64,000 nucleotides of DNA from assembly GCF_020523795.1 (NCBI RefSeq), contig NZ_JAJALI010000003.1, positions 558,001 through 622,000 on the forward strand, given 5' to 3'. Shown here piece by piece: positions 1 through 64,000 of this stretch (position 1 is the first letter of the stretch; every line of letters begins with the position of its first letter). The notes beneath the pieces were generated by a model. It did not search any database, had not been told where the DNA came from, and saw nothing but the letters and a program-made list of their open reading frames with translations. A program made the translations under genes and the position numbers. Source of the DNA: Ancylobacter sp. Lp-2 (GTDB taxonomy: Bacteria; Pseudomonadota; Alphaproteobacteria; Rhizobiales; Xanthobacteraceae).

Positions 1-574
1 TGCGGGCGACCTCCAGCAGGGCGGGATCGACGTCGAACCAGAACTGCCGGGGCGAGCTCGCCTGGCCTTCGCGGAAAACCCGCACGCCGCGCGGGAAGAT
101 CATGCCGAAATTGGTGAATTCCGGCGTGTCGTCGGACGGCAGCTTGAAACCCTGCGGCGTCTCGCGCGCCAGGATCACGTCGAGATACTGGCCCCAGCGC
201 GCCGGCACCGCGATGTCGCCGATGTTCAGCGAGGGATCGACGCCGCCGGCGATGCCGGAGACCACGATGCGGGTGACGTTGTAGCGGTCGAGTGTCATCT
301 GGGTGGTCATGGCGGCGTTGACCATGCTCACCCCGGTCATCGCCAGAACCACCGGCTTGCCCTCGATCTCGCCGGTGACGATGGGGACGCCCTTGTAGCT
401 GTGGTCCTCCATATGGGTCGCGATGGCGCGCAGGGCCCGCCATTCCGGCTCGAAGGCGCACAGCACCGCGATGCGGGGCGTCGCATCGACCGGCTCGGCC
501 GCCGCCGGCAGCAGGGCGGCGAGCAGGACGAAGGCGGCAATCCACAGGCGCAAGGACGAGAAGGCGGACGACAT
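1..574 (-). CDS. Exported phosphorylase/nucleosidase-family protein (MTA/SAH nucleosidase-like), C-terminus outside window
   Basis: The first 191 residues of a gene that runs off the left edge. A hydrophobic stretch at about residues 8-27 ending in PAAAEP looks like a cleavable signal peptide. It is followed by IAVLCAFEPEW and then VVSGIAGGVDPSLNIGDIAVP-type sequence, the glycine-rich ribose/phosphate loop of the PNP/UDP phosphorylase and MTA/SAH nucleosidase superfamily. The start ATG at 574 is preceded by a G-rich Shine-Dalgarno. An exported copy is unlike the cytosolic Pfs enzyme of the methyl cycle, so the substrate is unknown; it may cleave external nucleosides or be a purine-nucleoside permease-like protein. 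Confidence 0.75.
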   Translation of the reverse strand, partial: MSSAFSSLRLWIAAFVLLAALLPAAAEPVDATPRIAVLCAFEPEWRALRAIATHMEDHSYKGVPIVTGEIEGKPVVLAMTGVSMVNAAMTTQMTLDRYNVTRIVVSGIAGGVDPSLNIGDIAVPARWGQYLDVILARETPQGFKLPSDDTPEFTNFGMIFPRGVRVFREGQASSPRQFWFDVDPALLEVAR

Positions 575-666
575 GGAGACCCCCACGGTCGGATCGACGG
601 GCCGCGACGGCGGCGCAGCGATCCTACAGGCGGAGAGGCATCCGCGCACCAGCCGGCTAAGCGTTC

Positions 667-2118
667 TCAGCCGTTCTTCACCATGACGTGGCGCACGACG
701 GTGTAGTCCTCCAGCGCATAGGCCGAGAGGTCCTTGCCATAGCCGGACTGCTTCAGCCCGCCATGCGGCATCTCGCTCACCAGCATGAAATGGCAGTTCA
801 CCCAGGTGCAGCCATATTGCAGCCGGGCCGCCGTCGCCATGCCGCGGGAGATGTCCTTGGTCCACACCGACGAGGCGAGACCATAGTCGCTGTCATTCGC
901 CCAGGCGACGGCGTCCTCGACATCGGAGAAACGCGTCACCGACACCACCGGGCCGAACACCTCGCGCCGGACGATCTCGTCCGATTGCAGCGCCCCAGCC
1001 ACCACCGTCGGCTGGTAGAAGAAACCCTTGCCCGTCGTGGGATCGCCGGCCACCTTGCCGCCGGCGGCGATCTCGATATGGCCGAGTTCGGAGGCGCGCT
1101 CCACGAAGGAGGCGACACGCGCGCGCTGGCGGGCGGAGATCAGCGGACCGATGTCGTTCTCCTCGTCATTGGCCGAGGCAAATTTCAGGCCCGAGACCGC
1201 CGAGGCGAGATCGGCGACGAGGTTGTCGTACACTTTGTCGGCCGCGTAGATGCGGCAGGCGGCGGTGCAGTCCTGCCCGGCATTGTAGTAGCCGAACGCC
1301 TTCACCCCCTCGACCACCTCGGCGATGTCGGCATCGTCGAACACGATGACCGGCGCCTTGCCGCCGAGTTCAAGATGGGTGCGCTTCACGCTCTTCGCCG
1401 CCGCGGTGAGCACCTTCTTGCCGGTGGCGATGTCGCCGGTAAGCGAGACCATCGCCACCTTGGGATGGTTGATCAGCGCATTGCCGACGCTCTCGCCGCG
1501 CCCGACCACCACATTCACCACCCCTTCCGGGAAGATGTCGGCGATGAGCCGGGCGAGCTTCAGCGCGGTGAGCGGCGTCTGCTCGGAGGGCTTGATGACA
1601 ACCGTGTTGCCGCCCGCCAGCGCCGGGGCGAGCTTCCACGCCGCCATCATCAGCGGATAGTTCCATGGCGCGATGGAGGCGACGACGCCGATCGGGTCGC
1701 GGCGGATCATCGAGGTATGGCCGGCAAGATACTCGCCCGCCACCATACCGTGCTGGGTACGCACCGCGCCGGCGAAGAAGCGGAAGCAATCGACCACGCC
1801 GGGAATTTCGTCGCGCAGCACCGCATGGCGGGGCTTGCCGCAATTCAGCGCCTCCAGCGTCGCGAAGCTCTCCGCCTCCGCCTCGATGCGATCGGCGAGC
1901 TTGAGCAGCAGGTAGGAGCGCTCCGCCGGGGTGGTGCGCACCCAGCCGGCGAAGGCCTTCTCGGCCGCGTTCACCGCCGCATCGATCTGGTCGGCGGAGG
2001 CTTCCGGCAGCTCGACCAGCGTCGCCTCGGTCTTCGGGTTCAGCACCGTCTCCGGCGTCTCGGTGCCGGCGACGAAACCGGGCCCGATCAGCATCTCGGT
2101 ATCGAAAGCGACGGTCAT
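667..2118 (-). CDS. patD: Aldehyde dehydrogenase, gamma-aminobutyraldehyde dehydrogenase type
   Basis: A 483-residue NAD-dependent aldehyde dehydrogenase of full family length. It has PWNYP at 151-155, the general-base Glu250 in LELGGKAP, the nucleophile Cys284 in GQDCTAAC, and a C-terminal [15 protein letters not shown]. It closes an operon of binding protein, ATPase and two permeases, the same order as E. coli ydcSTUVW, where YdcW (PatD) oxidises 4-aminobutanal from putrescine to GABA. It starts 12 bp after the upstream permease. By analogy it oxidises the aldehyde made from an imported polyamine. Betaine-aldehyde dehydrogenase activity cannot be excluded from sequence. No aminotransferase for the first step lies nearby. 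Confidence 0.85.
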
Positions 2119-2130
2119 GCGGGCTACTCC

Positions 2131-2940
2131 CTATTTGCCGGCCGCATTTGTCCCGCGCGCGCCTCCACCCTCGCGGGTGAGGTAGTAGGCGGCAAGGATG
2201 GGCAGGAAGGTGACGAGAATGACGAGGACGGCGACGACATTGGTGACCGGCCGCTGGCGCGGGCGGATCAGCTCGGACAGCATCCAGATCGGCAGCGTCG
2301 ATTGCTGTCCGGCGGTGAAGGTGGTGACGATCACCTCGTCGAAGCTCAGCGCGAAGGCGAGCATGCCGCCGGCGAGCAGCGCGGTGCCGATATTGGGCAG
2401 CACGACGAGGCGGAAGGTCTGGAAGGCATCGGCGCCGAGGTCCATCGACGCTTCGATCAGCGAGGGCGACAGCCGCCGGAGCCGGGCTACCGCATTGTTG
2501 TAGACGACGACGATGCAGAAGGTCGCGTGGCCGAGCACGATGGTCCAGAAGCAGAAGGGGATCTCCATCAGCCCGAAGGCCTGGCGCAGTGCGATGCCGG
2601 TGACGATGCCCGGCAAGGCGATGGGCAGCACGAAGAGCAGCGAGATCGGCTCACGGCCGAAGAACCTCGCCCGCGCCAGCGCCCCCGCCGCCAGCGTGCC
2701 GAGCACCAGCGCGATCAGCGTGGCGATGGCGGCGACCTTCAAGGACAGCCCGACCGCCGCCCAGATGTCCGCCCGCCCCCACACCACGCCGAACCATTTC
2801 AGCGTGTAGCCCGGCGGGGGAAAGGCGTAGCTCTTCTCCTCGGTGGTGAAGGCGTAGAGCAGGATGAACAGCAGCGGGATGTGCAGGAAGGCGAGCCCGC
2901 CGAGCGCGGCGATCTTCAGGCCGAGCGAGGGGCGGTTCAT
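2131..2940 (-). CDS. potC: Polyamine-type ABC transporter permease (PotC/YdcV-like)
   Basis: A 269-residue inner-membrane permease with about six membrane segments. The cytoplasmic EAA loop reads [20 protein letters not shown], the coupling site for the ATPase. The ATG at 2940 is chosen over an in-frame start 24 bp upstream because GGGAGGGGG sits at the right distance before it and the protein then begins MNRPSLGLK, a normal PotC-type N-terminus. It lies 27 bp after the other permease and 12 bp before the aldehyde dehydrogenase. The family imports spermidine, putrescine or related amines; the ligand is inferred only from the operon. Confidence 0.88.
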
Positions 2941-2967
2941 GGCAACCCCCTCCCGCGATTGCACCGA

Positions 2968-3915
2968 TCACATCGCATCGAACGCTCCCGTTCGCTTGGC
3001 GAGCGTCAGGAACAGCGCCATGACCAGGATCGGCACCAGCGAGAAGGCGGCGGCGAGCGGGATGTTCCCCGCCGTGCCCTGCAGCGTGTACACCGCCTGC
3101 CCCAGCACCAGCGCCGAGGTGCCGATGATCTGCGGCACGATGTAGTCGCCGAGCGTCAGCGAGAAGGTGAACACCGCCCCCGCCACCACGCCGGGCATGG
3201 CGAGCGGCAGGATCACGCTTCGGAACGTGGTGCCCGGTCCGGCGCCGAGATCGCCGGCCGCCTCGATTAGGCTCGCCGGCACCCGCTCCAGCGCCGCCTG
3301 CACCGGCAGGATCATGAAGGGCAGCCAGAGATAGGTGAAGGTCAGCACCATGCCGGTATAGGAGACCGACAGCGACGGCCCACCGACCAGCGGCAGGGCC
3401 AGCCACGCGTCGAGCGCGCCATCGAGCCCCAGCCGGCCGGCGAACCAGGAGATCGCCCCCTCCTTGGCCAGCAGCAGCTTCCAACCATAGACCTTGACCA
3501 GATAGCTCGACCACAGCGGCATCATCACCGCGAGATAGAAGGCCGCCTTGGCGCGCGGCCCGGCATAGCGGGCGGCGTAATAGGCGATCGGGAAGGCGAT
3601 CAGCGCGCAGAGCAGCGTCACCGCCGCCGCGACGCCCACCGTCCGCATGACGATGTCGAAATTGGCCGGGCGGAACAGCTCGATCAGCGTCGCCGTGGTC
3701 GGCTCGCGCACGATGGTGCCGGAGAACTCGTCGATGGAGAAGATCGACTGCCCGAGGAACACGAACAGGCTGCCGAGATAGACGAGGCCGAGCCACAGCA
3801 GCGGCGGCGCGAGCAACAACAGCACGATGAGCTGGCCGCGCCGCAGCAGCGCGTCGGAGAGGCGGCGGAGAACGCCCTCGCGCGGCGCCGGCAGATCGAG
3901 GGTGGCAAGGCTCAT
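2968..3915 (-). CDS. potB: Polyamine-type ABC transporter permease (PotB/YdcU-like)
   Basis: A 315-residue integral membrane permease with about six membrane segments. Its EAA loop, EAAGDLGAGPGTTFRSVILP, is followed by PLAMPGVVAG. The start ATG at 3915 overlaps the stop of the upstream ATPase gene in an ATGA, which points to translational coupling; the reading frame stays open far upstream, but that stretch is only the antisense shadow of the ATPase gene. The N-terminus MSLATLDLPAPREG leads directly into the first membrane segment. It pairs with the PotC-type permease to form the membrane channel. Confidence 0.88.
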   Translation of the reverse strand: MSLATLDLPAPREGVLRRLSDALLRRGQLIVLLLLAPPLLWLGLVYLGSLFVFLGQSIFSIDEFSGTIVREPTTATLIELFRPANFDIVMRTVGVAAAVTLLCALIAFPIAYYAARYAGPRAKAAFYLAVMMPLWSSYLVKVYGWKLLLAKEGAISWFAGRLGLDGALDAWLALPLVGGPSLSVSYTGMVLTFTYLWLPFMILPVQAALERVPASLIEAAGDLGAGPGTTFRSVILPLAMPGVVAGAVFTFSLTLGDYIVPQIIGTSALVLGQAVYTLQGTAGNIPLAAAFSLVPILVMALFLTLAKRTGAFDAM

Positions 3916-4952
3916 CGCTCGCCCTCCATCGGCACCAGCGCCGCCAGCGGAACGGCGAGGCGCACGCTCTCGCCCGGCGCGGGCGCGAGCCGGGCGGCCG
4001 GCACGGCGGCGGTCAGCGCCACCCCGGCGGCGGTGCGCACCGCGAGGCGGCGCACCGCTCCCTGATAGGACACGTCGACGACCCGCGCTTCGATCACTGC
4101 CGCACCCGCCGGCGCGGCCCCGTCGGCCGGAACCAGCACCAGCTTTTCCGGCCGCAGACTGCACAGGCGGGCGGGCGCGCCGAGGGCCGCGGCCATGTCC
4201 GGCTCGATCACATTGGCCGCGCCGACAAAGGCGGCGACAAAGCGGGTGGCCGGCCGCTCATAGACCTCTTCCGGCGGGCCGACCTGCACGATGCGCCCCT
4301 CGTTGAACACCGCCACCCGGTCGGCCATGGAGAGCGCCTCGCCCTGGTCGTGGGTGACGAAGACGAAGCTCAGGCCGAGCGCACGCTGGAGGCCCTTGAG
4401 CTCGACCTGCATCTCCTCGCGCAGCTTGAGATCGAGCGCGCCGAGCGGCTCGTCGAGCAGCAGCACCTTGGGACGCACCACCAGCGCGCGGGCGAGCGCC
4501 ACCCGCTGGCGCTGGCCGCCGGACAGTTGCGCCGGCCGGCGCGCCTCGAGGCCGGCGAGCTTCACCAGCGCCAAGGCCTCGCGCGCCAGCTTCTCCCGCT
4601 CGGCACGCGCGACGCGGCGGACCTTCAGCCCGTAGGCGACGTTCTCGCCCACGGAGAGATGCGGGAACAGCGCATAGTCCTGGAACACGGTGTTCACCGG
4701 CCGGCGATAGGGCGGCAACCCTTCCACCGTCTCGCCGAATATCTCGATATGGCCGGCATCGGGTTGCTCGAAGCCGGCGATGAGCCGCAGGCAGGTGGTC
4801 TTGCCTGAGCCCGACGGGCCGAGCATCGCGAAGAACTCGCCCGGCGCGATGGCGAGATCGACGCCGTCCACGGCCTTCACGCTCCCGAAATGCCGCGCCA
4901 CTCCGGCGAAGCGGACGGCGGGGATGACGAACGAGGGTGCAGGAGCGTGCAT
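3912..4952 (-). CDS. potA: Polyamine-type ABC transporter ATP-binding protein (PotA/YdcT-like)
   Basis: A 346-residue ATPase of the PotA/UgpC type. Walker A GPSGSGKTT is at 45-53, the Q-loop Gln at 91, the signature LSGGQ at 143-147 and Walker B with LLLDEP ending near 169, followed by the switch histidine in VTHDQ. After about residue 240 comes a C-terminal TOBE-type regulatory region containing LRPEKLVLV. The gene ends in a 4-bp overlap with the PotB permease and begins about 140 bp after the binding-protein gene, with a strong hairpin between them. It powers import by the two permeases. Confidence 0.92.
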   Translation of the reverse strand: MHAPAPSFVIPAVRFAGVARHFGSVKAVDGVDLAIAPGEFFAMLGPSGSGKTTCLRLIAGFEQPDAGHIEIFGETVEGLPPYRRPVNTVFQDYALFPHLSVGENVAYGLKVRRVARAEREKLAREALALVKLAGLEARRPAQLSGGQRQRVALARALVVRPKVLLLDEPLGALDLKLREEMQVELKGLQRALGLSFVFVTHDQGEALSMADRVAVFNEGRIVQVGPPEEVYERPATRFVAAFVGAANVIEPDMAAALGAPARLCSLRPEKLVLVPADGAAPAGAAVIEARVVDVSYQGAVRRLAVRTAAGVALTAAVPAARLAPAPGESVRLAVPLAALVPMEGER

Positions 4953-5055
4953 CGATATCTCAAAGGGTTAGGAGGCGACCGCCGCGCTTCGGTGCGGACG
5001 GCACACGTCATCGCCGGCGCCGCGGTTCACGCCGGTGGTCCGATCCGGAAAGGGT

Positions 5056-5078
5056 GCGCCCGGCTTGATGCCGGGCGC
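5056..5078 (-). terminator. Intercistronic hairpin between potD-like and potA
   Basis: A perfect 9-bp inverted repeat, GCGCCCGGC-N5-GCCGGGCGC, lies 14 nt past the stop of the binding-protein gene on the transcribed strand. Only a short T run follows. This is the usual place for an attenuator or mRNA-stabilising hairpin that keeps the binding protein more abundant than the transporter core. Its role is inferred. Confidence 0.5.
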
Positions 5079-5091
5079 GTGGGGCGGGCGC

Positions 5092-6261
5092 TCAGCGTCC
5101 GCCGAGCACGGCGATGTAGTCCGACACCCAGCGGTAATAGGGCACGCAGCCCTCGGCCTGGGTCGGGCACTTGGCGACCGGCGTGCGCCAGAAGTGCGTC
5201 TTCTCGAAATCGCCGGCGCCGTTGGTGGCGCAGCCCTCGGCGCCGAGCAGCTCGTTGCCCTTGCAGGCGGCCGGCACCGCCGGCACCGAGCCGAACCAGG
5301 CGGCGAGGTCGCCCTGCACCTTCGGCGAGATCGAGTGCTCCATCCACATATAGGCGCAGTTCGGATGGACGGCGTCGACATGCATCATGGTGGTGTCGGC
5401 CCAGCCGGTCGCGCCCTCCGCCGGGATGGTCGAGGCGATCGGTTTCTTCTGGCTTACCAGCAGGTTGACCTGGAACGGCCAGGAAGAGGAGGCGACCACG
5501 CCCTCATTGGTGAAGTCGTCGACCTGGATCATGGCGTCATGCCAGTAGCGCTGCACGATCTTGCGCTGCGCGCGCAAGAGGTCGAGCGCCGCCTTGTACT
5601 GCGCCTCGGTCAGCTCATAGGGATCCTTGATGCCGAGCTCGGGCTTGTGCGCCATCAGGTAGAGCGCGGCGTCGGCGATGTAGATCGGCCCGTCGAAGGC
5701 CTGGACGCGCCCCTTGTTGGACTTGCCGTCCGGCAGGGTCTGCTCCTCGAAGACCACGGCCCAGCTCTTCGGCGCCTCGCCCTTGAAGGTTTCCGTGTTG
5801 TACATCAACACGTTGGAGCCCCACTGATAGGGCACGCCGTAATGCACGCCGTTGACGGTGTGCCACGGCGCGTCCTGCAGGCGGGGGTCGACGCTGCCCC
5901 AGCTCGGAATCAGCTTCGTGTTGACCGGGGCGACCTTCTTGCCGGCGATCAGCCGCAGGGAAGCGTCGCCGGAGGCGGTGACGAGGTCGAAGCCGCCCTC
6001 GTTCATCAGCGCCACCATCTCGTCCGAGGTGCCGGCGGTCTTCACATTGACCTTGCAGCCGGTCTTCGTCTCGAAATCGGTGACCCAGTCATAGGCCTTG
6101 TCGGTGTCGCCGCGCTCGATATAGCCGGCCCAGGCGACGATATCGACCTGGCCCTCGCCCTTGCCGATCTCTTTTAGTTCAGCAGCTGCAAGGGGTTGGG
6201 CGGCAAGGGCGGCGCAGGCGACGAGCGCCGGCAGATGCAGGAGACGAGTGTGCGTGCGCAT
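5092..6261 (-). CDS. potD: Periplasmic polyamine-type substrate-binding protein (PotD/YdcS-like)
   Basis: A 389-residue extracellular binding protein with a signal peptide at about 1-27 (positive start, hydrophobic core, cleavage near LAAA). The mature part shows the PotD-family opening VDIVAWAGYIERG, with later YNTETFKG, GWADTTMMHVDAVHPN and several Cys near the end that could form disulfides. It captures the ligand for the downstream PotABC parts. The ATG at 6261 follows AGAGGGA. The operon ends in an aldehyde dehydrogenase, so the ligand is probably putrescine or another small amine whose oxidation gives an aldehyde. A LysR gene lies directly upstream on the same strand. Confidence 0.88.
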   Translation of the reverse strand: MRTHTRLLHLPALVACAALAAQPLAAAELKEIGKGEGQVDIVAWAGYIERGDTDKAYDWVTDFETKTGCKVNVKTAGTSDEMVALMNEGGFDLVTASGDASLRLIAGKKVAPVNTKLIPSWGSVDPRLQDAPWHTVNGVHYGVPYQWGSNVLMYNTETFKGEAPKSWAVVFEEQTLPDGKSNKGRVQAFDGPIYIADAALYLMAHKPELGIKDPYELTEAQYKAALDLLRAQRKIVQRYWHDAMIQVDDFTNEGVVASSSWPFQVNLLVSQKKPIASTIPAEGATGWADTTMMHVDAVHPNCAYMWMEHSISPKVQGDLAAWFGSVPAVPAACKGNELLGAEGCATNGAGDFEKTHFWRTPVAKCPTQAEGCVPYYRWVSDYIAVLGGR

Positions 6262-6354
6262 GCGGGTTCCCTCTGTTCTGCGGGCTTACGGGCCCTTTGA
6301 CGGAAGTGTGCCGCTGCGTCGGGTGGCTCGCCACACCAAAGAAAAGAACGCAGG

Positions 6355-6371
6355 CATCGGAAAAACCGATG
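6355..6371. promoter_or_regulatory. Candidate LysR operator ahead of the polyamine operon
   Basis: A perfect inverted repeat CATCGG-AAAAA-CCGATG lies 94 bp upstream of the binding-protein start, between lysR and the operon. It contains the T-N11-A signature of LysR-type sites. Nearly the same repeat (CATCGG-N5-CCGAT) overlaps the lysR start at 7333-7348, so both are probably bound by the protein encoded between them. Confidence 0.6.
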
Positions 6372-6405
6372 AGTGATCCGGCGGCATTTTTCTCCGGCCA
6401 GTGGA

Positions 6406-7335
6406 TCAGGCGATGGCGCCGCCATGGCGAATGCGGGCCGGCTGGCGGGTGCCGGCGACGGAGAGAAAACCAGCGGCGGCGGGCGACAGCGGCGAGCCGC
6501 GCCGCCAGGCGGTGGCGACCTCGATGGCCGGCAGTTCCTCGGCGAGCTGGCGCGCCTCGATCTTGTCGCCTTCCAGCGACCAGGGACGGTAGGTGAGGTC
6601 CGGCAGCACCGCGACGCCGGCCCCGGTCGCCACCAGCGAGCGCACCGCCTCCACCGAGCGGGTACGGAAAGCGACCGGCGGGCGTATGCCGAGCCGGCGC
6701 CAGACGATCTCCGATGCCTCGGCGATTTCGTCAATCGTCAGAAGCACATGTGGCTCCTCGGCGAGATCGCGCAGGCTGACCTTCTCCTCCGCCAGCGCGG
6801 GATGGCCGAGCGGCATCCACACCCGATAGGGCGAGACCTGCACCGGCTCGGTCTGCAGGGCGGCGGAGCGGCGGCCGGGCGGCAGCACCATCACCGCCAC
6901 ATCGAGCTCGCCGCCGACCAAGAGGTGTTCGAGATAGTCGCCGGCATCCTCCACCGCCTCCACCGCCACGCCGGGAAAGGCGCGGCGGAAGCGGGCCAAA
7001 AGGTCGGAGAACACATAGCCGGCGACCAGCGGCGTCACGCCGAGCGACAGCCGGCCCTCCAGCGCCGCGCCCTCCGAACCGGACAGCGCGCGGCGGGCAT
7101 CGGCGACATCGCCGAGGATTTTCCGCGCATGGCGCAGGAAATGATGGCCCTTAAGGGTGAGGTCGGCGCCGCGGGCGTGGCGTTCCAGGAGCTTGAAGCC
7201 GAGATCCAGCTCCAGCTCGCGCAGGGCCTCGGTTACCGTCGATTGCGAGATGGAAAGGATGTGCGCGGCTGAAGATACCGAGCCGTTCTCGGCGACGGCG
7301 ACGAAATATTGCAGCTGGCGCAGCGAGAAAGCCAT
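6406..7335 (-). CDS. LysR-family transcriptional regulator, probable regulator of the polyamine operon
   Basis: A 309-residue LysR regulator. The N-terminal winged helix-turn-helix (about 1-60) begins MAFSLRQLQYFVAVAENG and contains LSISQSTVTEALRELE. The rest is the periplasmic-binding-like effector domain. The start at 7335 gives the canonical N-terminus; the frame is open 69 bp further upstream. It lies just upstream of the potD-like gene on the same strand, unusual for LysR genes, which are often divergent. A T-N11-A palindrome covers its start codon and another lies before the operon, which suggests autoregulation plus control of the operon. The inducer is unknown. Confidence 0.87.
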   Translation of the reverse strand: MAFSLRQLQYFVAVAENGSVSSAAHILSISQSTVTEALRELELDLGFKLLERHARGADLTLKGHHFLRHARKILGDVADARRALSGSEGAALEGRLSLGVTPLVAGYVFSDLLARFRRAFPGVAVEAVEDAGDYLEHLLVGGELDVAVMVLPPGRRSAALQTEPVQVSPYRVWMPLGHPALAEEKVSLRDLAEEPHVLLTIDEIAEASEIVWRRLGIRPPVAFRTRSVEAVRSLVATGAGVAVLPDLTYRPWSLEGDKIEARQLAEELPAIEVATAWRRGSPLSPAAAGFLSVAGTRQPARIRHGGAIA

Positions 7336-7348
7336 CGGAAATCCCGAT
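7333..7348. promoter_or_regulatory. Candidate LysR operator overlapping the lysR start codon
   Basis: The inverted repeat CATCGG-AAATC-CCGAT includes the ATG of the LysR gene on the minus strand. Arms and spacing match the repeat at 6355-6371. Its position over the start and Shine-Dalgarno region fits autorepression. Confidence 0.5.
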
Positions 7349-7469
7349 ACTAAGGGAGACAGCCGATGGTAACACCGCCACCCGCCGGCTGGATAGCGGC
7401 CCACGCGGGGGGCTCGACACCGCCACCGGCGAGTACGATGAGGTGGACGATGAGACCGATACGGACCGA

Positions 7470-8015
7470 TCAGGCCGGGACGTAGGTCAGCCGGATCGCG
7501 TCCTCGCCGACCGGCTCGCTCGCCACGAAGCGGAGCGGCGGTCGTGGGCCGGCGAAATAGGGCTTGCCGTCGCCGAGCACGAAGGGGCGGAAATAGAGGC
7601 GATACTCGTCGATCAGCCCCATCCGGGTGAGGCTCCCGGCGAGGTCGGGCCCGGCGACGTCGATCTCGCCGTCACGCTCCGCCTTCAGCCGCCGCACGAA
7701 CGCCTCCAGGTCGCCGTCGATCAGCGTGGCGTTGGGGCCGACCGTCTTCAGCGAGCGGGAGGCGACCCATTTCGGCTGCGCCCGCCATGCGGCAGCGTAG
7801 TCCCGCTGGATCGGGCCCCATTCCGGGCGAGCCTCCTCCCAGTAGCGCATCAGCTCGTAGATGCGCCGGCCGTAGAGGCATCCGGCGAGCCCCCGGACAT
7901 GGTCGTTGAAATGACGGTGCAGCGCCTCGCCCGGCCCCGGCATTTCCAGATTGCCCGACCGTCCGTCGACATAGCCGTCGAGCGACTGCATCATTCCGAA
8001 AACCAGCTTCGCCAT
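7470..8015 (-). CDS. Dihydrofolate reductase-fold protein (RibD C-terminal family)
   Basis: A 181-residue protein of the RibD C-terminal/YyaP-like family. It opens MAKLVFGMMQSLDGYVDG, the typical first strand and loop of this fold, and later has GRRIYELMRYWEEA and DVAGPDLAGSL, a probable NADPH-binding segment, then GLIDEYRLYFRPFVLGDGKPYF. The start at 8015 follows GGAGGTGTGC. Such stand-alone proteins are usually uncharacterised NADPH-dependent reductases rather than true folate or riboflavin enzymes. No functional partner is adjacent; the substrate is unknown. Confidence 0.8.
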   Translation of the reverse strand: MAKLVFGMMQSLDGYVDGRSGNLEMPGPGEALHRHFNDHVRGLAGCLYGRRIYELMRYWEEARPEWGPIQRDYAAAWRAQPKWVASRSLKTVGPNATLIDGDLEAFVRRLKAERDGEIDVAGPDLAGSLTRMGLIDEYRLYFRPFVLGDGKPYFAGPRPPLRFVASEPVGEDAIRLTYVPA

Positions 8016-8061
8016 GCACACCTCCATCACCGGCGGTCCGACGTGCGCGGGCGGGGTGCCC

Positions 8062-9279
8062 TCACCTCGCCAGCAGGCTTTTCAGCTCGAAACTCTCGTC
8101 GCCGGCCTGCTCGGGGGTGAGGGTCGGCATGCCCGCGAGCAGGCGGCGGCCGAGCATGTGGTCGGCCGGGCGGTTGACGCTCTCGATCGCCACCAGCCGC
8201 CCCTCGCGGAAACGGAACACCGAGAAGCGCCGCGAGGCGGGGTCGCCGCGCAGCACCTCGGCGTCGCCCGGCCGGGCGAGGCCGACCATCTGCAGCTTGA
8301 GGTCGGCCTGGTCGCTCCAGAACCACGGTACCGACGTGTAGTCGTGGGCGTGCCCGGTGAGCCGGGCGGCGACGCAGCGCCCGTGATCGGCGGCGTTCTG
8401 CACCGATTCCAGCCGGACCCGCACATTGTCGGCATGATGGCTCGGATAGGCGGCGACGTCGCCGATGGCGGAGATTTCCGGGTCGCCGGCGAGCAGCCGG
8501 GCATCGACGGCAATGCCGTTGTCGATGGCCAGGCCGGCGGCGGCGGCCAACTCGACATTCGGCACCACGCCGATGCCGATCATCACCAGATCGGCGGCGA
8601 TCCGCTCGCCCTCGACGGTCTCCACCGCCACCACCCGGCCGCCTTCGCCGACCAGCCGGGCAACGCCGGCGCCGAAGGTCAGCACGGTGCCCATGGCACG
8701 GTGCTCATGGGCGAAGAAATCCGACATCGCGGCGCCCACCGCGCGGCCGAGCACTCGCGAGGTGGCTTCGATCACCGTCACCTCGTGGCCGAGCTTCCGG
8801 GCGACCGCGGCGAATTCCAACCCGATGAAGCCGGCGCCGATCACCACCACCTTGCCTGCCGACGGCAGCGCCGCCTTGACGGCATCGGCATCGGCAAGGC
8901 TGCGCAGATAGAACACACCGTCGAACTCCGCGCCCGGCACCGGCAGCACCCGGTTGCGGGCGCCGGTGGCGAAGACCAGATGGCCATAGGGCAGCTTGCC
9001 GTCATCCTCCAGCGTCACCCGCCGGGCGCTGCGATCCACCGCCACCACCCGGCCATGGGCGAGGCCGATGCGGTGATCGGCGAAGAAGGCGGCGGGGCGC
9101 AATTCGAGATGATCGACGCCGACATCGCCCTTGAGATAGGCCTTGGAGAGCGGCGGGCGCTGATAGGGCAGGCCCGGCTCGTCGCCGACCAGGGTGATCG
9201 GCTCCTCATAGCCGGCCTCGCGCAGGCTGGCGGCTAGCTGGAACGCCGCCTGCCCGGCGCCGATGACGACGACGCTCAT
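8062..9279 (-). CDS. FAD-dependent NAD(P)H:ferredoxin-type reductase
   Basis: A 405-residue pyridine-nucleotide-disulfide-type oxidoreductase of the ferredoxin/rubredoxin/putidaredoxin reductase group. It has an N-terminal FAD Rossmann motif VVVIGAGQAA, the LPYQRPPLSKAYL segment characteristic of this group, a second dinucleotide motif VVVIGAGFIGLEFA in the middle for NAD(P)H, and ISAIGDVAAYP before the C-terminal interface domain. It overlaps the end of the upstream plsC-like gene by 4 bp. No ferredoxin or cytochrome P450 is encoded nearby, so its electron-acceptor partner lies elsewhere. Confidence 0.87.
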   Translation of the reverse strand: MSVVVIGAGQAAFQLAASLREAGYEEPITLVGDEPGLPYQRPPLSKAYLKGDVGVDHLELRPAAFFADHRIGLAHGRVVAVDRSARRVTLEDDGKLPYGHLVFATGARNRVLPVPGAEFDGVFYLRSLADADAVKAALPSAGKVVVIGAGFIGLEFAAVARKLGHEVTVIEATSRVLGRAVGAAMSDFFAHEHRAMGTVLTFGAGVARLVGEGGRVVAVETVEGERIAADLVMIGIGVVPNVELAAAAGLAIDNGIAVDARLLAGDPEISAIGDVAAYPSHHADNVRVRLESVQNAADHGRCVAARLTGHAHDYTSVPWFWSDQADLKLQMVGLARPGDAEVLRGDPASRRFSVFRFREGRLVAIESVNRPADHMLGRRLLAGMPTLTPEQAGDESFELKSLLAR

Positions 9280-9989
9280 CGATTGGTCTCCCCTTCGGCG
9301 ACCAGCCGGTCGCGCTCGGCATAGATCGCCTCGGACACGAGGCGGATGAATTCCGCGTCCGGCAATCCCGGCGGCAGCGGCGGCAGATAGCTGACGGTGA
9401 CGGCGCCGGGATTCAGCGTGAAGCTGCGCCCCTTCCAGAACAGCCCGGCATCGTGGGCGACCGGCACCGCCGGCAGGCCGAGCGCCTTGTAGAGCAGCGC
9501 GACGCCGCGCTGGAACTCGGCGCGCTCATGCGGGCCGCGCCGCGTGCCTTCCGGGAAGATCAGCAGGCTGCGGCCGGCCGCCACCGCCTCACGGCCCTCG
9601 CGCAACATCTTCTTCAGCGAGGAGGCGCCGCCGGCGCGGTCGATGGCGATCATCGGCGAATGGCGCAGGAACCAGCCGAACACCGGGATCCGGTACAGCT
9701 CTTCCTTCAGCACGATGGCCACATTCGGCACCAGCACGGCGAAGGCGATGGTCTCCCAGGCCGACTGGTGGTTGGCGACATAGAGCGCCGGGCCAGCCGG
9801 GCGGTTGCCGCTTCCGATCTCGCGATAGCCGAGCCCGCCGACGCCGCGCAGAATGGCGAGCACGCCGCGCGCCCAGAAGCGGGAGAAGGTGCGCACCCGC
9901 TCCGGGCGCTTCATCAGCGCCAGCACCGGCGCGGCGGGCGCGAGGAGCAGCGTCCACAGGACGAGCAGCGGCAGGAACAGGATCGACAT
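9276..9989 (-). CDS. plsC: 1-acyl-sn-glycerol-3-phosphate acyltransferase family protein
   Basis: A 237-residue membrane-associated acyltransferase with an N-terminal hydrophobic anchor, the substrate-binding and catalytic NHQSAWE block, and the second conserved block FPEGTRRG that binds the glycerol phosphate. PlsC transfers an acyl group to lysophosphatidic acid in phospholipid synthesis at the inner membrane. In block I the last position is Glu rather than the usual Asp of HX4D, a known variant. It is translationally coupled (ATGA overlap) to the FAD reductase gene, with no evident biochemical link. Confidence 0.83.
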   Translation of the reverse strand: MSILFLPLLVLWTLLLAPAAPVLALMKRPERVRTFSRFWARGVLAILRGVGGLGYREIGSGNRPAGPALYVANHQSAWETIAFAVLVPNVAIVLKEELYRIPVFGWFLRHSPMIAIDRAGGASSLKKMLREGREAVAAGRSLLIFPEGTRRGPHERAEFQRGVALLYKALGLPAVPVAHDAGLFWKGRSFTLNPGAVTVSYLPPLPPGLPDAEFIRLVSEAIYAERDRLVAEGETNR

Positions 9990-10079
9990 GCGGCTTCCGG
10001 CGGCGGGAACGTGACGGTCGCCGGTGCTAGTAGCAGAAGCCGGGCCGGCGGGCGACAGGTCCCGCGACGCGGCGGGCGC

Positions 10080-11792
10080 TCACCCCTCGATCAGCGCGAA
10101 GCGGCCGACGTCGAACACACCGCGGTCGCTGATCTTGAGATGCGGGATTACCAGAAGCGGCAGGAACGCCACCTGCAGGAACGGCTCGGGCAGCACGACG
10201 CCGAGCGCCTTGGCCGCCGCGCGCAGCCTGACCAGCGCGGCGCGCACATCCTCGAACGACCGGTCGGACATCAGGCCGGCCACCGGCAGAGCCAGTTCGG
10301 CGGTGACCACGCCGCCCTGGGCGACCGCGAAGCCGCCGCGCAGCTCGATGAGGCGGTTCACCGCCACCGCCATGTCGGCATCGTCGACGCCGACGACGCA
10401 GATATTGTGGCTGTCATGGCCGACCGAGGAGGCGATGGCGCCGCGCTTCATGCCGAAGCCGTGCACGAAGCCGCGCCCGACATCGCCCGAGCGGCCGTGG
10501 CGCTCGACGACGGCGACCTTCACCGCGTCCTGATCGAGATCGACCTGCTTGGCGCCGCCCTCGATGGGCAGCTCCATGGTGAGGTCCTCGGTGATGATGC
10601 GGCCGGGCACCACGCCGATGACGCGGGTGGCGGTGCGGTTGCCGAGCACGCGGAAGGTGTCGGCCTGCGTCCGCCCGGCCTTGACCGAATCGAGGCCGAC
10701 CGGCGCCACCTGCCCGCGCGTGGCGAACAGCTCGCGCGTCACCGGCCGGCCGGCGGAGATCACCTGCCGCACCGAGCATTGCGCGAGGTCGTCCACCAGC
10801 ACGATGTCGGCGCGGCGGCCGGGCGCGATCAGGCCGCGATCGGTGAGCCCGAAGGCATTGGCGGCCGACAGGCTGGCCACCCGATAGACATGATGCAGCG
10901 GCGCGCCATGCGCGATGGCGGTGCGGATCATGTAGTCGAGATGGCCTTCCTCGGCGATGTCGAGCGGGTTGCGGTCGTCGGTGCAGAAGGCGAGATAGGC
11001 GGAGGTGTCGGCGTCGATCAGCGGGATCAGCGCGTGGAGATCCTTCGACACCGAGCCCTCGCGGATGAGGACGTTCATGCCCTTCATCAGCTTCTCGCGC
11101 CCCTCCTCCAGCGAGGTCGCCTCGTGCTCGGTGCGGATGCCGGCCGAGATGTAGCCGTTGAGGTCGCGGCCGGAGAGCAGCGGCGCGTGGCCGTCAATGT
11201 GGCCGCCGGAGAAGGCGGCGAGCTTGTCGAGGCAGCCCTCGTCCTTGAACAGCACGCCGGGGAAATTCATGAACTCGGCAAGGCCGATGCCGGACGGGTC
11301 GCCGCGCAGCGTCTCCAGATCGGCAGCGGAGAGCTCGGCGCCGGCGGTCTCGAAGGCGGTGGCCGGCACGCAGGAGGACAGCTGCACCCTGAGGTCCATG
11401 ATGGTGTGACGGGCGCATTGCTGGAAGTAACGGATGCCCTCGGCGCCCAGCACGTTGGCGATCTCGTGCGGGTCGCAGATCGCCGTGGTGACGCCGTGCG
11501 GCAGCACGCAGCGGTCGAACTCCAGCGGGGTGACCAGCGAGGATTCGACGTGCAGGTGGGTGTCGATGAAGCCCGGCACCGCGAACAGGCCGCGCCCGTC
11601 GATCTCGGTGACGCCCTCGTAATTGCCGTAGGTGCCGACGATGCGGTCGCCGCTGATGGCGATGTCGGTCTCGGTGATCGCGCCGGTGATGACGTCGAGC
11701 AACTGCACGTTCTGGATCACCAGATCCGCCCGTGCCACTCCGCGGCCCTGGTCGATGAAGCGGGCGAGGGCCTCGCGGTCGGCACGGGTCAT
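10080..11792 (-). CDS. ade: Adenine deaminase
   Basis: A 570-residue metal-dependent amidohydrolase converting adenine to hypoxanthine and ammonia. It shows the metal-binding THLHVESS motif after [19 protein letters not shown], the central [24 protein letters not shown], and the long C-terminal Ade domain with [13 protein letters not shown] and [15 protein letters not shown], which separates adenine deaminases from other amidohydrolases. Length and motif order match the family. It starts 20 bp after an aldo/keto reductase gene and is probably cotranscribed with it, though the two share no obvious pathway. Confidence 0.92.
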
Positions 11793-11812
11793 GGTCGCGT
11801 CTCCGTCAGGGT

Positions 11813-12763
11813 TCAGGCGCTGGCCGCATTCAGCCGTTCGATGTCGCCCGCCGTCAACTTGAGCTCGGCGGCGGCGAGGAGGTCGCCGAGCTGCTCGGGC
11901 TTCGAGGCGCTGGCGATGGCCGAGGTGACGGAAGGCCGCGCCATCACCCAGGCGAGCGCCACCTGGGTCGGGTTGGCGCCATGGGCGGCGGCGACCGCGT
12001 CGAGGGCGGCGAGAATGCCGAGGCCGCGCGGATTGAGGTATTTGCGGACGTTTTCGCCGCCGCGCACGCTCTTGCCGGCATCCTCCGCCGAGCGATACTT
12101 GCCGGTGAGGAAGCCCGCCGCGAGCGAGAAATAGGTGATGACGCCGAGGCCGTTGGCGCGGGCCACCGGCTCGATGTCGCCCTCATAGGCGGCGCGCGCG
12201 CACAGATTAAATTCCGGCTGGATGGTCTCGTAGCGCGGCAGGTGCTCGCGGGTGCTGACGGCGAGCGCGTCGAACAGGCGCTGGCCGGTGAGATTGGAGG
12301 CGCCGATGAGGCGGACCTTGCCAGCCTTGACCAGCGCGTCATAGGCGTGGAGCACCTCCTCGAAGGGGGTCTCGGCATCATCCCAATGCGACTGGTAGAG
12401 GTCGATATGATCGGTCTGCAGCCGCTTCAGCGAGGCTTCCACCGCCTCGGCGATGTAGTCCGCCTTCAGGCAGACCTTGCCGCGCCCCATATCGGCGCCG
12501 ACCTTGGTGGCGAGCACGATCCTGTCGCGGTTGCCGCGCGCCTTCAGCCATTTGCCGATGATGGTCTCGGACTCGCCGCCGACATGGCCGGGCGCCCAGC
12601 GGGAATAGACGTCGGCGGTGTCGATGAAGTTGAAGCCGGCGGCGACGAGCTCGTCGAGCAGGCGGAAGCTCGTCGCCTCGTCGGCGGTCCAGCCGAACAC
12701 ATTGCCGCCGAAGCACAGCGGCGGAACGAGGATGTCGGAGCGACCGAGACGGCGAAGTTCCAT
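11813..12763 (-). CDS. Aldo/keto reductase
   Basis: A 316-residue NADPH-dependent aldo/keto reductase of the large AKR family (COG0667 type). It begins [24 protein letters not shown]. The catalytic Asp and Tyr lie in [11 protein letters not shown], the catalytic Lys in [11 protein letters not shown] and the catalytic His in LYQSHWDD, followed by the cofactor-binding IGASNL and IQPEFNL segments. The frame is open for 81 codons upstream, but the start at 12763 after CAGGAGAAC gives the correct N-terminus. The substrate cannot be read from the sequence. It probably heads a two-gene unit with adenine deaminase. Confidence 0.85.
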
Positions 12764-12929
12764 GGGGCGTTCTCCTGCAGGCACGGCAGTGGCGGCCATG
12801 CGGTGAAGATGCGTCGGTGAAGGTCCCCGCGAAGGATTCGGGGCGAAATGTTGGCGGAGTTTAGCCGGGACGGGCGGAAGGGCGAACCACCCGCCGATTG
12901 TTCTTTCGGGTGGCCGGCGGGAGGGGGTC

Positions 12930-14207
12930 TCAGGCCGGCTGCGCCAGCGCCGTGCGCCCGCGCCGGTACAGCGCCAGCGTCGAGACCAGGCCGACCAGGC
13001 CGGCAAACGCCATCCAGTAGCCGGGCGCCGCCTTGTCCTGCGTCGCCTCGATCAGCCAGGTGGAGATGGCGAGCGAGGAGCCGCCCAGCGTGGTGGCGAG
13101 GCTGTAGGCGAGCGAGAAGCCGGAGGTGCGCACGCTCGCCGGCACCACCTCGGTGAGCGCCACCACCATGGCGCCGTTATAGCCGGCATAGATGAAGGAC
13201 AGCCACAATTCGACGACCAGCATACGCTCGAAGGTGATGCCCGACACCAGCCAGGCGAGCGCCGGATAGGCGGTGAGCGCCGCCAGCACGGCGAAGGCGA
13301 CGAGGATCGGCTTGCGGCCGATGCGATCCGATAGCGCGCCGAAGACCGGCAGCCAGACGAAGTTCGACGCGCCGACGGCGATGGTGACCAGCAGCGCGTC
13401 GGTCTCCGACAGCTTCAGCACCGTCTTGCCGAAGGACGGCGTGTAGACGGTGATGAGGTAGAAGGAGACCGTGGTCATCACCACCATGCCGACACCGCCC
13501 AGCACCACCGGCCAGGCGGCGGCGAGGGTGCGGAAGATCTCCGCCGTGGTCGGGCGATGGGTGCGGGCGGCGAACGCCTTGGTCTCCGGCAGCGAGCGGC
13601 GGATGACGAAGATGAACGGCACGATCAGGCAGCCGATGAAGAACGGGATGCGCCAGCCCCAGCCGGCGACGTCGGCCGGCGACAGCAGCTTGTTGATCGC
13701 GAAGCCGAGCAGCGCCGCGACGATGACGGCGACCTGCTGGCTGCCCGACTGCCAGCTGACATAGAAGCCCTTATTGCCCGGCGTCGCCATCTCCGACAGG
13801 TAGACCGACACGCCGCCGAGCTCGACGCCCGCGGAGAAGCCCTGCAACAGCCGCCCGGCCAGCACCAGCAGCGGCGCGAGGAGGCCGATGCTGGCATAGC
13901 CCGGCACGAAGGCGATGAGCACGGTGCCGGACGCCATGATGGACAGCGTGAGCAACAGGCCCTGCCGCCGGCCCATGCGGTCGATATAGGGCCCAAGCAC
14001 CAGCGCGCCGATGGGCCGCATGACGAAGCCGGCGGCGAATGAGAGGAAGGTCGCCATCAGCGAGACGAATTCGTTCTCGTTGGGGAAGAAGGTGTGGGCA
14101 ATATGCGTCGCGTAGATGCCGAACAAGAAGAAGTCGAACATCTCCAGGAAATTGCCGCTGGTGACGCGCAGAATATTCTTGATAGTCTCGCCGCGCGTAT
14201 TGCTCAT
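12930..14207 (-). CDS. MFS transporter, metabolite:H+ symporter family (citrate/tricarballylate-like)
   Basis: A 425-residue transporter with twelve predicted membrane segments. The N-terminus reads [27 protein letters not shown], close to citrate/tricarballylate proton symporters of the MHS branch. The loop 2-3 motif appears as [14 protein letters not shown] and repeats as [13 protein letters not shown] in the second half. The start at 14207 follows GGGGAGCGAG and is preferred over an upstream in-frame start. Probably a carboxylate/H+ symporter of the inner membrane; the substrate is inferred from resemblance only. Confidence 0.83.
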
Positions 14208-14382
14208 CTCGCTCCCCTCGGAACCGGCCGTCGGCACGCGAATATTACGTAAGGTCAGCAAGTTGCGACGTCATGCCCGGCGATACCGATGTGATAATTT
14301 AGCCGCCGGCAGAAAGCCAGCTCGGCCGCGACCGCCTTTGGACCAATGGCCGGACGGGTGCGGGCACCGGCCGAGGCCGGCC

Positions 14383-15276
14383 TCAGAGCAGGATCATGTC
14401 GATCGGCTGCGGCGGCTCGGGCAGGTCGGTCTCGCCCAGTGCCTCGCGCAGATTGAGCTCGATGCCATGGGCAATGGCGTTGATCGGCACCGCGTTGGGG
14501 CGGGTGCCGAACGGCTCCTCCATCTCGTCGCCGAGGGCGTCGAGGCCGAAGAAGGTGTAGGCGACGAGGCCGGTGACGAAGGGCGTGCCCCAGCCGAGCA
14601 CGTCGGCGAAGCCGAAGGGCAGCAGCAGGCAGAACAGATAGGCGGTGCGGTGCAGCAGCAGCGTGTAGCCGAACGGCACCGGGGTGGTGCGCAGCCGCTC
14701 GCAGGCGGTGGCGGCATGGTTGAGCTCGGTCAGCCCGGCATCGAGCAGCGAGAATTCGATGTCGGACAACAGCCCCTCGCCGCGCGCATCGGCGAGGCCG
14801 GCGCCGGCCTCACGCAATTGCGCATCGGCCGGGAAGCGGGGCGCCGTGCCGGGCGGGGAATTTCCCGGCGACGGCGCGCGCAGCGCGGCTTCGAGCGCGT
14901 GGGTGAATATGATGAGGCGGCCGAGCAGGGCGCGGCGAGCGGCGCGGCCGGGCTCGCCGCGCGCCTCCAAGAGCAGGCTGCGGCGGGCGAGGTCGCGCGC
15001 GGCCGACAGTATCGTTCCCCATTGCTTGCGGGCTTCCCACCAGCGGTCGTAGCAGGCGCTGTTGCGGAAGCCGAGGAACACCGACAGCGCGATGCCGACC
15101 AGCGCGAAGGGCATGCCGTCCAGCGCCGGCACCAGCCCGGGTCGCAGCGCATGGCCGGCGACGATGGCGGCCGACAGCGCCATGACCAGCACGAGCTGCG
15201 GCCAGATCTGCTGGAGCACCGAGCTGCGCAGGATGAAGAACAGCTCCAGCAGGCTGGGACGGTCGCGGACGATCAT
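14383..15276 (-). CDS. Bestrophin-family membrane protein (YneE/UPF0187)
   Basis: A 297-residue bestrophin-like channel protein. Hydrophobic segments near residues 25-65 and 190-235 flank the family motif FLGFRNSACYDRWWEARKQWG, and the C-terminal half contains a second conserved region around FALFGLDALGDEMEEPFG-like sequence. Bacterial bestrophins form pentameric ion channels; both anion- and cation-selective members are known, so selectivity is open. It stands alone on the minus strand and lies downstream of a region with three 14-bp tandem repeats. Confidence 0.83.
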   Translation of the reverse strand: MIVRDRPSLLELFFILRSSVLQQIWPQLVLVMALSAAIVAGHALRPGLVPALDGMPFALVGIALSVFLGFRNSACYDRWWEARKQWGTILSAARDLARRSLLLEARGEPGRAARRALLGRLIIFTHALEAALRAPSPGNSPPGTAPRFPADAQLREAGAGLADARGEGLLSDIEFSLLDAGLTELNHAATACERLRTTPVPFGYTLLLHRTAYLFCLLLPFGFADVLGWGTPFVTGLVAYTFFGLDALGDEMEEPFGTRPNAVPINAIAHGIELNLREALGETDLPEPPQPIDMILL

Positions 15277-15300
15277 GCGGGCTTCCGGGTCGGATGGGCC

Positions 15301-15342
15301 GGGTCTTACGGGACGGGTCTTGCGGGACGGGTCTTACGGGAC
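15301..15342. repeat. Three tandem copies of a 14-bp repeat
   Basis: The unit GGGTCTTACGGGAC occurs three times in a row, the middle copy having G instead of A at position 8. It lies in the 217-bp gap upstream of the bestrophin gene, which holds no other recognisable feature. Confidence 0.85.
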
Positions 15343-15493
15343 GCCTGCCGGTGGCGACGGCGCGCGGCGCAAAAGCTAGCGCGGCGCGGGGCCGCGTGAA
15401 AGCGCCCGCAATGCCCAGAGAGTTCTCGGCCGCAGCATCCCCGGCGACGGCCACGGCCTGCGGAGCCGGCAAGCCGACTTCAGAACGACGGCC

Positions 15494-16279
15494 TCAGAAC
15501 ACCTCGTCCTCGGCGCCGCCGACCTCGATTAGCTCGACCTGGTCGCGGGCGCAGACCTCGCGCAGCAGCGGCGAGGAGACGGCGTCGGTGACGAAGGTGT
15601 CGATCTCGTTCATCGCGCCGATGCGCACCGGCGCCGACCGCTCCAGCTTGGAACGGTCGGCCACCAGGATCACCTGCCGGGCATTGTCGATGATGGCGCG
15701 GGCGACTTGCACCTCGCGATAGTCGAAATCGAGCAGCGTGCCGTCCTCCTCGATGGCGGAGGCGCCGATCACCGCATAGTCGACGCGGAACTGGCGGACG
15801 AAATCCACCGCCGAGGAGCCGATCACCGCGCCGTCGGCATGACGCACCGGGCCGCCGGCCATGATCAGCTCGATGGTCGGGTGGCGGTAGAGCTCGGTGG
15901 CGACGTTGAGGTTGTTGGTGATCACCAGCAGATCCTCGTGACTGCCGAGCGCGCGGGCCACTTCCTCGGTGGTGGTGCCGATGTTGATGAACAGCGAGGC
16001 GCGGTTCGGCACGATGCTGGCCGCCGCCTCGGCGATGGCGCGCTTGGCGCCCTGCGCCATCACCCGGCGCGCCTCATAGGCGAGGTTCTCCACCCCCGAG
16101 GCCACCACCGCGCCGCCATGCACGCGCGACATCAGCCGGCGGATGCAGAGGTCGTTGAGGTCCTTGCGGATGGTCTGCGGCGACACGTCGAAGCGGCCGG
16201 AGAGATCCTCGACGCTGACCCGGCCCTGGGCGCGGGCGAGCATCAATATGTCCTGCTGGCGGGAGGAGATGGCGTTCAT
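15494..16279 (-). CDS. DeoR/GlpR-family transcriptional regulator
   Basis: A 261-residue DeoR-type repressor. The N-terminal helix-turn-helix (about 5-55) contains SSRQQDILMLARAQGRVSVEDLS and VSPQTIRKDLNDL, the family signature, followed by the sugar-phosphate isomerase-like sensor domain with FINIGTTTEEVARAL and HADGAVIGSSAVDFV. The frame is open 35 codons upstream, but MNAISSRQQ at 16279 is the normal start. GlpR-like members sense glycerol-3-phosphate and others sugar phosphates. No sugar operon is adjacent, so its target genes probably lie elsewhere. Confidence 0.87.
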   Translation of the reverse strand: MNAISSRQQDILMLARAQGRVSVEDLSGRFDVSPQTIRKDLNDLCIRRLMSRVHGGAVVASGVENLAYEARRVMAQGAKRAIAEAAASIVPNRASLFINIGTTTEEVARALGSHEDLLVITNNLNVATELYRHPTIELIMAGGPVRHADGAVIGSSAVDFVRQFRVDYAVIGASAIEEDGTLLDFDYREVQVARAIIDNARQVILVADRSKLERSAPVRIGAMNEIDTFVTDAVSSPLLREVCARDQVELIEVGGAEDEVF

Positions 16280-16388
16280 TGTCTTTGGCCCCGCGTCGTC
16301 GTCCCGCTCGCCGCCGGCGCGGCGGAAGCGCCTGGCGAGGATTCGCGGCAATCCTGCACCATCGGGCGGGCGGATCGCAAACAAACCC

Positions 16389-17822
16389 TTAGCTGCGCTG
16401 CAACATCCGCTCCGGATCGGCCAGCGCGGCGAGGCGCGCCTCCAGGGCGAGAAGGTCGGCCTTGCCGCTCGACAGGCGCGGCCAGTCGTCGAGCGCGAGG
16501 AAGCGGCGCGGCAGCTTGGCGGCCGGCAGCAGCACCCGGCAATGCGCCCGGAGCCGGGCAGGATCGCGCGCCCCCGGGCCGCGCAGCACCGCCACCAGCT
16601 CGACGCCGCGCAGCGGGTCCGGCAGGCCGAACACCGCCGCCTCGAGGATGCCCGGCGCGCTCACCAGCACCGCCTCGATCTCCTCCGGGTAGACGTTGAG
16701 GCCGGAGGTGACCAGCATGCGTTTTTCGCGCCCGGCCAGCGTGAGGCGGCCGGCCTCGTCGAGCCGGCCGTGATCGCCGATGGTGAGGAAGCCGCCGGCG
16801 CGGCGGGTCTCCTCGCCGCCGCCGCAGGCATAGTCGTCGAACAGCATGGTGCTCGCCACCCAGATGGTGCCGGTGGCGCCGGGCGGCAGGTTGCGGCCCT
16901 CAGCGTCGCGGATGGCGAGGGTGACGCCCGGCGCGGCGGTGCCGACCGAGCCCTCCGACACCTCTTCGCCCGGCCGGACCAGGGTGACGAAGCTCATCTC
17001 CGAGGCGCCGTAGAACTCGGCGATGCCGGCGCGGGGAAACGCCGCCGCCACCGCCGCGCGGGTGTGCGGACGCCATTTGGCGCCGCTGATCAGGATCAGC
17101 CGCACGCTGGGCAGGTCGATGCCCTCCTCGGCGGCGGCGCGCGCCAGCATCTGCAGCTGGGTCGGCGTCGCATAGAGCGCGGTGACGCGGTGGCGGGCGA
17201 TCAGTTCCAGCGCCCGCTGCGGATGGAACAGGCGCAGCATCACCGCCGTGGCGCCGATGTGCAGCGCATGCACCACTCCATAGAGGTGCAGCGAGGCGGA
17301 CAGCGCGCCCGGCGCCAGGATCACGTCGTCGCCGGTGAGGCCGAACTCCGTCTCGCTGACCGCGAAGCTGTCGATCCACGAGCGGTGCCCGCGCCGGTAG
17401 CCCTTGGGCAGGCCGGTCGAGCCGGAGGTGAAGCCGACATAGAAGGCATCGTCAGGGTGCGGGGCCGGCAGCGGTTCGACGGCGCCGGGCGGCAGCTCGC
17501 TCTCATCAGATAGCGTTAACGCCGGGTCGAGCGCGGCGTCGACGGCGGCGCGATAGCCGGCCGGCCAGGCGGGATCATAGACCAGCGCCTGCCGGCCGCT
17601 CACCGCGCAGGCGAAGAAGCCGGCGACCAGCGCCGGGCTGTTGCCGATGGCAAGCGCGATGCCGCTCCCCGGCGGGCTGCGCCGGGCGAGATCGGCGGCG
17701 CGGCGCGCCACCGTCGCGGCGAAGGCGGCGCGGCTGAGTTCCTCCTCGCCGCAGATCAGCGCCGGCCGCTCCGGCGCCTGCCGCGCCAGTTCCGCCAGCC
17801 GGTCGCCGATGGTGCGGTTCAA
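16389..17822 (-). CDS. AMP-dependent acyl-CoA synthetase, linked to biotin uptake genes
   Basis: A 477-residue ANL-superfamily ligase. The AMP-binding P-loop VGFTSGSTGLPKG, the A5 block AEFYGASEMSF, the A7/A8 region GDHGRLDEAGRL and the C-terminal catalytic lysine motif SSGKADLLALE are all present, so both half-reactions (acyl-adenylate, then acyl-CoA) should work. It overlaps the end of bioY by 4 bp and is the last gene of the bioMNY operon. Acyl-CoA ligases next to bioY are known in other alphaproteobacteria, and a role with a biotin precursor such as pimelate is possible, but the substrate is not shown by the sequence. Confidence 0.82.
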   Translation of the reverse strand: MNRTIGDRLAELARQAPERPALICGEEELSRAAFAATVARRAADLARRSPPGSGIALAIGNSPALVAGFFACAVSGRQALVYDPAWPAGYRAAVDAALDPALTLSDESELPPGAVEPLPAPHPDDAFYVGFTSGSTGLPKGYRRGHRSWIDSFAVSETEFGLTGDDVILAPGALSASLHLYGVVHALHIGATAVMLRLFHPQRALELIARHRVTALYATPTQLQMLARAAAEEGIDLPSVRLILISGAKWRPHTRAAVAAAFPRAGIAEFYGASEMSFVTLVRPGEEVSEGSVGTAAPGVTLAIRDAEGRNLPPGATGTIWVASTMLFDDYACGGGEETRRAGGFLTIGDHGRLDEAGRLTLAGREKRMLVTSGLNVYPEEIEAVLVSAPGILEAAVFGLPDPLRGVELVAVLRGPGARDPARLRAHCRVLLPAAKLPRRFLALDDWPRLSSGKADLLALEARLAALADPERMLQRS

Positions 17823-18382
17823 CGGGTGGGCGCGCGGGAGAGCAGCGCCTCCGGCATGCCGCGCGCCACGGTCTGGGCGACCAGCGCGGTAAGCACCGCC
17901 TTGAGGGAGTCGCCGGGGATAAAGATCAGGCAGGCCTTGGCGGCGTCGATCAGCGACAGGTCGGTCTTCAGCGCCATGCCGACGATGCCGAAAGCATAGA
18001 GCACGACGATGCCGCCGACCACCGAGGCGATCAGCGCCGAGGCGAACACCGCCTGCGCGCGCAGCACCTGCATCAGCCAGCCGGCGACGAAGGCGGCGGC
18101 CACCCAGCCGAAGATGAAGCCGGCCGAGGGGGTGAAGAACACCCCGAGCCCGCCGCGCCCGCCGGCGAGGATCGGCGCGCCCAGCGCCACGACGAACAGC
18201 ACCAGCAGCATGGCGAGCGCGCCGCGCTTCGCCCCCAGCATCACGCCGGCCAGCATCGCGCCCATGCTCTGGGCGGTGATCGGCACGCCGCCAGCGATCG
18301 GCAGGTCGAATTTGGGCATCAGGCCCAGCACGGCGAAGATCGCGGCATAGAGGGCGATCTGCACGAGCGCACGGTCCTTCAT
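17819..18382 (-). CDS. bioY: Biotin ECF transporter substrate-binding protein BioY
   Basis: A 187-residue hydrophobic S-component with about six membrane segments. The BioY signatures are visible: GVPITAQSMGAMLAGVMLGAKRG-type sequence after the first segments, APILAGGRGGLGVFFTPSAGFIFG, and FIPGDSLKAVLTALVA near the C-terminus. BioY captures biotin with very high affinity and works with the BioMN energising module, encoded just upstream. It starts 31 bp after bioN and overlaps the acyl-CoA ligase start. Confidence 0.93.
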   Translation of the reverse strand: MKDRALVQIALYAAIFAVLGLMPKFDLPIAGGVPITAQSMGAMLAGVMLGAKRGALAMLLVLFVVALGAPILAGGRGGLGVFFTPSAGFIFGWVAAAFVAGWLMQVLRAQAVFASALIASVVGGIVVLYAFGIVGMALKTDLSLIDAAKACLIFIPGDSLKAVLTALVAQTVARGMPEALLSRAPTR

Positions 18383-18413
18383 CGGCTTCTTCCTCTGTTC
18401 ATCGGCGGGTTGT

Positions 18414-19025
18414 TCATCGGCGCTTGCCTCTCGGCGCGCCGCCGCGGGCGGTGAGCGCCTCGGCGGTGTGATGCGACAGTCTCAGGGTCTGAATACAGAA
18501 CGGCGCGAGCAGGCGCCAGCCGCCACGCTTGCCGGTGCGGGCGCGCCAGCTCTCGTTCAGCGCCTCCCACAGCGCGAACAGCAGCGGCACGAAGCGCAGC
18601 ATCATCGCCACCATCAGCGCCAACGCGCGGGGCGACAGGCCGAACAGCGCCAGCGGACGCAGGATCGGCTCGACCGCGTCCATCATGTCGTCCATGCGGG
18701 TGGTCATGGTGACGGCATTGGCGAGGAGGACCATCGCCAGAAGCCGCAGCACCATGGCGATACCGGCCTCAAGGCTGCCGGTCCACCAGTGCAGGCCGAC
18801 GAGGATGACGAGCAGCGGCAGCATCGGGCGCAACAGCGCCACCTGCCGCAGCGCCGCCCGGCCGAGGCTGACATAGAGGGAGAACACCACCGCGAGCAGC
18901 CCGCCCATCAGCGGCACGCTGTCGAACGGGGTGACCAGCAGGCTGATGAGCGCCAGCGCGATCAGCTTCCATCCGGCGGGCACGGCGTGCGCCCAGGTAC
19001 GTTCGGCGAGATAGAGCGAGATCAC
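18414..19025 (-). CDS. bioN: ECF transporter transmembrane coupling protein BioN
   Basis: A 203-residue EcfT-type membrane protein. It has four to five hydrophobic segments and a long cytoplasmic coupling region; the C-terminal EALTARGGAPRGKRR carries the A-R-G motif that transmits ATPase movement to the S-component. The start overlaps the end of bioM by 4 bp, and bioY follows 31 bp later. Together these build the three-part BioMNY importer of Rhizobiales. Confidence 0.9.
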   Translation of the reverse strand: MISLYLAERTWAHAVPAGWKLIALALISLLVTPFDSVPLMGGLLAVVFSLYVSLGRAALRQVALLRPMLPLLVILVGLHWWTGSLEAGIAMVLRLLAMVLLANAVTMTTRMDDMMDAVEPILRPLALFGLSPRALALMVAMMLRFVPLLFALWEALNESWRARTGKRGGWRLLAPFCIQTLRLSHHTAEALTARGGAPRGKRR

Positions 19026-19915
19026 CGCGCGGCCCCGCCCGCGCGCTCGACCGCCAACGCCGCCTCCGAATGGGTCGCCGCGTCGGAGCGCACCGCGTCG
19101 TCGGCGGCCGCCTCGGCGAAGGCGCGATAGGCGGGCACCACCGCGTCCGGCGGTCCGTCCATGCGGACCCGCCCTTCATGCAGCCAGACCACCCGGTCGT
19201 AGCCGGCGAAGGCGTCGAGCTCGTGCGCGACGAGGATCACCTGCTGCGGCAGGCCGGCGATCATCGCCTCCAGCCGGCGGCGGGTGGTGAGGTCGAGGCT
19301 GGAGAACGGCTCGTCGAGGATCAGCACCGCCGGCCGCATCACCAGCACCGCGATGATGCACAGCAGCTGCTTCTCGCCCTCGGAGAGCGCGTGTACCGGC
19401 CGCTCCGCCCAGTGCTCGCGCCGGTAGCGGGCCAGCACCGCCTTCGCCTCCTCCCGCGCCTGCCGGCGCGGCAGGCCGGCCTGCTCGAGGCTGAAGCCGA
19501 TCTCCTCGGCCACCGTCGGGAAGATGATCTGGTGGTCGGGGTTCTGGAAGATGAAGCCGACCGTGCGCGGCAGCTCGGCGGTGTGCTCGCGCGTGTCGAG
19601 GCCGTGCACCTCCACCCGCCCCTCGTCCGGCAGCAGCAGGCCGTTGAGCAGGCGGGCCAGCGAGCTCTTGCCGGAGCCGTTGGCGCCGATCAGCCCGATG
19701 CGCCGCTCGGCCAGCGTGAGCGTGACGCCGTCCAGCACCCGCCGGCCGCCGCGGGCCAGAGTGACGGCGTCGAAAAGGATGGCGGGGCGCGGCCCCGGCC
19801 TCGTCACGCCGTCCGAACCGGACCGGACAAGCTCGTCCGCGCCGCCCTCGACCAGAGACGCGGCCCCCCGGACCAGATCCGGGGATGCCGGTTCGCCGGA
19901 GGGCAGGCGGCCCAT
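19022..19915 (-). CDS. bioM: ECF transporter ATPase BioM, with an unusual N-terminal extension
   Basis: An ATPase of the ECF importer. Walker A is GANGSGKSS, the signature is LSEGEKQ and Walker B is VLILDEP, followed by a switch His in VAHELD. The conserved domain starts only at PAILFDAVTLARGG, about 43 residues after the ATG at 19915. A GTG at 19924, overlapping the upstream aldo/keto reductase stop, is an alternative start. The extension is poor in secondary-structure signals and is encoded partly by a 19-bp palindrome, so it may come from an inserted repetitive element. It lies upstream of bioN and bioY in the same operon. Confidence 0.88.
   Translation of the reverse strand: MGRLPSGEPASPDLVRGAASLVEGGADELVRSGSDGVTRPGPRPAILFDAVTLARGGRRVLDGVTLTLAERRIGLIGANGSGKSSLARLLNGLLLPDEGRVEVHGLDTREHTAELPRTVGFIFQNPDHQIIFPTVAEEIGFSLEQAGLPRRQAREEAKAVLARYRREHWAERPVHALSEGEKQLLCIIAVLVMRPAVLILDEPFSSLDLTTRRRLEAMIAGLPQQVILVAHELDAFAGYDRVVWLHEGRVRMDGPPDAVVPAYRAFAEAAADDAVRSDAATHSEAALAVERAGGAAR
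19866..19884. repeat. Palindromic element inside the 5' end of bioM
   Basis: A perfect palindrome CCCCGGA-CCAGA-TCCGGGG within the reading frame of the BioM N-terminal extension, with further GGTCCGG-type sequence nearby. It resembles REP-like elements dispersed in alphaproteobacterial genomes. It codes for the PDLVRG stretch of the extension. Confidence 0.6.
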
Positions 19916-19920
19916 CGCGG

Positions 19921-20754
19921 TCACAGCATTTCCAGCGAGCGCTTGCGGCTCGGCGGCGGGAAGGCGGCGTCGAGCTTCGCGAGATCCTCCGCGTCGAGCT
20001 TGATGTCGCGGGCGCCGGCATTCTCGCGCATGTGCTCGGGACGCGAGGCCTTGGGGATGACGATGTTGCCGGGGTAGCGCAGCGCCCAGGCCAGCGCCAC
20101 CTGGAACGGCTTCGCCCCGTGCTTGGCCGCGACCTCGCCGAGCGCGCCACCCGTCTTGATGCGCCCCTGCTCGATCGGGCTGTAGGCCATCAGCGGCATC
20201 TCATGCTGCTGCAGCCAGGGGATGAGATCCCATTCCGGCCCGCGGCGGGTGAGGTTGTAGAGCACCTGATTGGTGACGCAGCCCTCGCCGCCGGGGGTCT
20301 CGTAGAGCTCGTTCATGTCATCGGTGTCGAAGTTCGACACGCCCCAGTGGCTGATCTTGCCCTGGCTCTTCAGGTGCTCGAAACCGATGATGGTCTCGGC
20401 CAGCGGCACGCCGCCGCGCCAGTGCAGCAGATAGAGGTCGAGCCGGTCGGTCTTCAGCCGCTTCAGGCTGCGCTCGCAGGCGGCGATGACACCGGCGCGG
20501 CTGGCATTGTGCGGATAGACCTTGGAGACCAGGAAAACCTTGTCGCGCAGCCCGGCCAGCGCCTCGCCGAGGAAGCTCTCGCAGGCGCCCTCGCCATACA
20601 TCTCGGCGGTGTCGACCAGCTTCAGGCCGAGCTCGACGCCGAGGCGTACCGATTCGGTCTCTTCCTTCCGTGCCGCCGCGCGCTCGCCCATCATCCAGGT
20701 GCCGATGCCGAGCGCGGGAACCTTCTCGCCGCCGGGAAGCTGAACCGTCTTCAT
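19921..20754 (-). CDS. Aldo/keto reductase (first gene of the bioMNY operon)
   Basis: A 277-residue aldo/keto reductase of the COG0656 type. The catalytic Asp/Tyr are in VDTAEMYGEGACE, the Lys in FLVSKVYPHNASR and the His in YLLHWRGG, with GVSNFD and IPKASRPEHMREN for NADPH binding. The start at 20754 begins MKTVQLPGGEKVPALGIGTW; the frame remains open upstream only as antisense to the divergent regulator gene. It overlaps the GTG start of bioM, so it is probably cotranscribed with the biotin importer. Nothing ties it directly to biotin. Confidence 0.85.
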   Translation of the reverse strand: MKTVQLPGGEKVPALGIGTWMMGERAAARKEETESVRLGVELGLKLVDTAEMYGEGACESFLGEALAGLRDKVFLVSKVYPHNASRAGVIAACERSLKRLKTDRLDLYLLHWRGGVPLAETIIGFEHLKSQGKISHWGVSNFDTDDMNELYETPGGEGCVTNQVLYNLTRRGPEWDLIPWLQQHEMPLMAYSPIEQGRIKTGGALGEVAAKHGAKPFQVALAWALRYPGNIVIPKASRPEHMRENAGARDIKLDAEDLAKLDAAFPPPSRKRSLEML

Positions 20755-20868
20755 CGCGACTTTCCTTACCTTTGCCTCACCTTTTGCGTGCCGACCGGCA
20801 TGCCACCGCCGCCGCCGGGGCGCAAGCATGCTATTCATAACCGCATGATCCGCCCCGTACGGAGTCCC

Positions 20869-21921
20869 ATGTCCAGCGCCGTACCCCATGCCGTGCCCGG
20901 CGCCCCCTCGCAGAGCCTTGTCGCGCCGGCCGCCGCCGAGCAGGACAACGAGCTTGGCATCGAGCTGAGCGCGGTGATCCTCGCCGTCACCGGGGACGAC
21001 CCCAAGGTGCTCGCCATCCGCCATGGCGGGGAGAGCGACGCGCGCGAGGCCCTGCCCTCCGGCCCACTGGAGCGCGGCCACCGCACGCTGGAGATCGGCC
21101 TGCGCTCCTGGGTGGAGCGGCAGACGCTGCAGCATCTCGGCTATGTCGAGCAGCTCTACACCTTCGGCGACCGGGCGCGCGGCGAGGACGGAAGGCGCTC
21201 GCTCTCGCTCGCCTATCTCGCCCTGGTGCGCGAGGCCCGCCCGGCCGGCGACGCCGATGCGCGCTGGCAGAGCTGGTACCGCTATTTCCCCTGGGAGGAC
21301 TGGCGCGCCGGGCGGCCGGCGGTGCTCGACACGCTGCTGCACGGCCTCCGGGCCTGGGCGGCGGCGGCCGAGCGGCGGCTCGCCGACATCCGCGCCGACC
21401 GCATCACCCTGTGCTTCGGCGGCCCGCAAGGAGCGGGCTGGAACGAGGAGCGGGTGCTGGAGCGCTACGAGCTGCTCTACGAGGCCGGGCTGGTGCAGGA
21501 GGCGCTGCGCGAAAACGGGGCGCTGCGCGAGCGCGGCCACGAGCAGGTGCCGGATCGCGGCCCGCCGCGCGTCGCCCCGCCCGCCGCCGGCATCGAGATG
21601 ACGGCGGACCACCGGCGCATGCTGGCGCTCGCCATCGCCCGGCTGCGCGGCAAGATCAAATACCGTCCGGTGGTGTTCGAGCTGATGCCGCCGAGCTTCA
21701 CCCTGCTGCAGCTGCAGCGCACGGTGGAGGCGCTGTCCGGGGTGCAGCTGCACAAGGGCAATTTCCGCCGGCTGATCGAGCAGCAGCGCCTCGTCGAGGA
21801 AACCGGCGAGGCCTCCGCCGAGACCGGCGGAAGGCCGGCCCGCCTCGTGCGCTTCCGCCGCGAGGTGCTACTGGAGCGCCCGGCGCCCGGCGTGCGCCTG
21901 CCGAGCGGCGGACGGCGCTAG
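20869..21921 (+). CDS. nadQ: Nudix-like NAD-biosynthesis regulator, NadQ type
   Basis: A 350-residue protein of the family annotated as NAD regulator in Alphaproteobacteria (COG4111). The N-terminal half is Nudix-like but lacks an intact catalytic Nudix box; it has SAVILAVTGDDPKVLAIRHG and RTLEIGLRSWVERQTLQHLGY-type sequence. The C-terminal half carries PVVFELMPPSFTLLQLQRTVEALSG and KGNFRRLIEQ, the winged-helix region shared with NrtR-type regulators. The ATG at 20869 follows GGAG. nadABC lies 2 kb downstream with two matching palindromes, which fits control of de novo NAD synthesis. The 114-bp gap to the divergent aldo/keto reductase must hold both promoters. Confidence 0.78.
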   Translation: MSSAVPHAVPGAPSQSLVAPAAAEQDNELGIELSAVILAVTGDDPKVLAIRHGGESDAREALPSGPLERGHRTLEIGLRSWVERQTLQHLGYVEQLYTFGDRARGEDGRRSLSLAYLALVREARPAGDADARWQSWYRYFPWEDWRAGRPAVLDTLLHGLRAWAAAAERRLADIRADRITLCFGGPQGAGWNEERVLERYELLYEAGLVQEALRENGALRERGHEQVPDRGPPRVAPPAAGIEMTADHRRMLALAIARLRGKIKYRPVVFELMPPSFTLLQLQRTVEALSGVQLHKGNFRRLIEQQRLVEETGEASAETGGRPARLVRFRREVLLERPAPGVRLPSGGRR

Positions 21922-21980
21922 GGCGCGGTGAAGGGCGGGCCCTCTCCTCCCCTGGCGGAGTGGAGGATCGCCGTGCCGCG

Positions 21981-22421
21981 CTACTCTCGGCCGTCGATCC
22001 ATTTCGACAGGACGGTGCGCGGCGCCACCTCGAAGCCGAGATGCTCATAGAACGCGACCACCTGCGTGTTGGTCTCGCGCACCAGAAGCTGCACCTTGAC
22101 CACGCCCCGCGCGGCGAGCCAGCGCTCGCCGGCCTCCACCATCCGCCGGCCGATGCCCTCGCCCTGCCGGGAGGGTGCGGCGGCGACGTAGTAGAGCCAG
22201 CCGCGATGGCCGTCATGGCCGACCATGACGCTGCCGACGAGCGCGCCGTCGGCGGCCCGCGCCACCAGCACATCGGAGGCGGCGCCGGCGCGGGCGAAGC
22301 AGAAATCCGTCGCCGGGTCGTTATAGGGCACGGTGAGCCCGCAGGCGCGCCAGAGCGCCACCACCTCGGCCTCGTCCTCCGGCCGCGCCGGCTCGACGGC
22401 GATACTGACGGTCGCGGTCAT
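21981..22421 (-). CDS. GNAT-family N-acetyltransferase (YpeA-like)
   Basis: A 146-residue GNAT acetyltransferase. Motif A, the acetyl-CoA pyrophosphate loop, is APSRQGEGIGRRMVEAGERWL, and motif B contains NTQVVAFYEHLGFEV. It resembles YpeA-type proteins of this length. It follows the glycosyltransferase gene by 13 bp, so the two are probably one transcript. The acceptor substrate is unknown. Confidence 0.83.
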   Translation of the reverse strand: MTATVSIAVEPARPEDEAEVVALWRACGLTVPYNDPATDFCFARAGAASDVLVARAADGALVGSVMVGHDGHRGWLYYVAAAPSRQGEGIGRRMVEAGERWLAARGVVKVQLLVRETNTQVVAFYEHLGFEVAPRTVLSKWIDGRE

Positions 22422-22434
22422 GCGCTCCTCCCGC

Positions 22435-23655
22435 TCACCGGCCGCCCAGCCGGCGCCAGCGCCGCTTCCACCACGCGCGGAACCCCAGCTTGCCCAGCCG
22501 CCCCTGAACCTCGTCGAGACGCTGCGCCAGCCGAGCCTGCGCCTGTTCCTGCCGCCGCTGCCCTTCCGCCAACCGCTCCGTCAGCGAAACCAGGGCGTCG
22601 AGACGAGCGGCGTTCGCCGCCTGCGTTTGCGCGAGTTCGTGCAGCGCCGCCATCACCGGCCCTTCGGCGGCGACGGTGCCGGACAGCACCGCCTGTCCCT
22701 CGGCGATCTCCTGCAGGCGGGCCAGCAGCGGCGTCTCGATGGCGTCGAGCCGCTGCCGCACCATCTCACGATAATCGGCGATGACGTGCAGCAGGGTCAT
22801 GATCGACCCGCCGGCGCCGGGATCGGCGTTGAGATGGGTGCGCAGCAGCGCGTTGCGGTAGAGCACGTTGTAGCGCGCGTGCAGCGCCCGGCCGGCCTCG
22901 ACCGAATTGCCGTAGGAGCCGGTGGCCTCCGGCCGTAGGTGGTAATAGGCCAGCGGCTGGTCGATGGTGCCGATGTCGCCGACGGCGAAGACCCGCAGAT
23001 TGTAGTCCCAGTCGCCGATCACCGGCAGCGTGTCGTTGTAGAAGCCGATCTGCCGCACCACCGACATGCGGATGACGAAGGCGATCGGGCAGAAGAGGTT
23101 GCGCGACAGCAGCTGGAGGCCGTCGAGATGGGGCTGCCAGTCGTGCCAGGGCTCCCGGTACAGCTCGACCACCCGGTCCGGCTCCAGCCGCTCATAGACG
23201 CGGGTCATGCGGGTGAGCACGGCGGCGTAGCGGCGGTTTTCCTCGCGCTGCAGGAAGCCGACCGTCTCCTTGAGGAAATCCGGGTGCCAGGCGTCGTCGT
23301 CGTCATGCACCACCAGGAAGTCCCCGGTGGCGTGGGTCTGCGCCTGCGCCATCACCAGCGCCCGGTTGGAGGCGGCCTCCATGCCGAGGCTGACCGGGTT
23401 ATGGATGACGGTCAGCCGCCCGGCGAAGGCCTCGCGATGCGGGGCCACCGTCGCCTCGACCGCCTCGGCGTCGCCCCCGTCATTGACGATGTAAAGGTGC
23501 CAGTCGGCATGGGTCTGGCCGAGCACGCTGGCCACCGCCCGCCCGAGCAGCAGGTTGCGGTTGCGGGTACGGGTGACGACCGCCACCCGGCTGCCGGCCG
23601 GCGGCGCCGACATCCAGTCGCTCTGCGAAGGAAAAGGCGGCGTGAAGCCTGGCAT
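22435..23655 (-). CDS. Family 2 glycosyltransferase with C-terminal coiled coil
   Basis: A 406-residue GT-A-fold glycosyltransferase. The first strand VAVVTRTRNRNLLLGRAV and the metal-binding acidic cluster VVHDDDDAWHPDF mark family 2. After about residue 300 the chain becomes Gln/Ala/Arg-rich (AEGQRRQEQAQARLAQRL), a probable coiled coil, ending in a very basic WWKRRWRR tail that could touch the membrane. It may add a sugar to a surface polysaccharide. The only partner gene is the downstream GNAT. Confidence 0.83.
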   Translation of the reverse strand: MPGFTPPFPSQSDWMSAPPAGSRVAVVTRTRNRNLLLGRAVASVLGQTHADWHLYIVNDGGDAEAVEATVAPHREAFAGRLTVIHNPVSLGMEAASNRALVMAQAQTHATGDFLVVHDDDDAWHPDFLKETVGFLQREENRRYAAVLTRMTRVYERLEPDRVVELYREPWHDWQPHLDGLQLLSRNLFCPIAFVIRMSVVRQIGFYNDTLPVIGDWDYNLRVFAVGDIGTIDQPLAYYHLRPEATGSYGNSVEAGRALHARYNVLYRNALLRTHLNADPGAGGSIMTLLHVIADYREMVRQRLDAIETPLLARLQEIAEGQAVLSGTVAAEGPVMAALHELAQTQAANAARLDALVSLTERLAEGQRRQEQAQARLAQRLDEVQGRLGKLGFRAWWKRRWRRLGGR

Positions 23656-23834
23656 GCGAGATCCCCCCGGTCGCTTCGCGTCCCTGTTCCTAGAGCCCGC
23701 AGCGCCCCGGTCAAGTCAAGCCTGCGCCAGCGCTTTTCCCCGCGCCCGCCGCCCTCGCCGGCCCGGCCGGGACGAAACGCCGCGACGATAGGGAAGTCGC
23801 ATGGCGCGATCTGTGACGAAGTGTTGACAGCGAC

Positions 23835-23855
23835 TTATACTCAGTCCTAGCATAA
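23835..23855. promoter_or_regulatory. Candidate NadQ operator 1 upstream of nadA
   Basis: Inverted repeat TTATACT-N7-AGCATAA. A perfect -35 hexamer TTGACA at 23824-23829 lies just before it and TAGCAT at 23849-23854 could be a widely spaced -10, so the repeat sits within the promoter. The same module recurs 73 bp downstream. Confidence 0.65.
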
Positions 23856-23907
23856 GCCAGCTTAGGAATGGATGCCGGGCCTTTGGCCCGGTTCTTCTTG
23901 ACCCTAG

Positions 23908-23928
23908 TTATACTCAATTCGAGCATAA
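23908..23928. promoter_or_regulatory. Candidate NadQ operator 2 upstream of nadA
   Basis: Inverted repeat TTATACTC-N5-GAGCATAA, ending 11 bp before the nadA ATG and preceded by TTGACC at 23898-23903. It shares both arms with operator 1; the centre-to-centre distance of 73 bp is close to seven helical turns, so two bound dimers would face the same side. Confidence 0.65.
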
Positions 23929-23939
23929 GGGAGATCGCG

Positions 23940-25013
23940 ATGCTCGACGCTGCCATCGCCGCCCATGAGGACGCCGCCACTTCCGCGCTGCTGCGCCGCG
24001 ACGGTGCGGGCGCCGGCGCAGGTGCCGGCCTAGGCTTGCCGCTGCCGCATCTCTACGCCCGGGTCTCCCGCCACATCACCCCGGCGGAATGGCCGCTGCT
24101 CGCCCGCGAGGTGGAGGCCATCGAGCGGCTGAAGCGCGAGCGCAACGCGGTGATCCTCGGCCACAACTACCAGGCGCCGGAGATCTTCAACACGGTGGCC
24201 GACATCGTCGGGGATTCGCTGGCGCTGGCCCGCGAGGCGGTGACGGTGGAGGCCGACGTCATCGTCATGGCCGGCGTGCATTTCATGGCCGAGACGGCCA
24301 AGCTCTTGAACCCCTCCAAGACCGTGCTGATGCCGGACATGGGCGCGGGCTGCTCGCTGGCCGACAGCATCACCGCCGCCGATATCCGGCTGATGCGCCA
24401 GCATTACCCCGGCGTGCCGGTGGTCACCTATGTCAACACCTCGGCCGAGGTGAAGGCGGAGAGCGACTATTGCTGCACCTCCGGCAACGCCGTGAAGGTG
24501 GTGCGCCACGTGGCCAAGGAATGGGGCGTGAACCGCATCCTCATGCTGCCGGACGAGTATCTCGCCCAGAACGTGCAGAAGCAGGTGCCGGAGATCGAGT
24601 TGATCGCCTGGAAGGGCCATTGCGAGGTGCATGAGCGCTTCACCCCGCAGGACATTCGCGATCTGCGCGAGAACCATCCCGGCGTGGTGGTGCTGGCGCA
24701 TCCCGAATGCCCGCCCGAAGTGGTCGCCGAGGCCGACTATGCCGGCTCCACCGCCGACATGGCTGGGTATGTCGACCGCGAGAAGCCGCGCCGGGTGGTG
24801 CTGATCACCGAATGCTCGATGGCGGACAATGTCGCGGTGGGGCACCCGGACATCGAGTTCGTGCGGCCCTGCAATCTGTGCCCGCATATGCGCCGCATCA
24901 CGCTGCCGAACATCCGCCGGGCGCTGGAGACCATGCAAGGCGCCGTCGAGATCGACCCGGCGCTGGCGGTGCGCGCCCGCGCCGCCGTCGAGCGCATGAT
25001 CGCCATCCGCTAG
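23940..25013 (+). CDS. nadA: Quinolinate synthase
   Basis: A 357-residue NadA that condenses iminoaspartate with dihydroxyacetone phosphate to quinolinate. The three cluster-binding cysteines lie in DMGAGCSLAD, EYAGST-adjacent HPECPPEV and RPCNLCPHM. The substrate loop ILGHNYQAPEIF and YVNTSAEVKAESDYCCTS are typical. The ATG at 23940 follows AAGGGAG; an upstream in-frame ATG at 23868 would run through operator 2 and is rejected. A short Gly/Ala-rich insert lies at about residues 22-32. It is the first gene of nadABC; nadB follows after 34 bp. Confidence 0.95.
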   Translation: MLDAAIAAHEDAATSALLRRDGAGAGAGAGLGLPLPHLYARVSRHITPAEWPLLAREVEAIERLKRERNAVILGHNYQAPEIFNTVADIVGDSLALAREAVTVEADVIVMAGVHFMAETAKLLNPSKTVLMPDMGAGCSLADSITAADIRLMRQHYPGVPVVTYVNTSAEVKAESDYCCTSGNAVKVVRHVAKEWGVNRILMLPDEYLAQNVQKQVPEIELIAWKGHCEVHERFTPQDIRDLRENHPGVVVLAHPECPPEVVAEADYAGSTADMAGYVDREKPRRVVLITECSMADNVAVGHPDIEFVRPCNLCPHMRRITLPNIRRALETMQGAVEIDPALAVRARAAVERMIAIR

Positions 25014-25047
25014 CCGGTTACCCCGGACCGCTCACAGGACGACTTCC

Positions 25048-26580
25048 ATGACGCAGACCGATCGCGCCGTCGTCATCGGCGGCGGCATCGCCGGGCTTTC
25101 CACCGCCCTGCGGCTCGCCGCCACCGGCCTGAAGGTGACGCTGGCGGTGGCCGGCCCGCTCGGCGCAAAGGACAGCCTCCACTCCGCGGCGACCTTCTGG
25201 GCGCAGGGCGGCATCGCCGCCGCGCTCGGCGCCGACGACCGGCCGGACCTGCACGCCATCGACACGCTGACCGCCGGCGCCGGGCTCTCCGAGCCGGACG
25301 TCGCGCGGCGGGTCGCCGGGGCGGCACCGGCCGCGATCGACTGGCTGGTCTCGCTCGCCACGCCGTTCGACCGCGACGCGGGCGGCGCGCTGGCGCTGGG
25401 TCTGGAAGCGGCGCATTCCCGCCGGCGCATCGTCCATGCCGAGGGCGACGGCACCGGCCGGGTGGTGCTGGCGACGCTGATCGCCGCCGTGTGCGCCTGC
25501 CCGTCGATCACGCTGATCGAGGGCGCCCGCGCCACCGCGCTGATCGAGGACACGCAGGGGCGTATCGCCGGCGTCGCCCTGCGCGACGCCGAAGGACGCC
25601 CGTTCGAGCTCGCGGCGCGCGCGGTGGTGCTGGCGACCGGCGGGCTCGGCGCGCTCTACGCCTCGACCACCAATCCGCTCGGCGCGACGGGATCCGGGCT
25701 GGCGCTCGCGGCCCGCGCGGGCGCGGTGATGCGCGACATGGAGTTCGTGCAGTTCCACCCGACCGCCATCGCCTGCGGCGCCGATCCGATGCCGCTCGCC
25801 ACCGAGGCGCTGCGCGGCGAAGGCGCCCGGCTCATCAATGATCGCGGCGAGCGCTTCATGGCCGACATTCCCGGCGCCGAGCTGGCCCCGCGCGACGTGG
25901 TGGCTCGCGCCATCTTCGCCGAGCTGGCGGCCGGGCGACGGGTGGTGCTCGACGCGCGGCTGAAGGATGTCGAGCGCCGCTTCCCCGGCGTGGTGGCACT
26001 GTGCCGCGCCAACGGCCTCGATCCGCTACGCGACCCGATCCCGGTGCGGCCGGCGGCGCATTACCACATGGGCGGCGTCGAGGTGGACGCCATCGGGCGG
26101 ACCTCCCTGCCCGGCCTTTGGGCCTGCGGCGAGGTCGCCGCCACCGGGCTGCACGGTGCCAATAGGCTGGCCAGCAACTCGCTGCTGGAAGCCCTCGCCT
26201 ATGCCTCGTGGATCGCCGCCGACATCGCAGGCGAGGCGCGGGCCGCTTCGACGCCGGGCACCCCGGTGGCGAACCCGGCCATCGCCGCCCCGCCCTCCCC
26301 GGCGCTGCGGCAGCTGATGGACCGGCAGGTCGGGGTGGTGCGCGAGCGGGCCGGGCTCGCCGACGCTGTCGCCACGCTCGCCAAGGCGGGCGACGACGGC
26401 GCGGCGCGGGTGGCGCTGATGATCGCCACCCTGGCGCTCGCCCGCACCGAGAGCCGCGGCGGGCATTTCCGCGCCGACCATCCGCTGCCGGCCGCCCATG
26501 CCCGGCCCAGCCGCACCACGCTGGAGGCGGTGCTGGCCGCCGCCGGCCTCGGCGCGCCCGCCGAGCGGCAGGTCGCCTGA
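25048..26580 (+). CDS. nadB: L-aspartate oxidase
   Basis: A 510-residue FAD-dependent oxidase that makes iminoaspartate, the substrate of NadA. The N-terminal dinucleotide motif is VVIGGGIAGLSTALRLA, followed by ATFWAQGGIAAALG. The active-site region has EFVQFHPTAIACG, LRGEGARLIN, and RPAAHYHMGG with CGEVAATGLHGANRLASNSLLE, the usual signature of the succinate-dehydrogenase/aspartate-oxidase flavoprotein family. It lies 34 bp after nadA and 50 bp before nadC. Length is normal and no key residue appears missing. Confidence 0.95.
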   Translation: MTQTDRAVVIGGGIAGLSTALRLAATGLKVTLAVAGPLGAKDSLHSAATFWAQGGIAAALGADDRPDLHAIDTLTAGAGLSEPDVARRVAGAAPAAIDWLVSLATPFDRDAGGALALGLEAAHSRRRIVHAEGDGTGRVVLATLIAAVCACPSITLIEGARATALIEDTQGRIAGVALRDAEGRPFELAARAVVLATGGLGALYASTTNPLGATGSGLALAARAGAVMRDMEFVQFHPTAIACGADPMPLATEALRGEGARLINDRGERFMADIPGAELAPRDVVARAIFAELAAGRRVVLDARLKDVERRFPGVVALCRANGLDPLRDPIPVRPAAHYHMGGVEVDAIGRTSLPGLWACGEVAATGLHGANRLASNSLLEALAYASWIAADIAGEARAASTPGTPVANPAIAAPPSPALRQLMDRQVGVVRERAGLADAVATLAKAGDDGAARVALMIATLALARTESRGGHFRADHPLPAAHARPSRTTLEAVLAAAGLGAPAERQVA

Positions 26581-26630
26581 CGGCCCACCTTCTGCCCTTT
26601 CCCTTCTCGCCTTCGCACCGAGTACCCGCC

Positions 26631-27509
26631 ATGCCGCTTTCCCCGCTGCCGCGCCTGATGATCGAGCCGCTGGTCCGCGCCGCCTTCCTGGAAGACCTCG
26701 GCCGCGCCGGTGACGTCACCACCGACGCGGTGATCCCGGCCGGGCTGCGCTTCTCGGCGGTGATCGGCAGCCGCCAGCCCGGCGTGGTCGCCGGCATCGA
26801 CGTGGCGGCCCTGGCCTTCGAGCTGATCGACCCGACATTGAAGGTCGAGATCGTCGCCGGCGACGGCACGGTGGTGGAACCGGGCGACGTGGTGCTGAAG
26901 GTGGAGGGCGCCGCGCGCGCCATCCTCACCGGCGAGCGGGTGGCGCTCAATTTCGCCAGCCACCTCTCCGGCATCGCCACCGCCACCGCCTCGCTGGTGA
27001 GCGTCGCCCGCGCGCACGGCAAGGCGCAGGTGGTGTGCACCCGCAAGACCACGCCGGGGCTGCGGGCGCTGGAGAAGCACGCGGTGAAGGCCGGCGGCGG
27101 CTCCAACCACCGCTTCGGCCTCGACGATGCCGTGCTGATCAAGGACAACCACATCGCAGTGGCCGGCAGCGTCGCCACCGCCATCGCCCGCGCCAAGGCG
27201 CATGCCGGCCACATGGTGAAGATCGAGGTGGAGGTCGACACCCTCGCCCAGCTCGACGAGGCGATGGCGGCCGGGGTCGACGCGGTGCTGCTCGACAATA
27301 TGGACCCGGCGACGCTCACCGAGGCGGTGCGGATCGTCGGCGGGCGGGCGATCACCGAGGCGTCGGGGCGGATCAACCGCGACACGATCGGCCCGGTGGC
27401 GGCGAGCGGGGTGGACCTGATCTCGGTCGGCTGGATCACCCATTCGGCGCCGGTGCTCGACCTCGGGCTCGACGCCATCGAGGCGGTGCCGACCTCGCTG
27501 ATCCCTTGA
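26631..27509 (+). CDS. nadC: Nicotinate-nucleotide pyrophosphorylase (quinolinate phosphoribosyltransferase)
   Basis: A 292-residue enzyme that converts quinolinate and PRPP to nicotinate mononucleotide. It shows LEDLGRAGDVTTDAV, the basic substrate site CTRKTTPGLRALEKHAVKAGGG-type sequence with the conserved RKT and HR, KDNHIAVAG, and VDAVLLDNMDPATL near the end. The start at 26631 begins MPLSPLPRLMIEPLV; upstream in-frame sequence overlaps nadB antisense-like coding and is not used. It is the last gene of nadABC. Confidence 0.95.
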   Translation: MPLSPLPRLMIEPLVRAAFLEDLGRAGDVTTDAVIPAGLRFSAVIGSRQPGVVAGIDVAALAFELIDPTLKVEIVAGDGTVVEPGDVVLKVEGAARAILTGERVALNFASHLSGIATATASLVSVARAHGKAQVVCTRKTTPGLRALEKHAVKAGGGSNHRFGLDDAVLIKDNHIAVAGSVATAIARAKAHAGHMVKIEVEVDTLAQLDEAMAAGVDAVLLDNMDPATLTEAVRIVGGRAITEASGRINRDTIGPVAASGVDLISVGWITHSAPVLDLGLDAIEAVPTSLIP

Positions 27510-27532
27510 ATTCCGGGTGATCACCGCGCTTC

Positions 27533-27556
27533 TGCCCTTGAAACGGGCATGCTTTT
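27533..27556 (+). terminator. Possible terminator after nadC
   Basis: A short hairpin TGCCC-N7-GGGCA followed within 3 nt by TTTT, 24 bp after the nadC stop and just before the glycine riboswitch. The stem is only 5 bp, so it is a weak call. Confidence 0.4.
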
Positions 27557-27583
27557 GTGCGATGCATATAACCGTCTGCTAAT

Positions 27584-27810
27584 GACCATGCGGGAGAGAT
27601 CGACCCCTCCCAACTGGATGCGTGCCGGCGCCGACGGAGCAACCCCCCAGGAAACTCTCAGGCAAAAGGACCGCATGGTCAGGACAATCTGGAGAGAGGC
27701 GGCGGCGCCGTTCTAGCGCTGGTCGTCCACCGAAGGGGAAGCCTGGGAAGGCGACGGGTTATCCGTCCATCCCGGGGCGAGCTCTCAGGTATCCGCGACA
27801 GATTGGGGAC
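27584..27810 (+). promoter_or_regulatory. Tandem glycine riboswitch upstream of dadA-type gene
   Basis: Two consecutive glycine aptamers. In aptamer 1, P1 pairs GACCATGCGG (27584-27593) with CCGCATGGTC (27671-27680), and the conserved GGGAGAG, GCCGACGGAGCAA and CTCTCAGGCAAAAGGACC are in place. Aptamer 2 starts at CAATCTGGAGAGAG, has ACCGAAGGGG, and ends CTCTCAGGTATCCGCGACAGATTG. A short linker separates them. The only gene downstream is the FAD-dependent amino-acid dehydrogenase starting 74 bp later. I see no strong terminator in that stretch, so control may act on translation. Most rhizobial examples control glycine cleavage genes; here the target is an oxidase-type gene. Confidence 0.9.
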
Positions 27811-27884
27811 AGCCGGCCGGAACGCCAGGGTGCCATGCGGCACATGCGTTGCGGCCTCGTGGTCCTCAAGCGCGGGAGAGCCCC

Positions 27885-29183
27885 ATGCGCAGCTTCGCCG
27901 TCATCGGCGCCGGCATTACCGGCATCACCACCGCATATGCCCTGATCAACAAGGGCTACGACGTCACCGTCATCGATCGCCAGCGCTACCCGGCGATGGA
28001 GACCTCCTACGCCAATGGCGGCCAGCTTTCGGCCTCCAATGCCGAGGTATGGAACTCCTTCGCGACCGTGCTGAAGGGCATCAAGTGGATGCTCACCCCG
28101 GACGCGCCGCTGCTGATGAACCCCAAGCCCTCCTGGCACAAATACAGCTGGATGGCCGAGTTCCTCGCCAACATCCCCAATTACCGCGCCAACACGGTGG
28201 AGACCACCCGGCTCGCCATCGCCTCGCGCAACTACATGTTCGAGATCGCCGAGCGCGAGAAGATCGAATTCAACCTCGAAAAGCGCGGCATCCTGCACAT
28301 CTACCGCGACAAGGCGAGCTTCGAGGGCGCCGGCCGCGTCAGCCAGATGTATGCCGAGGGCGGCCTCGCCCGCCGCGCGGTGACGCCGGACGAGATGCGC
28401 GCGATCGAGCCGACGCTGCACGGCCAGTATTACGGCGGCTACTTCACCGAATCCGATTCCACCGGCGACATCCACAAATTCACCCGCGGCCTCGCCGATG
28501 CCTGCAAGCGCCTCGGCGTCACCTTCGTCAACGAGGCGACGGTGGAGAGCGTGACTCACACCGGCAAGGGCCGCGACGGCACCGGCATCGACATCGCCTT
28601 CTCGGTCGCCGCCCCCGACGAGAGCGGCCTCGTCGCCCACGAGACCCGCTCCTTCGACGGCATCGTGGTGTGCGCCGGCGTCGGCTCGCGCGACCTCGCC
28701 GCCAAGCTCGGCGACCGGGTGAACATCTACCCGGTGAAGGGCTATTCGATCACCGTCATGCTCGACGACGAGCAGAGCCAGAAGGGCGCCCCCTGGGTCA
28801 GCCTGCTCGACGACAAGACCAAGATCGTCACCTCGCGCCTCGGCAAGGAACGCTTCCGTGTCGCCGGCACCGCCGAGTTCAACGGCGAGAACCGCGACAT
28901 CCGCAACGACCGGGTGAAGCCGCTGATCGACTGGACGCGCCGGCTGTTCCCGGACGTGAACACCAGCCGCTGCGTGCCCTGGGCCGGCCTGCGCCCGATG
29001 CTGCCGAGCATGATGCCGCGCGTCGGCGCCGGCAAGCTGCCGGGCGTGTTCTACAATACCGGCCACGGCCATCTCGGCTGGACGCTCTCCGCCGTCACCG
29101 CCCACATGGTCGGCGAGAAGATCGCCGCCGCCCTGCCGGTGGAAGCCCCGGTCGCCGCGCCCTACGCCATCGCGGCGGAGTGA
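27885..29183 (+). CDS. dadA: FAD-dependent D-amino-acid/glycine-type dehydrogenase (DadA family)
   Basis: A 432-residue flavoprotein of the DAO/DadA superfamily. The N-terminal FAD motif is FAVIGAGITGITTAYALINKG with DRQRYPAMETSYANGGQLS right after it. The C-terminal WAGLRPMLPSMMPRVG and YNTGHGHLGWTLS form the second flavin and active-site block. The start at 27885 is chosen by GGGAGAG at 27874-27880; an earlier in-frame ATG at 27849 lies nearer the riboswitch. DadA oxidises D-amino acids to 2-oxoacids at the membrane. The glycine riboswitch in front suggests that glycine, or an amino acid metabolised with it, is the relevant signal or substrate. A terminator follows. Confidence 0.87.
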   Translation: MRSFAVIGAGITGITTAYALINKGYDVTVIDRQRYPAMETSYANGGQLSASNAEVWNSFATVLKGIKWMLTPDAPLLMNPKPSWHKYSWMAEFLANIPNYRANTVETTRLAIASRNYMFEIAEREKIEFNLEKRGILHIYRDKASFEGAGRVSQMYAEGGLARRAVTPDEMRAIEPTLHGQYYGGYFTESDSTGDIHKFTRGLADACKRLGVTFVNEATVESVTHTGKGRDGTGIDIAFSVAAPDESGLVAHETRSFDGIVVCAGVGSRDLAAKLGDRVNIYPVKGYSITVMLDDEQSQKGAPWVSLLDDKTKIVTSRLGKERFRVAGTAEFNGENRDIRNDRVKPLIDWTRRLFPDVNTSRCVPWAGLRPMLPSMMPRVGAGKLPGVFYNTGHGHLGWTLSAVTAHMVGEKIAAALPVEAPVAAPYAIAAE

Positions 29184-29231
29184 GCGACACCGCGCGGCGG
29201 AAACGACCCCCATCCGCAGCCTGTCGAGGAC

Positions 29232-29260
29232 AAGATGCCCGGTTCACGCCGGGCATCTTT
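29232..29260 (+). terminator. Rho-independent terminator after dadA
   Basis: An 11-bp perfect stem AAGATGCCCGG-N6-CCGGGCATCTT that runs into TTT, 48 bp after the dadA stop. The best-formed terminator in this part of the window. Confidence 0.8.
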
Positions 29261-29423
29261 CGTTTGCGGGCATCGTCGGGGCAGAAGCGGGGGGGGGCGC
29301 GCGCTCGGAAACGGGGCTGGCATGTGACGGGCCGGATGTGCTTGCCGGGATAAGGTCTCGTTGGAAGGGGGCCTTGCTGGAACCGGATCTACCTGGAACC
29401 GGGTCTTACTGGGCGGGATTGTC

Positions 29424-29545
29424 GTCGGGCGAGGTTTGCGGCCGGACACGCCCCGCTTGGCCGGACGTCGTCCGCCGTCACAGCCCACAGGATCGGCAAG
29501 ACGATCGCCGCCGCCCTTCCGGTGGCCCCCCCGGTCGCCGCGCCC
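29424..29545 (+). pseudogene. Decayed duplicate of the dadA 3' end
   Basis: A stretch about 240 bp after dadA still aligns with its last 40 codons. Read in the frame beginning at 29441 it gives AGHAPLGRTSSAVTAHRIG then KTIAAALPVAPPVAAP, against TGHGHLGWTLSAVTAHMVG then EKIAAALPVEAPVAAP in dadA. Similarity fades upstream of about 29424, and no start or complete frame remains. It looks like the remnant of a tandem dadA copy, or of a recombination event that inserted the material that follows. Confidence 0.7.
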
Positions 29546-29816
29546 TGTGTCCTTGGGGTGGAGCGAGGAGCATCGTTCTCCGTCAAGGGATGTGGACTGC
29601 CTACGGTAAGAATCTCTCCAGGCCGCCGGATCTGCACAGTGCTTCGTACAGCTAGTCCGGGGAACAGACGTCGCCATGCGGTCCCCGAAAGCGGCACGCC
29701 TGTTCCCCGGCAAGCTGCGCGTCAACGGCAAATCTGGGGTCCAGGACAAGACCCAGCCTGCGCGTGCAGTCGCTTCATGATACGCCCGCTACCGTCAGGC
29801 GATGAGGGGCAGGGCA
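29546..29816. other. Gap without recognisable gene, lower GC than surroundings
   Basis: Between the dadA remnant and the next small gene I see no conserved frame, repeat or RNA. The base composition falls towards that of the following two genes, so it probably belongs to the same acquired islet. Confidence 0.5.
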
Positions 29817-30218
29817 ATGTCGTGGCTAGGGCGACTTTTTGGACGAGGCCCGGCAAAGGCACCCCAGCGTCCTCCCGATGAACCACCCGCCTCTTTAGCT
29901 CGTCGCGTTCGGCCACCCGCGCGTACCTATCATATGACAGAGAACGAGCGGGCATCCAATGCAGAACGCTATCTGCGAGAGCGTTCTGTATTGGATGCTG
30001 AACGATGGGCATTTAATCGGAAGCGTGCTGAATATGTCGGTTGTACGCGGTACATCTGGCGATCGTCAGGCGACGCCGATGTTTGCGATCTATGCGCTCG
30101 CAATAATGGAAAGCGATTTGCCTACGCAACGCTACCCAAGGGTGGGCACCCCGGAGACGGGCATATCTGCGCAACCGGAGAAATATGCAGGTGCTATGCA
30201 GAGCCGATCATCAAATAG
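29817..30218 (+). CDS. Small protein with C-terminal phage Mu F-like cysteine/histidine motif
   Basis: A 133-residue basic protein. The C-terminal part has CxxC at 90-93, HPG at 111-113 and CRCYAEPII at 124-132. This DxCxxCxxxxGK...HPG...CRCYAEP pattern is that of the end of phage Mu gpF-like minor head (head morphogenesis) proteins. The large N-terminal part of such proteins is absent; instead there is a proline/arginine-rich region and a charged helix at about 40-72. The start at 29817 follows AGGGGCAGGGC; an alternative ATG lies at 29802. A 19-bp-stem hairpin lies within codons 46-61. It could be a phage relic or a domesticated zinc-binding protein. Codon use is less GC-rich than its neighbours. 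Confidence 0.6.
   Translation: MSWLGRLFGRGPAKAPQRPPDEPPASLARRVRPPARTYHMTENERASNAERYLRERSVLDAERWAFNRKRAEYVGCTRYIWRSSGDADVCDLCARNNGKRFAYATLPKGGHPGDGHICATGEICRCYAEPIIK
29952..29998. repeat. Long near-perfect hairpin inside the Mu F-like gene
   Basis: Left arm 29952-29970 and right arm 29980-29998 are reverse complements over 19 positions with a single G/T mismatch (a wobble pair in RNA), around a 9-nt loop. The left arm starts GCATCCAAT and the right arm ends ATTGGATGC. Reading continues in frame through it. Confidence 0.85.
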
Positions 30219-30618
30219 ATCATCCAGACTGCGCTACCTTACCGTGGCGACGCTCTGTTCTTTCGCTATAATTTCCGTTCCGGCGTCATCACAGGCGCCC
30301 CTTGCCACCGGTTGGCGAAGCTTCGTTGGCACCTGTCTATTCACGGTCGACGGGCGCATCCTCATAACCGGCCGCTGTCAAGTCGACATGTCTCCTGACG
30401 GGGACTTTTCCTTGGGGTCAGACGGTTCCTCGCCTTTCTTCGGCTATTTCGAACGCAAGTCGAGAGGCACTTGGAGAGGTCTGTGGAATGGATCCGCAGA
30501 TTCGACACATGCTCACGATGAGCTTGGCGACATGCAGCAATACGACGCTTTCTGCCTCAAAAACAAACAGGCTTTAGCGTGTGTTTATGGATCTGCTGGT
30601 GAACCCGTCATCCACTAG
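30196..30618 (+). CDS. Small secreted protein of unknown function
   Basis: A 140-residue protein. A basic N-terminus (RSSNRSSRLRY) and hydrophobic core ending VPASSQA at about residue 34 form a signal peptide. The mature part has four cysteines at 47, 61, 120 and 129, enough for two disulfides, and a Gly/Ser-rich middle with DMSPDGDFSLGSDG and FFGYFERKSRGTWRGLW. The start at 30196 overlaps the end of the preceding gene by 23 bp; the frame is open further upstream but without such an N-terminus. I do not recognise the family. GC content is clearly below the window average, like the gene before it. Confidence 0.6.
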   Translation: MQSRSSNRSSRLRYLTVATLCSFAIISVPASSQAPLATGWRSFVGTCLFTVDGRILITGRCQVDMSPDGDFSLGSDGSSPFFGYFERKSRGTWRGLWNGSADSTHAHDELGDMQQYDAFCLKNKQALACVYGSAGEPVIH

Positions 30619-30630
30619 CACACCCTCGCC

Positions 30631-33225
30631 TCACAGCCGCGCCGCGCGCAGCCGCAGCGCGTTGGCGATGACGCTCACCGAGGACAGCGACATGGCGAGC
30701 GCCGCCACCATCGGCGACAGGAGGATGCCGAACAGCGGGTACAGCACGCCCGCCGCGATGGGCACGCCGCCGGCATTGTAGACGAAGGCGAAGAACAGGT
30801 TCTGCCGGATGTTCGCCATCGTCGCCGCCGACAGCCGCCTCGCCCGCACGATGCCCATGAGGTCGCCCTTGAGCAGCGTCACCCCGGCGCTCTCGATGGC
30901 GACATCCGTGCCATGGCCCATGGCGATGCCGACATCGGCCGCCGCCAGCGCCGGCGCGTCGTTCACCCCGTCGCCGGCCATGGCGACGACGCGGCCCTCG
31001 CGCTTCAGCCGCGCGACGACGTTCGCCTTGTCCTCCGGCGAGACTTCCGCCTCGACGTCCTTGATGCCGAGCCGTGCCGCCACCGCCTCCGCCGTGGTGC
31101 GGTTGTCGCCGGTGAGCATGACGACGCGCACGCCGTCAGCCGCCAGCGCCTTCAGCGCCTCCGGCGTGGTCACCTTCACCGGATCGGCGATGGCGAGGAT
31201 GGCGGCGGGCTTGCCGTTCACCGCCAGATAGATCGCGCTGGCGCCGTCCTTGCGCAGCACGTCGGCGCGGGCTGTGAGCGACGACACGTCGATGCCGAGG
31301 CCGGACAGGAAGCCGGCCGAGCCGATCATCACCCGCTTGCCCTCGACCATGCCATAGGCGCCCTTGCCGACCGGCGAATCGAAGCCGCGCACCTTGGGCA
31401 AATCGAGGCCGCGCGCCTTCGCTGCCTCGACGATCGCATGCGCCAGCGGGTGCTCGGACGGCGCCTCGACGGCGGCGGCGAGGCGCAGCGCGCCGGCCTC
31501 GTCGAAGCCATCCGTCGGCTCGATGGCGACGAGGCTGGGCCGGCCTTCGGTCAGCGTGCCGGTCTTGTCGACGACGAGGGTGTCGACGCTGGCGAGACGC
31601 TCCAGCGCTTCGGCGTTCTTGATCAGCACGCCCATCTGCGCGCCGCGCCCGACGCCGACCATGATCGACATCGGCGTCGCCAGCCCGAGCGCGCAGGGGC
31701 AGGCGATGATCAGCACCGCCACCGCGGCGATGAGGCCGTGGGCGAATTTCGGGTCCGGCCCGAAGACCGCCCAGGCGGCGAAGGCGACGAGCGCGCAGGC
31801 GACCACCAGCGGCACGAACCAGCCGGCGACCCGGTCGGCGAGGCGCTGGATCGGCGCGCGCGAGCGCTGCGCCTCGGCGACCATCTGCACGATGCGCGAC
31901 AGCATGGTGTCGCGACCGACCTTCTTCGCGACCATGACGAGGCCGCCGGAACGATTCAGCGTGCCGCCGATCAGCGCGTCGCCGGCCTCTTTGGTGACCG
32001 GCATGGATTCACCGGTGACGAGGCTCTCGTCGAGCGCCGAGCGGCCCTCCTCCACCGTGCCGTCCACCGGCACCTTCTCGCCGGGGCGCACGCGCAGCCG
32101 GTCGCCGACGACGATGGCGTCGAGCGCGATCTCCTCCTCCGAGCCGTCTTCATTGAGGCGGCGGGCGGTCTTGGGCGCGAGGTCGAGCAGCGCCTTCAGC
32201 GCGCCGGAGGTCTGCTCGCGGGCGCGCAGCTCCAGCACTTGGCCGAGCAGCACCAGCACGGTGATGACGGCGGCCGCCTCGAAATAAACAGCCACCGTGC
32301 CGTCGGCGGCGCGGAAGGCGGCCGGGAACAGGCCGGGGGCCAGCACCGCGACGAGGCTGTAGAGATAGGCGACGCCGGTGCCGAGCGCGATCAGCGTGAA
32401 CATGTTGAGATTGCGGGTGACCACCGAATCCCAGCCGCGCTGGAAGAACGGCCAGCCCGCCCACAGCACCACCGGGGTGGCGAGTACCAGCTGGATCCAG
32501 CTCGAAATCTCCGGCGGCACGAGGTGATGCAGCGCCGGCACGAGATGGCCGCCCATCTCCAGCGCGAACACCGGCAGCGTCAGCACGAGGCCGATCCAGA
32601 ACCGCCTGACCATATCGATCAGTTCGTGGTTCGGGCCGTCGTCGAGGCTGACCAGCACCGGCTCCAGCGCCATGCCGCAGATCGGGCAGGAGCCGGGGCC
32701 GATCTGGCGGATCTCCGGGTGCATCGGGCAGGTATATTCGGTGTCCTCCGGCACCGGCGCGGCGGGCGCCTTGTCGCCGAGATACTTCTCCGGATCGGCG
32801 ATGAACTTGGTGCGGCAGCCCGCCGAGCAGAAATAATAAGTGATGCCGTTATGGTCGGCCTTCAGCGTCGCGGTGTGCGGATCGACATCCATGCCGCAGA
32901 CCGGGTCCTTGGCCATATGAGCGCCCGCCGCCGGCGCGGCGTGGTGATGATGCTGATGTCCGTGGTCGTGCGAATGGGCAGGAGCGGCCGCGTCGGCATG
33001 ATCATGATGGTGGCCGCCGCAGCAGGAGTCGGCGGTCTCGGCCGTCTCGTCGGGGCCGTGGGCGTGGCCGCCGCAGCAGGAAGATGCCTCCTCCTTCGGT
33101 GCCGGCGTAGCAGGTGCCGGCACGGCAGGCGTCGGCTTGGCAGGCGTCGGCTTGGCATGACCGCCGCAGCACGAGCCGCCTGCCGCGTGCTTGTGAGCCG
33201 CGTGATCGTGACCATCCTGCGCCAT
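30631..33225 (-). CDS. copA: Copper-translocating P-type ATPase with His/Cys-rich N-terminus
   Basis: An 864-residue heavy-metal P1B ATPase that exports copper from the cytoplasm. The N-terminal 120 residues carry three CCGGH motifs separated by Pro/Ala and His-rich stretches. Next come a YHS-type domain ([17 protein letters not shown]) and a CPMHP...CPICGM metal-binding domain, then eight membrane segments. The transport motif is ACPCALG, the phosphorylation site DKTGTLTEG, with SEHPLAHA and [10 protein letters not shown]. No classical GMxCxxC HMA domain is present. The start at 33225 lies 6 nt after AGGAGG. It is divergent from csoR with two operators between them. Confidence 0.93.
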
Positions 33226-33238
33226 CGCCATCCTCCTT

Positions 33239-33255
33239 ATACCCCCACCGGGTAT
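33239..33255. promoter_or_regulatory. CsoR-type operator 1 (copA side)
   Basis: Perfect inverted repeat ATACCC-N5-GGGTAT just upstream of the copA Shine-Dalgarno. It matches the usual CsoR operator form, GC-rich centre with TAC...GTA arms. Its centre lies 33 bp from operator 2. Confidence 0.75.
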
Positions 33256-33269
33256 CCGACACTTGCGAT

Positions 33270-33290
33270 ATATACCCCCTGAGGGTATAT
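33270..33290. promoter_or_regulatory. CsoR-type operator 2 (csoR side)
   Basis: Perfect inverted repeat ATATACCC-N5-GGGTATAT that runs into the csoR ATG at 33289. Binding here would block csoR expression, giving autoregulation, while both sites together silence copA until copper is bound. Confidence 0.75.
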
Positions 33291-33573
33291 GACAAGCATG
33301 CAGAACGACACGCGCAGTTCCTGTCTGAAACGGCTGAGCCGCATCGAGGGCCAGGTGCGGGGGATTTCCCGCATGGTGGAGGACAACCGCTATTGCATCG
33401 ACATCGTCACCCAGGTGGCGGCGGTGCGGGCGGCGCTGAAGCGGGTGGAGGAAGAGGTGCTGCGCGACCATGTCGCGCATTGCGTCGAGCACGCCATTGC
33501 CTCCGGCGACCCGGACGAGCAGCGCCGCAAGATCACCGAACTGGTCGAGACGCTGGGCAAGGTGAACGGCTGA
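33289..33573 (+). CDS. csoR: CsoR-family copper-sensing repressor
   Basis: A 94-residue all-helical repressor of the CsoR/RcnR/FrmR family. Counting from the ATG at 33289, the metal ligands fall at Cys36, His61 and Cys65, the same positions as the copper ligands of Mycobacterium tuberculosis CsoR. The N-terminal [22 protein letters not shown] is the family signature. A second ATG 9 bp downstream is possible. It is divergent from the copper ATPase gene and the gap contains two ATACCC/GGGTAT operators, so it very likely represses copA and itself and is released by Cu(I). Confidence 0.9.
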
Positions 33574-33578
33574 GACAG

Positions 33579-33598
33579 GCCGCGCCGCCCGGCGCGGC
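33579..33598 (+). terminator. Hairpin after csoR
   Basis: A perfect 8-bp GC stem GCCGCGCC-N4-GGCGCGGC starts 6 nt past the csoR stop. No T run follows, so it is only a possible terminator. Confidence 0.35.
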
Positions 33599-33662
33599 GC
33601 CGGAGGTCATTCGCCGGAGGTCAGGGTCTCGACGTCACGCACCGCCTGTCACTGGCCGCACA

Positions 33663-34958
33663 TCACTGGCTGGACGCCGCGCTCCCGCTCCCGGCGGGTG
33701 CGGTGAGCCCGAGCGAGGCGACATAGCCGCGATTGATCGTCGTGTTGGCGAAGCGGGCATTGTCGAGATAGGCGCGCAGCGTCGCCACCACTTCTTCACG
33801 CGGCGGCTTCGGCATGTTGTCCCATTCCGAGCGCGGCGCGGAGCCGAAGGCGGCGATGGCGTCCCAGCCCTCCGGCTTGGTGATCGAGGCCACGGTGGAG
33901 CGGGAATCGAGGTTCTTGTAGGTCCAGAAGCTCCAGCCGATGCCGAACTTCTCGTTCATCGCCCGGTACTTGGCGTTCCACTCGTCGGTGAGCTCGCCGG
34001 TCTCGCCGAGGAAGATCGGCACGCCCCAGCGATTGGCGAAATTGACGTAATCCTGCACCTCGCGCCGCTCCGGGCTGGCCCAGAACTTGTGGTAGGTGTA
34101 GCCGACGTTCGAAGCGAAAGGCGGGCCGAACACGCCGAAATTGGTGCTCCACTGCGCGGCGGCGAGGATCACCGGATGGTTCGGGTCCACCTCGCGGATC
34201 GCCTGGGTGATCTCGGCATAGAGCGGCTCCAGCCGCGGGTTGAGATAATCCATGTCGTGATAGGGCGAGATCGGCTCGTTGAGCAGGTCGTATCCCAACA
34301 CCGCCGTCTCGTCCTTGTAGCGCTCGGCGATGGCCCGCCAGAGAGTGAGGGTGCGGCGACGGAATTCCGGCACGTAGAAGGTCAGCGGGTAGCCGACGCC
34401 GTCATCGTGGTTCACCCCGGTCTGGCCGCCCGGCGCGGCGTGGATGTCGAGGATCACCTTGATGTCATGCGCCTTCGCCCAGCCGACGACGCGGTCGATG
34501 AGCGCCCAGCCCTCGCCGTTCGGATCGACCCGCGCGGGGTCGGCGGGGTCGAGGAAGAACTTCCAGTGCAGCGGCACGCGCACGGTGGTGAAGCCGGCGG
34601 CGGACAGGAAGGCGAGGTCGTCCTCGCGGATATAGACGTCGCGGAAATCCTTCCAGAACCGCGCCGCCTCCTCCGGGCCGGCGAGGTAGTCGATGACGTC
34701 CTCGATCTCGCGCGGCGAGCGCTGGACCTTGAACTTGAACATGTAGCCTTCCGGCAGCAGCCAGTTGCCGAAGCTCATGCCCTTGACCGGGAAGGTCGAG
34801 CCGTCCGGCCGGACGAAGCGAGCCCCCTCGGCGCGGATGAAGCCGGAGGCGCCCGGCGCGGCGGCGGGCGCCGGCTCCCCTTGGGCGAGGGCCGCTGCGG
34901 CGAGGGCAAGGAGGGCGGCGAGGAGAGCCGGGAGGAGGCGTGCGGGGCGAGCGATCAT
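33663..34958 (-). CDS. Secreted glycoside hydrolase family 5 (cellulase-like)
   Basis: A 431-residue exported glycanase. A signal peptide of about 26 residues (ARLLPALLAALLALAAAALAQ) precedes the TIM-barrel. The acid/base glutamate is in YDLLNEPI and the nucleophile glutamate in IFLGETGEL; strand-end residues TVRVPLHWKFF and YTYHKFW are typical of GH5. The start at 34958 is preferred because it begins the signal peptide; the frame is open 30 codons upstream. It may cut beta-1,4 or beta-1,3/1,6 glucans in the periplasm or outside. A secreted beta-glucosidase and a GntP permease lie next door on the other strand. Confidence 0.87.
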   Translation of the reverse strand: MIARPARLLPALLAALLALAAAALAQGEPAPAAAPGASGFIRAEGARFVRPDGSTFPVKGMSFGNWLLPEGYMFKFKVQRSPREIEDVIDYLAGPEEAARFWKDFRDVYIREDDLAFLSAAGFTTVRVPLHWKFFLDPADPARVDPNGEGWALIDRVVGWAKAHDIKVILDIHAAPGGQTGVNHDDGVGYPLTFYVPEFRRRTLTLWRAIAERYKDETAVLGYDLLNEPISPYHDMDYLNPRLEPLYAEITQAIREVDPNHPVILAAAQWSTNFGVFGPPFASNVGYTYHKFWASPERREVQDYVNFANRWGVPIFLGETGELTDEWNAKYRAMNEKFGIGWSFWTYKNLDSRSTVASITKPEGWDAIAAFGSAPRSEWDNMPKPPREEVVATLRAYLDNARFANTTINRGYVASLGLTAPAGSGSAASSQ

Positions 34959-35378
34959 GGCGGGGCACGCTAGCCGATGTCGGCGGCGCGGGAAATCGCC
35001 GCGATGCGATGACGCGAGGAAAGGCGGCTTGCGGACGAGCGGCGCCATGCGCGGCGCCGAGCTCCCGGAAACCGTGCACGGCTTCCGGGGAAGAGCCCCG
35101 GAGACGCCGGCGGCGAATGCCGACGCCGGGTCCCGGATCGGCGCTGCGGCCTCACCTCAGCCAACCCGGGAGACGGGATCGGGCTCCATCTCCGCCAATC
35201 CGGAAGCGAGGTCGAGCTTCCCCTCCGCTGGTGCGGGACATGAGGCAGACGGATGGCGACCCGCCTCTGCCGCGGCGCGGGAGGCGGGGTGACAGCGCGG
35301 GAGGCTCGGGCTAGACCTTCGGGCACGCTGCCCTTCCCGCCCCGCCGCCCGGCGCATCATCACGGTCCTCTCCCGTCC
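34959..35378. other. 420-bp divergent gap between GH5 and GntP genes
   Basis: No conserved frame. It holds several GC-rich inverted repeats, including a CCCGGAA/TTCCGGG pair and a CCGGGG/CCCCGG hairpin around 35060-35105. The promoters of both flanking genes must lie here but I cannot place them with confidence. Confidence 0.5.
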
Positions 35379-36710
35379 ATGTCGCTTTACCAGGCCGCCT
35401 ATTTCCTCGTCGCCATCGTCTTCGTCCTGCTCGTCACCGCGCGCGGCCGGGTACTGCCGCTGCTGGCGCTCCTCGTCGGCGCCGCCGGCTTCGGCTACGC
35501 GGCGGGCATGTCGACCAGCCACTTCACCAAGGCCTTCGGGCTCGGCTTCGCGCAAAGCGTGAACGGCCTCGGCCTCACCGTGCTGGCGGCGGCGTTCCTC
35601 GCCGCCATCGCCGATGCCGCCGGCGCCACCGCGTGGCTGCGGGAGAAGGCGCGCGGCTGGCGCACCCGCTCGGTGCCGCTGGCGGCGATCGGCCTCGTCT
35701 CCGGCGTCGCCTCGACCCCGGCCGCCGCCTTCGCGGTGCTGACCCCGCTGCTGCGCGCGCTCGGCGGCGGGGCGCCGCGCTCGGCCCTGACGCTCGGCCT
35801 GTCGCTGTCGGGCGCGCACGGCCTGCTGATCCCGGCGCCGGTAATGCTGGCGAGCGCCACCATCCTCGCCGCCGACTGGACGCTCGCCCTCGCCTATGGC
35901 CTGCCGGTGGCGGTGCTGGTCACCCTTGTCGGCTTCGGCTTCGCCCGCGCCACCGCCTCCGGCCGGCCGGTCGAGGCCAATTCCAGCGCGGCGGTGGATG
36001 GGAATAGCCTGCACGCGCCGAAGCGGGCGGCGCTCGCGCTGCTGCTCGTGAGCATCGGGCTTGTGGCGCTGCTGGTCACCCAGTCGCTCGGCGACATCGC
36101 CTCCGAGCCGCTGGGCGGCGGCTCCAACCGCGAATTCCTGCTGGCGCTCGGCCGGCCGCCGGTGCTGCTCATCGCCGGCGTGGCGCTGATGCTGCTGGTC
36201 AGCCTGCACCGCGAGGAAGGCGGCTTCAGCGAACGGGGCTGGGTCGGGCGCGGCCTCGCCTCGGCCGCCGGGCTGATCCTCCTGATCGGCGTCGCCGGCG
36301 GCCTCGCCAAGATGGCGCAGGAAACCGGCATGCCGGAGATGAACGCCGAACGGCTGCTGGGTTGCCATCCCGCCGGTGCACTGGCGCTGCTGCTGCCCTT
36401 CGCGGTGGCGGCCGTGATGAAGACGCTGCAGGGCTCTTCGCTGGTCGCCGCCATCACCGCGGCGGGCATGATGATGGAGCTCGCCACGCCGCTGGGCCTC
36501 GGCGACCCTACCGGACGGGCGCTGACCGCACTCGCCATCGGCGCCGGCGCCATGACCGCCTCGCATCTCAATGACGGACTGTTCTGGCTGGTGGCGAATG
36601 CCGGCCGCCTGTCGCCGGCCGCGGCGGTGGCGCGGTTCTCGCTGGGCACCGCGATCCAGGGCGGCGTGGCGCTGCTTGCCCTCATCTTGCTGCGTTTGGT
36701 CGCTAGCTGA
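35379..36710 (+). CDS. GntP-family permease (gluconate/organic-acid H+ symporter)
   Basis: A 443-residue membrane protein with about twelve hydrophobic segments. GntP-family marks are ITAAGMMMELA after QGSSLVAA, AMTASHLNDGLFWLV near the C-terminus, and SGAHGLLIPAPVMLASA in the middle. Family members import gluconate or related sugar acids with protons. The start at 35379 (MSLYQAAYFLV) begins the first membrane segment. The GH1 gene follows 23 bp later, so the two are probably cotranscribed; the substrate may be a sugar acid made from glucose or cellobiose. Confidence 0.85.
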   Translation: MSLYQAAYFLVAIVFVLLVTARGRVLPLLALLVGAAGFGYAAGMSTSHFTKAFGLGFAQSVNGLGLTVLAAAFLAAIADAAGATAWLREKARGWRTRSVPLAAIGLVSGVASTPAAAFAVLTPLLRALGGGAPRSALTLGLSLSGAHGLLIPAPVMLASATILAADWTLALAYGLPVAVLVTLVGFGFARATASGRPVEANSSAAVDGNSLHAPKRAALALLLVSIGLVALLVTQSLGDIASEPLGGGSNREFLLALGRPPVLLIAGVALMLLVSLHREEGGFSERGWVGRGLASAAGLILLIGVAGGLAKMAQETGMPEMNAERLLGCHPAGALALLLPFAVAAVMKTLQGSSLVAAITAAGMMMELATPLGLGDPTGRALTALAIGAGAMTASHLNDGLFWLVANAGRLSPAAAVARFSLGTAIQGGVALLALILLRLVAS

Positions 36711-36733
36711 GGTTTTCGGGGGGAGACCTGTCC

Positions 36734-38194
36734 ATGATCCGACGCCGCGACCTTCTGCTCGCCATGCCCGCCGGGCTGGCCGCCAGCGCCCTGCCGCGCG
36801 ACCTCGCGCTCGCCCAGGCCGCGCCCTCACCGGCCGCACCGCAGCCCGAGCTCAAGCTGCCTCCCGGCTTCATCCTCGGCGCCTCGACCTCGTCCTACCA
36901 GATCGAGGGCGCGGTGAACGAGGACGGGCGCGGCGCCTCGATCTGGGACACGTTCTCCCACACGCCCGGCCGCATCAAGGACGGCTCCAATGGCGACGTC
37001 GCCTGCGACCACTATCACCGCTTCGCCGAGGATGTGGAGCTGATGGCGCAGGCCGGCTTCGGCTCCTACCGCTTCTCCGTCGCCTGGCCGCGGGTGCAGC
37101 CGGACGGCGCCGGCGCGCCCAACGTGCCCGGCCTCGACTTCTACGACCGCCTCACCGACCGGCTGCTGGCGCGCGGGGTGAAGCCCTTCGCCTGCCTCTA
37201 CCACTGGGATCTGCCGCAGGCGCTGCAGGACAAGGGCGGCTGGACCAACCGCGATGTCGTCGGCCGCTTCACCGACTATGCGCAGCTCGTCGTCGCCCGG
37301 CTCGGCGATCGGGTGCCGCGCTGGGCGATGCTGAACGAGCCCTCGGTGCATGCCATCTTCGGCCATGCCTTCGGCAATCACGCGCCGGGCATGACCGGCT
37401 GGAAGAACTACCTCGCCGCCCAGCACCACATGAACCTCGCGCAGGGCAGCGCCATCCGCGCGCTGCGCGCCGCGCACCCCAAGCTCGGCCTCGGAACGGT
37501 GTTCTCGCTGCAGCCGGTGCTGCCGGCGACCGGCAAGCCGGAGGACGCGGCGGCGGCGGTGCGCTTCGACGCCGCCTGGAACGGCAACAATCTCGACCCG
37601 CTGTTCCATGGCCGCTACCCGGAGATCAGCGCCGCCGACTTCGCGCCCTTCATCAGGGAAGGCGACCTCGACGCCATCAAGGTGCCGGTCGATTTCCTCG
37701 GGGTGAACTATTACGGCCGCGCCCATGTGGTCGATGACCCCAACGGGGTGATCGCCGGCGCCGGCTGGGGGCCGCACCCGCCGGGCACCCGCACCACCGC
37801 CATGGCCTGGCCGATCGAGCCGCAGGGCCTCGTCGAGGTGCTCGCCCGGCTGCGCGACGACTACGGCAATCCGCAGACCTTCGTCACCGAGAACGGCGCC
37901 GCCTATGACGACCCGGCGCCGAAGGGCGGCGCGGTCGACGATCCCGCGCGCACCGCCTTCATCCGCGACCATCTGCTGGCCTGCCAGCGGGCGATCACCG
38001 AGGGCTGCGCGCTGAAGGGCTATTACGTCTGGTCGCTGCTCGACAATTTCGAATGGGCGGAAGGCTATAGCCGCCGCTTCGGCATCATCCACGTCGACTT
38101 CGCCACGCTCCAGCGCACGCCGAAGACCTCCTTCGCCTATCTGGCGGCGGTGGCGAGCGGCGCGCCGACCGGCACGATCCTCACCGGCCCATAA
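36734..38194 (+). CDS. Tat-exported beta-glucosidase, glycoside hydrolase family 1
   Basis: A 486-residue GH1 enzyme. The N-terminus MIRRRDLLLAMPAGLAASA with twin arginines and a following hydrophobic run to about residue 29 (ALAQA) looks like a Tat signal. The catalytic acid/base lies in WAMLNEPSV and the nucleophile in FVTENGAAYDD. SSYQIEGAVNEDGRGASIWD and the late NFEWAEGYSRRFG complete the family pattern. It would release glucose from cellobiose or aryl glucosides in the periplasm, fitting the neighbouring secreted GH5. Most bacterial GH1 enzymes are cytosolic, so export is notable. Confidence 0.9.
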   Translation: MIRRRDLLLAMPAGLAASALPRDLALAQAAPSPAAPQPELKLPPGFILGASTSSYQIEGAVNEDGRGASIWDTFSHTPGRIKDGSNGDVACDHYHRFAEDVELMAQAGFGSYRFSVAWPRVQPDGAGAPNVPGLDFYDRLTDRLLARGVKPFACLYHWDLPQALQDKGGWTNRDVVGRFTDYAQLVVARLGDRVPRWAMLNEPSVHAIFGHAFGNHAPGMTGWKNYLAAQHHMNLAQGSAIRALRAAHPKLGLGTVFSLQPVLPATGKPEDAAAAVRFDAAWNGNNLDPLFHGRYPEISAADFAPFIREGDLDAIKVPVDFLGVNYYGRAHVVDDPNGVIAGAGWGPHPPGTRTTAMAWPIEPQGLVEVLARLRDDYGNPQTFVTENGAAYDDPAPKGGAVDDPARTAFIRDHLLACQRAITEGCALKGYYVWSLLDNFEWAEGYSRRFGIIHVDFATLQRTPKTSFAYLAAVASGAPTGTILTGP

Positions 38195-38245
38195 GCGGCT
38201 GGTGGGCGGGCGGCCGGTGCCCGCTCGGCGGGGACCCGACATGCA

Positions 38246-38263
38246 ACCGACACATATGTCGGT
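38246..38263. promoter_or_regulatory. Palindrome upstream of the acyl carrier protein gene
   Basis: Inverted repeat ACCGACA-CATA-TGTCGGT, flanked by a second pair ACATGC (38239-38244) and GCATGT (38271-38276). It lies about 95 bp before the ACP start in an otherwise empty 164-bp gap, the position of an operator. The cognate regulator is unknown. Confidence 0.5.
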
Positions 38264-38358
38264 CAATGACGCATGTTGCTCGAACCGCCCCAGTTCGTGC
38301 TACCTAACATCCTCCCGAGCCCGCGCCCCGCGCGGAGCGTCACAGACCGAGCCGAGGC

Positions 38359-38628
38359 ATGCGTACAGACGACCCCGCCATTGCCGAAATCGTCGATTTC
38401 ATCTCCGCCGAGGTGGGGGTCGATTCGTCCCTGCTGACCCCGGACACCCCGGTGTCCGAACTCGGCATCTCCTCGCTCGACCTCATCGAGACGATCTTCA
38501 AGCTCGAAGGCCGCTTCGGCATCGAGATCCCCAATGACGGCCCGCTCAACGGCACCGACGTCACCGTCGGCGCGCTGGCCGGCCATGTCGCGGCGCTGAT
38601 CCACGCCAAGCAGGCCGGCACCGCCTGA
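38359..38628 (+). CDS. Dedicated acyl carrier protein
   Basis: An 89-residue acyl carrier protein. The phosphopantetheine serine is Ser39 in LGISSLDLIETIF, in the expected four-helix layout, with acidic helix II. The sequence differs from housekeeping AcpP. It ends in a TGATG overlap with the ketoacyl synthase gene, so the two are coupled. A lone ACP plus one ketosynthase resembles the nodF-nodE arrangement of rhizobia and suggests elongation of a special acyl chain. No acyltransferase, dehydratase or sugar gene is adjacent, so the product is unknown. Confidence 0.88.
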   Translation: MRTDDPAIAEIVDFISAEVGVDSSLLTPDTPVSELGISSLDLIETIFKLEGRFGIEIPNDGPLNGTDVTVGALAGHVAALIHAKQAGTA

Positions 38629-39839
38629 TGCCCCGCGTCGCCATTACCGGGCTCGGCTCGCTCTCGGCGCTCGGCACCGACGTCGCCGCGCATCTCGCCG
38701 GGCTGAAGGCCGGCACGGTCGGCATCGGCGAGACGCAGGGCATCGACGTCTCCTCGATGAAGACGAAGATCTCCGCGCAGGTGAAGGGCTTCGCGCCGGA
38801 GCAGCATTTCGAGCCGCGCCAGCTCGGGCTGATCGACCGCACCTCGCAATTTGCCGTCACCGTCGCCCGGCAGGCGCTGGCCGATGCCGGCCCGGCGCTG
38901 GAAGGCCTGGAGCGCCACCGCGCCGGCGCCGTCTTCGCCGCCTCGGTCGGCTTCCACGCCGTCGACGACAGCTACCACAAGCTCTATGCCGAGAAGGCGC
39001 CGCGCCCGCACCCCTTCACCGTGCCGCGCGCCATGCCGAGCAGCCAGGTGAGCCATGTGACCATGGATCTCGGCATCCACGGCCCGGCCTTCTCCATCGC
39101 CTCGGCCTGCTCCTCGGCGTCGCACTCCATCGGCACCGCCTTCCACATGATCCGTTCCGGCATGCTGGACGTCGCCATCGCCGGCGGCGGGGAATCGCAG
39201 CTCACCTACGGCATGCTGAAGAGCTGGGAAGCGCTGCGCGTGCTCTCGCCTGACGGCTGCCGGCCGTTCTCCAAGGATCGCAACGGCCTCGTTATCGGCG
39301 AGGGCGCCGGCGCGGCGGTGCTGGAGAACATGGACCGCGCCATCGCCCGCGGCGCCACCATCCATGCCGAGCTGATCGGCTTCGGCATGAGCGCCGACGG
39401 CATGGACATCACCGCCCCCGACATGGCGAGCGCGGCGGCCTCGATGCGCTTCGCGCTGGAGGATGCCGGCTTGGCACCGGAAGCCATCGACTATGTGAGC
39501 GCGCACGGCACCGCCACCGCGCTGAACGACAAGACCGAGGCGGCGGCGCTGCGGCTGGTGTTCGGCGAGCATCTCGGCCGGCTGCCGGTGTCGTCGTCGA
39601 AATCGCAATACGGCCACACGATGAACGCCTCCGGCGCGCTGGACTTCGTCACCACCGTGCTGGCGCTGCGCGAGGGCTTCCTGCCGCCGACCATGGGCTT
39701 CACCATGCCCGATCCCGACTGCGACCTCGACTGCGTGCCGAATGCCGCGCGTGCCGGCGCGCCGGAGCATGCGCTGTCGTCGAGCTTCGCCTTTGGCGGG
39801 CTGAACGCGGTGCTGGCGCTGAAGCGCTATCCGGGCTGA
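38628..39839 (+). CDS. Beta-ketoacyl-ACP synthase, FabF/NodE type
   Basis: A 403-residue condensing enzyme. The catalytic Cys is in SIASACSSASHS, the two active-site histidines in VSAHGTATALND and QYGHTMNASGA, and the C-terminal glycine-rich FAFGGLNAVLAL is present. The middle region CRPFSKDRNGLVIGEGAG is shared with FabF and NodE. All catalytic residues are intact, so it should condense malonyl-ACP with an acyl primer. It is coupled to the ACP gene before it and convergent with a LysR gene. It is not in a fab gene cluster, which points to specialised lipid synthesis, but no product can be named. Confidence 0.88.
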   Translation: MPRVAITGLGSLSALGTDVAAHLAGLKAGTVGIGETQGIDVSSMKTKISAQVKGFAPEQHFEPRQLGLIDRTSQFAVTVARQALADAGPALEGLERHRAGAVFAASVGFHAVDDSYHKLYAEKAPRPHPFTVPRAMPSSQVSHVTMDLGIHGPAFSIASACSSASHSIGTAFHMIRSGMLDVAIAGGGESQLTYGMLKSWEALRVLSPDGCRPFSKDRNGLVIGEGAGAAVLENMDRAIARGATIHAELIGFGMSADGMDITAPDMASAAASMRFALEDAGLAPEAIDYVSAHGTATALNDKTEAAALRLVFGEHLGRLPVSSSKSQYGHTMNASGALDFVTTVLALREGFLPPTMGFTMPDPDCDLDCVPNAARAGAPEHALSSSFAFGGLNAVLALKRYPG

Positions 39840-39867
39840 CGCCCCGCGTCGCTATCGGGAGCCGCGC

Positions 39868-40839
39868 TCAGGGCTCGACCCGGAATTCCGCTCCCAGCCA
39901 ATCGCCGCCGAGCGCCTGCACGGCGGGAAGCTGCACCGCCAGCTGTGTCCGGCAGAAGCCGGCGATCTCGCGCGGCAGGCGACCTAATTCCTGCCGCCGG
40001 GCGATCAGCGTCAGGTGGCGGGCGAAGGCCGGGCCCGGCAGCGGCCGGCAGGCGAAGCCGTCGAGCGGCACCGCCGCTTCGAGGATGCACAGCGGCGTCG
40101 TCACCGCGAAGCCGGCGCCGGCGGCGACGCTCGCCGTCACCCCATAGGGCGTGTCGAATTCCAGCCGCCGCGGCAAATCGAGCCGCAGCCGCCGCAAATG
40201 CCGCTCCACCTCCATGCCGGTCTTGGAACGGGCGGAGAAGCGCACCAGCGGCAGGCGCTCGCACAGCTGCGCGAGATCGGCGGGCCGGGCCGGCGCCGGC
40301 AGGGCGGCCGGCATCAGCAGCACATAGGGCTCGGTGAGCAGCGACCAGCGCTCCAGCCCCTCGATCTCGTCGAGGTCGTCGGCGCCGACCAGGAGGTCGA
40401 GCTGGCGGGTGAGCAGCGCCCCGGCATGCGAGGCGGTGAGGCCGGAGAGCACCGAAGCCTGCTCGGCCATTTCGGTGAGCTTGCCGGCCAGCGGCGCCAT
40501 CAGCGTGCGCGACAGCGAATCGACGAGGCCGGCGCGCAGCAGCGGCAGGCGGGCATGCTCGGCCTCGCGCAGCAGCGGCGCGATCTGCCGCGCCTCCGAG
40601 AGCAAGGCGCTCGCCCGCTGGCGCAACGCGCCGCCGGCGCCGGTGAGGGCGAGCGGGCGGGCGCTGCGGTCGAACAGCGCGACGCCGATGCGGCGTTCCA
40701 GCTCGGCGATGGCCTGCGACACCGCCGGCTGGGTGAGCGCGAGGCGCCGCGCCGCCGCCGCCATGGTGCCGGCGTCGCAGACGGCGAGGAAGATATCCAG
40801 TGCGCGCAGGTCGAAGGGCAGCGTATCGGCGGGGGGCAT
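39868..40839 (-). CDS. LysR-family transcriptional regulator
   Basis: A 323-residue LysR regulator. The helix-turn-helix is at about 10-65 (LRALDIFLAVCDAGTMAAAARRLALTQPAVSQAI region), followed by the effector domain. It is divergent from the four-subunit oxidase operon starting at 41412, separated by 572 bp, and convergent with the ketoacyl synthase gene. Control of the oxidase operon is possible by position, but the long gap with a dispersed repeat makes this weak. Confidence 0.85.
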   Translation of the reverse strand: MPPADTLPFDLRALDIFLAVCDAGTMAAAARRLALTQPAVSQAIAELERRIGVALFDRSARPLALTGAGGALRQRASALLSEARQIAPLLREAEHARLPLLRAGLVDSLSRTLMAPLAGKLTEMAEQASVLSGLTASHAGALLTRQLDLLVGADDLDEIEGLERWSLLTEPYVLLMPAALPAPARPADLAQLCERLPLVRFSARSKTGMEVERHLRRLRLDLPRRLEFDTPYGVTASVAAGAGFAVTTPLCILEAAVPLDGFACRPLPGPAFARHLTLIARRQELGRLPREIAGFCRTQLAVQLPAVQALGGDWLGAEFRVEP

Positions 40840-41050
40840 AAATATTCCTGGCGATCGTCGTGTGGTTTCGTCCTGTAGCTGGGCGCCAGCTATTCGTCAT
40901 GGCGGCAGGGCCGGAGGTGAAGGAACCACGCCCCGCCATCCGTGCCATCCCGCTTCAGTCCGCGACCGCCCGGATAGCCCCTTCTTGGCTTCCCTCTTCC
41001 CGCCCGAACCCGGCTTGTTGCCGGGGTCGGTTCCGGCGATGTCGAAGCCG

Positions 41051-41144
41051 GAGAGGTGGCCCGCGCAGCGGGTCAGTGACGGGGGACAACATTGGGAGCC
41101 GTGGAGCCCCCTCTCCCCACCCCTCTCCCCGCGGGGAGAGGGAG
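41051..41144. repeat. Dispersed palindromic repeat, copy 1
   Basis: A 94-bp element starting GAGAGGTGGCCC and ending in the palindrome CCTCTCCCC-GC-GGGGAGAGG. It aligns with 51781-51875 at all but about ten positions. Both copies lie in intergenic DNA on the same strand. Confidence 0.85.
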
Positions 41145-41372
41145 TCCTCGGCGCGCCCGGTCGAAATGTCATCCCGGACGAATGAAAGCCCAACCGGGAT
41201 CACGCAGACGTCCAGGTATCCACCAGCCAGGAATCCCCCGGCTCTCCACCCCGCTCCCAACGAAGCGAAAGGGCAGCCCGTCCAAGCACTCCGGCGGGTG
41301 AAGGTTTGGAGGAACCACCATTCCTTCGCCGGCACTATAATCAAAACTTATATTATCACCATCCCGCGCAGC

Positions 41373-41394
41373 CTCTATAGCTATCCGCATAGAG
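41373..41394. promoter_or_regulatory. Inverted repeat before the sox/mgd operon
   Basis: CTCTAT-N10-ATAGAG, ending 17 bp before the first ATG of the operon and following an AT-rich stretch. The position fits an operator; the regulator is unknown, the divergent LysR protein being one candidate. Confidence 0.4.
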
Positions 41395-41411
41395 CCAGCG
41401 AGCTGCCCCGA

Positions 41412-42662
41412 ATGCGCTATTCCTTCCTGAGTGTCCTCAAGAACGGCTTCACCGGCCAGTCCGGGTGGAAACCCGCCTGGCGCGACGCCGCCCCCAAGCC
41501 CGCCTATGACGTGATCATCGTCGGCGGCGGCGGCCACGGCCTCGCCACCGCCTTCTACCTCGCCAGCGAGCACGGTATCCGCAACATCGCGGTGCTGGAG
41601 AAGGGGCATATCGGCTCCGGCAATGCCGGGCGCAACACCACGATCATCCGCTCCAACTACCTGCTGCCCGGCAACGAACCGTTCTACGAATGGTCGATGA
41701 AGCTGTGGGAAGGGCTGGAGCAGGCGCTGAACTACAACGCCATGGTCAGCCAGCGCGGCATCCTCAACCTCTACCATTCCGACGCCCAGCGCGACGCCTA
41801 TGCCCGGCGCGGCAACGCCATGCGCCTCGCCGGTGCCGACAGCGAGCTGCTGGACCGCGAGGGCGTGCGGGCGATGTACCCGTTCCTCGACTTCGACAAT
41901 GCCCGCTTCCCGATCCAGGGCGGGCTGGCGCAGCGCCGTGGCGGCACCGCCCGCCACGACGCCGTGGTGTGGGGCTATGCCCGCGCCGCCGACCAGCTCG
42001 GCGTCGACATCGTGCAGAATTGCGAAGTGACCGGCTTCCTCACCGAGGGCGACGCCATTGTCGGGGTGGAAACCTCGCGCGGTCCCATTCGCGCCGGCAA
42101 GGTCGGCCTCGCGGTGGCCGGCTCCTCTTCGCGGGTGGCCCAGCAGGCCGGTCTCCGGCTGCCGATGGAGAGCCACGTGCTGCAGGCCTTTGTCTCCGAG
42201 GGGCTGAAGCCGCTGGTCGACGGCGTCATCACCTTCGGCGCCGGGCATTTCTACATCAGCCAGTCCGACAAGGGCGGCCTCGTCTTCGGCGGCGACATCG
42301 ACGGCTACAATTCCTATGCCCAGCGCGGCAACCTCCCGGTGGTCGAGGATGTCGCCGAGAGCGGCATGGCGCTGATGCCGCGCATCGGCCGGCTGCGGCT
42401 CCTGCGCATGTGGGGCGGCATCATGGACATGTCGATGGACGGCTCGCCGATCATCGACCGCACGCCCCGGCCGGGGCTCTACCTCAATTCCGGCTGGTGC
42501 TATGGCGGCTTCAAGGCCACGCCGGCCTCGGGCTGGTGCTTCGCGCACCTGCTCGCCACCGACACCCCGCACGCGACCGGCACCGCCTTCAAGCTCGACC
42601 GCTTCCGCACCGGCCATCTCATCGACGAGAAGGGAGTCGGCGCCCAGCCGAACCTGCACTGA
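41412..42662 (+). CDS. soxB/mgdA: Sarcosine oxidase-like beta subunit (probable N-methylglutamate dehydrogenase subunit)
   Basis: A 416-residue flavoprotein. It has the N-terminal FAD motif VIIVGGGGHGLATAFYLASEHG, SGNAGRNTTIIRSNYL, the His of ARHDAVVWGYARAAD that in the sarcosine-oxidase beta subunit carries covalent FMN, and the C-terminal GGIMDMSMDGSPIID and NSGWCYGGFKATPASG. The start at 41412 gives MRYSFLSVLKNG, the normal N-terminus. It overlaps the next gene (TGATG). Four-subunit enzymes of this type demethylate sarcosine, or N-methylglutamate in the methylamine pathway; the mgs/gmaS genes nearby favour the latter. Sequence alone does not separate the two. Confidence 0.9.
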   Translation: MRYSFLSVLKNGFTGQSGWKPAWRDAAPKPAYDVIIVGGGGHGLATAFYLASEHGIRNIAVLEKGHIGSGNAGRNTTIIRSNYLLPGNEPFYEWSMKLWEGLEQALNYNAMVSQRGILNLYHSDAQRDAYARRGNAMRLAGADSELLDREGVRAMYPFLDFDNARFPIQGGLAQRRGGTARHDAVVWGYARAADQLGVDIVQNCEVTGFLTEGDAIVGVETSRGPIRAGKVGLAVAGSSSRVAQQAGLRLPMESHVLQAFVSEGLKPLVDGVITFGAGHFYISQSDKGGLVFGGDIDGYNSYAQRGNLPVVEDVAESGMALMPRIGRLRLLRMWGGIMDMSMDGSPIIDRTPRPGLYLNSGWCYGGFKATPASGWCFAHLLATDTPHATGTAFKLDRFRTGHLIDEKGVGAQPNLH

Positions 42663-42925
42663 TGCGCATCCCCTGTCCCTATTGCGGCGCGCGCGACGCC
42701 AGCGAATTCGCCTATCTCGGCGACGCGACCCTCACCCGTCCCGATCCGGCGGCGCCGGACGCGGACGAGGCGTTCCACGCCTATGTCTATCTGCGCGACA
42801 ACCCGGCCGGGGCGCATTCGGAATGGTGGTACCATTCCGCCGGCTGCCGCCGCTGGGTGAAGGTGGCGCGCGACACCACCAGCCACGCCATCGCCGGCGC
42901 CGAACTGGCGGGAGGCGCCCGATGA
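42662..42925 (+). CDS. soxD/mgdB: Sarcosine oxidase-like delta subunit
   Basis: An 87-residue zinc subunit. Cys5, Cys8, His58 and Cys62 match, shifted by one, the zinc ligands of the heterotetrameric sarcosine oxidase delta subunit. WWYHSAGCRRW and the C-terminal VARDTTSH are typical. It overlaps the beta gene by one base and the alpha gene by four, so the stoichiometric subunits are translationally coupled. Confidence 0.92.
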   Translation: MRIPCPYCGARDASEFAYLGDATLTRPDPAAPDADEAFHAYVYLRDNPAGAHSEWWYHSAGCRRWVKVARDTTSHAIAGAELAGGAR

Positions 42926-45894
42926 GCCGCCTCCCCTCCGGCGGCCGCGTCGACCGCGCGCGCTCGCTCTCCTTCCGCTTCGACGGCAAGACCTATCGGG
43001 GCTTTTCCGGCGATACCCTCGCCTCGGCGCTGCTCGCCAACCAGGTGCGCCTGGTCGGCCGCTCGTTCAAATATCACAGGCCGCGCGGCATCCTCTCGGC
43101 CGGGCCGGAGGAGCCGAACGCGCTGGTCGAGCTGCGCTCCGGCGCGCGCCGCGAGCCGAACACCCGCGCCACCGTCGCCGAGCTGTATGACGGCCTCGAC
43201 GCCGCCAGCCAGAACCGCTGGCCCTCGCTGGCGCTGGACGCGCTGAGCCTCAACGGGCTGGTCGCGCCGTTCCTCGGCGCAGGCTTCTACTACAAGACCT
43301 TCATGTGGCCGGCGAAGTTCTGGGAGAGCGTCTACGAGCCGGCGATCCGCCGCGCCGCCGGCCTCGGCCGCGCCGCTGAGGGCGTGGATCCCGACCATTA
43401 CGACAAGGCCCATGCCTTCTGCGACGTGCTCGTCATCGGCGCCGGCCCGGCGGGCCTGATGGCGGCGCTGGCCGCCGGCCGTGCGGGAGCCCGAGTCATT
43501 CTCGCCGACGAGGACTTCCTGGCCGGCGGCCGCCTCAACTCGGAGGTCGCCCGCATCGGCGACGAGCCGAGCCACGCCTTCGCGGCGCGTACGGTGGCCG
43601 AGCTGGCGAGCCTGCCCAATGTGCGGATCATGACCCGCACCAGCGTGTTCGGCATCTATGACGGCGAATATGGCGCGGTGGAGCGGGTGTCCGACCATCT
43701 CGCCACCCCGGCGCCGTTCCAGCCGCGCCAGCGCCTGTGGAAGATCGCCGCCAAGCGCGCCATCCTGTGCGCCGGCGCCACCGAGCGGCCGATCGTGTTC
43801 GGCGGCAACGACCGGCCGGGCGTGATGCTCGCCGGCTCCGCCCGCAGCTACGCCAATCGCTACGGCGTCGCCGCCGGCAAGAGCGTCGCGTTCTTCGCCA
43901 ACAACGATTCCGCCTGGACCTCGGCCTTCGACATGAAGGCGGCCGGCGTCAACGTCACCACGCTGATCGACATCCGCCGCGAGGTCGCCCCGGCGCTGGC
44001 CGCACGGGCGAAGGCGCTCGGCATCGACGTGCGGACCGACACGCAGGTGACCGGCACCACCGGCCAGCCGATCGGCGGCGCGCTGACCGGCCTTGCCATC
44101 CGCACCGGCGGGCGCGGCGGGCGCCTCGCCGCCGACACCCTCGCCATGTCCGGCGGCTGGTCGCCGAGCGTCCACCTCACCTGCCATCACGGCGGCAAGC
44201 CGGTGTGGCAGGAGGACATCGCCGCCTTCGTGCCGGGCCGCACGCCGCCGGGACTGAGCGTCGCCGGCGCGGCGCGCGGCACCTATGGGCTCGGCGACAC
44301 CCTCGCGGAGGGCGCGCGCCAGGGCAGCGAGGCGGCTGGCGATCTCGGCTTCACGGCCACCCGCCCCGACCTGCCGGCCACCGAGGACACCCCGGCCGGC
44401 ATCACCGCCTTCTGGCATGTGCAGGGCTCCAAGGGACCGGCCTTCGTCGACCAGCAGAACGACGTCACCGCCAAGGATCTCGGCATCGCCTACAAGGAAG
44501 GCTTCCGCGCGGTGGAGCTGATGAAGCGCTACACCACGCTGGGCATGGCGACCGACCAGGGCCGCACCTCCAACGTCAACGGCCTCGCCATCATGGCGGA
44601 GCTGACGGGTGCGAGCATCATGGAGACCGGCACTACCATCTTCCGCCCGCCCTATACGCCGGTGTCGCTCGGCGTGCTCGGCGGCCACCATCGCGGCAAG
44701 GACTTCCGCCCCACCCGCCTCACTCCGACCCATGCCTGGGCGGCCGAGCAGGGCGCGGTGTTCATCGAGACCGGGCCGTGGCTGCGGGCGCAGTATTTCC
44801 CCAAGGCCGGCGAGACCGATTGGCTCACCACGGTGAACCGCGAGGTGAAGGCGGTGCGCGCCTCGGTGGGGATGATCGACGTCTCGACCTTCGGCAAGAT
44901 CGACCTGCAGGGCCGCGATGTCGGTGCCTTCCTCGACAAGGTGTACATCAACACCTTCTCGACGCTGGCGGTCGGCAAGGCGCGCTACGGCGTGATGCTG
45001 CGCGAGGACGGCATCGTCATGGACGACGGCACCACCGCGCGCCTCGGACCCGAGCACTATGTGATGACCACCACCACGGCGAATGCCGTCAAGGTGTTCC
45101 AGCATCTCGAATTCTGCCTGCAGGTGCTGTGGCCGGAGCTCGACGTGACGCTGGCCTCGGTCTCCGAGCAATGGGCGCAGATCGCCATCGCCGGCCCTCG
45201 CGCGCGGGACGTGCTGGCGCGGGTGGTCGATACCGGCGTCGACGTCTCCAATGAGGGGCTGCCCTTCATGGGCGCCATCGAGCGCACGGTGATGGGCGGG
45301 GTGAAGGCACGGCTGTTCCGCCTCTCCTTCTCCGGCGAGCTCGGCTACGAGATCGCGGTGCCGGCCCGCCATGGCGAGGCGCTGGCTCGCGCGCTGATGA
45401 CGGCCGGCGAGGAGTTCGGCATCACCCCCTATGGCATCGAGGCGCTCGGCGTGATGCGCATCGAGAAGGGGCATGTCTCCGGCAACGAGCTGTCCGGCCA
45501 GACCAGCGCCGGCGATCTCGGCTTCGGCAAGATGGCCTCGACCAAGAAGGACTATATCGGCCGCGTCATGGCGGCGCGGCCCGGGCTCAAAGATCCCGAC
45601 CGGCCGGCCTTCGTCGGCTTCAAGCCGGTCGATCCGTCGCAGCGGCTGCGGGCGGGGGCGCATTTCCTCACCATCGGCGCGCCGGCGGACATGGCGCACG
45701 ATCAGGGCTACATGACCTCGGTGGCGCATTCGCCGCATCTCGGCCACTGGATCGGCCTCGGCCTGTTGAAGAACGGGCCGGCCCGCATCGGCGAGCGCGT
45801 GCGCGCCTATGACCCGGTGCGCGGCAATGATTTCGAGGTCGAGGTCTGCTCGCCCGCCTTCATCGACCCGAACGGGGAGCGGCTGCGTGGCTGA
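42922..45894 (+). CDS. soxA/mgdC: Sarcosine oxidase-like alpha subunit
   Basis: A 990-residue multidomain subunit. In order: an N-terminal 2Fe-2S-ferredoxin-like domain (GKTYRGFSGDTLASALLAN, KYHRPRGI), a dinucleotide-binding disulfide-oxidoreductase-like domain (LVIGAGPAGLMAALAAGRAG) that binds NAD+, and from about residue 610 an aminomethyltransferase (GcvT-like) domain with MIDVSTFGKIDLQG and GELGYEIAVPARHG. The last part passes the methyl carbon from the substrate to tetrahydrofolate as methylene-THF. The start at 42922 overlaps the delta stop. FolD and PurU downstream can process the product. Confidence 0.93.
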   Translation: MSRLPSGGRVDRARSLSFRFDGKTYRGFSGDTLASALLANQVRLVGRSFKYHRPRGILSAGPEEPNALVELRSGARREPNTRATVAELYDGLDAASQNRWPSLALDALSLNGLVAPFLGAGFYYKTFMWPAKFWESVYEPAIRRAAGLGRAAEGVDPDHYDKAHAFCDVLVIGAGPAGLMAALAAGRAGARVILADEDFLAGGRLNSEVARIGDEPSHAFAARTVAELASLPNVRIMTRTSVFGIYDGEYGAVERVSDHLATPAPFQPRQRLWKIAAKRAILCAGATERPIVFGGNDRPGVMLAGSARSYANRYGVAAGKSVAFFANNDSAWTSAFDMKAAGVNVTTLIDIRREVAPALAARAKALGIDVRTDTQVTGTTGQPIGGALTGLAIRTGGRGGRLAADTLAMSGGWSPSVHLTCHHGGKPVWQEDIAAFVPGRTPPGLSVAGAARGTYGLGDTLAEGARQGSEAAGDLGFTATRPDLPATEDTPAGITAFWHVQGSKGPAFVDQQNDVTAKDLGIAYKEGFRAVELMKRYTTLGMATDQGRTSNVNGLAIMAELTGASIMETGTTIFRPPYTPVSLGVLGGHHRGKDFRPTRLTPTHAWAAEQGAVFIETGPWLRAQYFPKAGETDWLTTVNREVKAVRASVGMIDVSTFGKIDLQGRDVGAFLDKVYINTFSTLAVGKARYGVMLREDGIVMDDGTTARLGPEHYVMTTTTANAVKVFQHLEFCLQVLWPELDVTLASVSEQWAQIAIAGPRARDVLARVVDTGVDVSNEGLPFMGAIERTVMGGVKARLFRLSFSGELGYEIAVPARHGEALARALMTAGEEFGITPYGIEALGVMRIEKGHVSGNELSGQTSAGDLGFGKMASTKKDYIGRVMAARPGLKDPDRPAFVGFKPVDPSQRLRAGAHFLTIGAPADMAHDQGYMTSVAHSPHLGHWIGLGLLKNGPARIGERVRAYDPVRGNDFEVEVCSPAFIDPNGERLRG

Positions 45895-45930
45895 TCGTCT
45901 CCCTTTCCCACCCGCAGGAAGGCTCGCCCG

Positions 45931-46527
45931 ATGACCTCCGCGCTCAACACATTCCCGGTCACGCAGATGCCGGCGGACGGTCGTTACGGCCCGGCCGGCA
46001 CCCAGGGCGTCAGCGTCCGCGTCTTCGATCCGCCGGCGCTCGCCCTGCTCGCCGCCCGTCGCGGCGGCGCCTCCGCGCTGACCGTGGCCGCGCATGCCAC
46101 GCTCGGCCTCGCGCTCGCCGACACGCCGCGCCTCACCCGCGCCAATGGCCTCGCCACCATCGGCGCCGGCCCCGGCCGTTGGCTGGTGCTGGCCGAGGCG
46201 CCGGAGGACCTCGCCGCCCGCCTCGCCCCGCTCGCCGCCCACGCCGCCATCACCGAGCAGACCGATGGCTATGTCGGCTTCGAGCTCTCCGGCGCGCGGA
46301 CGCGCGACCTGCTCGCCAAGGGCGTGACGGTTGACCTCGATCCGGCGGCCTTCCCGCCCGGAGCGGCGGCGACCACCAATGTCGCCCATATCAACGTCAC
46401 CTTCTGGCGCGAGCCGGGCGACGAGCGCTTCGGGTTCCTGGTGGCACGCAGCTACCGCGTCGCCTTCGCCCGCTTCCTGATCGCCTCCGGCGCCGAATAT
46501 GGGATCGCCTTCGCCCATCGAGGTTGA
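45931..46527 (+). CDS. soxG/mgdD: Sarcosine oxidase-like gamma subunit
   Basis: A 198-residue GcvT-fold-related gamma subunit. It contains [35 protein letters not shown] and late [22 protein letters not shown], matching SoxG length and pattern. It lies 36 bp after the alpha gene and 124 bp before purU. It completes the four-subunit complex. Confidence 0.9.
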
Positions 46528-46651
46528 CCGCGGCGCGAAGCGCGCTTCCCTCAAAGCCGCATCTCCCCTAAAACCGCGCCGAACCGCCTCGCCCCGGACC
46601 GCCGACACGCGCGGGCCCGGGCGAGGCAGGCGACCCGCCGAGAGACCCGCC

Positions 46652-47536
46652 ATGACCGACGCCACCGCCGAGACCGCCGCCGACAGCTACATCCTCACCC
46701 TCTCCTGCCCGGACCGCCCCGGCATCGTCGCCGGCGTCGCCAATTTCCTGTTCGAGCACGGTTGCAACATCCTCGAGGCGCAGCAGTTCGACGACACCGA
46801 GAGCGGCCGGTTCTTCATGCGCGTCTCCTTCGAGCGCGTGTCCGGCGAGGCGACGCTGGAGAGCCTGACGGCCGATTTCGCCGCCGTGGCCGAGACGTTC
46901 CGCTTCAGCTGGCGGCTGCGGCTGCGCAGCCAGAAGCGCAGGGTGATGCTGCTGGTGTCGAAGTTCGACCACTGCCTCGCCGACCTGCTCTATCGCTGGC
47001 GCATCGGCGAGATCCCGATGGACATCACCGCCATCGTCGCCAACTACCCGCGCGAGACCTACGCGCATCTCGATTTCGACGGTATCCCGTTCCACTATCT
47101 GCCGATCACCAAGGCGACCAAGATGGAGCAGGAAACCCAGCTCTGGGAGCTGTTCCAGAAGACCGGCTCGGAAGTCGCGGTGCTCGCCCGCTACATGCAG
47201 GTGCTGTCGGACGGGCTGTCGGCCAAGCTGTCGGGCCGCTGCATCAACATCCACCATTCGTTCCTGCCCGGCTTCAAGGGCGCCAAGCCCTATCACCAGG
47301 CGCACGCGCGGGGTGTCAAACTCATCGGCGCGACGGCGCATTTCGTCACCTCCGACCTCGACGAAGGCCCGATCATCGAGCAGGACGTCGAGCGCATCAC
47401 CCATCAGGATTCCGCCGAGGCGCTGGTCCGCAAGGGCCGCGACATCGAGCGCCGCGTACTCGCCCGCGCGCTCGCCTGGCATCTCGATGACCGGGTGCTC
47501 ACCAACGGCCACAAGACCGTGGTCTTCCGGGACTGA
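46652..47536 (+). CDS. purU: Formyltetrahydrofolate deformylase
   Basis: A 294-residue enzyme. An N-terminal ACT domain ([26 protein letters not shown]) precedes the formyl-transferase domain with [17 protein letters not shown] and [17 protein letters not shown], which hold the catalytic His and Asp. It hydrolyses 10-formyl-THF to formate and THF. In the C1 pathway it disposes of carbon released by the oxidase and regenerates THF. The start at 46652 is chosen by the ACT-domain start; the frame is open upstream across the intergenic region. Confidence 0.94.
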
Positions 47537-47568
47537 TTGTTGCGCCACTGACGCTTTACGAGGACGAC

Positions 47569-48444
47569 ATGGTCGAGACCCGCATCATCGATGGCAAGGG
47601 CTTTGCCGAGGACCTGCGCAAGCAGATCGCCGGCGAGGTCGCCGACTTCAAGGCGGCGACCGGCGTCACCCCCGGCCTCGCCGTGGTGCTGGTGGGCGAG
47701 GACCCGGCCAGCGCGGTCTATGTCCGCAACAAGGGCAAGCAGACGCTGGAGGCCGGCATGGCCTCGATCGAGCACAAGCTGCCGGCTGACGCCTCGGAGA
47801 CCGAAGTGCTGGCGCTGGTCTCCTCGCTGAACGCCGATCCGGCGGTGCACGGCATCCTCGTGCAGCTGCCGCTGCCGGGCCATATCGACGCGCAGAAGGT
47901 GCTCGCCACCATCGATCCCGCCAAGGATGTCGACGGCTTCCATGTGGTGAATGCCGGCCGGCTGGCGGTCGGGCTCGACGCGCTGGTGCCCTGCACCCCG
48001 CTCGGCTGCGTGATGCTGCTGAAGCACCACCTCGGCAACCTCGCCGGGCTGCGCGCCGTGGTGGTCGGCCGTTCCAACATCGTCGGCAAGCCGCTGGCGC
48101 AGCTGCTGCTGCGCGAGGACTGCACGGTGACCATCGCGCATTCGCGTACCCGCGACCTCGCCGAGGAATGCCGGCGCGCCGACATACTGATCGGCGCGGT
48201 CGGGCGGCCGGAGATGATCCGCGGCTCATGGATCAAGCCGGGCGCCACGGTGATCGATGTCGGCATCAACCGGGTGGAGAAGGCCGGCGGGGGAACGCGC
48301 CTCGTCGGCGACGTCGCCTTCGACGAGGCGCAGGGCATTGCCGGGCTGATCACCCCGGTGCCGGGCGGCGTCGGGCCGATGACCATCGCCTGCCTGCTGC
48401 AGAACACGCTGACCGCCGCCAAGCGGCAGTTGGCGGCCGGCTGA
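47569..48444 (+). CDS. folD: Methylene-THF dehydrogenase/methenyl-THF cyclohydrolase
   Basis: A 291-residue bifunctional FolD that converts 5,10-methylene-THF to 10-formyl-THF. Catalytic Tyr and Lys lie in [15 protein letters not shown], followed by [10 protein letters not shown], the NADP loop [18 protein letters not shown] and the C-terminal [19 protein letters not shown]. It lies 32 bp after purU. Methylene-THF from the oxidase would pass to FolD and then PurU, so gene order mirrors the flow of carbon except for the order of the last two. Confidence 0.95.
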
Positions 48445-48465
48445 CACGGGGCCGGCGCCCTCGGT

Positions 48466-49959
48466 TCAGATCGATTGCGGGAAGCTGAACAGGTTGGTCG
48501 GGTCCACCGCCGCCTTGATCCGCTCCAGCCGCGCGAGATTAGCGCCGTAATAGCGCGCGCGCCAATCGACCAGCGAGGCGTCCGGGAAATTCTGGAACGC
48601 GCCCGCGCCGCCGAAGCGGTTCACCACGCCATAGAGCGCGTCCTGCCACGCCTTGGCGGCGCGCACGACCTCCGGCCGCGCCGCGTCCTCGGCGTTCCAC
48701 ACCGCGCCGACCACGCCCAGCCAGCGGCTGTCGCGATGCACGAAGGCGGTCGCCTCCGGCAGCGTCTCGTTCATCTGCCCGCCGGTCTGGAAGAAGAACA
48801 GGCTGGCCTGCGCGCCGGTGCCCGGCCACTGGCGCAGATGCTCGGTGGCGGTTTCGAGGAATTCCTCCGACGGCGCGCTCGCGAGGAAGGCGGAGCGCTC
48901 GCGGTACCAGCCCGGCTCGCCGGGCTCCATGAGGAAATGCTGCGCCTCCCAATAGGCGAGCTCGCGCACATCGGTGAAATCCGGCACTGCCACGGCCAGC
49001 ACCGGCGCCAGCAAGGCGAGGAACTCCTCGCGCGACCCGGCATATTGCGCCAGCAGCGTGAGCGGCACCTGCCGCCCCTTTTCCGCCAGCGCCGGAGTGA
49101 CGCCGCCGAGCGCGATGCGCGAGCCGAGCACGCGCGGGCCGTCGTCCGTGCAGGCGAACAGCGCTTTCGCCGCCTCCAGCGTCTTGCCGCGCCAGACGAG
49201 GCGCGCCACCGTCAGCCGCGTATCGACCGGCTGCGTTTCCAGCGTGAACGACGTACTGACGCCGAAATTGCCGCCGCCGCCACCCCGGATCGCCCAGAAC
49301 AGGTCGGTCTCCTCGCCGCCCGACAGCGCCCGCACCCGGCCGTCGGCGGTGACGATCTCGGAGGCGACCAGCCGGTCGGCCCCGACGCCGAAGCGGCGCA
49401 TGTTGAAGCCGATGCCGCCGCCGAGCAGGAAGCCGGCGGCGCCGACGGTCGGGCAGCGGCCGTGGGTGATCATCCGCCCCGCCCCGCGCAGCGCCTCGTA
49501 GACCTGCGCATTGAGCGCGCCAGCGGCGACGCGCACCCGACCGCTCGCCGCGTCATAGGCAATGGCGTCCATCGGTGTCATGTCGAGGACGATGCCGCGG
49601 CTGGTGGAGAAGCCGGCATAGGAATGGCCGCCGCCGCGAAGGGCGAACGGCATCTCGTAATCCTGGCACCAGGCCAGCACCTCGGCGATCATCCGCGGCG
49701 TCCGGCACGGCACGACCGCCTCGGGCCGCACCGGCTCGAAGCGCAGATTGTTCGGCAGCGCCTCGGCGGCGAATTGCGGGCTCGACGGGCGCAGCAGGCC
49801 GCCCTCGGTGATGCGGGCGAGGCGATCCCAGCGATCCGGCACGACGGCGGGCGCGGCAGGCGCCGGCTGCGCCCTGAGCGGCCCGATCCCCAATGCGGTG
49901 GCGGCCGCCGCGCCGCCGACCAGCAGGCCGCGACGCGTCACCCGTGCTCTATCGCTCAT
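48466..49959 (-). CDS. Tat-exported FAD-linked oxidase with bicovalent flavin site
   Basis: A 497-residue berberine-bridge-type oxidase. VTRRGLLVGGAAAATALG at 8-25 with twin arginines indicates a Tat signal cleaved near residue 31. His112 in RGGGHSYAGFS and Cys169 in HGRCPTVGAAGFLLGGG are the two flavin attachment residues of bicovalent FAD enzymes, and the C-terminal DWRARYYGANLARLERIKAAVDP is the BBE segment. Such enzymes oxidise sugars, alkaloids or other alcohols with oxygen. It is convergent with folD and lies downstream of an MHS transporter gene. Confidence 0.88.
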   Translation of the reverse strand: MSDRARVTRRGLLVGGAAAATALGIGPLRAQPAPAAPAVVPDRWDRLARITEGGLLRPSSPQFAAEALPNNLRFEPVRPEAVVPCRTPRMIAEVLAWCQDYEMPFALRGGGHSYAGFSTSRGIVLDMTPMDAIAYDAASGRVRVAAGALNAQVYEALRGAGRMITHGRCPTVGAAGFLLGGGIGFNMRRFGVGADRLVASEIVTADGRVRALSGGEETDLFWAIRGGGGGNFGVSTSFTLETQPVDTRLTVARLVWRGKTLEAAKALFACTDDGPRVLGSRIALGGVTPALAEKGRQVPLTLLAQYAGSREEFLALLAPVLAVAVPDFTDVRELAYWEAQHFLMEPGEPGWYRERSAFLASAPSEEFLETATEHLRQWPGTGAQASLFFFQTGGQMNETLPEATAFVHRDSRWLGVVGAVWNAEDAARPEVVRAAKAWQDALYGVVNRFGGAGAFQNFPDASLVDWRARYYGANLARLERIKAAVDPTNLFSFPQSI

Positions 49960-50071
49960 GGCACCCTCCCCTCGCGCCGATATTGCCGGCGTCTTGTCCT
50001 GCGCGGTGTCTTACGCCGCCGGCGGTTTGGGAAGTGTTAGCGCCCGTCGCCCCCCCCCGCGAACGCATAGC

Positions 50072-50105
50072 AAAACGCCCGCGACGGTCCCCCGTCGCGG
50101 GCGTT
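50072..50105 (-). terminator. Strong terminator after the MHS transporter gene
   Basis: A 14-bp perfect stem AACGCCCGCGACGG-N4-CCGTCGCGGGCGTT followed on the minus strand by a T run, 21 bp past the transporter stop. It separates the transporter from the oxidase gene, so these two are not one transcript. Confidence 0.85.
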
Positions 50106-50126
50106 GCAGCCTCGAAGTCGGATCGC

Positions 50127-51479
50127 TCAGTGCTCGATGTCGACGTCCTTGGTCTCCGGGCCGAGCAGCAGCGCGACGAGCGTGATGCAGGCCATGGAGG
50201 ACAGGTAGACACCGACCCAAAACGGCGAGCCATTGCCATAGCGCCACAGCGCCACCGCGATGAACGGCGCCACCGCCGCGCCGAGGATCGACGACACGTT
50301 GTAGGCGATGCCCGAGCCGGTGTAGCGCACATTGGCCGGGAACAGCTCCGGCAGCAGCGCGCCCATCGGGCCGAAGGTCATGCCCATCAGCGTGAAGCCG
50401 AGGATCAGCCACGCCATCACGCCCAGGGGGCCGGCGGCCAGCATCGGCGTCCACAGGAAGCCGAACACGATGATGCCGAGCGTGATCGCGATCAGCGTGC
50501 GGCGACGGCCCCAGCGGTCGGCCCAGGGGCCGGAGAGCAGGGTGAAGATGCCGAAGAACACCACGCCGCCGATCATCATCAGCACGAAAGTGCGGTAGTC
50601 GTAGCCAAGGCCGGGCACGGCGCCACCGGGCGCGGCGCGGCCATAGCTGAGCGAGAAGGTGGTCATCAGGTAGAAGAGCACATAGGTCGCCAGCATGTAG
50701 AAGGTGCCGAGCACGATCGCCTTGAAGTGGTTCTGGAAGGCGGCGGCCAGCGGCACGCGGGTGACCTTGCCCTTCTGCACGGTCTTCTCGAAGGCCGCGC
50801 TCTCGACGAGGTTGAGGCGCACCCAGAGGCCGACGATCACCATGACGATCGAGAACAGGAACGGGATGCGCCAGCCCCATTCGAGGAAGGCCTGCGAGGG
50901 ACGCGAGGGATCCTCGGAGGGCAGCACTGCGGCGATGATCAGGAACAGGCCGTTGGCGACGATGAAGCCGATCGGCGCGCCGAGCTGCGGGAAGGTGCCG
51001 TACACCGCCCGCTTGCCGGGAGGCGCGTTCTCGGTGGCGACCAGCGCCGCGCCGCTCCACTCGCCGCCGAGCGCGAAGCCCTGCGCGAGACGCATGATGA
51101 CCAGCAGCGCCGGGGCGAGCCAGCCGGCCATCTCATAGGTCGGCAGCGCGCCGATCAGGAAGGTGGCGATGCCCATGGTGAGCAGCGCGCCGACCAGCGT
51201 CGCCTTGCGGCCGCGCTTGTCGCCGAGATGGCCGAAGAAGATGGCGCCGAGCGGGCGCGCCACCATCGCCGCGCCGAACACGGCGAGCGAGGCGAGCAGC
51301 GCCACGGTGTCGTCGCCGGCCGGGAAGAACAGATGCGGGAATACCAGCACCGCCGCGGTGGCGTAGACGTAGAAATCGTAGAACTCGATCGTGGTGCCGA
51401 TCAGGCTGGCGAGAATGACGCGGGATCGCGGATTGGCGACGGCGGGTTCCGCCCGCTCCGCGGCAGCTGCAAAGGACAT
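50127..51479 (-). CDS. MFS transporter, metabolite:H+ symporter family
   Basis: A 450-residue MHS-family transporter with twelve membrane segments. It begins with ASLIGTTIEFYDFYVYATAAVLVF, typical of the ProP/ShiA/KgtP branch, has GHLGDKRGRKATL in loop 2-3, RLAQGFALGGEWSGAAL, and SGPWADRWGRRRTL in loop 8-9. The start at 51479 is preferred to one 33 bp upstream. The substrate (a carboxylate, betaine or shikimate-like compound) cannot be told. It is followed by a strong terminator. Confidence 0.85.
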   Translation of the reverse strand: MSFAAAAERAEPAVANPRSRVILASLIGTTIEFYDFYVYATAAVLVFPHLFFPAGDDTVALLASLAVFGAAMVARPLGAIFFGHLGDKRGRKATLVGALLTMGIATFLIGALPTYEMAGWLAPALLVIMRLAQGFALGGEWSGAALVATENAPPGKRAVYGTFPQLGAPIGFIVANGLFLIIAAVLPSEDPSRPSQAFLEWGWRIPFLFSIVMVIVGLWVRLNLVESAAFEKTVQKGKVTRVPLAAAFQNHFKAIVLGTFYMLATYVLFYLMTTFSLSYGRAAPGGAVPGLGYDYRTFVLMMIGGVVFFGIFTLLSGPWADRWGRRRTLIAITLGIIVFGFLWTPMLAAGPLGVMAWLILGFTLMGMTFGPMGALLPELFPANVRYTGSGIAYNVSSILGAAVAPFIAVALWRYGNGSPFWVGVYLSSMACITLVALLLGPETKDVDIEH

Positions 51480-51963
51480 CGTTGAAAAGGCTCCGTGGGT
51501 GGCGCGGCCCATCGGGAGGCACGGCGCCAGACGAAAGCGCGGCGGAGCCAGCTTCGGCCCTCGCCCGCGCGCGATTGGCGCCCGTCATATACCGAGCCTG
51601 CGACGGAATGAACCGCGCTGAGCGCATGGCTTATAATTCTATGGTCGTAGAGGCGCAGACCGCGACATTTTCTTGCGCGGCGTGGAGAGGGTGCTTTCGT
51701 GCTGGGCCGCCGTCCTCCCAGGAACCCTGGTGACCCTTCCTCCCGAGATAGCGGCTCTTTCTTCCCTCTCCCCGGTGGGGAGAGGTGGCCCACGAAGCGG
51801 GTCGGTGAGGGGGGATAACATGGGAAACCGTAGAGCCCCCTCACCCCACCCCTCTCCCCCGCGGGGAGAGGGAGCCGGTCGCTCGTTAGGCAATGATCGG
51901 TCAGATGCTCGGGACGACGCTGTTGAAGGAGGAGGCGCTCAGAGCACGCGGACCATCAACCCC
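51480..51963. other. 484-bp gap upstream of the MHS transporter
   Basis: Holds a dispersed palindromic repeat (51766-51875) and, at about 51630-51640, an AT-rich TATAATTCTATGG stretch that could be promoter material for the transporter. No coding frame is supported. Confidence 0.55.
51766..51875. repeat. Dispersed palindromic repeat, copy 2
   Basis: Begins with the palindrome CCTCTCCCC-GGT-GGGGAGAGG (51766-51786) and ends in a similar one, CCTCTCCCC-CGC-GGGGAGAGG. The part from 51781 aligns with copy 1 at 41051. The terminal palindromes suggest a REP/MITE-like mobile or mobilised element. Confidence 0.85.
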
Positions 51964-53373
51964 TCACACCCGCGACAGCCGGTTCCAGGCGTCGAGGCCG
52001 GCGATCTTGTAGGCCTCGGCCAGCGTCGGGTAGTTGAAGGTGTTCTCGATGAAATAGTCGATGGTGCCCTTCAGGTTCAGCACCGCCTGGCCGATATGGA
52101 TCAGCTCGGTGGCGCCCTCGCCGACGATGTGCACGCCGAGCAGGCGGCGGGTCTTCACCGAGAAGATCATCTTCATCATGCCGGTGTTCAGCCCCATGAT
52201 GTGGCCGCGCGAGGTCTCGCGGAAGCGGGCGATGCCGCACTCATAGGGAATCTCCCGCCGGCGCACCTCCTCCTCGCTCATGCCGACCGTCGACATTTCC
52301 GGCACCGAATAGATGCCGTAAGGGAAGAATTCCGGCGGCGGCGGCGGCTCCAGCCCGAAGGCGTGGCAGGCAGCGACGCGGCCCTGCTCCATCGAGGTGG
52401 AGGCAAGGCTGGGGAAGCCGATGACGTCGCCGGCGGCATAGATGTGCGGCACCGAGGTCTGAAGCGTCTTCGGATCGACCTTGAGCCGGCCGCGATGGTC
52501 GACATCGAGCCCCGCCGCACCGAGATTGAGCGTATCGGTAGCGCCGACCCGACCGGCGGCGAAGAGCAGCATGTCGGTGGTGACGGTGCGCCCGTCGGAG
52601 AGCCGGCAGATCGGGCGGCCATCATTGCCGAGCTCGATGGCGCCGACATTGGCGCCGAGCCGCAGCGAGACGTTGCGGTCGCGCAATTCGTGCACGAACT
52701 CCTCGATCAGCTCCTTGTCGATGAAGTCGAGGAAGCTCGAGCGTGGCTCGATCAGCGTCACCTGCACGTCGAGCGCGCTGAAGATGGTGGCGTATTCGAC
52801 GCCGATCACCCCAGCGCCGATCACCGCGAGGCTGCGCGGCAGGCGCGGCAATTCGACGATCTCGTCGCTGTCGAACACGTTGGTGCCGTTGAACGGCACA
52901 TAATCCGGTCGGAACGGCCGCGTGCCGACGGCGATGAGGATGTGCGAGCCGGAGACGGTGGTGTGCTCGCCGGTCTCGCCGGTGATCTCAATGTCATAGG
53001 GCGAGACGAAGCGCGCCTCGCCGCGCGCGGTCTTCACCCCGTTGCGGCTGAACTGGTGCTCCAGCACGTCGACCTCGTGATCGAGCGTCTTGTGCAATCG
53101 CGCCAGCAGATCGGCGGCGCCGATATCCTGCTTCACCCGGTAGGAGCGGCCGTAGAAGCCGCGCTCGCGCCAGCCCGACAGGTTGAGCACCGTCTCGCGC
53201 AGCGTCTTGGAGGGGATGGTGCCGGTGTGCACGGACACGCCGCCGACCCGGCGGCCCTTCTCGACCACCAGCACCGACTTGCCGATCTTGGCGGCCTGCA
53301 CGGCGGCGCGGCGGCCGGACGGGCCGCTGCCGATGACGATCATCTCATAGTCGGTCGCCTTATGGTCAGGCAT
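51964..53373 (-). CDS. sthA: Soluble pyridine nucleotide transhydrogenase
   Basis: A 469-residue flavoprotein of the lipoamide dehydrogenase superfamily. The FAD motif MIVIGSGPSGRRAAVQAAKIG opens the chain. GVSVHTGTIPSKTLRE sits where redox-active enzymes have CxxxxC; both cysteines are absent, as in SthA. The NAD motif is LAVIGAGVIGVEYATIFSALD and the interface domain ends in the GEGATELIHIGQ region. It equilibrates NADPH and NADH. The start at 53373 (MPDHKATDYE) is chosen over the open frame upstream. It is divergent from the XRE-cupin regulator. Confidence 0.92.
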   Translation of the reverse strand: MPDHKATDYEMIVIGSGPSGRRAAVQAAKIGKSVLVVEKGRRVGGVSVHTGTIPSKTLRETVLNLSGWRERGFYGRSYRVKQDIGAADLLARLHKTLDHEVDVLEHQFSRNGVKTARGEARFVSPYDIEITGETGEHTTVSGSHILIAVGTRPFRPDYVPFNGTNVFDSDEIVELPRLPRSLAVIGAGVIGVEYATIFSALDVQVTLIEPRSSFLDFIDKELIEEFVHELRDRNVSLRLGANVGAIELGNDGRPICRLSDGRTVTTDMLLFAAGRVGATDTLNLGAAGLDVDHRGRLKVDPKTLQTSVPHIYAAGDVIGFPSLASTSMEQGRVAACHAFGLEPPPPPEFFPYGIYSVPEMSTVGMSEEEVRRREIPYECGIARFRETSRGHIMGLNTGMMKMIFSVKTRRLLGVHIVGEGATELIHIGQAVLNLKGTIDYFIENTFNYPTLAEAYKIAGLDAWNRLSRV

Positions 53374-53506
53374 GGGTCGCCGTCGCTCCTGCGGGCCTCG
53401 CTTTCTGCCCAATGCACGATGAATGCCAAGCCGGTATGACGTTCCGCGTTTCCGCCCCGACATTTCCCGGCTAAAAAAGGGCGGAGCGAGCAGGAGGAGA
53501 CGGGTC

Positions 53507-54190
53507 TTGGCAGAACAGCGGCAGCAGGCGGAGGGCACCGGCGCGAAGGAAGCGGCCGGGACGGAAGCCAGCGCGGAGGATTTGCGCACCGGCTCGGGGG
53601 CGCCGGCCACCAATGAGCGCACGCTGGAACAGGCGCTCGGCCTGCAGGTACGCGCCATCCGCCGCGAGCTCGACCTCACCGTCTCCGATCTCGCCAGCGC
53701 TGCCGGAATCTCCGTCGGCATGCTCTCGAAGATCGAGAACGGACTGATCTCGCCGTCGCTCGGCACGCTGCAAGCCATCTCCAGCGTGCTCAACGTGCCG
53801 ATCTCCAGCCTGTTCTCCGGCTTCGAGGAAAAGCGCGACTGCTCCTTCGTGCCCGCCGGCCAGGGCGTGCATATCGAGCGGCGCGGCACCAAGGTCGGGC
53901 ACCAGTACGAACTGCTCGGCCACGCGCTCGGCGGCGAGGTGGCGGTGGAGCCCTATCTCATCACCCTGAGCGAGGAAGCGGTGCCCTATACCGGCTTCCG
54001 CCATGCCGGGGTGGAGTTCATCCACATGCTCACCGGCGAGGTGGTGTACCGCCACGGCGACCGCACCTATCACCTGCGGCCAGGCGATTCGCTGATGTTC
54101 GATTCAGCCGCCACCCACGGGCCGGAGGAGCTGCTGGTGCGGCCGATGACCTATCTGTCGATCATCATCTACCCGCGCGATCCGATCTGA
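53507..54190 (+). CDS. XRE-family regulator with cupin sensor domain
   Basis: A 227-residue regulator. The helix-turn-helix (ALGLQVRAIRRELDLTVSDLASAAGISVGMLSKIENG region) follows a low-complexity N-terminus, and the C-terminal cupin contains HRHAGVEFIHMLTG-like GFRHAGVEFIHMLTGEV and PGDSLMFDSAATHGPEEL. A TTG start at 53507 is chosen because AGGAGG lies 9 nt before it; an ATG at 53423 is the alternative. It lies 127 bp upstream of the mgsA-type gene on the same strand, with a TTTTCC/GGAAAA palindrome between them, so it is the likely regulator of the mgs-gmaS operon. The cupin may sense a small amine or amino acid. Confidence 0.83.
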   Translation: MAEQRQQAEGTGAKEAAGTEASAEDLRTGSGAPATNERTLEQALGLQVRAIRRELDLTVSDLASAAGISVGMLSKIENGLISPSLGTLQAISSVLNVPISSLFSGFEEKRDCSFVPAGQGVHIERRGTKVGHQYELLGHALGGEVAVEPYLITLSEEAVPYTGFRHAGVEFIHMLTGEVVYRHGDRTYHLRPGDSLMFDSAATHGPEELLVRPMTYLSIIIYPRDPI

Positions 54191-54215
54191 CCGCCACCGC
54201 CTCCCACCTCTGAAC

Positions 54216-54232
54216 TTTTCCTAACAGGAAAA
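54216..54232. promoter_or_regulatory. Candidate operator of the XRE-cupin regulator
   Basis: Perfect inverted repeat TTTTCC-N5-GGAAAA in the 127-bp gap before the mgsA-type gene, followed by the AT-rich TTTTATT. I did not find a second good match before the regulator or the sox/mgd operon. Confidence 0.5.
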
Positions 54233-54317
54233 TTTTATTCCCCCACATTGACGCCACACCGCGTTGCCCGTACATCTCGCTCACGAACAACCGAGATGGT
54301 TTGCAGGAGACGCGCGG

Positions 54318-55199
54318 ATGTGCGGAATTGTCGGCCTCTTCATCAAGGACCCGAAGCTGGAACCCCAGCTCGGCGCCCTGCTGGCGGAAATGCTGGACGT
54401 GATGTGCGACCGCGGGCCGGATTCGGCCGGCTTCGCCGTCTATGGCAGCGGCAAGGACGGCACGGTGAAGCTCACCCTGCGCGGCCCGGCTGGCACCGAC
54501 TTCGCCGCCATCGGCGCGGCGCTCGGCCATGAGGTGGCGCCGCGCGACACCCATGCGGTGCTCACCGTCCCCGCCGCCGCCGAAGCGGATGTGCGCACGG
54601 CGCTCAAGAGCCGGTTCCCGGCGATCGACGTGATCAGCACCGGCGCCCGCATGGAGCTCTACAAGGAAGTCGGCCTGCCCGCCGACGTCGCCAAGCGCTT
54701 CAAGCTGGAGACGATGAGCGGCACCCATGCCATCGGCCATACCCGTATGGCGACCGAGAGCGCGGTGACCACCGACGGCGCCCACCCCTTCTCCACCGGC
54801 GCCGACCAGTGCCTGGTGCATAACGGCTCGCTGTCGAACCATGCCGGCCTGCGCCGCCGGCTGGAGCGCGAGGGCCTCCACCTCGCCACCGAGAACGACA
54901 GCGAGGTCGCCGCCGCGTACCTCACCTACCGCATGCGCGAGGGCGACACGCTCGGCGAGGCGCTGGAGCATTCGCTCGGCGATCTCGACGGCTTCTACAC
55001 CTTCGTCGTCGGCACCGAGAGCGGCTTCGGCGTGCTGCGCGACCCCATCGCCTGCAAGCCGGCCGTCATGGCCGAAACCGATCAATATGTCGCCTTCGGC
55101 TCGGAATACCGCGCGCTCGCCGGCCTGCCGGGCATCGAGAACGCCCGCGTCTTCGAGCCGGAGCCGGCCAAGGTTTATTTCTGGGACCGCGCAGCATGA
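54318..55199 (+). CDS. mgsA/glxB: Class II glutamine amidotransferase, N-methylglutamate synthase subunit A / GlxB
   Basis: A 293-residue glutamine amidotransferase domain. The catalytic Cys is residue 2 (MCGIVGLF), with RGPDSAGFAVYG, HTRMATESAVTTDGAHPFS and VHNGSLSNHAGLRRRL as in the GltB N-terminal domain. It corresponds to the first of three genes into which glutamate synthase is split in glxBCD/mgsABC systems. The start is fixed by the need for Cys at position 2. It overlaps the next gene by 4 bp. Confidence 0.88.
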   Translation: MCGIVGLFIKDPKLEPQLGALLAEMLDVMCDRGPDSAGFAVYGSGKDGTVKLTLRGPAGTDFAAIGAALGHEVAPRDTHAVLTVPAAAEADVRTALKSRFPAIDVISTGARMELYKEVGLPADVAKRFKLETMSGTHAIGHTRMATESAVTTDGAHPFSTGADQCLVHNGSLSNHAGLRRRLEREGLHLATENDSEVAAAYLTYRMREGDTLGEALEHSLGDLDGFYTFVVGTESGFGVLRDPIACKPAVMAETDQYVAFGSEYRALAGLPGIENARVFEPEPAKVYFWDRAA

Positions 55200-55924
55200 C
55201 CCTTTCCGTGAAGCCTGCCGGCGACGCCGCCGGCCTCCAGCTGGTCGACCTCTCGACCTCCAGCGTGCGCGAGCTCAACGCCGCGCTACACGCCCTCGGC
55301 CCCGACACCAACCAGACCCTCTGGAAGGTGGCGCACCCCAATGGCCGGCACGCCATCGCCGCCGGCCTCGATGCCGCCATCGACATCGAGATCGACGGGC
55401 CGGTCGGCTATTACTGCGCCGGCATGAACAAGCACGGCCGCGTCGTCATCAACGGCAATGCCGGCGTCGGCGTCGGCGAGAACATGATGTCGGGCTTCAT
55501 CCATGTGAAGGGCGACGCCAGCCAGTCGGCCGGCGCCACCGCCCATGGCGGCCTCCTCGTCATCGACGGCAACGCCTCGGCGCGCTGCGGCATCTCGATG
55601 AAGGGCATCGACATCGTGGTGAAGGGCTCGGTCGGCCATCTCTCGGCCTTCATGGGACAGGCGGGCTCGCTCGTCGTGCTCGGCGACGCCGGCGAGGCGC
55701 TCGGCGACAGCCTCTACGAGGCCAAACTGTTCGTGCGCGGCAAGGTCGCCGGCCTCGGTGCCGACTGCATCGAGAAGGAGATCCGCGACGAGCACAAGGC
55801 GCTGCTGGCCTCGAAGCTCGACGCCGCCGGCATCCTCGGCGAGGTCGATATCGGCGAGTTCCGCCGCTACGGCTCGGCCCGCACGCTCTATCATTTCCAC
55901 GTCGACAACGTGTCGAGCTACTGA
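55196..55924 (+). CDS. mgsB/glxC: Glutamate synthase GXGXG-domain protein, N-methylglutamate synthase subunit B / GlxC
   Basis: A 242-residue stand-alone GXGXG beta-helix domain, equivalent to the C-terminal structural domain of GltB. Repeated Gly motifs are seen in GPVGYYCAGMNKHGRVVING, NAGVGVGENMMSG and GSVGHLSAFMGQAG. It is coupled to mgsA by an ATGA overlap and lies 11 bp before mgsC. Confidence 0.88.
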   Translation: MTLSVKPAGDAAGLQLVDLSTSSVRELNAALHALGPDTNQTLWKVAHPNGRHAIAAGLDAAIDIEIDGPVGYYCAGMNKHGRVVINGNAGVGVGENMMSGFIHVKGDASQSAGATAHGGLLVIDGNASARCGISMKGIDIVVKGSVGHLSAFMGQAGSLVVLGDAGEALGDSLYEAKLFVRGKVAGLGADCIEKEIRDEHKALLASKLDAAGILGEVDIGEFRRYGSARTLYHFHVDNVSSY

Positions 55925-55935
55925 GGGGCGGGACC

Positions 55936-57273
55936 ATGAACGATCTCACCAACACCCCGCGCACCAAGCCCCGTACCTCGGCGACCTTCGACGAGTACAC
56001 GCTGTCGGAAATCCGCCGCGCGGCGGCGACAGGCATCTACGACATTCGCGGCGCCGGCGCGAAGCGCAAGCTGCCGCATTTCGACGACCTCCTGTTCCTC
56101 GGCGCGTCGATGTCGCGCTACCCGCTGGAAGGCTATCGCGAGAAGTGCTCGACCGAAGTCGTCCTCGGCACCCGCTTCGCCAAGAAGCCGATCGAGCTGA
56201 AGATCCCGATCACCATCGCCGGCATGAGCTTCGGCTCGCTCTCCGCCAACGCCAAGGAAGCGCTGGGGCGCGGCGCCTCGGCGATGGGCACCTCGACCAC
56301 CACCGGCGACGGCGGCATGACCAATGAGGAGCGCGGGCACTCCACCCAGCTCGTCTACCAGTATCTGCCCTCGCGCTACGGCATGAACCCGGATGATCTC
56401 AAGCGCGCCGACGCCATCGAGGTGGTGGTCGGCCAGGGCGCCAAGCCCGGCGGCGGCGGCATGCTGCTCGGCCAGAAGATCACCGAGCGCGTCGCCGGCA
56501 TGCGCACCCTGCCCGTCGGCATCGACCAGCGCTCCGCCTGCCGTCACCCCGACTGGACCGGGCCGGACGACCTCGAGATCAAGATCGAGGAACTGCGCGA
56601 GATCACCGACTGGGAGAAGCCGATCTATGTGAAGGTCGGTGCGGCGCGGCCCTATTACGACACCGCGCTCGCCGTGAAGTCCGGTGCCGACGTCGTCGTC
56701 GTCGACGGCATGCAGGGCGGCACCGCCGCCACGCAGGAGATCTTCATCGAGCATGTCGGCATCCCGACGCTGGCGGCGGTCCGCCAGGCAGTGAAGGCGC
56801 TGCAGGACCTCGGCATGCACCGCAAGGTGCAGCTGATCGTCTCCGGTGGCATCCGCAACGGCGCCGACGTCGCCAAGGCTCTGGCGCTCGGCGCCGACGC
56901 GGTGGCGATCGGCACGGCGGCACTGGTGGCGCTCGGCGACAACGACCCGCACTGGCAGGGCGAGTACGAGAAGCTCGGCACCACCGCCGGCGCCTATGAC
57001 GACTGGCACGAGGGCCGCGATCCGGCGGGCATCACCACGCAGGACCCGGCGCTGATGGCGCGGCTCGACCCGGTCGCCGCCGGCCGCCGCCTCGCCAACT
57101 ATCTCGCGGTGCTGACGCTGGAGTGCCAGACCATCGCCCGCGCCTGCGGCAAGAGCCATGTGCACAACCTCGAGCCGGAGGATCTCGTCGCGCTGACCAT
57201 CGAGGCGGCGGCGATGGCGAATGTGCCGCTGGCCGGCACCAACTGGATCCCGGGCAGCAACGGGAATTTCTGA
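55936..57273 (+). CDS. mgsC/glxD: FMN-binding glutamate synthase domain, N-methylglutamate synthase subunit C / GlxD
   Basis: A 445-residue protein equal to the central FMN domain of GltB. It shows PITIAGMSFGSLSANAKEALGRGA, GDGGMTNEERG, GQGAKPGGGGMLLGQK, VKVGAARPYYDTALAVKSGAD, DGMQGGTAATQEIF and GGIRNGADVAKALALGADAVAIGTAAL, the phosphate loop for FMN. The start at 55936 begins MNDLTNTPRTKPR. In the methylamine route the MgsABC complex makes N-methylglutamate from glutamate and methylamine released from gamma-glutamylmethylamide. A UUCG hairpin separates it from the following gene. Confidence 0.9.
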   Translation: MNDLTNTPRTKPRTSATFDEYTLSEIRRAAATGIYDIRGAGAKRKLPHFDDLLFLGASMSRYPLEGYREKCSTEVVLGTRFAKKPIELKIPITIAGMSFGSLSANAKEALGRGASAMGTSTTTGDGGMTNEERGHSTQLVYQYLPSRYGMNPDDLKRADAIEVVVGQGAKPGGGGMLLGQKITERVAGMRTLPVGIDQRSACRHPDWTGPDDLEIKIEELREITDWEKPIYVKVGAARPYYDTALAVKSGADVVVVDGMQGGTAATQEIFIEHVGIPTLAAVRQAVKALQDLGMHRKVQLIVSGGIRNGADVAKALALGADAVAIGTAALVALGDNDPHWQGEYEKLGTTAGAYDDWHEGRDPAGITTQDPALMARLDPVAAGRRLANYLAVLTLECQTIARACGKSHVHNLEPEDLVALTIEAAAMANVPLAGTNWIPGSNGNF

Positions 57274-57277
57274 CCAG

Positions 57278-57299
57278 ATGCCGCGCTTCGGCGCGGCAT
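57278..57299 (+). terminator. UUCG-capped hairpin between mgsC and gmaS
   Basis: A 9-bp stem ATGCCGCGC-TTCG-GCGCGGCAT right after the mgsC stop, in a 104-bp gap. It has no real T run, so it is more likely an mRNA-stabilising or partial attenuator hairpin than a full stop. Confidence 0.5.
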
Positions 57300-57377
57300 T
57301 TGCACATTCATCGCCTCAACGAGCCCTCAACGGGCCGGGGAACGGCACGAACACCGATTGCAGCAGGACCGCTTCAG

Positions 57378-58679
57378 ATGGCCAATGATCTTGCCCATGC
57401 CGCCAAAGAGCTCGGCATCAAGTATTTCCTGATCTCCTATGTCGACCTTTTCGGCTCCCTGCGCGCCAAGCTGGTGCCGGCTCAGGCGATCGGCGGCATG
57501 CAGAAGTCCGGCGCGGGTTTCGCCGGCTTCGCCACCTGGCTCGACATGAGCCCGGCCGACGCCGACCTGTTCGCCGTGCCGGACGCCGACAGCCTGATCC
57601 AGCTGCCGTGGAAGCCGGAAGTCGGCTGGCTGGCCTCAGATCTCGTCATGAACGACGAGCTGGTGGCGCAGGCGCCGCGCAACGTGCTGAAGAGCACCAT
57701 GCTGGGTGCCGAATCCATCGGCTACCAGATGAAGACCGGCGTCGAGTGCGAGTTCTTCCTGACCACGCCGGACGGCAAGAAGATCTCCGACGCCTCCGAC
57801 GACGCCACCAAGCCCTGCTACGACCAGTCCGCCCTGATGCGCCGCTACGAGGTGATCAAGGAAATCTGCGACTGCATGCTCACCCTCGGCTGGGGCCCGT
57901 ACCAGAACGACCACGAGGACGCCAACGGCCAGTTCGAGATGAACTGGGACTTCGACGACGCGCTGGTCACCGCCGACCGCCACGTCTTCTTCAAGTACAT
58001 GGCGCGCTCCATCGCCGAGAAGCACGGCCTGCGCGCGACCTTCATGCCCAAGCCCTTCATCGACCTCACCGGCTCGGGCTGCCACATGCACACCTCGCTG
58101 TGGCAGGGCGACACCAACCTGTTCGAGGACGAGGACGGCGAGCTCGGCGTCTCCGACCTCTGCTACAACTTCATCGGCGGCCTGATCCACTCGGCCGACG
58201 CGATGTGCGCCTTCACCAATCCGACGGTGAACTCCTACAAGCGCATCAACGCGCCGCGCACCGTCTCCGGCGCCACCTGGGCGCCCAACACCGTCACCTA
58301 TACCGGCAACAACCGCACCCACATGATCCGCATCCCCGATGCGGGGCGGCTGGAGCTGCGGCTGCCGGACGGCGCGGCCAACCCCTATCTCGCCCCGGCG
58401 GCGGTGCTGGCGGCCGGCCTCGACGGCATCCAGAACCAGCGCGATCCCGGCAAGCGGCTCGACATCAACATGTACACCGACGGCCACAAGGTGCGCGGCG
58501 CCAAGAAGCTGCCGCTGAACCTGCTCGACGCCCTGCGCGCGCTGGAGAAGTCGAACGTGCTGAAGAACGCGCTCGGCGCCCCGGTGGTCGACGGCTTCCT
58601 CAAGCTGAAGCACGAGGAATGGAACGCCTATTCGCGCCACCTGACGGAATGGGAACGCGCCAACACGCTGGATATCTGA
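57378..58679 (+). CDS. gmaS/glnT: Gamma-glutamylmethylamide synthetase / type III glutamine synthetase-like
   Basis: A 433-residue glutamine synthetase-superfamily enzyme. The beta-grasp N-terminus (SYVDLFGSLRAKLVPAQAIGG) and the catalytic domain with GVECEFFL, NGQFEMNWDFDDAL, GSGCHMHTSLW, NNRTHMIRIP and RLELRLPDGAANPYLAPAA are intact. It follows mgsABC/glxBCD, the arrangement in which GmaS joins methylamine to glutamate using ATP. GlnT of rhizobia has the same neighbours and is a close relative, so a glutamine synthetase role remains possible. The sox/mgd operon in the window favours the methylamine pathway. Confidence 0.87.
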   Translation: MANDLAHAAKELGIKYFLISYVDLFGSLRAKLVPAQAIGGMQKSGAGFAGFATWLDMSPADADLFAVPDADSLIQLPWKPEVGWLASDLVMNDELVAQAPRNVLKSTMLGAESIGYQMKTGVECEFFLTTPDGKKISDASDDATKPCYDQSALMRRYEVIKEICDCMLTLGWGPYQNDHEDANGQFEMNWDFDDALVTADRHVFFKYMARSIAEKHGLRATFMPKPFIDLTGSGCHMHTSLWQGDTNLFEDEDGELGVSDLCYNFIGGLIHSADAMCAFTNPTVNSYKRINAPRTVSGATWAPNTVTYTGNNRTHMIRIPDAGRLELRLPDGAANPYLAPAAVLAAGLDGIQNQRDPGKRLDINMYTDGHKVRGAKKLPLNLLDALRALEKSNVLKNALGAPVVDGFLKLKHEEWNAYSRHLTEWERANTLDI

Positions 58680-58700
58680 GCGTCGGAAGACAGAACAGCC

Positions 58701-59492
58701 TCATGGTCGGCGCTCCGCCATCCGACCCGGCACAGGCGCGCCCGCGATTTCGCGGATGAGCTTCTGCCGGATCGCGATGGGGAAGGCGTCGACCGAGCGC
58801 ACTGGCAGGACGAAAGCACCCGGCCCGCCGATCACTTCCTCGATGAAATAGCGGACGAGTTCGTCGGGGGGAAAGGCGGTCTCGTCGTCGTCAGGGTCCT
58901 TGTAGACCAGCGGCAGTCCATTGATGGTGATGCCCCGTGCCAGTATCACCCCGCGCACCTGCTCAAGCGGGCGTCCGCGATTGCTTAAGCCGTCGCCGGA
59001 CAGGTCGATCACCCGACGGTCGCCGGCATAACCGGCGGAGCCAAACAGGTCGGCGCAAAACAGCAGCGCCTCGCCCATCGCGGTGCCATAGACGAGGCGC
59101 CCGGGCGAGCCCTCTGCGAGACGCTCGGCGAAGGCATGCGATGCCGCCGCGCCGTCGATCAGCGTCCAGGGCAGCACGACGCGCTCGCGCCCCTCCCCAC
59201 CCCATTCGACATAGGTGACGGCGATCCGCCCACGCCGGCCCTGACGAATGGCGCCTATGACGGTCTCATCGCGGAAGGCCGCGACGAAGCCGGCAAGCTG
59301 GAGCTGCTTTTCCGCGCGGTCCATCGAGGTGGAGACATCGGTGGCGAGCACCAGTTCCAGGTCGACCTCGACGGTTTCTCCCCCCTGCGCGTGCGAACCC
59401 TGCCAGGGCGTCGCAACGGTCATCGCCGCGACGGCGATCAACAGCGCGAGGGCAATGGCTGGCCCGCGCGCGCCCCTAAGCCATCCCCGCAT
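58701..59492 (-). CDS. Exported von Willebrand A-like protein (DUF1194)
   Basis: A 263-residue DUF1194 protein. An N-terminal signal segment (about 10-36, ending GSHAQG) precedes a vWA domain with the MIDAS motif LATDVSTSMD and a later DLSGDGLSNRG that completes the metal site. Such proteins are found in Rhizobiales and are thought to act in the periplasm in protein-protein contacts; no precise role is known. It is convergent with gmaS and divergent from a small winged-helix gene, 115 bp apart. Confidence 0.83.
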   Translation of the reverse strand: MRGWLRGARGPAIALALLIAVAAMTVATPWQGSHAQGGETVEVDLELVLATDVSTSMDRAEKQLQLAGFVAAFRDETVIGAIRQGRRGRIAVTYVEWGGEGRERVVLPWTLIDGAAASHAFAERLAEGSPGRLVYGTAMGEALLFCADLFGSAGYAGDRRVIDLSGDGLSNRGRPLEQVRGVILARGITINGLPLVYKDPDDDETAFPPDELVRYFIEEVIGGPGAFVLPVRSVDAFPIAIRQKLIREIAGAPVPGRMAERRP

Positions 59493-59607
59493 GGTGCCCC
59501 CTCACCTTTTGATCGCGGTTATCACCCCGCGGGGCCGGGAGGCTGCGCGCCAATTGTTGCAGTATTGTTTGATCGAACGACAAGCGGGATCGGGACGGAA
59601 GGAAGCC

Positions 59608-59928
59608 ATGCCCCCGCGCTGCTTCAACGGCATTGTCTTCGACGAGGATTTTTCCTGTGCGCTCCGCGAGTCGAAGGTGGAGATCCGCTTCACCCGCTCC
59701 GAGCGCGCCGTACTGGAGGCGCTGGCCGGCAATGCCCGGCGGGTGATGAGCCGCAGCCAGTTGCTCGACGCCATAGCGGGACCCGGCTCGGACTCCACTG
59801 ACCGCAGCATCGACTTTGTGATCAACCGGCTGCGCGCCAAGCTGGGAGACCGGGCACGGGCGCCGAGCTTCATCGCCACCCGATATGGCGAGGGCTATGT
59901 CTGGATCGCCTGGCCGACAGGCGAGTGA
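59608..59928 (+). CDS. Orphan OmpR-type winged-helix DNA-binding protein
   Basis: A 106-residue protein consisting only of the C-terminal effector domain of OmpR/PhoB-type response regulators: RFTRSERAVLEALAGN, SRSQLLDAIAG, DRSIDFVINRLRAKLGD and the wing with YGEGYVWI. There is no receiver domain and no histidine kinase nearby. The start at 59608 follows GGAAGGAAG. It is divergent from the DUF1194 gene, which is the most likely target, and convergent with the ScfR regulator. How its activity is controlled cannot be seen. Confidence 0.8.
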   Translation: MPPRCFNGIVFDEDFSCALRESKVEIRFTRSERAVLEALAGNARRVMSRSQLLDAIAGPGSDSTDRSIDFVINRLRAKLGDRARAPSFIATRYGEGYVWIAWPTGE

Positions 59929-59937
59929 AGGACAGGC

Positions 59938-61386
59938 TCAGAAGCGGAGCTCGTCCTTTACGTCGAACGGCACCACGCCGCGCCGGTCCGGGTCGAGCAC
60001 GATGGCCCGGTCGAGCGGCGGAAACGCCCTGTCCGGGCAGTTCGTGCGCGGGCAGATGCGGCAATTGACGCCGAGCGGGGCGATGCTGGACGCCTTCAGG
60101 TCGATCCCGTCGGCATAGACGATCTCCCCGGCATAGGAGAGCTCGCAGCCAATGCCGAGCGCATAGCGCCGCTCACGCTGGCCGAAGCGCTGGACGGGCT
60201 TGATGGCCCCCCGCGCGAGACACAGATAGCGCACCCCGTCCGGCATCTCGCCGACCTGCGCCAGCAGCTTCGAGGGCTGCTCGAACGCCTCGTGCACGTT
60301 CCACACCGGGCAGGCACCGCCATAGCGGGCGAACTGGAAGCGCGTGGCGCTGTGGCGCTTGATGACGTTGCCGGCGCGATCCACCTTCAGGAAATAGAAC
60401 GGCACGCCCTTCTCGCCCGGCCGCTGCAACGTCGAGAGCCGGTGGCACACCTGCTCCAGGCTGGCCCCGGTGATGGCGGCGATCAGATCGAGATCGTGCC
60501 GCCGCTCCCGCGCCAGCCGCGCGAAGCGGCGATAGGGCAGGATCAGCGCCCCGGCATAGTAGTTCTGCAGCGACAGCCGGCACACCTCGCGGGCGGCGGT
60601 GCTGCGGAAGCCAGCCTCCGCCACATGCCGGTCGATCAGTTCGCCCTGCTCGAAGCGGGCGATAAGCGTGGCGAGGCGAAAGGCGCGGCTCGCCGGATCG
60701 AGCCCGCGCGCCAGCGTCGCCACTCGGCGATGGCGATCGAAGCGCAGCAGCGGCGCCTCCACCGCGTCGGAGGGCGCGGTCTCCACGCCGATATCGTGGT
60801 GCTCGCGCAGATGCCGCTCCAGCACCGCGCCGGCATCGGGACGGGCGAACAGGTCGAGCGCGGCGCTCTTCTCCTCCGCCGCCCGGTCGAGGCCGTCGAC
60901 ATAATTGTCGATGTAATGGAAATGGTCGCGCACCTCGTCATAGGGCGCGAGGTTGCGGGCCTCGCCGTCGCCCTCCCCGCCGCCCGCCGAGGTGACGGCA
61001 TCGTCGAGCGCGGCGCGACGCTCCACCAGCCGGCGCATCGCCCCGTGCAGGCGCAGGAAGGCATGGGCGAAGGCCGGTGCATGGGTGGTGGCGTTCTTCA
61101 GGTCCTGCAGGCTCGGCTCCAGCCCGCGGAACACCGGATCGGCCAGCGCCTCGCGCAGGTCGGCGACGATGCGGTCGAGATCGTCGGCGCCGAAACGGGT
61201 GATGTCGAGGTCGAAGGTGCGGCCGATGGCGAGCAGCACCGCGGCGGTGAGCGGACGCTGATTGCTCTCGATCTGGTTGATGTAGCTCGGCGACAACGAA
61301 AGGCGTCGCGCGAAATCCATCTGGGTAAGGCCCAGCCTTTCGCGCAGATTGCGCACGGCATGACCGGCGAATACCTTCTTCGACAT
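59938..61386 (-). CDS. pccR: Short-chain fatty acyl-CoA regulator (ScfR family, PccR-like)
   Basis: A 482-residue XRE-family regulator. The N-terminal helix-turn-helix (VRNLRERLGLTQMDFARRLSLSPSYINQIESNQRPL region) is followed by an IrrE/ImmA-like region and the C-terminal ScfR domain with CPVWNVHEAF, GCELSYAGEIVYAD and Cys-rich VNCRICPRTNCPDRAFPPLDR. It is divergent from pccB. In Rhodobacter sphaeroides the ScfR protein PccR activates propionyl-CoA carboxylase genes from this position, so the same role is inferred here. Confidence 0.9.
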   Translation of the reverse strand: MSKKVFAGHAVRNLRERLGLTQMDFARRLSLSPSYINQIESNQRPLTAAVLLAIGRTFDLDITRFGADDLDRIVADLREALADPVFRGLEPSLQDLKNATTHAPAFAHAFLRLHGAMRRLVERRAALDDAVTSAGGGEGDGEARNLAPYDEVRDHFHYIDNYVDGLDRAAEEKSAALDLFARPDAGAVLERHLREHHDIGVETAPSDAVEAPLLRFDRHRRVATLARGLDPASRAFRLATLIARFEQGELIDRHVAEAGFRSTAAREVCRLSLQNYYAGALILPYRRFARLARERRHDLDLIAAITGASLEQVCHRLSTLQRPGEKGVPFYFLKVDRAGNVIKRHSATRFQFARYGGACPVWNVHEAFEQPSKLLAQVGEMPDGVRYLCLARGAIKPVQRFGQRERRYALGIGCELSYAGEIVYADGIDLKASSIAPLGVNCRICPRTNCPDRAFPPLDRAIVLDPDRRGVVPFDVKDELRF

Positions 61387-61492
61387 GATGGCCTCCGGCG
61401 AGGGCTAACGGTGAAACGGTGTCATCCGTCCGCCCTGCCCGCTCCCACGTGCGGAGGGAGCTGGCGGGCTTGCGCTCCCCGCCCGTCGATCT

Positions 61493-61530
61493 TGTGAAAT
61501 TTTTACAGTTTTACGATCCGCATTTTCACA
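61493..61530. promoter_or_regulatory. Candidate PccR sites in the pccR-pccB gap
   Basis: An imperfect 15-bp palindrome TGTGAAATTTTTACA (61493-61507, one mismatched pair) and, 15 bp on, an inverted half-site TTTTCACA (61523-61530). They are the most AT-rich elements in the 236-bp divergent gap. They do not match the TTTGCAAA element described for R. sphaeroides PccR, so binding is only inferred. Confidence 0.45.
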
Positions 61531-61622
61531 GCTTATCGTGCGGGTCACAAGGGCTTAGAAGTGGCGAAGCGAGCGGGCGCCCTTCCGACTCTTCGGTTGG
61601 CGCCCCGGAGAAGGTGCGTGCC

Positions 61623-63155
<1,533 letters not shown>

Positions 63156-63164
63156 GGCTCATCC

Positions 63165-64000
<836 letters not shown>

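Follow-up and report, generated by a model that had tools for sequence, protein, structure and literature searches.

Described N-methylglutamate (NMG) clusters include those of Methylobacterium extorquens DM4 and PA1, in which mgdABCD adjoins a divergent mgsABC–gmaS (PMC6237917). According to the same source, mgsABC–gmaS of strain DM4 gave N-methylglutamate in P. putida, and mgsABC alone also did, 2.5 times less, which means that GmaS is not strictly required. For GmaS of Rhodovulum sp. 12E13 (RhGmaS; 7cql), residues K30, A48, D177, E186, W300, and R312 are discussed in PMC7948447. The oxidase has a crystallized relative in heterotetrameric sarcosine oxidase (2gag, 1vrq).

Here, we analyzed a 64,000-nucleotide stretch of DNA (the window; G+C content, 70%) from an Ancylobacter-like alphaproteobacterium and found two gene blocks that very probably make up its NMG pathway, with the same three enzymes as M. 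extorquens. This reading draws on the protein families represented, their placement in trees, the GmaS residues, synteny, and the presence of genes for formate dehydrogenase and RuBisCO. Unlike in M. extorquens, the mgd-like genes share a strand with purU and folD, followed by sthA and variable genes between the blocks. The cluster on plasmid pSH1 of Sphingobium xenophagum is colinear with the two blocks (alpha–gamma–purU–folD–XRE–glxB–glxC–glxD–glnT; its beta and delta fall beyond the stretch compared), but there folD and the XRE gene are not separated by sthA, a symporter, or a FAD oxidase.

Gene content and arrangement of the two blocks

The initial annotation had recognized SoxBDAG-type genes, purU, and folD as one plus-strand block, and an XRE-cupin regulator, three glutamate-synthase fragments, and a glutamine-synthetase-like gene as another; profile matches and synteny agree with both (Table 1). 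All reading frames of the blocks are unbroken. The gene set is beyond chance, since beta, alpha, PurU, FolD, the ligase, and SthA pass curated cut-offs and the order recurs in relatives. The gamma, MgsA-, MgsB-, and MgsC-type, and regulator assignments, for which no curated cut-off was passed, draw on weaker profile matches and synteny. A second SoxBDAG set lies on contig C34 of the same genome, and its gamma subunit also falls short of the NCBI soxG cut-off (132 vs. 144 bits).

Table 1. Features of the two blocks and of the gap between them (positions in the window).
Feature	Position	Strand	Evidence
Putative operator/promoter ahead of mgdA (AT-rich box)	41344–41357	+	AAACTTATATTATC, only copy in window
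Beta subunit, mgdA-like (annotated soxB)	41412–42662	+	TIGR01373, 688 bits (cut-off 529)
Delta subunit, mgdB-like (soxD)	42662–42925	+	Translation with CPYCG...HSAGC; homologs in relatives sit beta–delta–alpha
Alpha subunit, mgdC-like (soxA)	42922–45894	+	TIGR01372, 1390 bits (cut-off 1164); tree
Gamma subunit, mgdD-like (soxG)	45931–46527	+	TIGR01375, 71 bits (below cut-off 144); Pfam SoxG, 36 bits (cut-off 21)
purU, formyl-THF deformylase	46652–47536	+	TIGR00655, 343 bits (cut-off 286); start inferred (ATG, frame checked)
folD, methylene-THF dehydrogenase/cyclohydrolase	47569–48444	+	PRK14188, 486 bits (cut-off 396)
FAD-linked oxidase, gap, variable	48466–49959	−	NF041226, 134 bits (below cut-off); 5/12 two-block loci including window
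MHS-family metabolite/H+ symporter, gap, variable	50127–51512	−	TIGR00883, 424 bits (cut-off 443); 3/12 two-block loci including window
sthA, soluble NAD(P)+ transhydrogenase, gap, constant	51964–53373	−	PRK05249, 648 bits (cut-off 465); 12/12 two-block loci
Predicted sigma-54-like −24/−12 element upstream of sthA	53412–53428	−	TGGCATTCATCGTGCAT, one match in window
XRE-cupin transcriptional regulator	53507–54190	+	PuuR profile, 45 bits (below cut-off); homolog at block in relatives; start uncertain
Dyad TTTTCCT-AAC-AGGAAAA upstream of mgsA, putative operator	54216–54232	+	One match
mgsA-like amidotransferase subunit (glxB)	54318–55199	+	Begins MCGIVG; class-II amidotransferase profiles below cut-off; synteny
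mgsB-like GXGXG subunit (glxC)	55196–55924	+	TIGR03122, 66 bits (below cut-off); synteny with annotated glxC
mgsC-like FMN-binding glutamate-synthase subunit (glxD)	55936–57273	+	Profile of the glutamate synthase large subunit, 119 bits (below cut-off)
gmaS (glnT type in annotation), gamma-glutamylmethylamide synthetase	57378–58679	+	TIGR03105, 676 bits (cut-off 470)

As expected of MgsABC, three separate glutamate-synthase-like subunits stand beside gmaS. MgsC of the window is 85–88% identical to Methylobacterium and Azospirillum homologs adjoining gmaS. Against the Methylobacterium loci L022, L039, and L092, identities were 72–75% for GmaS, 61–63% for alpha, and 85–86% for MgsC, the last to be read beside a published threshold of >81% that was set against M. 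extorquens PA1 (PMC5023228).

About 5 kb with three minus-strand genes, noted earlier as unrelated and identified here as those of a FAD-linked oxidase, an MHS symporter, and SthA (the single match in the genome at E ≤ 1e−60), separates the blocks. This gap would favor regarding the blocks as chance neighbors rather than one functional unit, as would one genome carrying them on different contigs (G120) and the locus of Ancylobacter tetraedralis, within which mgsABC–gmaS was not found. However, sthA and the XRE-cupin regulator lie between the blocks in the same order in all 12 fetched genus loci holding both, and the blocks are adjacent on Sphingobium, Azospirillum, Aminobacter, and Thioclava plasmids. 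Moreover, among 198 family genomes, alpha (≥58% identity) and GmaS co-occurred in 50 of the 61 with either gene (four had only GmaS, seven only alpha, and 137 neither), in sets compiled by hand from match listings with gene fragments included. Chance proximity is thus extremely improbable, and the split of the pathway proposed in the initial annotation can be refined: the host's genus shares it, and sthA is the invariable member of the gap.

The XRE-cupin protein presumably regulates both blocks. When a common operator motif was sought ahead of them, two different conserved boxes were found instead. The AT-rich box upstream of mgdA hardly varies across 13 aligned loci, the exceptions being L130 and L032, and TTTC...GAAAA and TTGAC upstream of mgsA are invariant among 12. 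The predicted sigma-54-like element of sthA is largely conserved among 13 aligned upstream regions, with few rows changed. An actinobacterial origin of the DNA, which the G+C content and a match to the RamB profile had suggested, was rejected, as the best matches were to Ancylobacter and the RamB-profile match turned out to be of the general ScfR family. Five Rfam matches up to E 1 occurred within 41000–59000, all under the gathering score.

Identity of the ligase and the oxidase

The window ligase scored 648 bits to RhGmaS in phmmer, vs. 336 bits to 9qur and 234 bits to the best glutamine synthetase. In the tree it groups with the crystallized RhGmaS, which belongs to another order, and a branch with support 100/99 separates them from glutamine synthetase and the 9qur group (row ownGS_L013 is a wrong long reading frame and carries no meaning). 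All six RhGmaS residues are kept in the window protein, as in 58 of the 65 aligned rows, window and 7cql included. The other seven rows are matches of 26–31% identity, three of them the same genome's other glutamine-synthetase-like genes. The ammonia-site Asp and flap Glu of glutamine synthetase are replaced by Ala and Trp in the window ligase, whereas L010, one of the genome's own glutamine-synthetase-like genes, carries both (control rows L011 and L012 aligned badly and were left out). Tree and residues thus place the synthetase with GmaS, as the initial annotation had supposed. GmaS was found in 30 of 30 genus genomes (E ≤ 1e−120).

The oxidase had been proposed to be N-methylglutamate dehydrogenase. 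The published identity threshold for mgdC (>35%; PMC5023228) does not decide this, because the sarcosine-oxidase-type alpha of C34 passes too. Likewise, joint occurrence with GmaS cannot by itself distinguish the two alpha types, because a sarcosine-oxidase-type alpha (46–53%) also accompanied GmaS in 35 of the 54 GmaS genomes. In a quick LG+G4 tree of 58 alpha sequences hand-picked from 138 (with a long-branch warning for L206 and L207 of a third lineage), the window alpha falls within a 36-row clade rich in alphas with gmaS or mgsC in the locus (SH-aLRT 98), this locus context, rather than a characterized MgdC, marking the NMG side; one row of the clade (L090) has a glyA/sdaA neighbor. The C34 alpha instead groups with crystallized sarcosine oxidase 2gag (support 97).

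The beta subunit tells the same story. The window enzyme shares the four-subunit architecture of sarcosine oxidase, and its beta keeps equivalents of the FMN-linking His and Lys358, but the position of sarcosine-oxidase Thr354 is Tyr. All 116 rows on the window's side have Tyr there, whereas all 14 sarcosine-oxidase rows have Thr. No two of the 116 are identical, but 18 are short-flank copies (L151–L174), several from genomes already represented. Rows were counted to this side by default unless listed as sarcosine-oxidase clade, third lineage, or stray; most of them lie outside the alpha tree, but no alpha of these loci falls below 54% identity to that of the window. Two of two stray rows also have Tyr. 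Position 354 may influence substrate choice; its role stays a suggestion because, among the matches listed, the literature offered nothing useful about the active site of sarcosine oxidase near Lys358.

One could still read block 1 as encoding a genuine sarcosine oxidase, coupled to folate-linked C1 oxidation in betaine or choline breakdown. Block 2 would then have no connection with it and form an extra nitrogen-assimilation set (GlnT/GlxBCD). The NCBI profile names agree with this, soxBDAG–purU–folD would suit sarcosine breakdown too, and purU lies near sarcosine-oxidase-clade alphas in L025 and L203. However, phylogeny and context set MgdABCD apart, and neither mark of sarcosine oxidase, the alpha clade or beta Thr354 (the latter derived in this analysis), was found in the window enzyme. 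The C34 set, which is the nearer relative of 2gag and 1vrq, occupies the place of sarcosine oxidase and is probably the true one. Furthermore, no glyA or sdaA match occurred within the 64-kb window, vs. 10 of 15 sarcosine-oxidase-clade loci with either (the C34 copy has none in its 18-kb stretch), and the GmaS residues contradict an ordinary glutamine synthetase. We regard this reading as very unlikely and the oxidase as a probable N-methylglutamate dehydrogenase.

Proposed route and substrate

From established knowledge of the families, from which all reactions and fluxes are taken, GmaS would join methylamine and glutamate using ATP, and MgsABC would convert gamma-glutamylmethylamide to N-methylglutamate. 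MgdABCD would oxidize the latter, regenerating glutamate and transferring the methyl carbon onto tetrahydrofolate to give methylene-THF, whose carbon FolD and PurU would release as formate; SthA may turn FolD's NADPH into NADH.

Whether methylamine serves as a carbon source is less clear. In the growth-substrate table of PMC3570799, Ancylobacter novellus (earlier Starkeya novella) is entered as negative for methylamine, trimethylamine, and ethylamine, making methylamine as carbon doubtful in the genus, and non-methylotrophs are reported to use the NMG pathway for nitrogen (PMC5023228). The machinery might therefore serve another small primary amine, such as ethylamine, or nitrogen supply only. 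This is possible but unlikely: the same genome harbors Tmm and Tdm genes above profile cut-off, which would lead toward methylamine, and FolD, PurU, formate dehydrogenase (above cut-off), and RuBisCO are present for carbon. For methylamine dehydrogenase, the PF02975 profile matched nothing in the genome, but neither did any control, so the enzyme may nonetheless be present.

Implications for annotation and for the dehydrogenase family

Most likely, this is an ordinary case of a well-known pathway under misleading labels. As anticipated, "glnT," "glxC," and "sarcosine oxidase" are the names used in annotated plasmid clusters. Because automatic annotation gives the NMG enzymes here other names, anyone relying on it would overlook the methylamine route and assume that the host has two sarcosine oxidases.

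A third, deeper alpha lineage adjoins mgsABC–gmaS in two genomes, and its beta has Thr, not Tyr, at position 354 (five rows read), a point against the NMG reading. We tentatively propose, at somewhat less than even chance, that N-methylglutamate dehydrogenase has more than one origin in the SoxBDAG family: an alphaproteobacterial type with beta Tyr354, and a deeper Thr-keeping type, found on Acinetobacter plasmids with GmaS and swapped into alpha-type mgsABC–gmaS clusters of at least two host relatives. The clade split and beta Tyr/Thr offer an easily computed way to distinguish the alphaproteobacterial dehydrogenase and sarcosine oxidase. This bears on SAR11, for which the assignment of two four-gene operons is called unclear in PMC3160333; if the proposal is true, Tyr or Thr at beta 354 might separate two such operons in alphaproteobacteria such as SAR11.

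Gene content and the identity of the ligase

The genome holding the window comprises 5.59 Mb in 34 contigs. Both gene blocks reported by the initial annotation were present, with unbroken reading frames, together with the three minus-strand genes said to separate them (see table). The top solved relative of the ligase was 7cql, the crystallized GmaS of Rhodovulum sp. 12E13 (RhGmaS, 648 bits), versus 336 bits for 9qur and at most 234 bits for glutamine synthetases. According to PMC7948447, the Asp of the ammonia site and the Glu of the flap in glutamine synthetase give way to Ala and Trp in GmaS, where K30, D177, E186, and R312 act in substrate binding or catalysis. In our alignment of 65 rows, all six residues were kept in the window ligase, as in 7cql, and the set was complete in 58 rows, these two included; the other seven rows were matches of 26–31% identity, three of them the genome's own other glutamine-synthetase-like genes. 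One of these three (L010) has the Asp and Glu of glutamine synthetase. The proposal that a GlnT annotation hides a GmaS held up in the GmaS tree (34 rows), where the ligase grouped with RhGmaS on a branch (100/99) separating the pair from glutamine synthetase and from the 9qur group (9qur plus proteins from Cupriavidus, Paraburkholderia, and Acinetobacter).

The window set is a system of a known kind, since the N-methylglutamate (NMG) pathway is already well described, an MgsB homologue (80%) has been listed from Ancylobacter rudongensis (PMC6237917), and PMC9800807 names GmaS, MgsABC, MgdABCD, FolD, and PurU side by side for Aminobacter sp. MET. When mgsABC-gmaS of M. extorquens DM4 was placed in P. 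putida, N-methylglutamate was made, and mgsABC without gmaS yielded 2.5 times less (PMC6237917). Three Rhodobacteraceae loci (L087, L088, L091) carry a second, divergent set (GmaS-like, 29–30%; MgsABC-like, 32–53%). In L087 and L088 it adjoins a soxB-like FAD oxidase gene, and in L087 also a GntR-type regulator, with canonical beta-delta-alpha oxidase genes alongside. This set possibly applies the same logic to another amine.

Features of the window and of compared loci
Feature	Location	Strand	Content or remark
Block 1	41412-48444		SoxBDAG-type beta, delta, alpha, gamma subunits, then PurU, FolD
Gap, block 1 to block 2		-	FAD-linked oxidase, MHS symporter, SthA
Sigma-54-like element (predicted)	53412-53428	-	ahead of sthA; mostly conserved across 13 aligned loci
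Block 2	53507-58679		XRE-cupin regulator; amidotransferase-like; GXGXG-like; FMN-binding glutamate-synthase-like; GlnT-type ligase
gmaS leader	about 57318-57378	+	directly 5' of gmaS; core CGGGCCGGGGAAC; strongly conserved, 11 aligned loci
Alpha-type mgsABC-gmaS with third-lineage set	L195:7227-14826 (genome G139)
Alpha-type mgsABC-gmaS with third-lineage set	L196:7305-14862 (genome G106)
Divergent GmaS-like/MgsABC-like set	L087:1-5639	-
Alpha gene in two pieces	L148:9527-12486 (genome G189)	-	pieces meet in different reading frames
Methylated-amine cluster	G000:C3:5000-24000 (L016), same genome		Tmm, TMAO demethylase, DMGDH-like, aminomethyltransferase, Fer2/DmmA-like

Oxidase lineages

The genome encodes two full-length alpha subunits, that of the window and one on contig C34, sharing 50% identity. 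Among 80 named-record loci, the top alpha matches came from three Ancylobacter species (74–78%). An alpha tree of 58 of the 138 alphas collected comprised three lineages and two stray rows, with A. rudongensis and A. lacus falling among same-genus genomes. The host is probably Ancylobacter-like (Xanthobacteraceae). As suspected for a dehydrogenase annotated as sarcosine oxidase, the window alpha lay in a clade of 36 rows (support 98) rich in gmaS or mgsC (26 loci; nine unlabelled, one with glyA/sdaA), apart from the crystallized sarcosine oxidase 2gag, whose clade (15 rows, support 97) included the C34 copy and was accompanied by glyA/sdaA in 10 rows.

The third, deep lineage had five rows, two with gmaS adjoining. 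Two genomes, G139 and G106, have a SoxBDAG-family set of this lineage next to alpha-type mgsABC-gmaS, in place of the usual dehydrogenase; its alpha is only 36–38% identical to that of the window. Acinetobacter plasmids also carry this lineage: the plasmid of L030, a row in the tree, encodes a GmaS 41% identical to that of the window, and another (L218) has an alpha 79% identical to L030 and glnT and glxC in the same stretch. The boldest reading is that these enzymes may be NMG dehydrogenases of separate origin.

In the beta alignment (137 rows), the equivalents of a His that we take to link FMN and of Lys358, presumably a residue of importance, were invariant. The position of sarcosine-oxidase Thr354 was Tyr in all 116 window-side rows (44 with gmaS/mgsC in the fetched locus, 72 without) and both stray rows, and Thr in all 14 sarcosine-oxidase and all five third-lineage rows. 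From this pattern we infer that residue 354 could shape substrate choice; it may possibly be no more than an ancestry marker. For SAR11, PMC3160333 does not decide between two operons as the one encoding the dehydrogenase; clade and Tyr/Thr together could be applied there, with the caution that the third lineage violates the rule.

Distribution, gene order, and upstream sequences

GmaS (E ≤ 1e-120) was found in 30 of 30 genus genomes and 54 of 198 family genomes, and an alpha of at least 58% identity in 57 of the latter, fragments counted (both, 50; GmaS only, 4; alpha only, 7; neither, 137). Sarcosine-oxidase-type alphas (46–53%) occurred in 39 of the 198, and because 35 of these also had GmaS, co-occurrence alone does not discriminate the alpha types. 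The divided alpha gene of L148 reflects a possible frameshift or gene split.

Among the genus loci inspected, 12 had both blocks, the window counted; all 12 had sthA and the XRE gene between folD and mgsA, three the symporter, and five the FAD oxidase. The blocks lie on different contigs in G120, the contig ends short of the other block in G084, and mgsABC-gmaS was not found within the A. tetraedralis locus. A Sphingobium plasmid has an alpha-gamma-purU-folD-XRE-glxBCD-glnT run without the gap seen in the window, and such genes are arranged otherwise in Azospirillum, Aminobacter, Thioclava, Rhizobium, and others. The split is therefore an insertion or rearrangement common to the genus, of which sthA is the constant part. 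At E ≤ 1e-60, a search of the genome matched sthA only; our guess is that SthA recycles NADPH from FolD.

A box with AAACTTATATTATC, 54 bases upstream of mgdA, was nearly invariant among 13 loci; it differs from the dyad upstream of mgsA (TTTTCCT-AAC-AGGAAAA), whose TTTC...GAAAA was invariant among 12. Judged by sequence, the sigma-54-like element could place the transhydrogenase under nitrogen-linked control. An Rfam search of 41000-59000, gmaS leader included, gave no match above the gathering score.

Methylated amines and carbon

Contig C3 encodes both trimethylamine monooxygenase (Tmm; 822 bits against a cut-off of 675) and TMAO demethylase (1242 bits against 1100); an aminomethyltransferase gene lies close by, as does one for a Fer2 protein whose DmmA-like match falls just short of the Pfam cut-off. 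Since Tmm, TMAO demethylase, formate dehydrogenase (968 bits, cut-off 666), and RuBisCO are present, a chain that would run from trimethylamine through methylamine to formate and CO2 is plausible on paper; its weakest link is the dimethylamine step. The methylamine-negative score of A. novellus (PMC3570799) counts against methylamine as a carbon source; in non-methylotrophs, according to PMC5023228, the NMG pathway serves nitrogen use.
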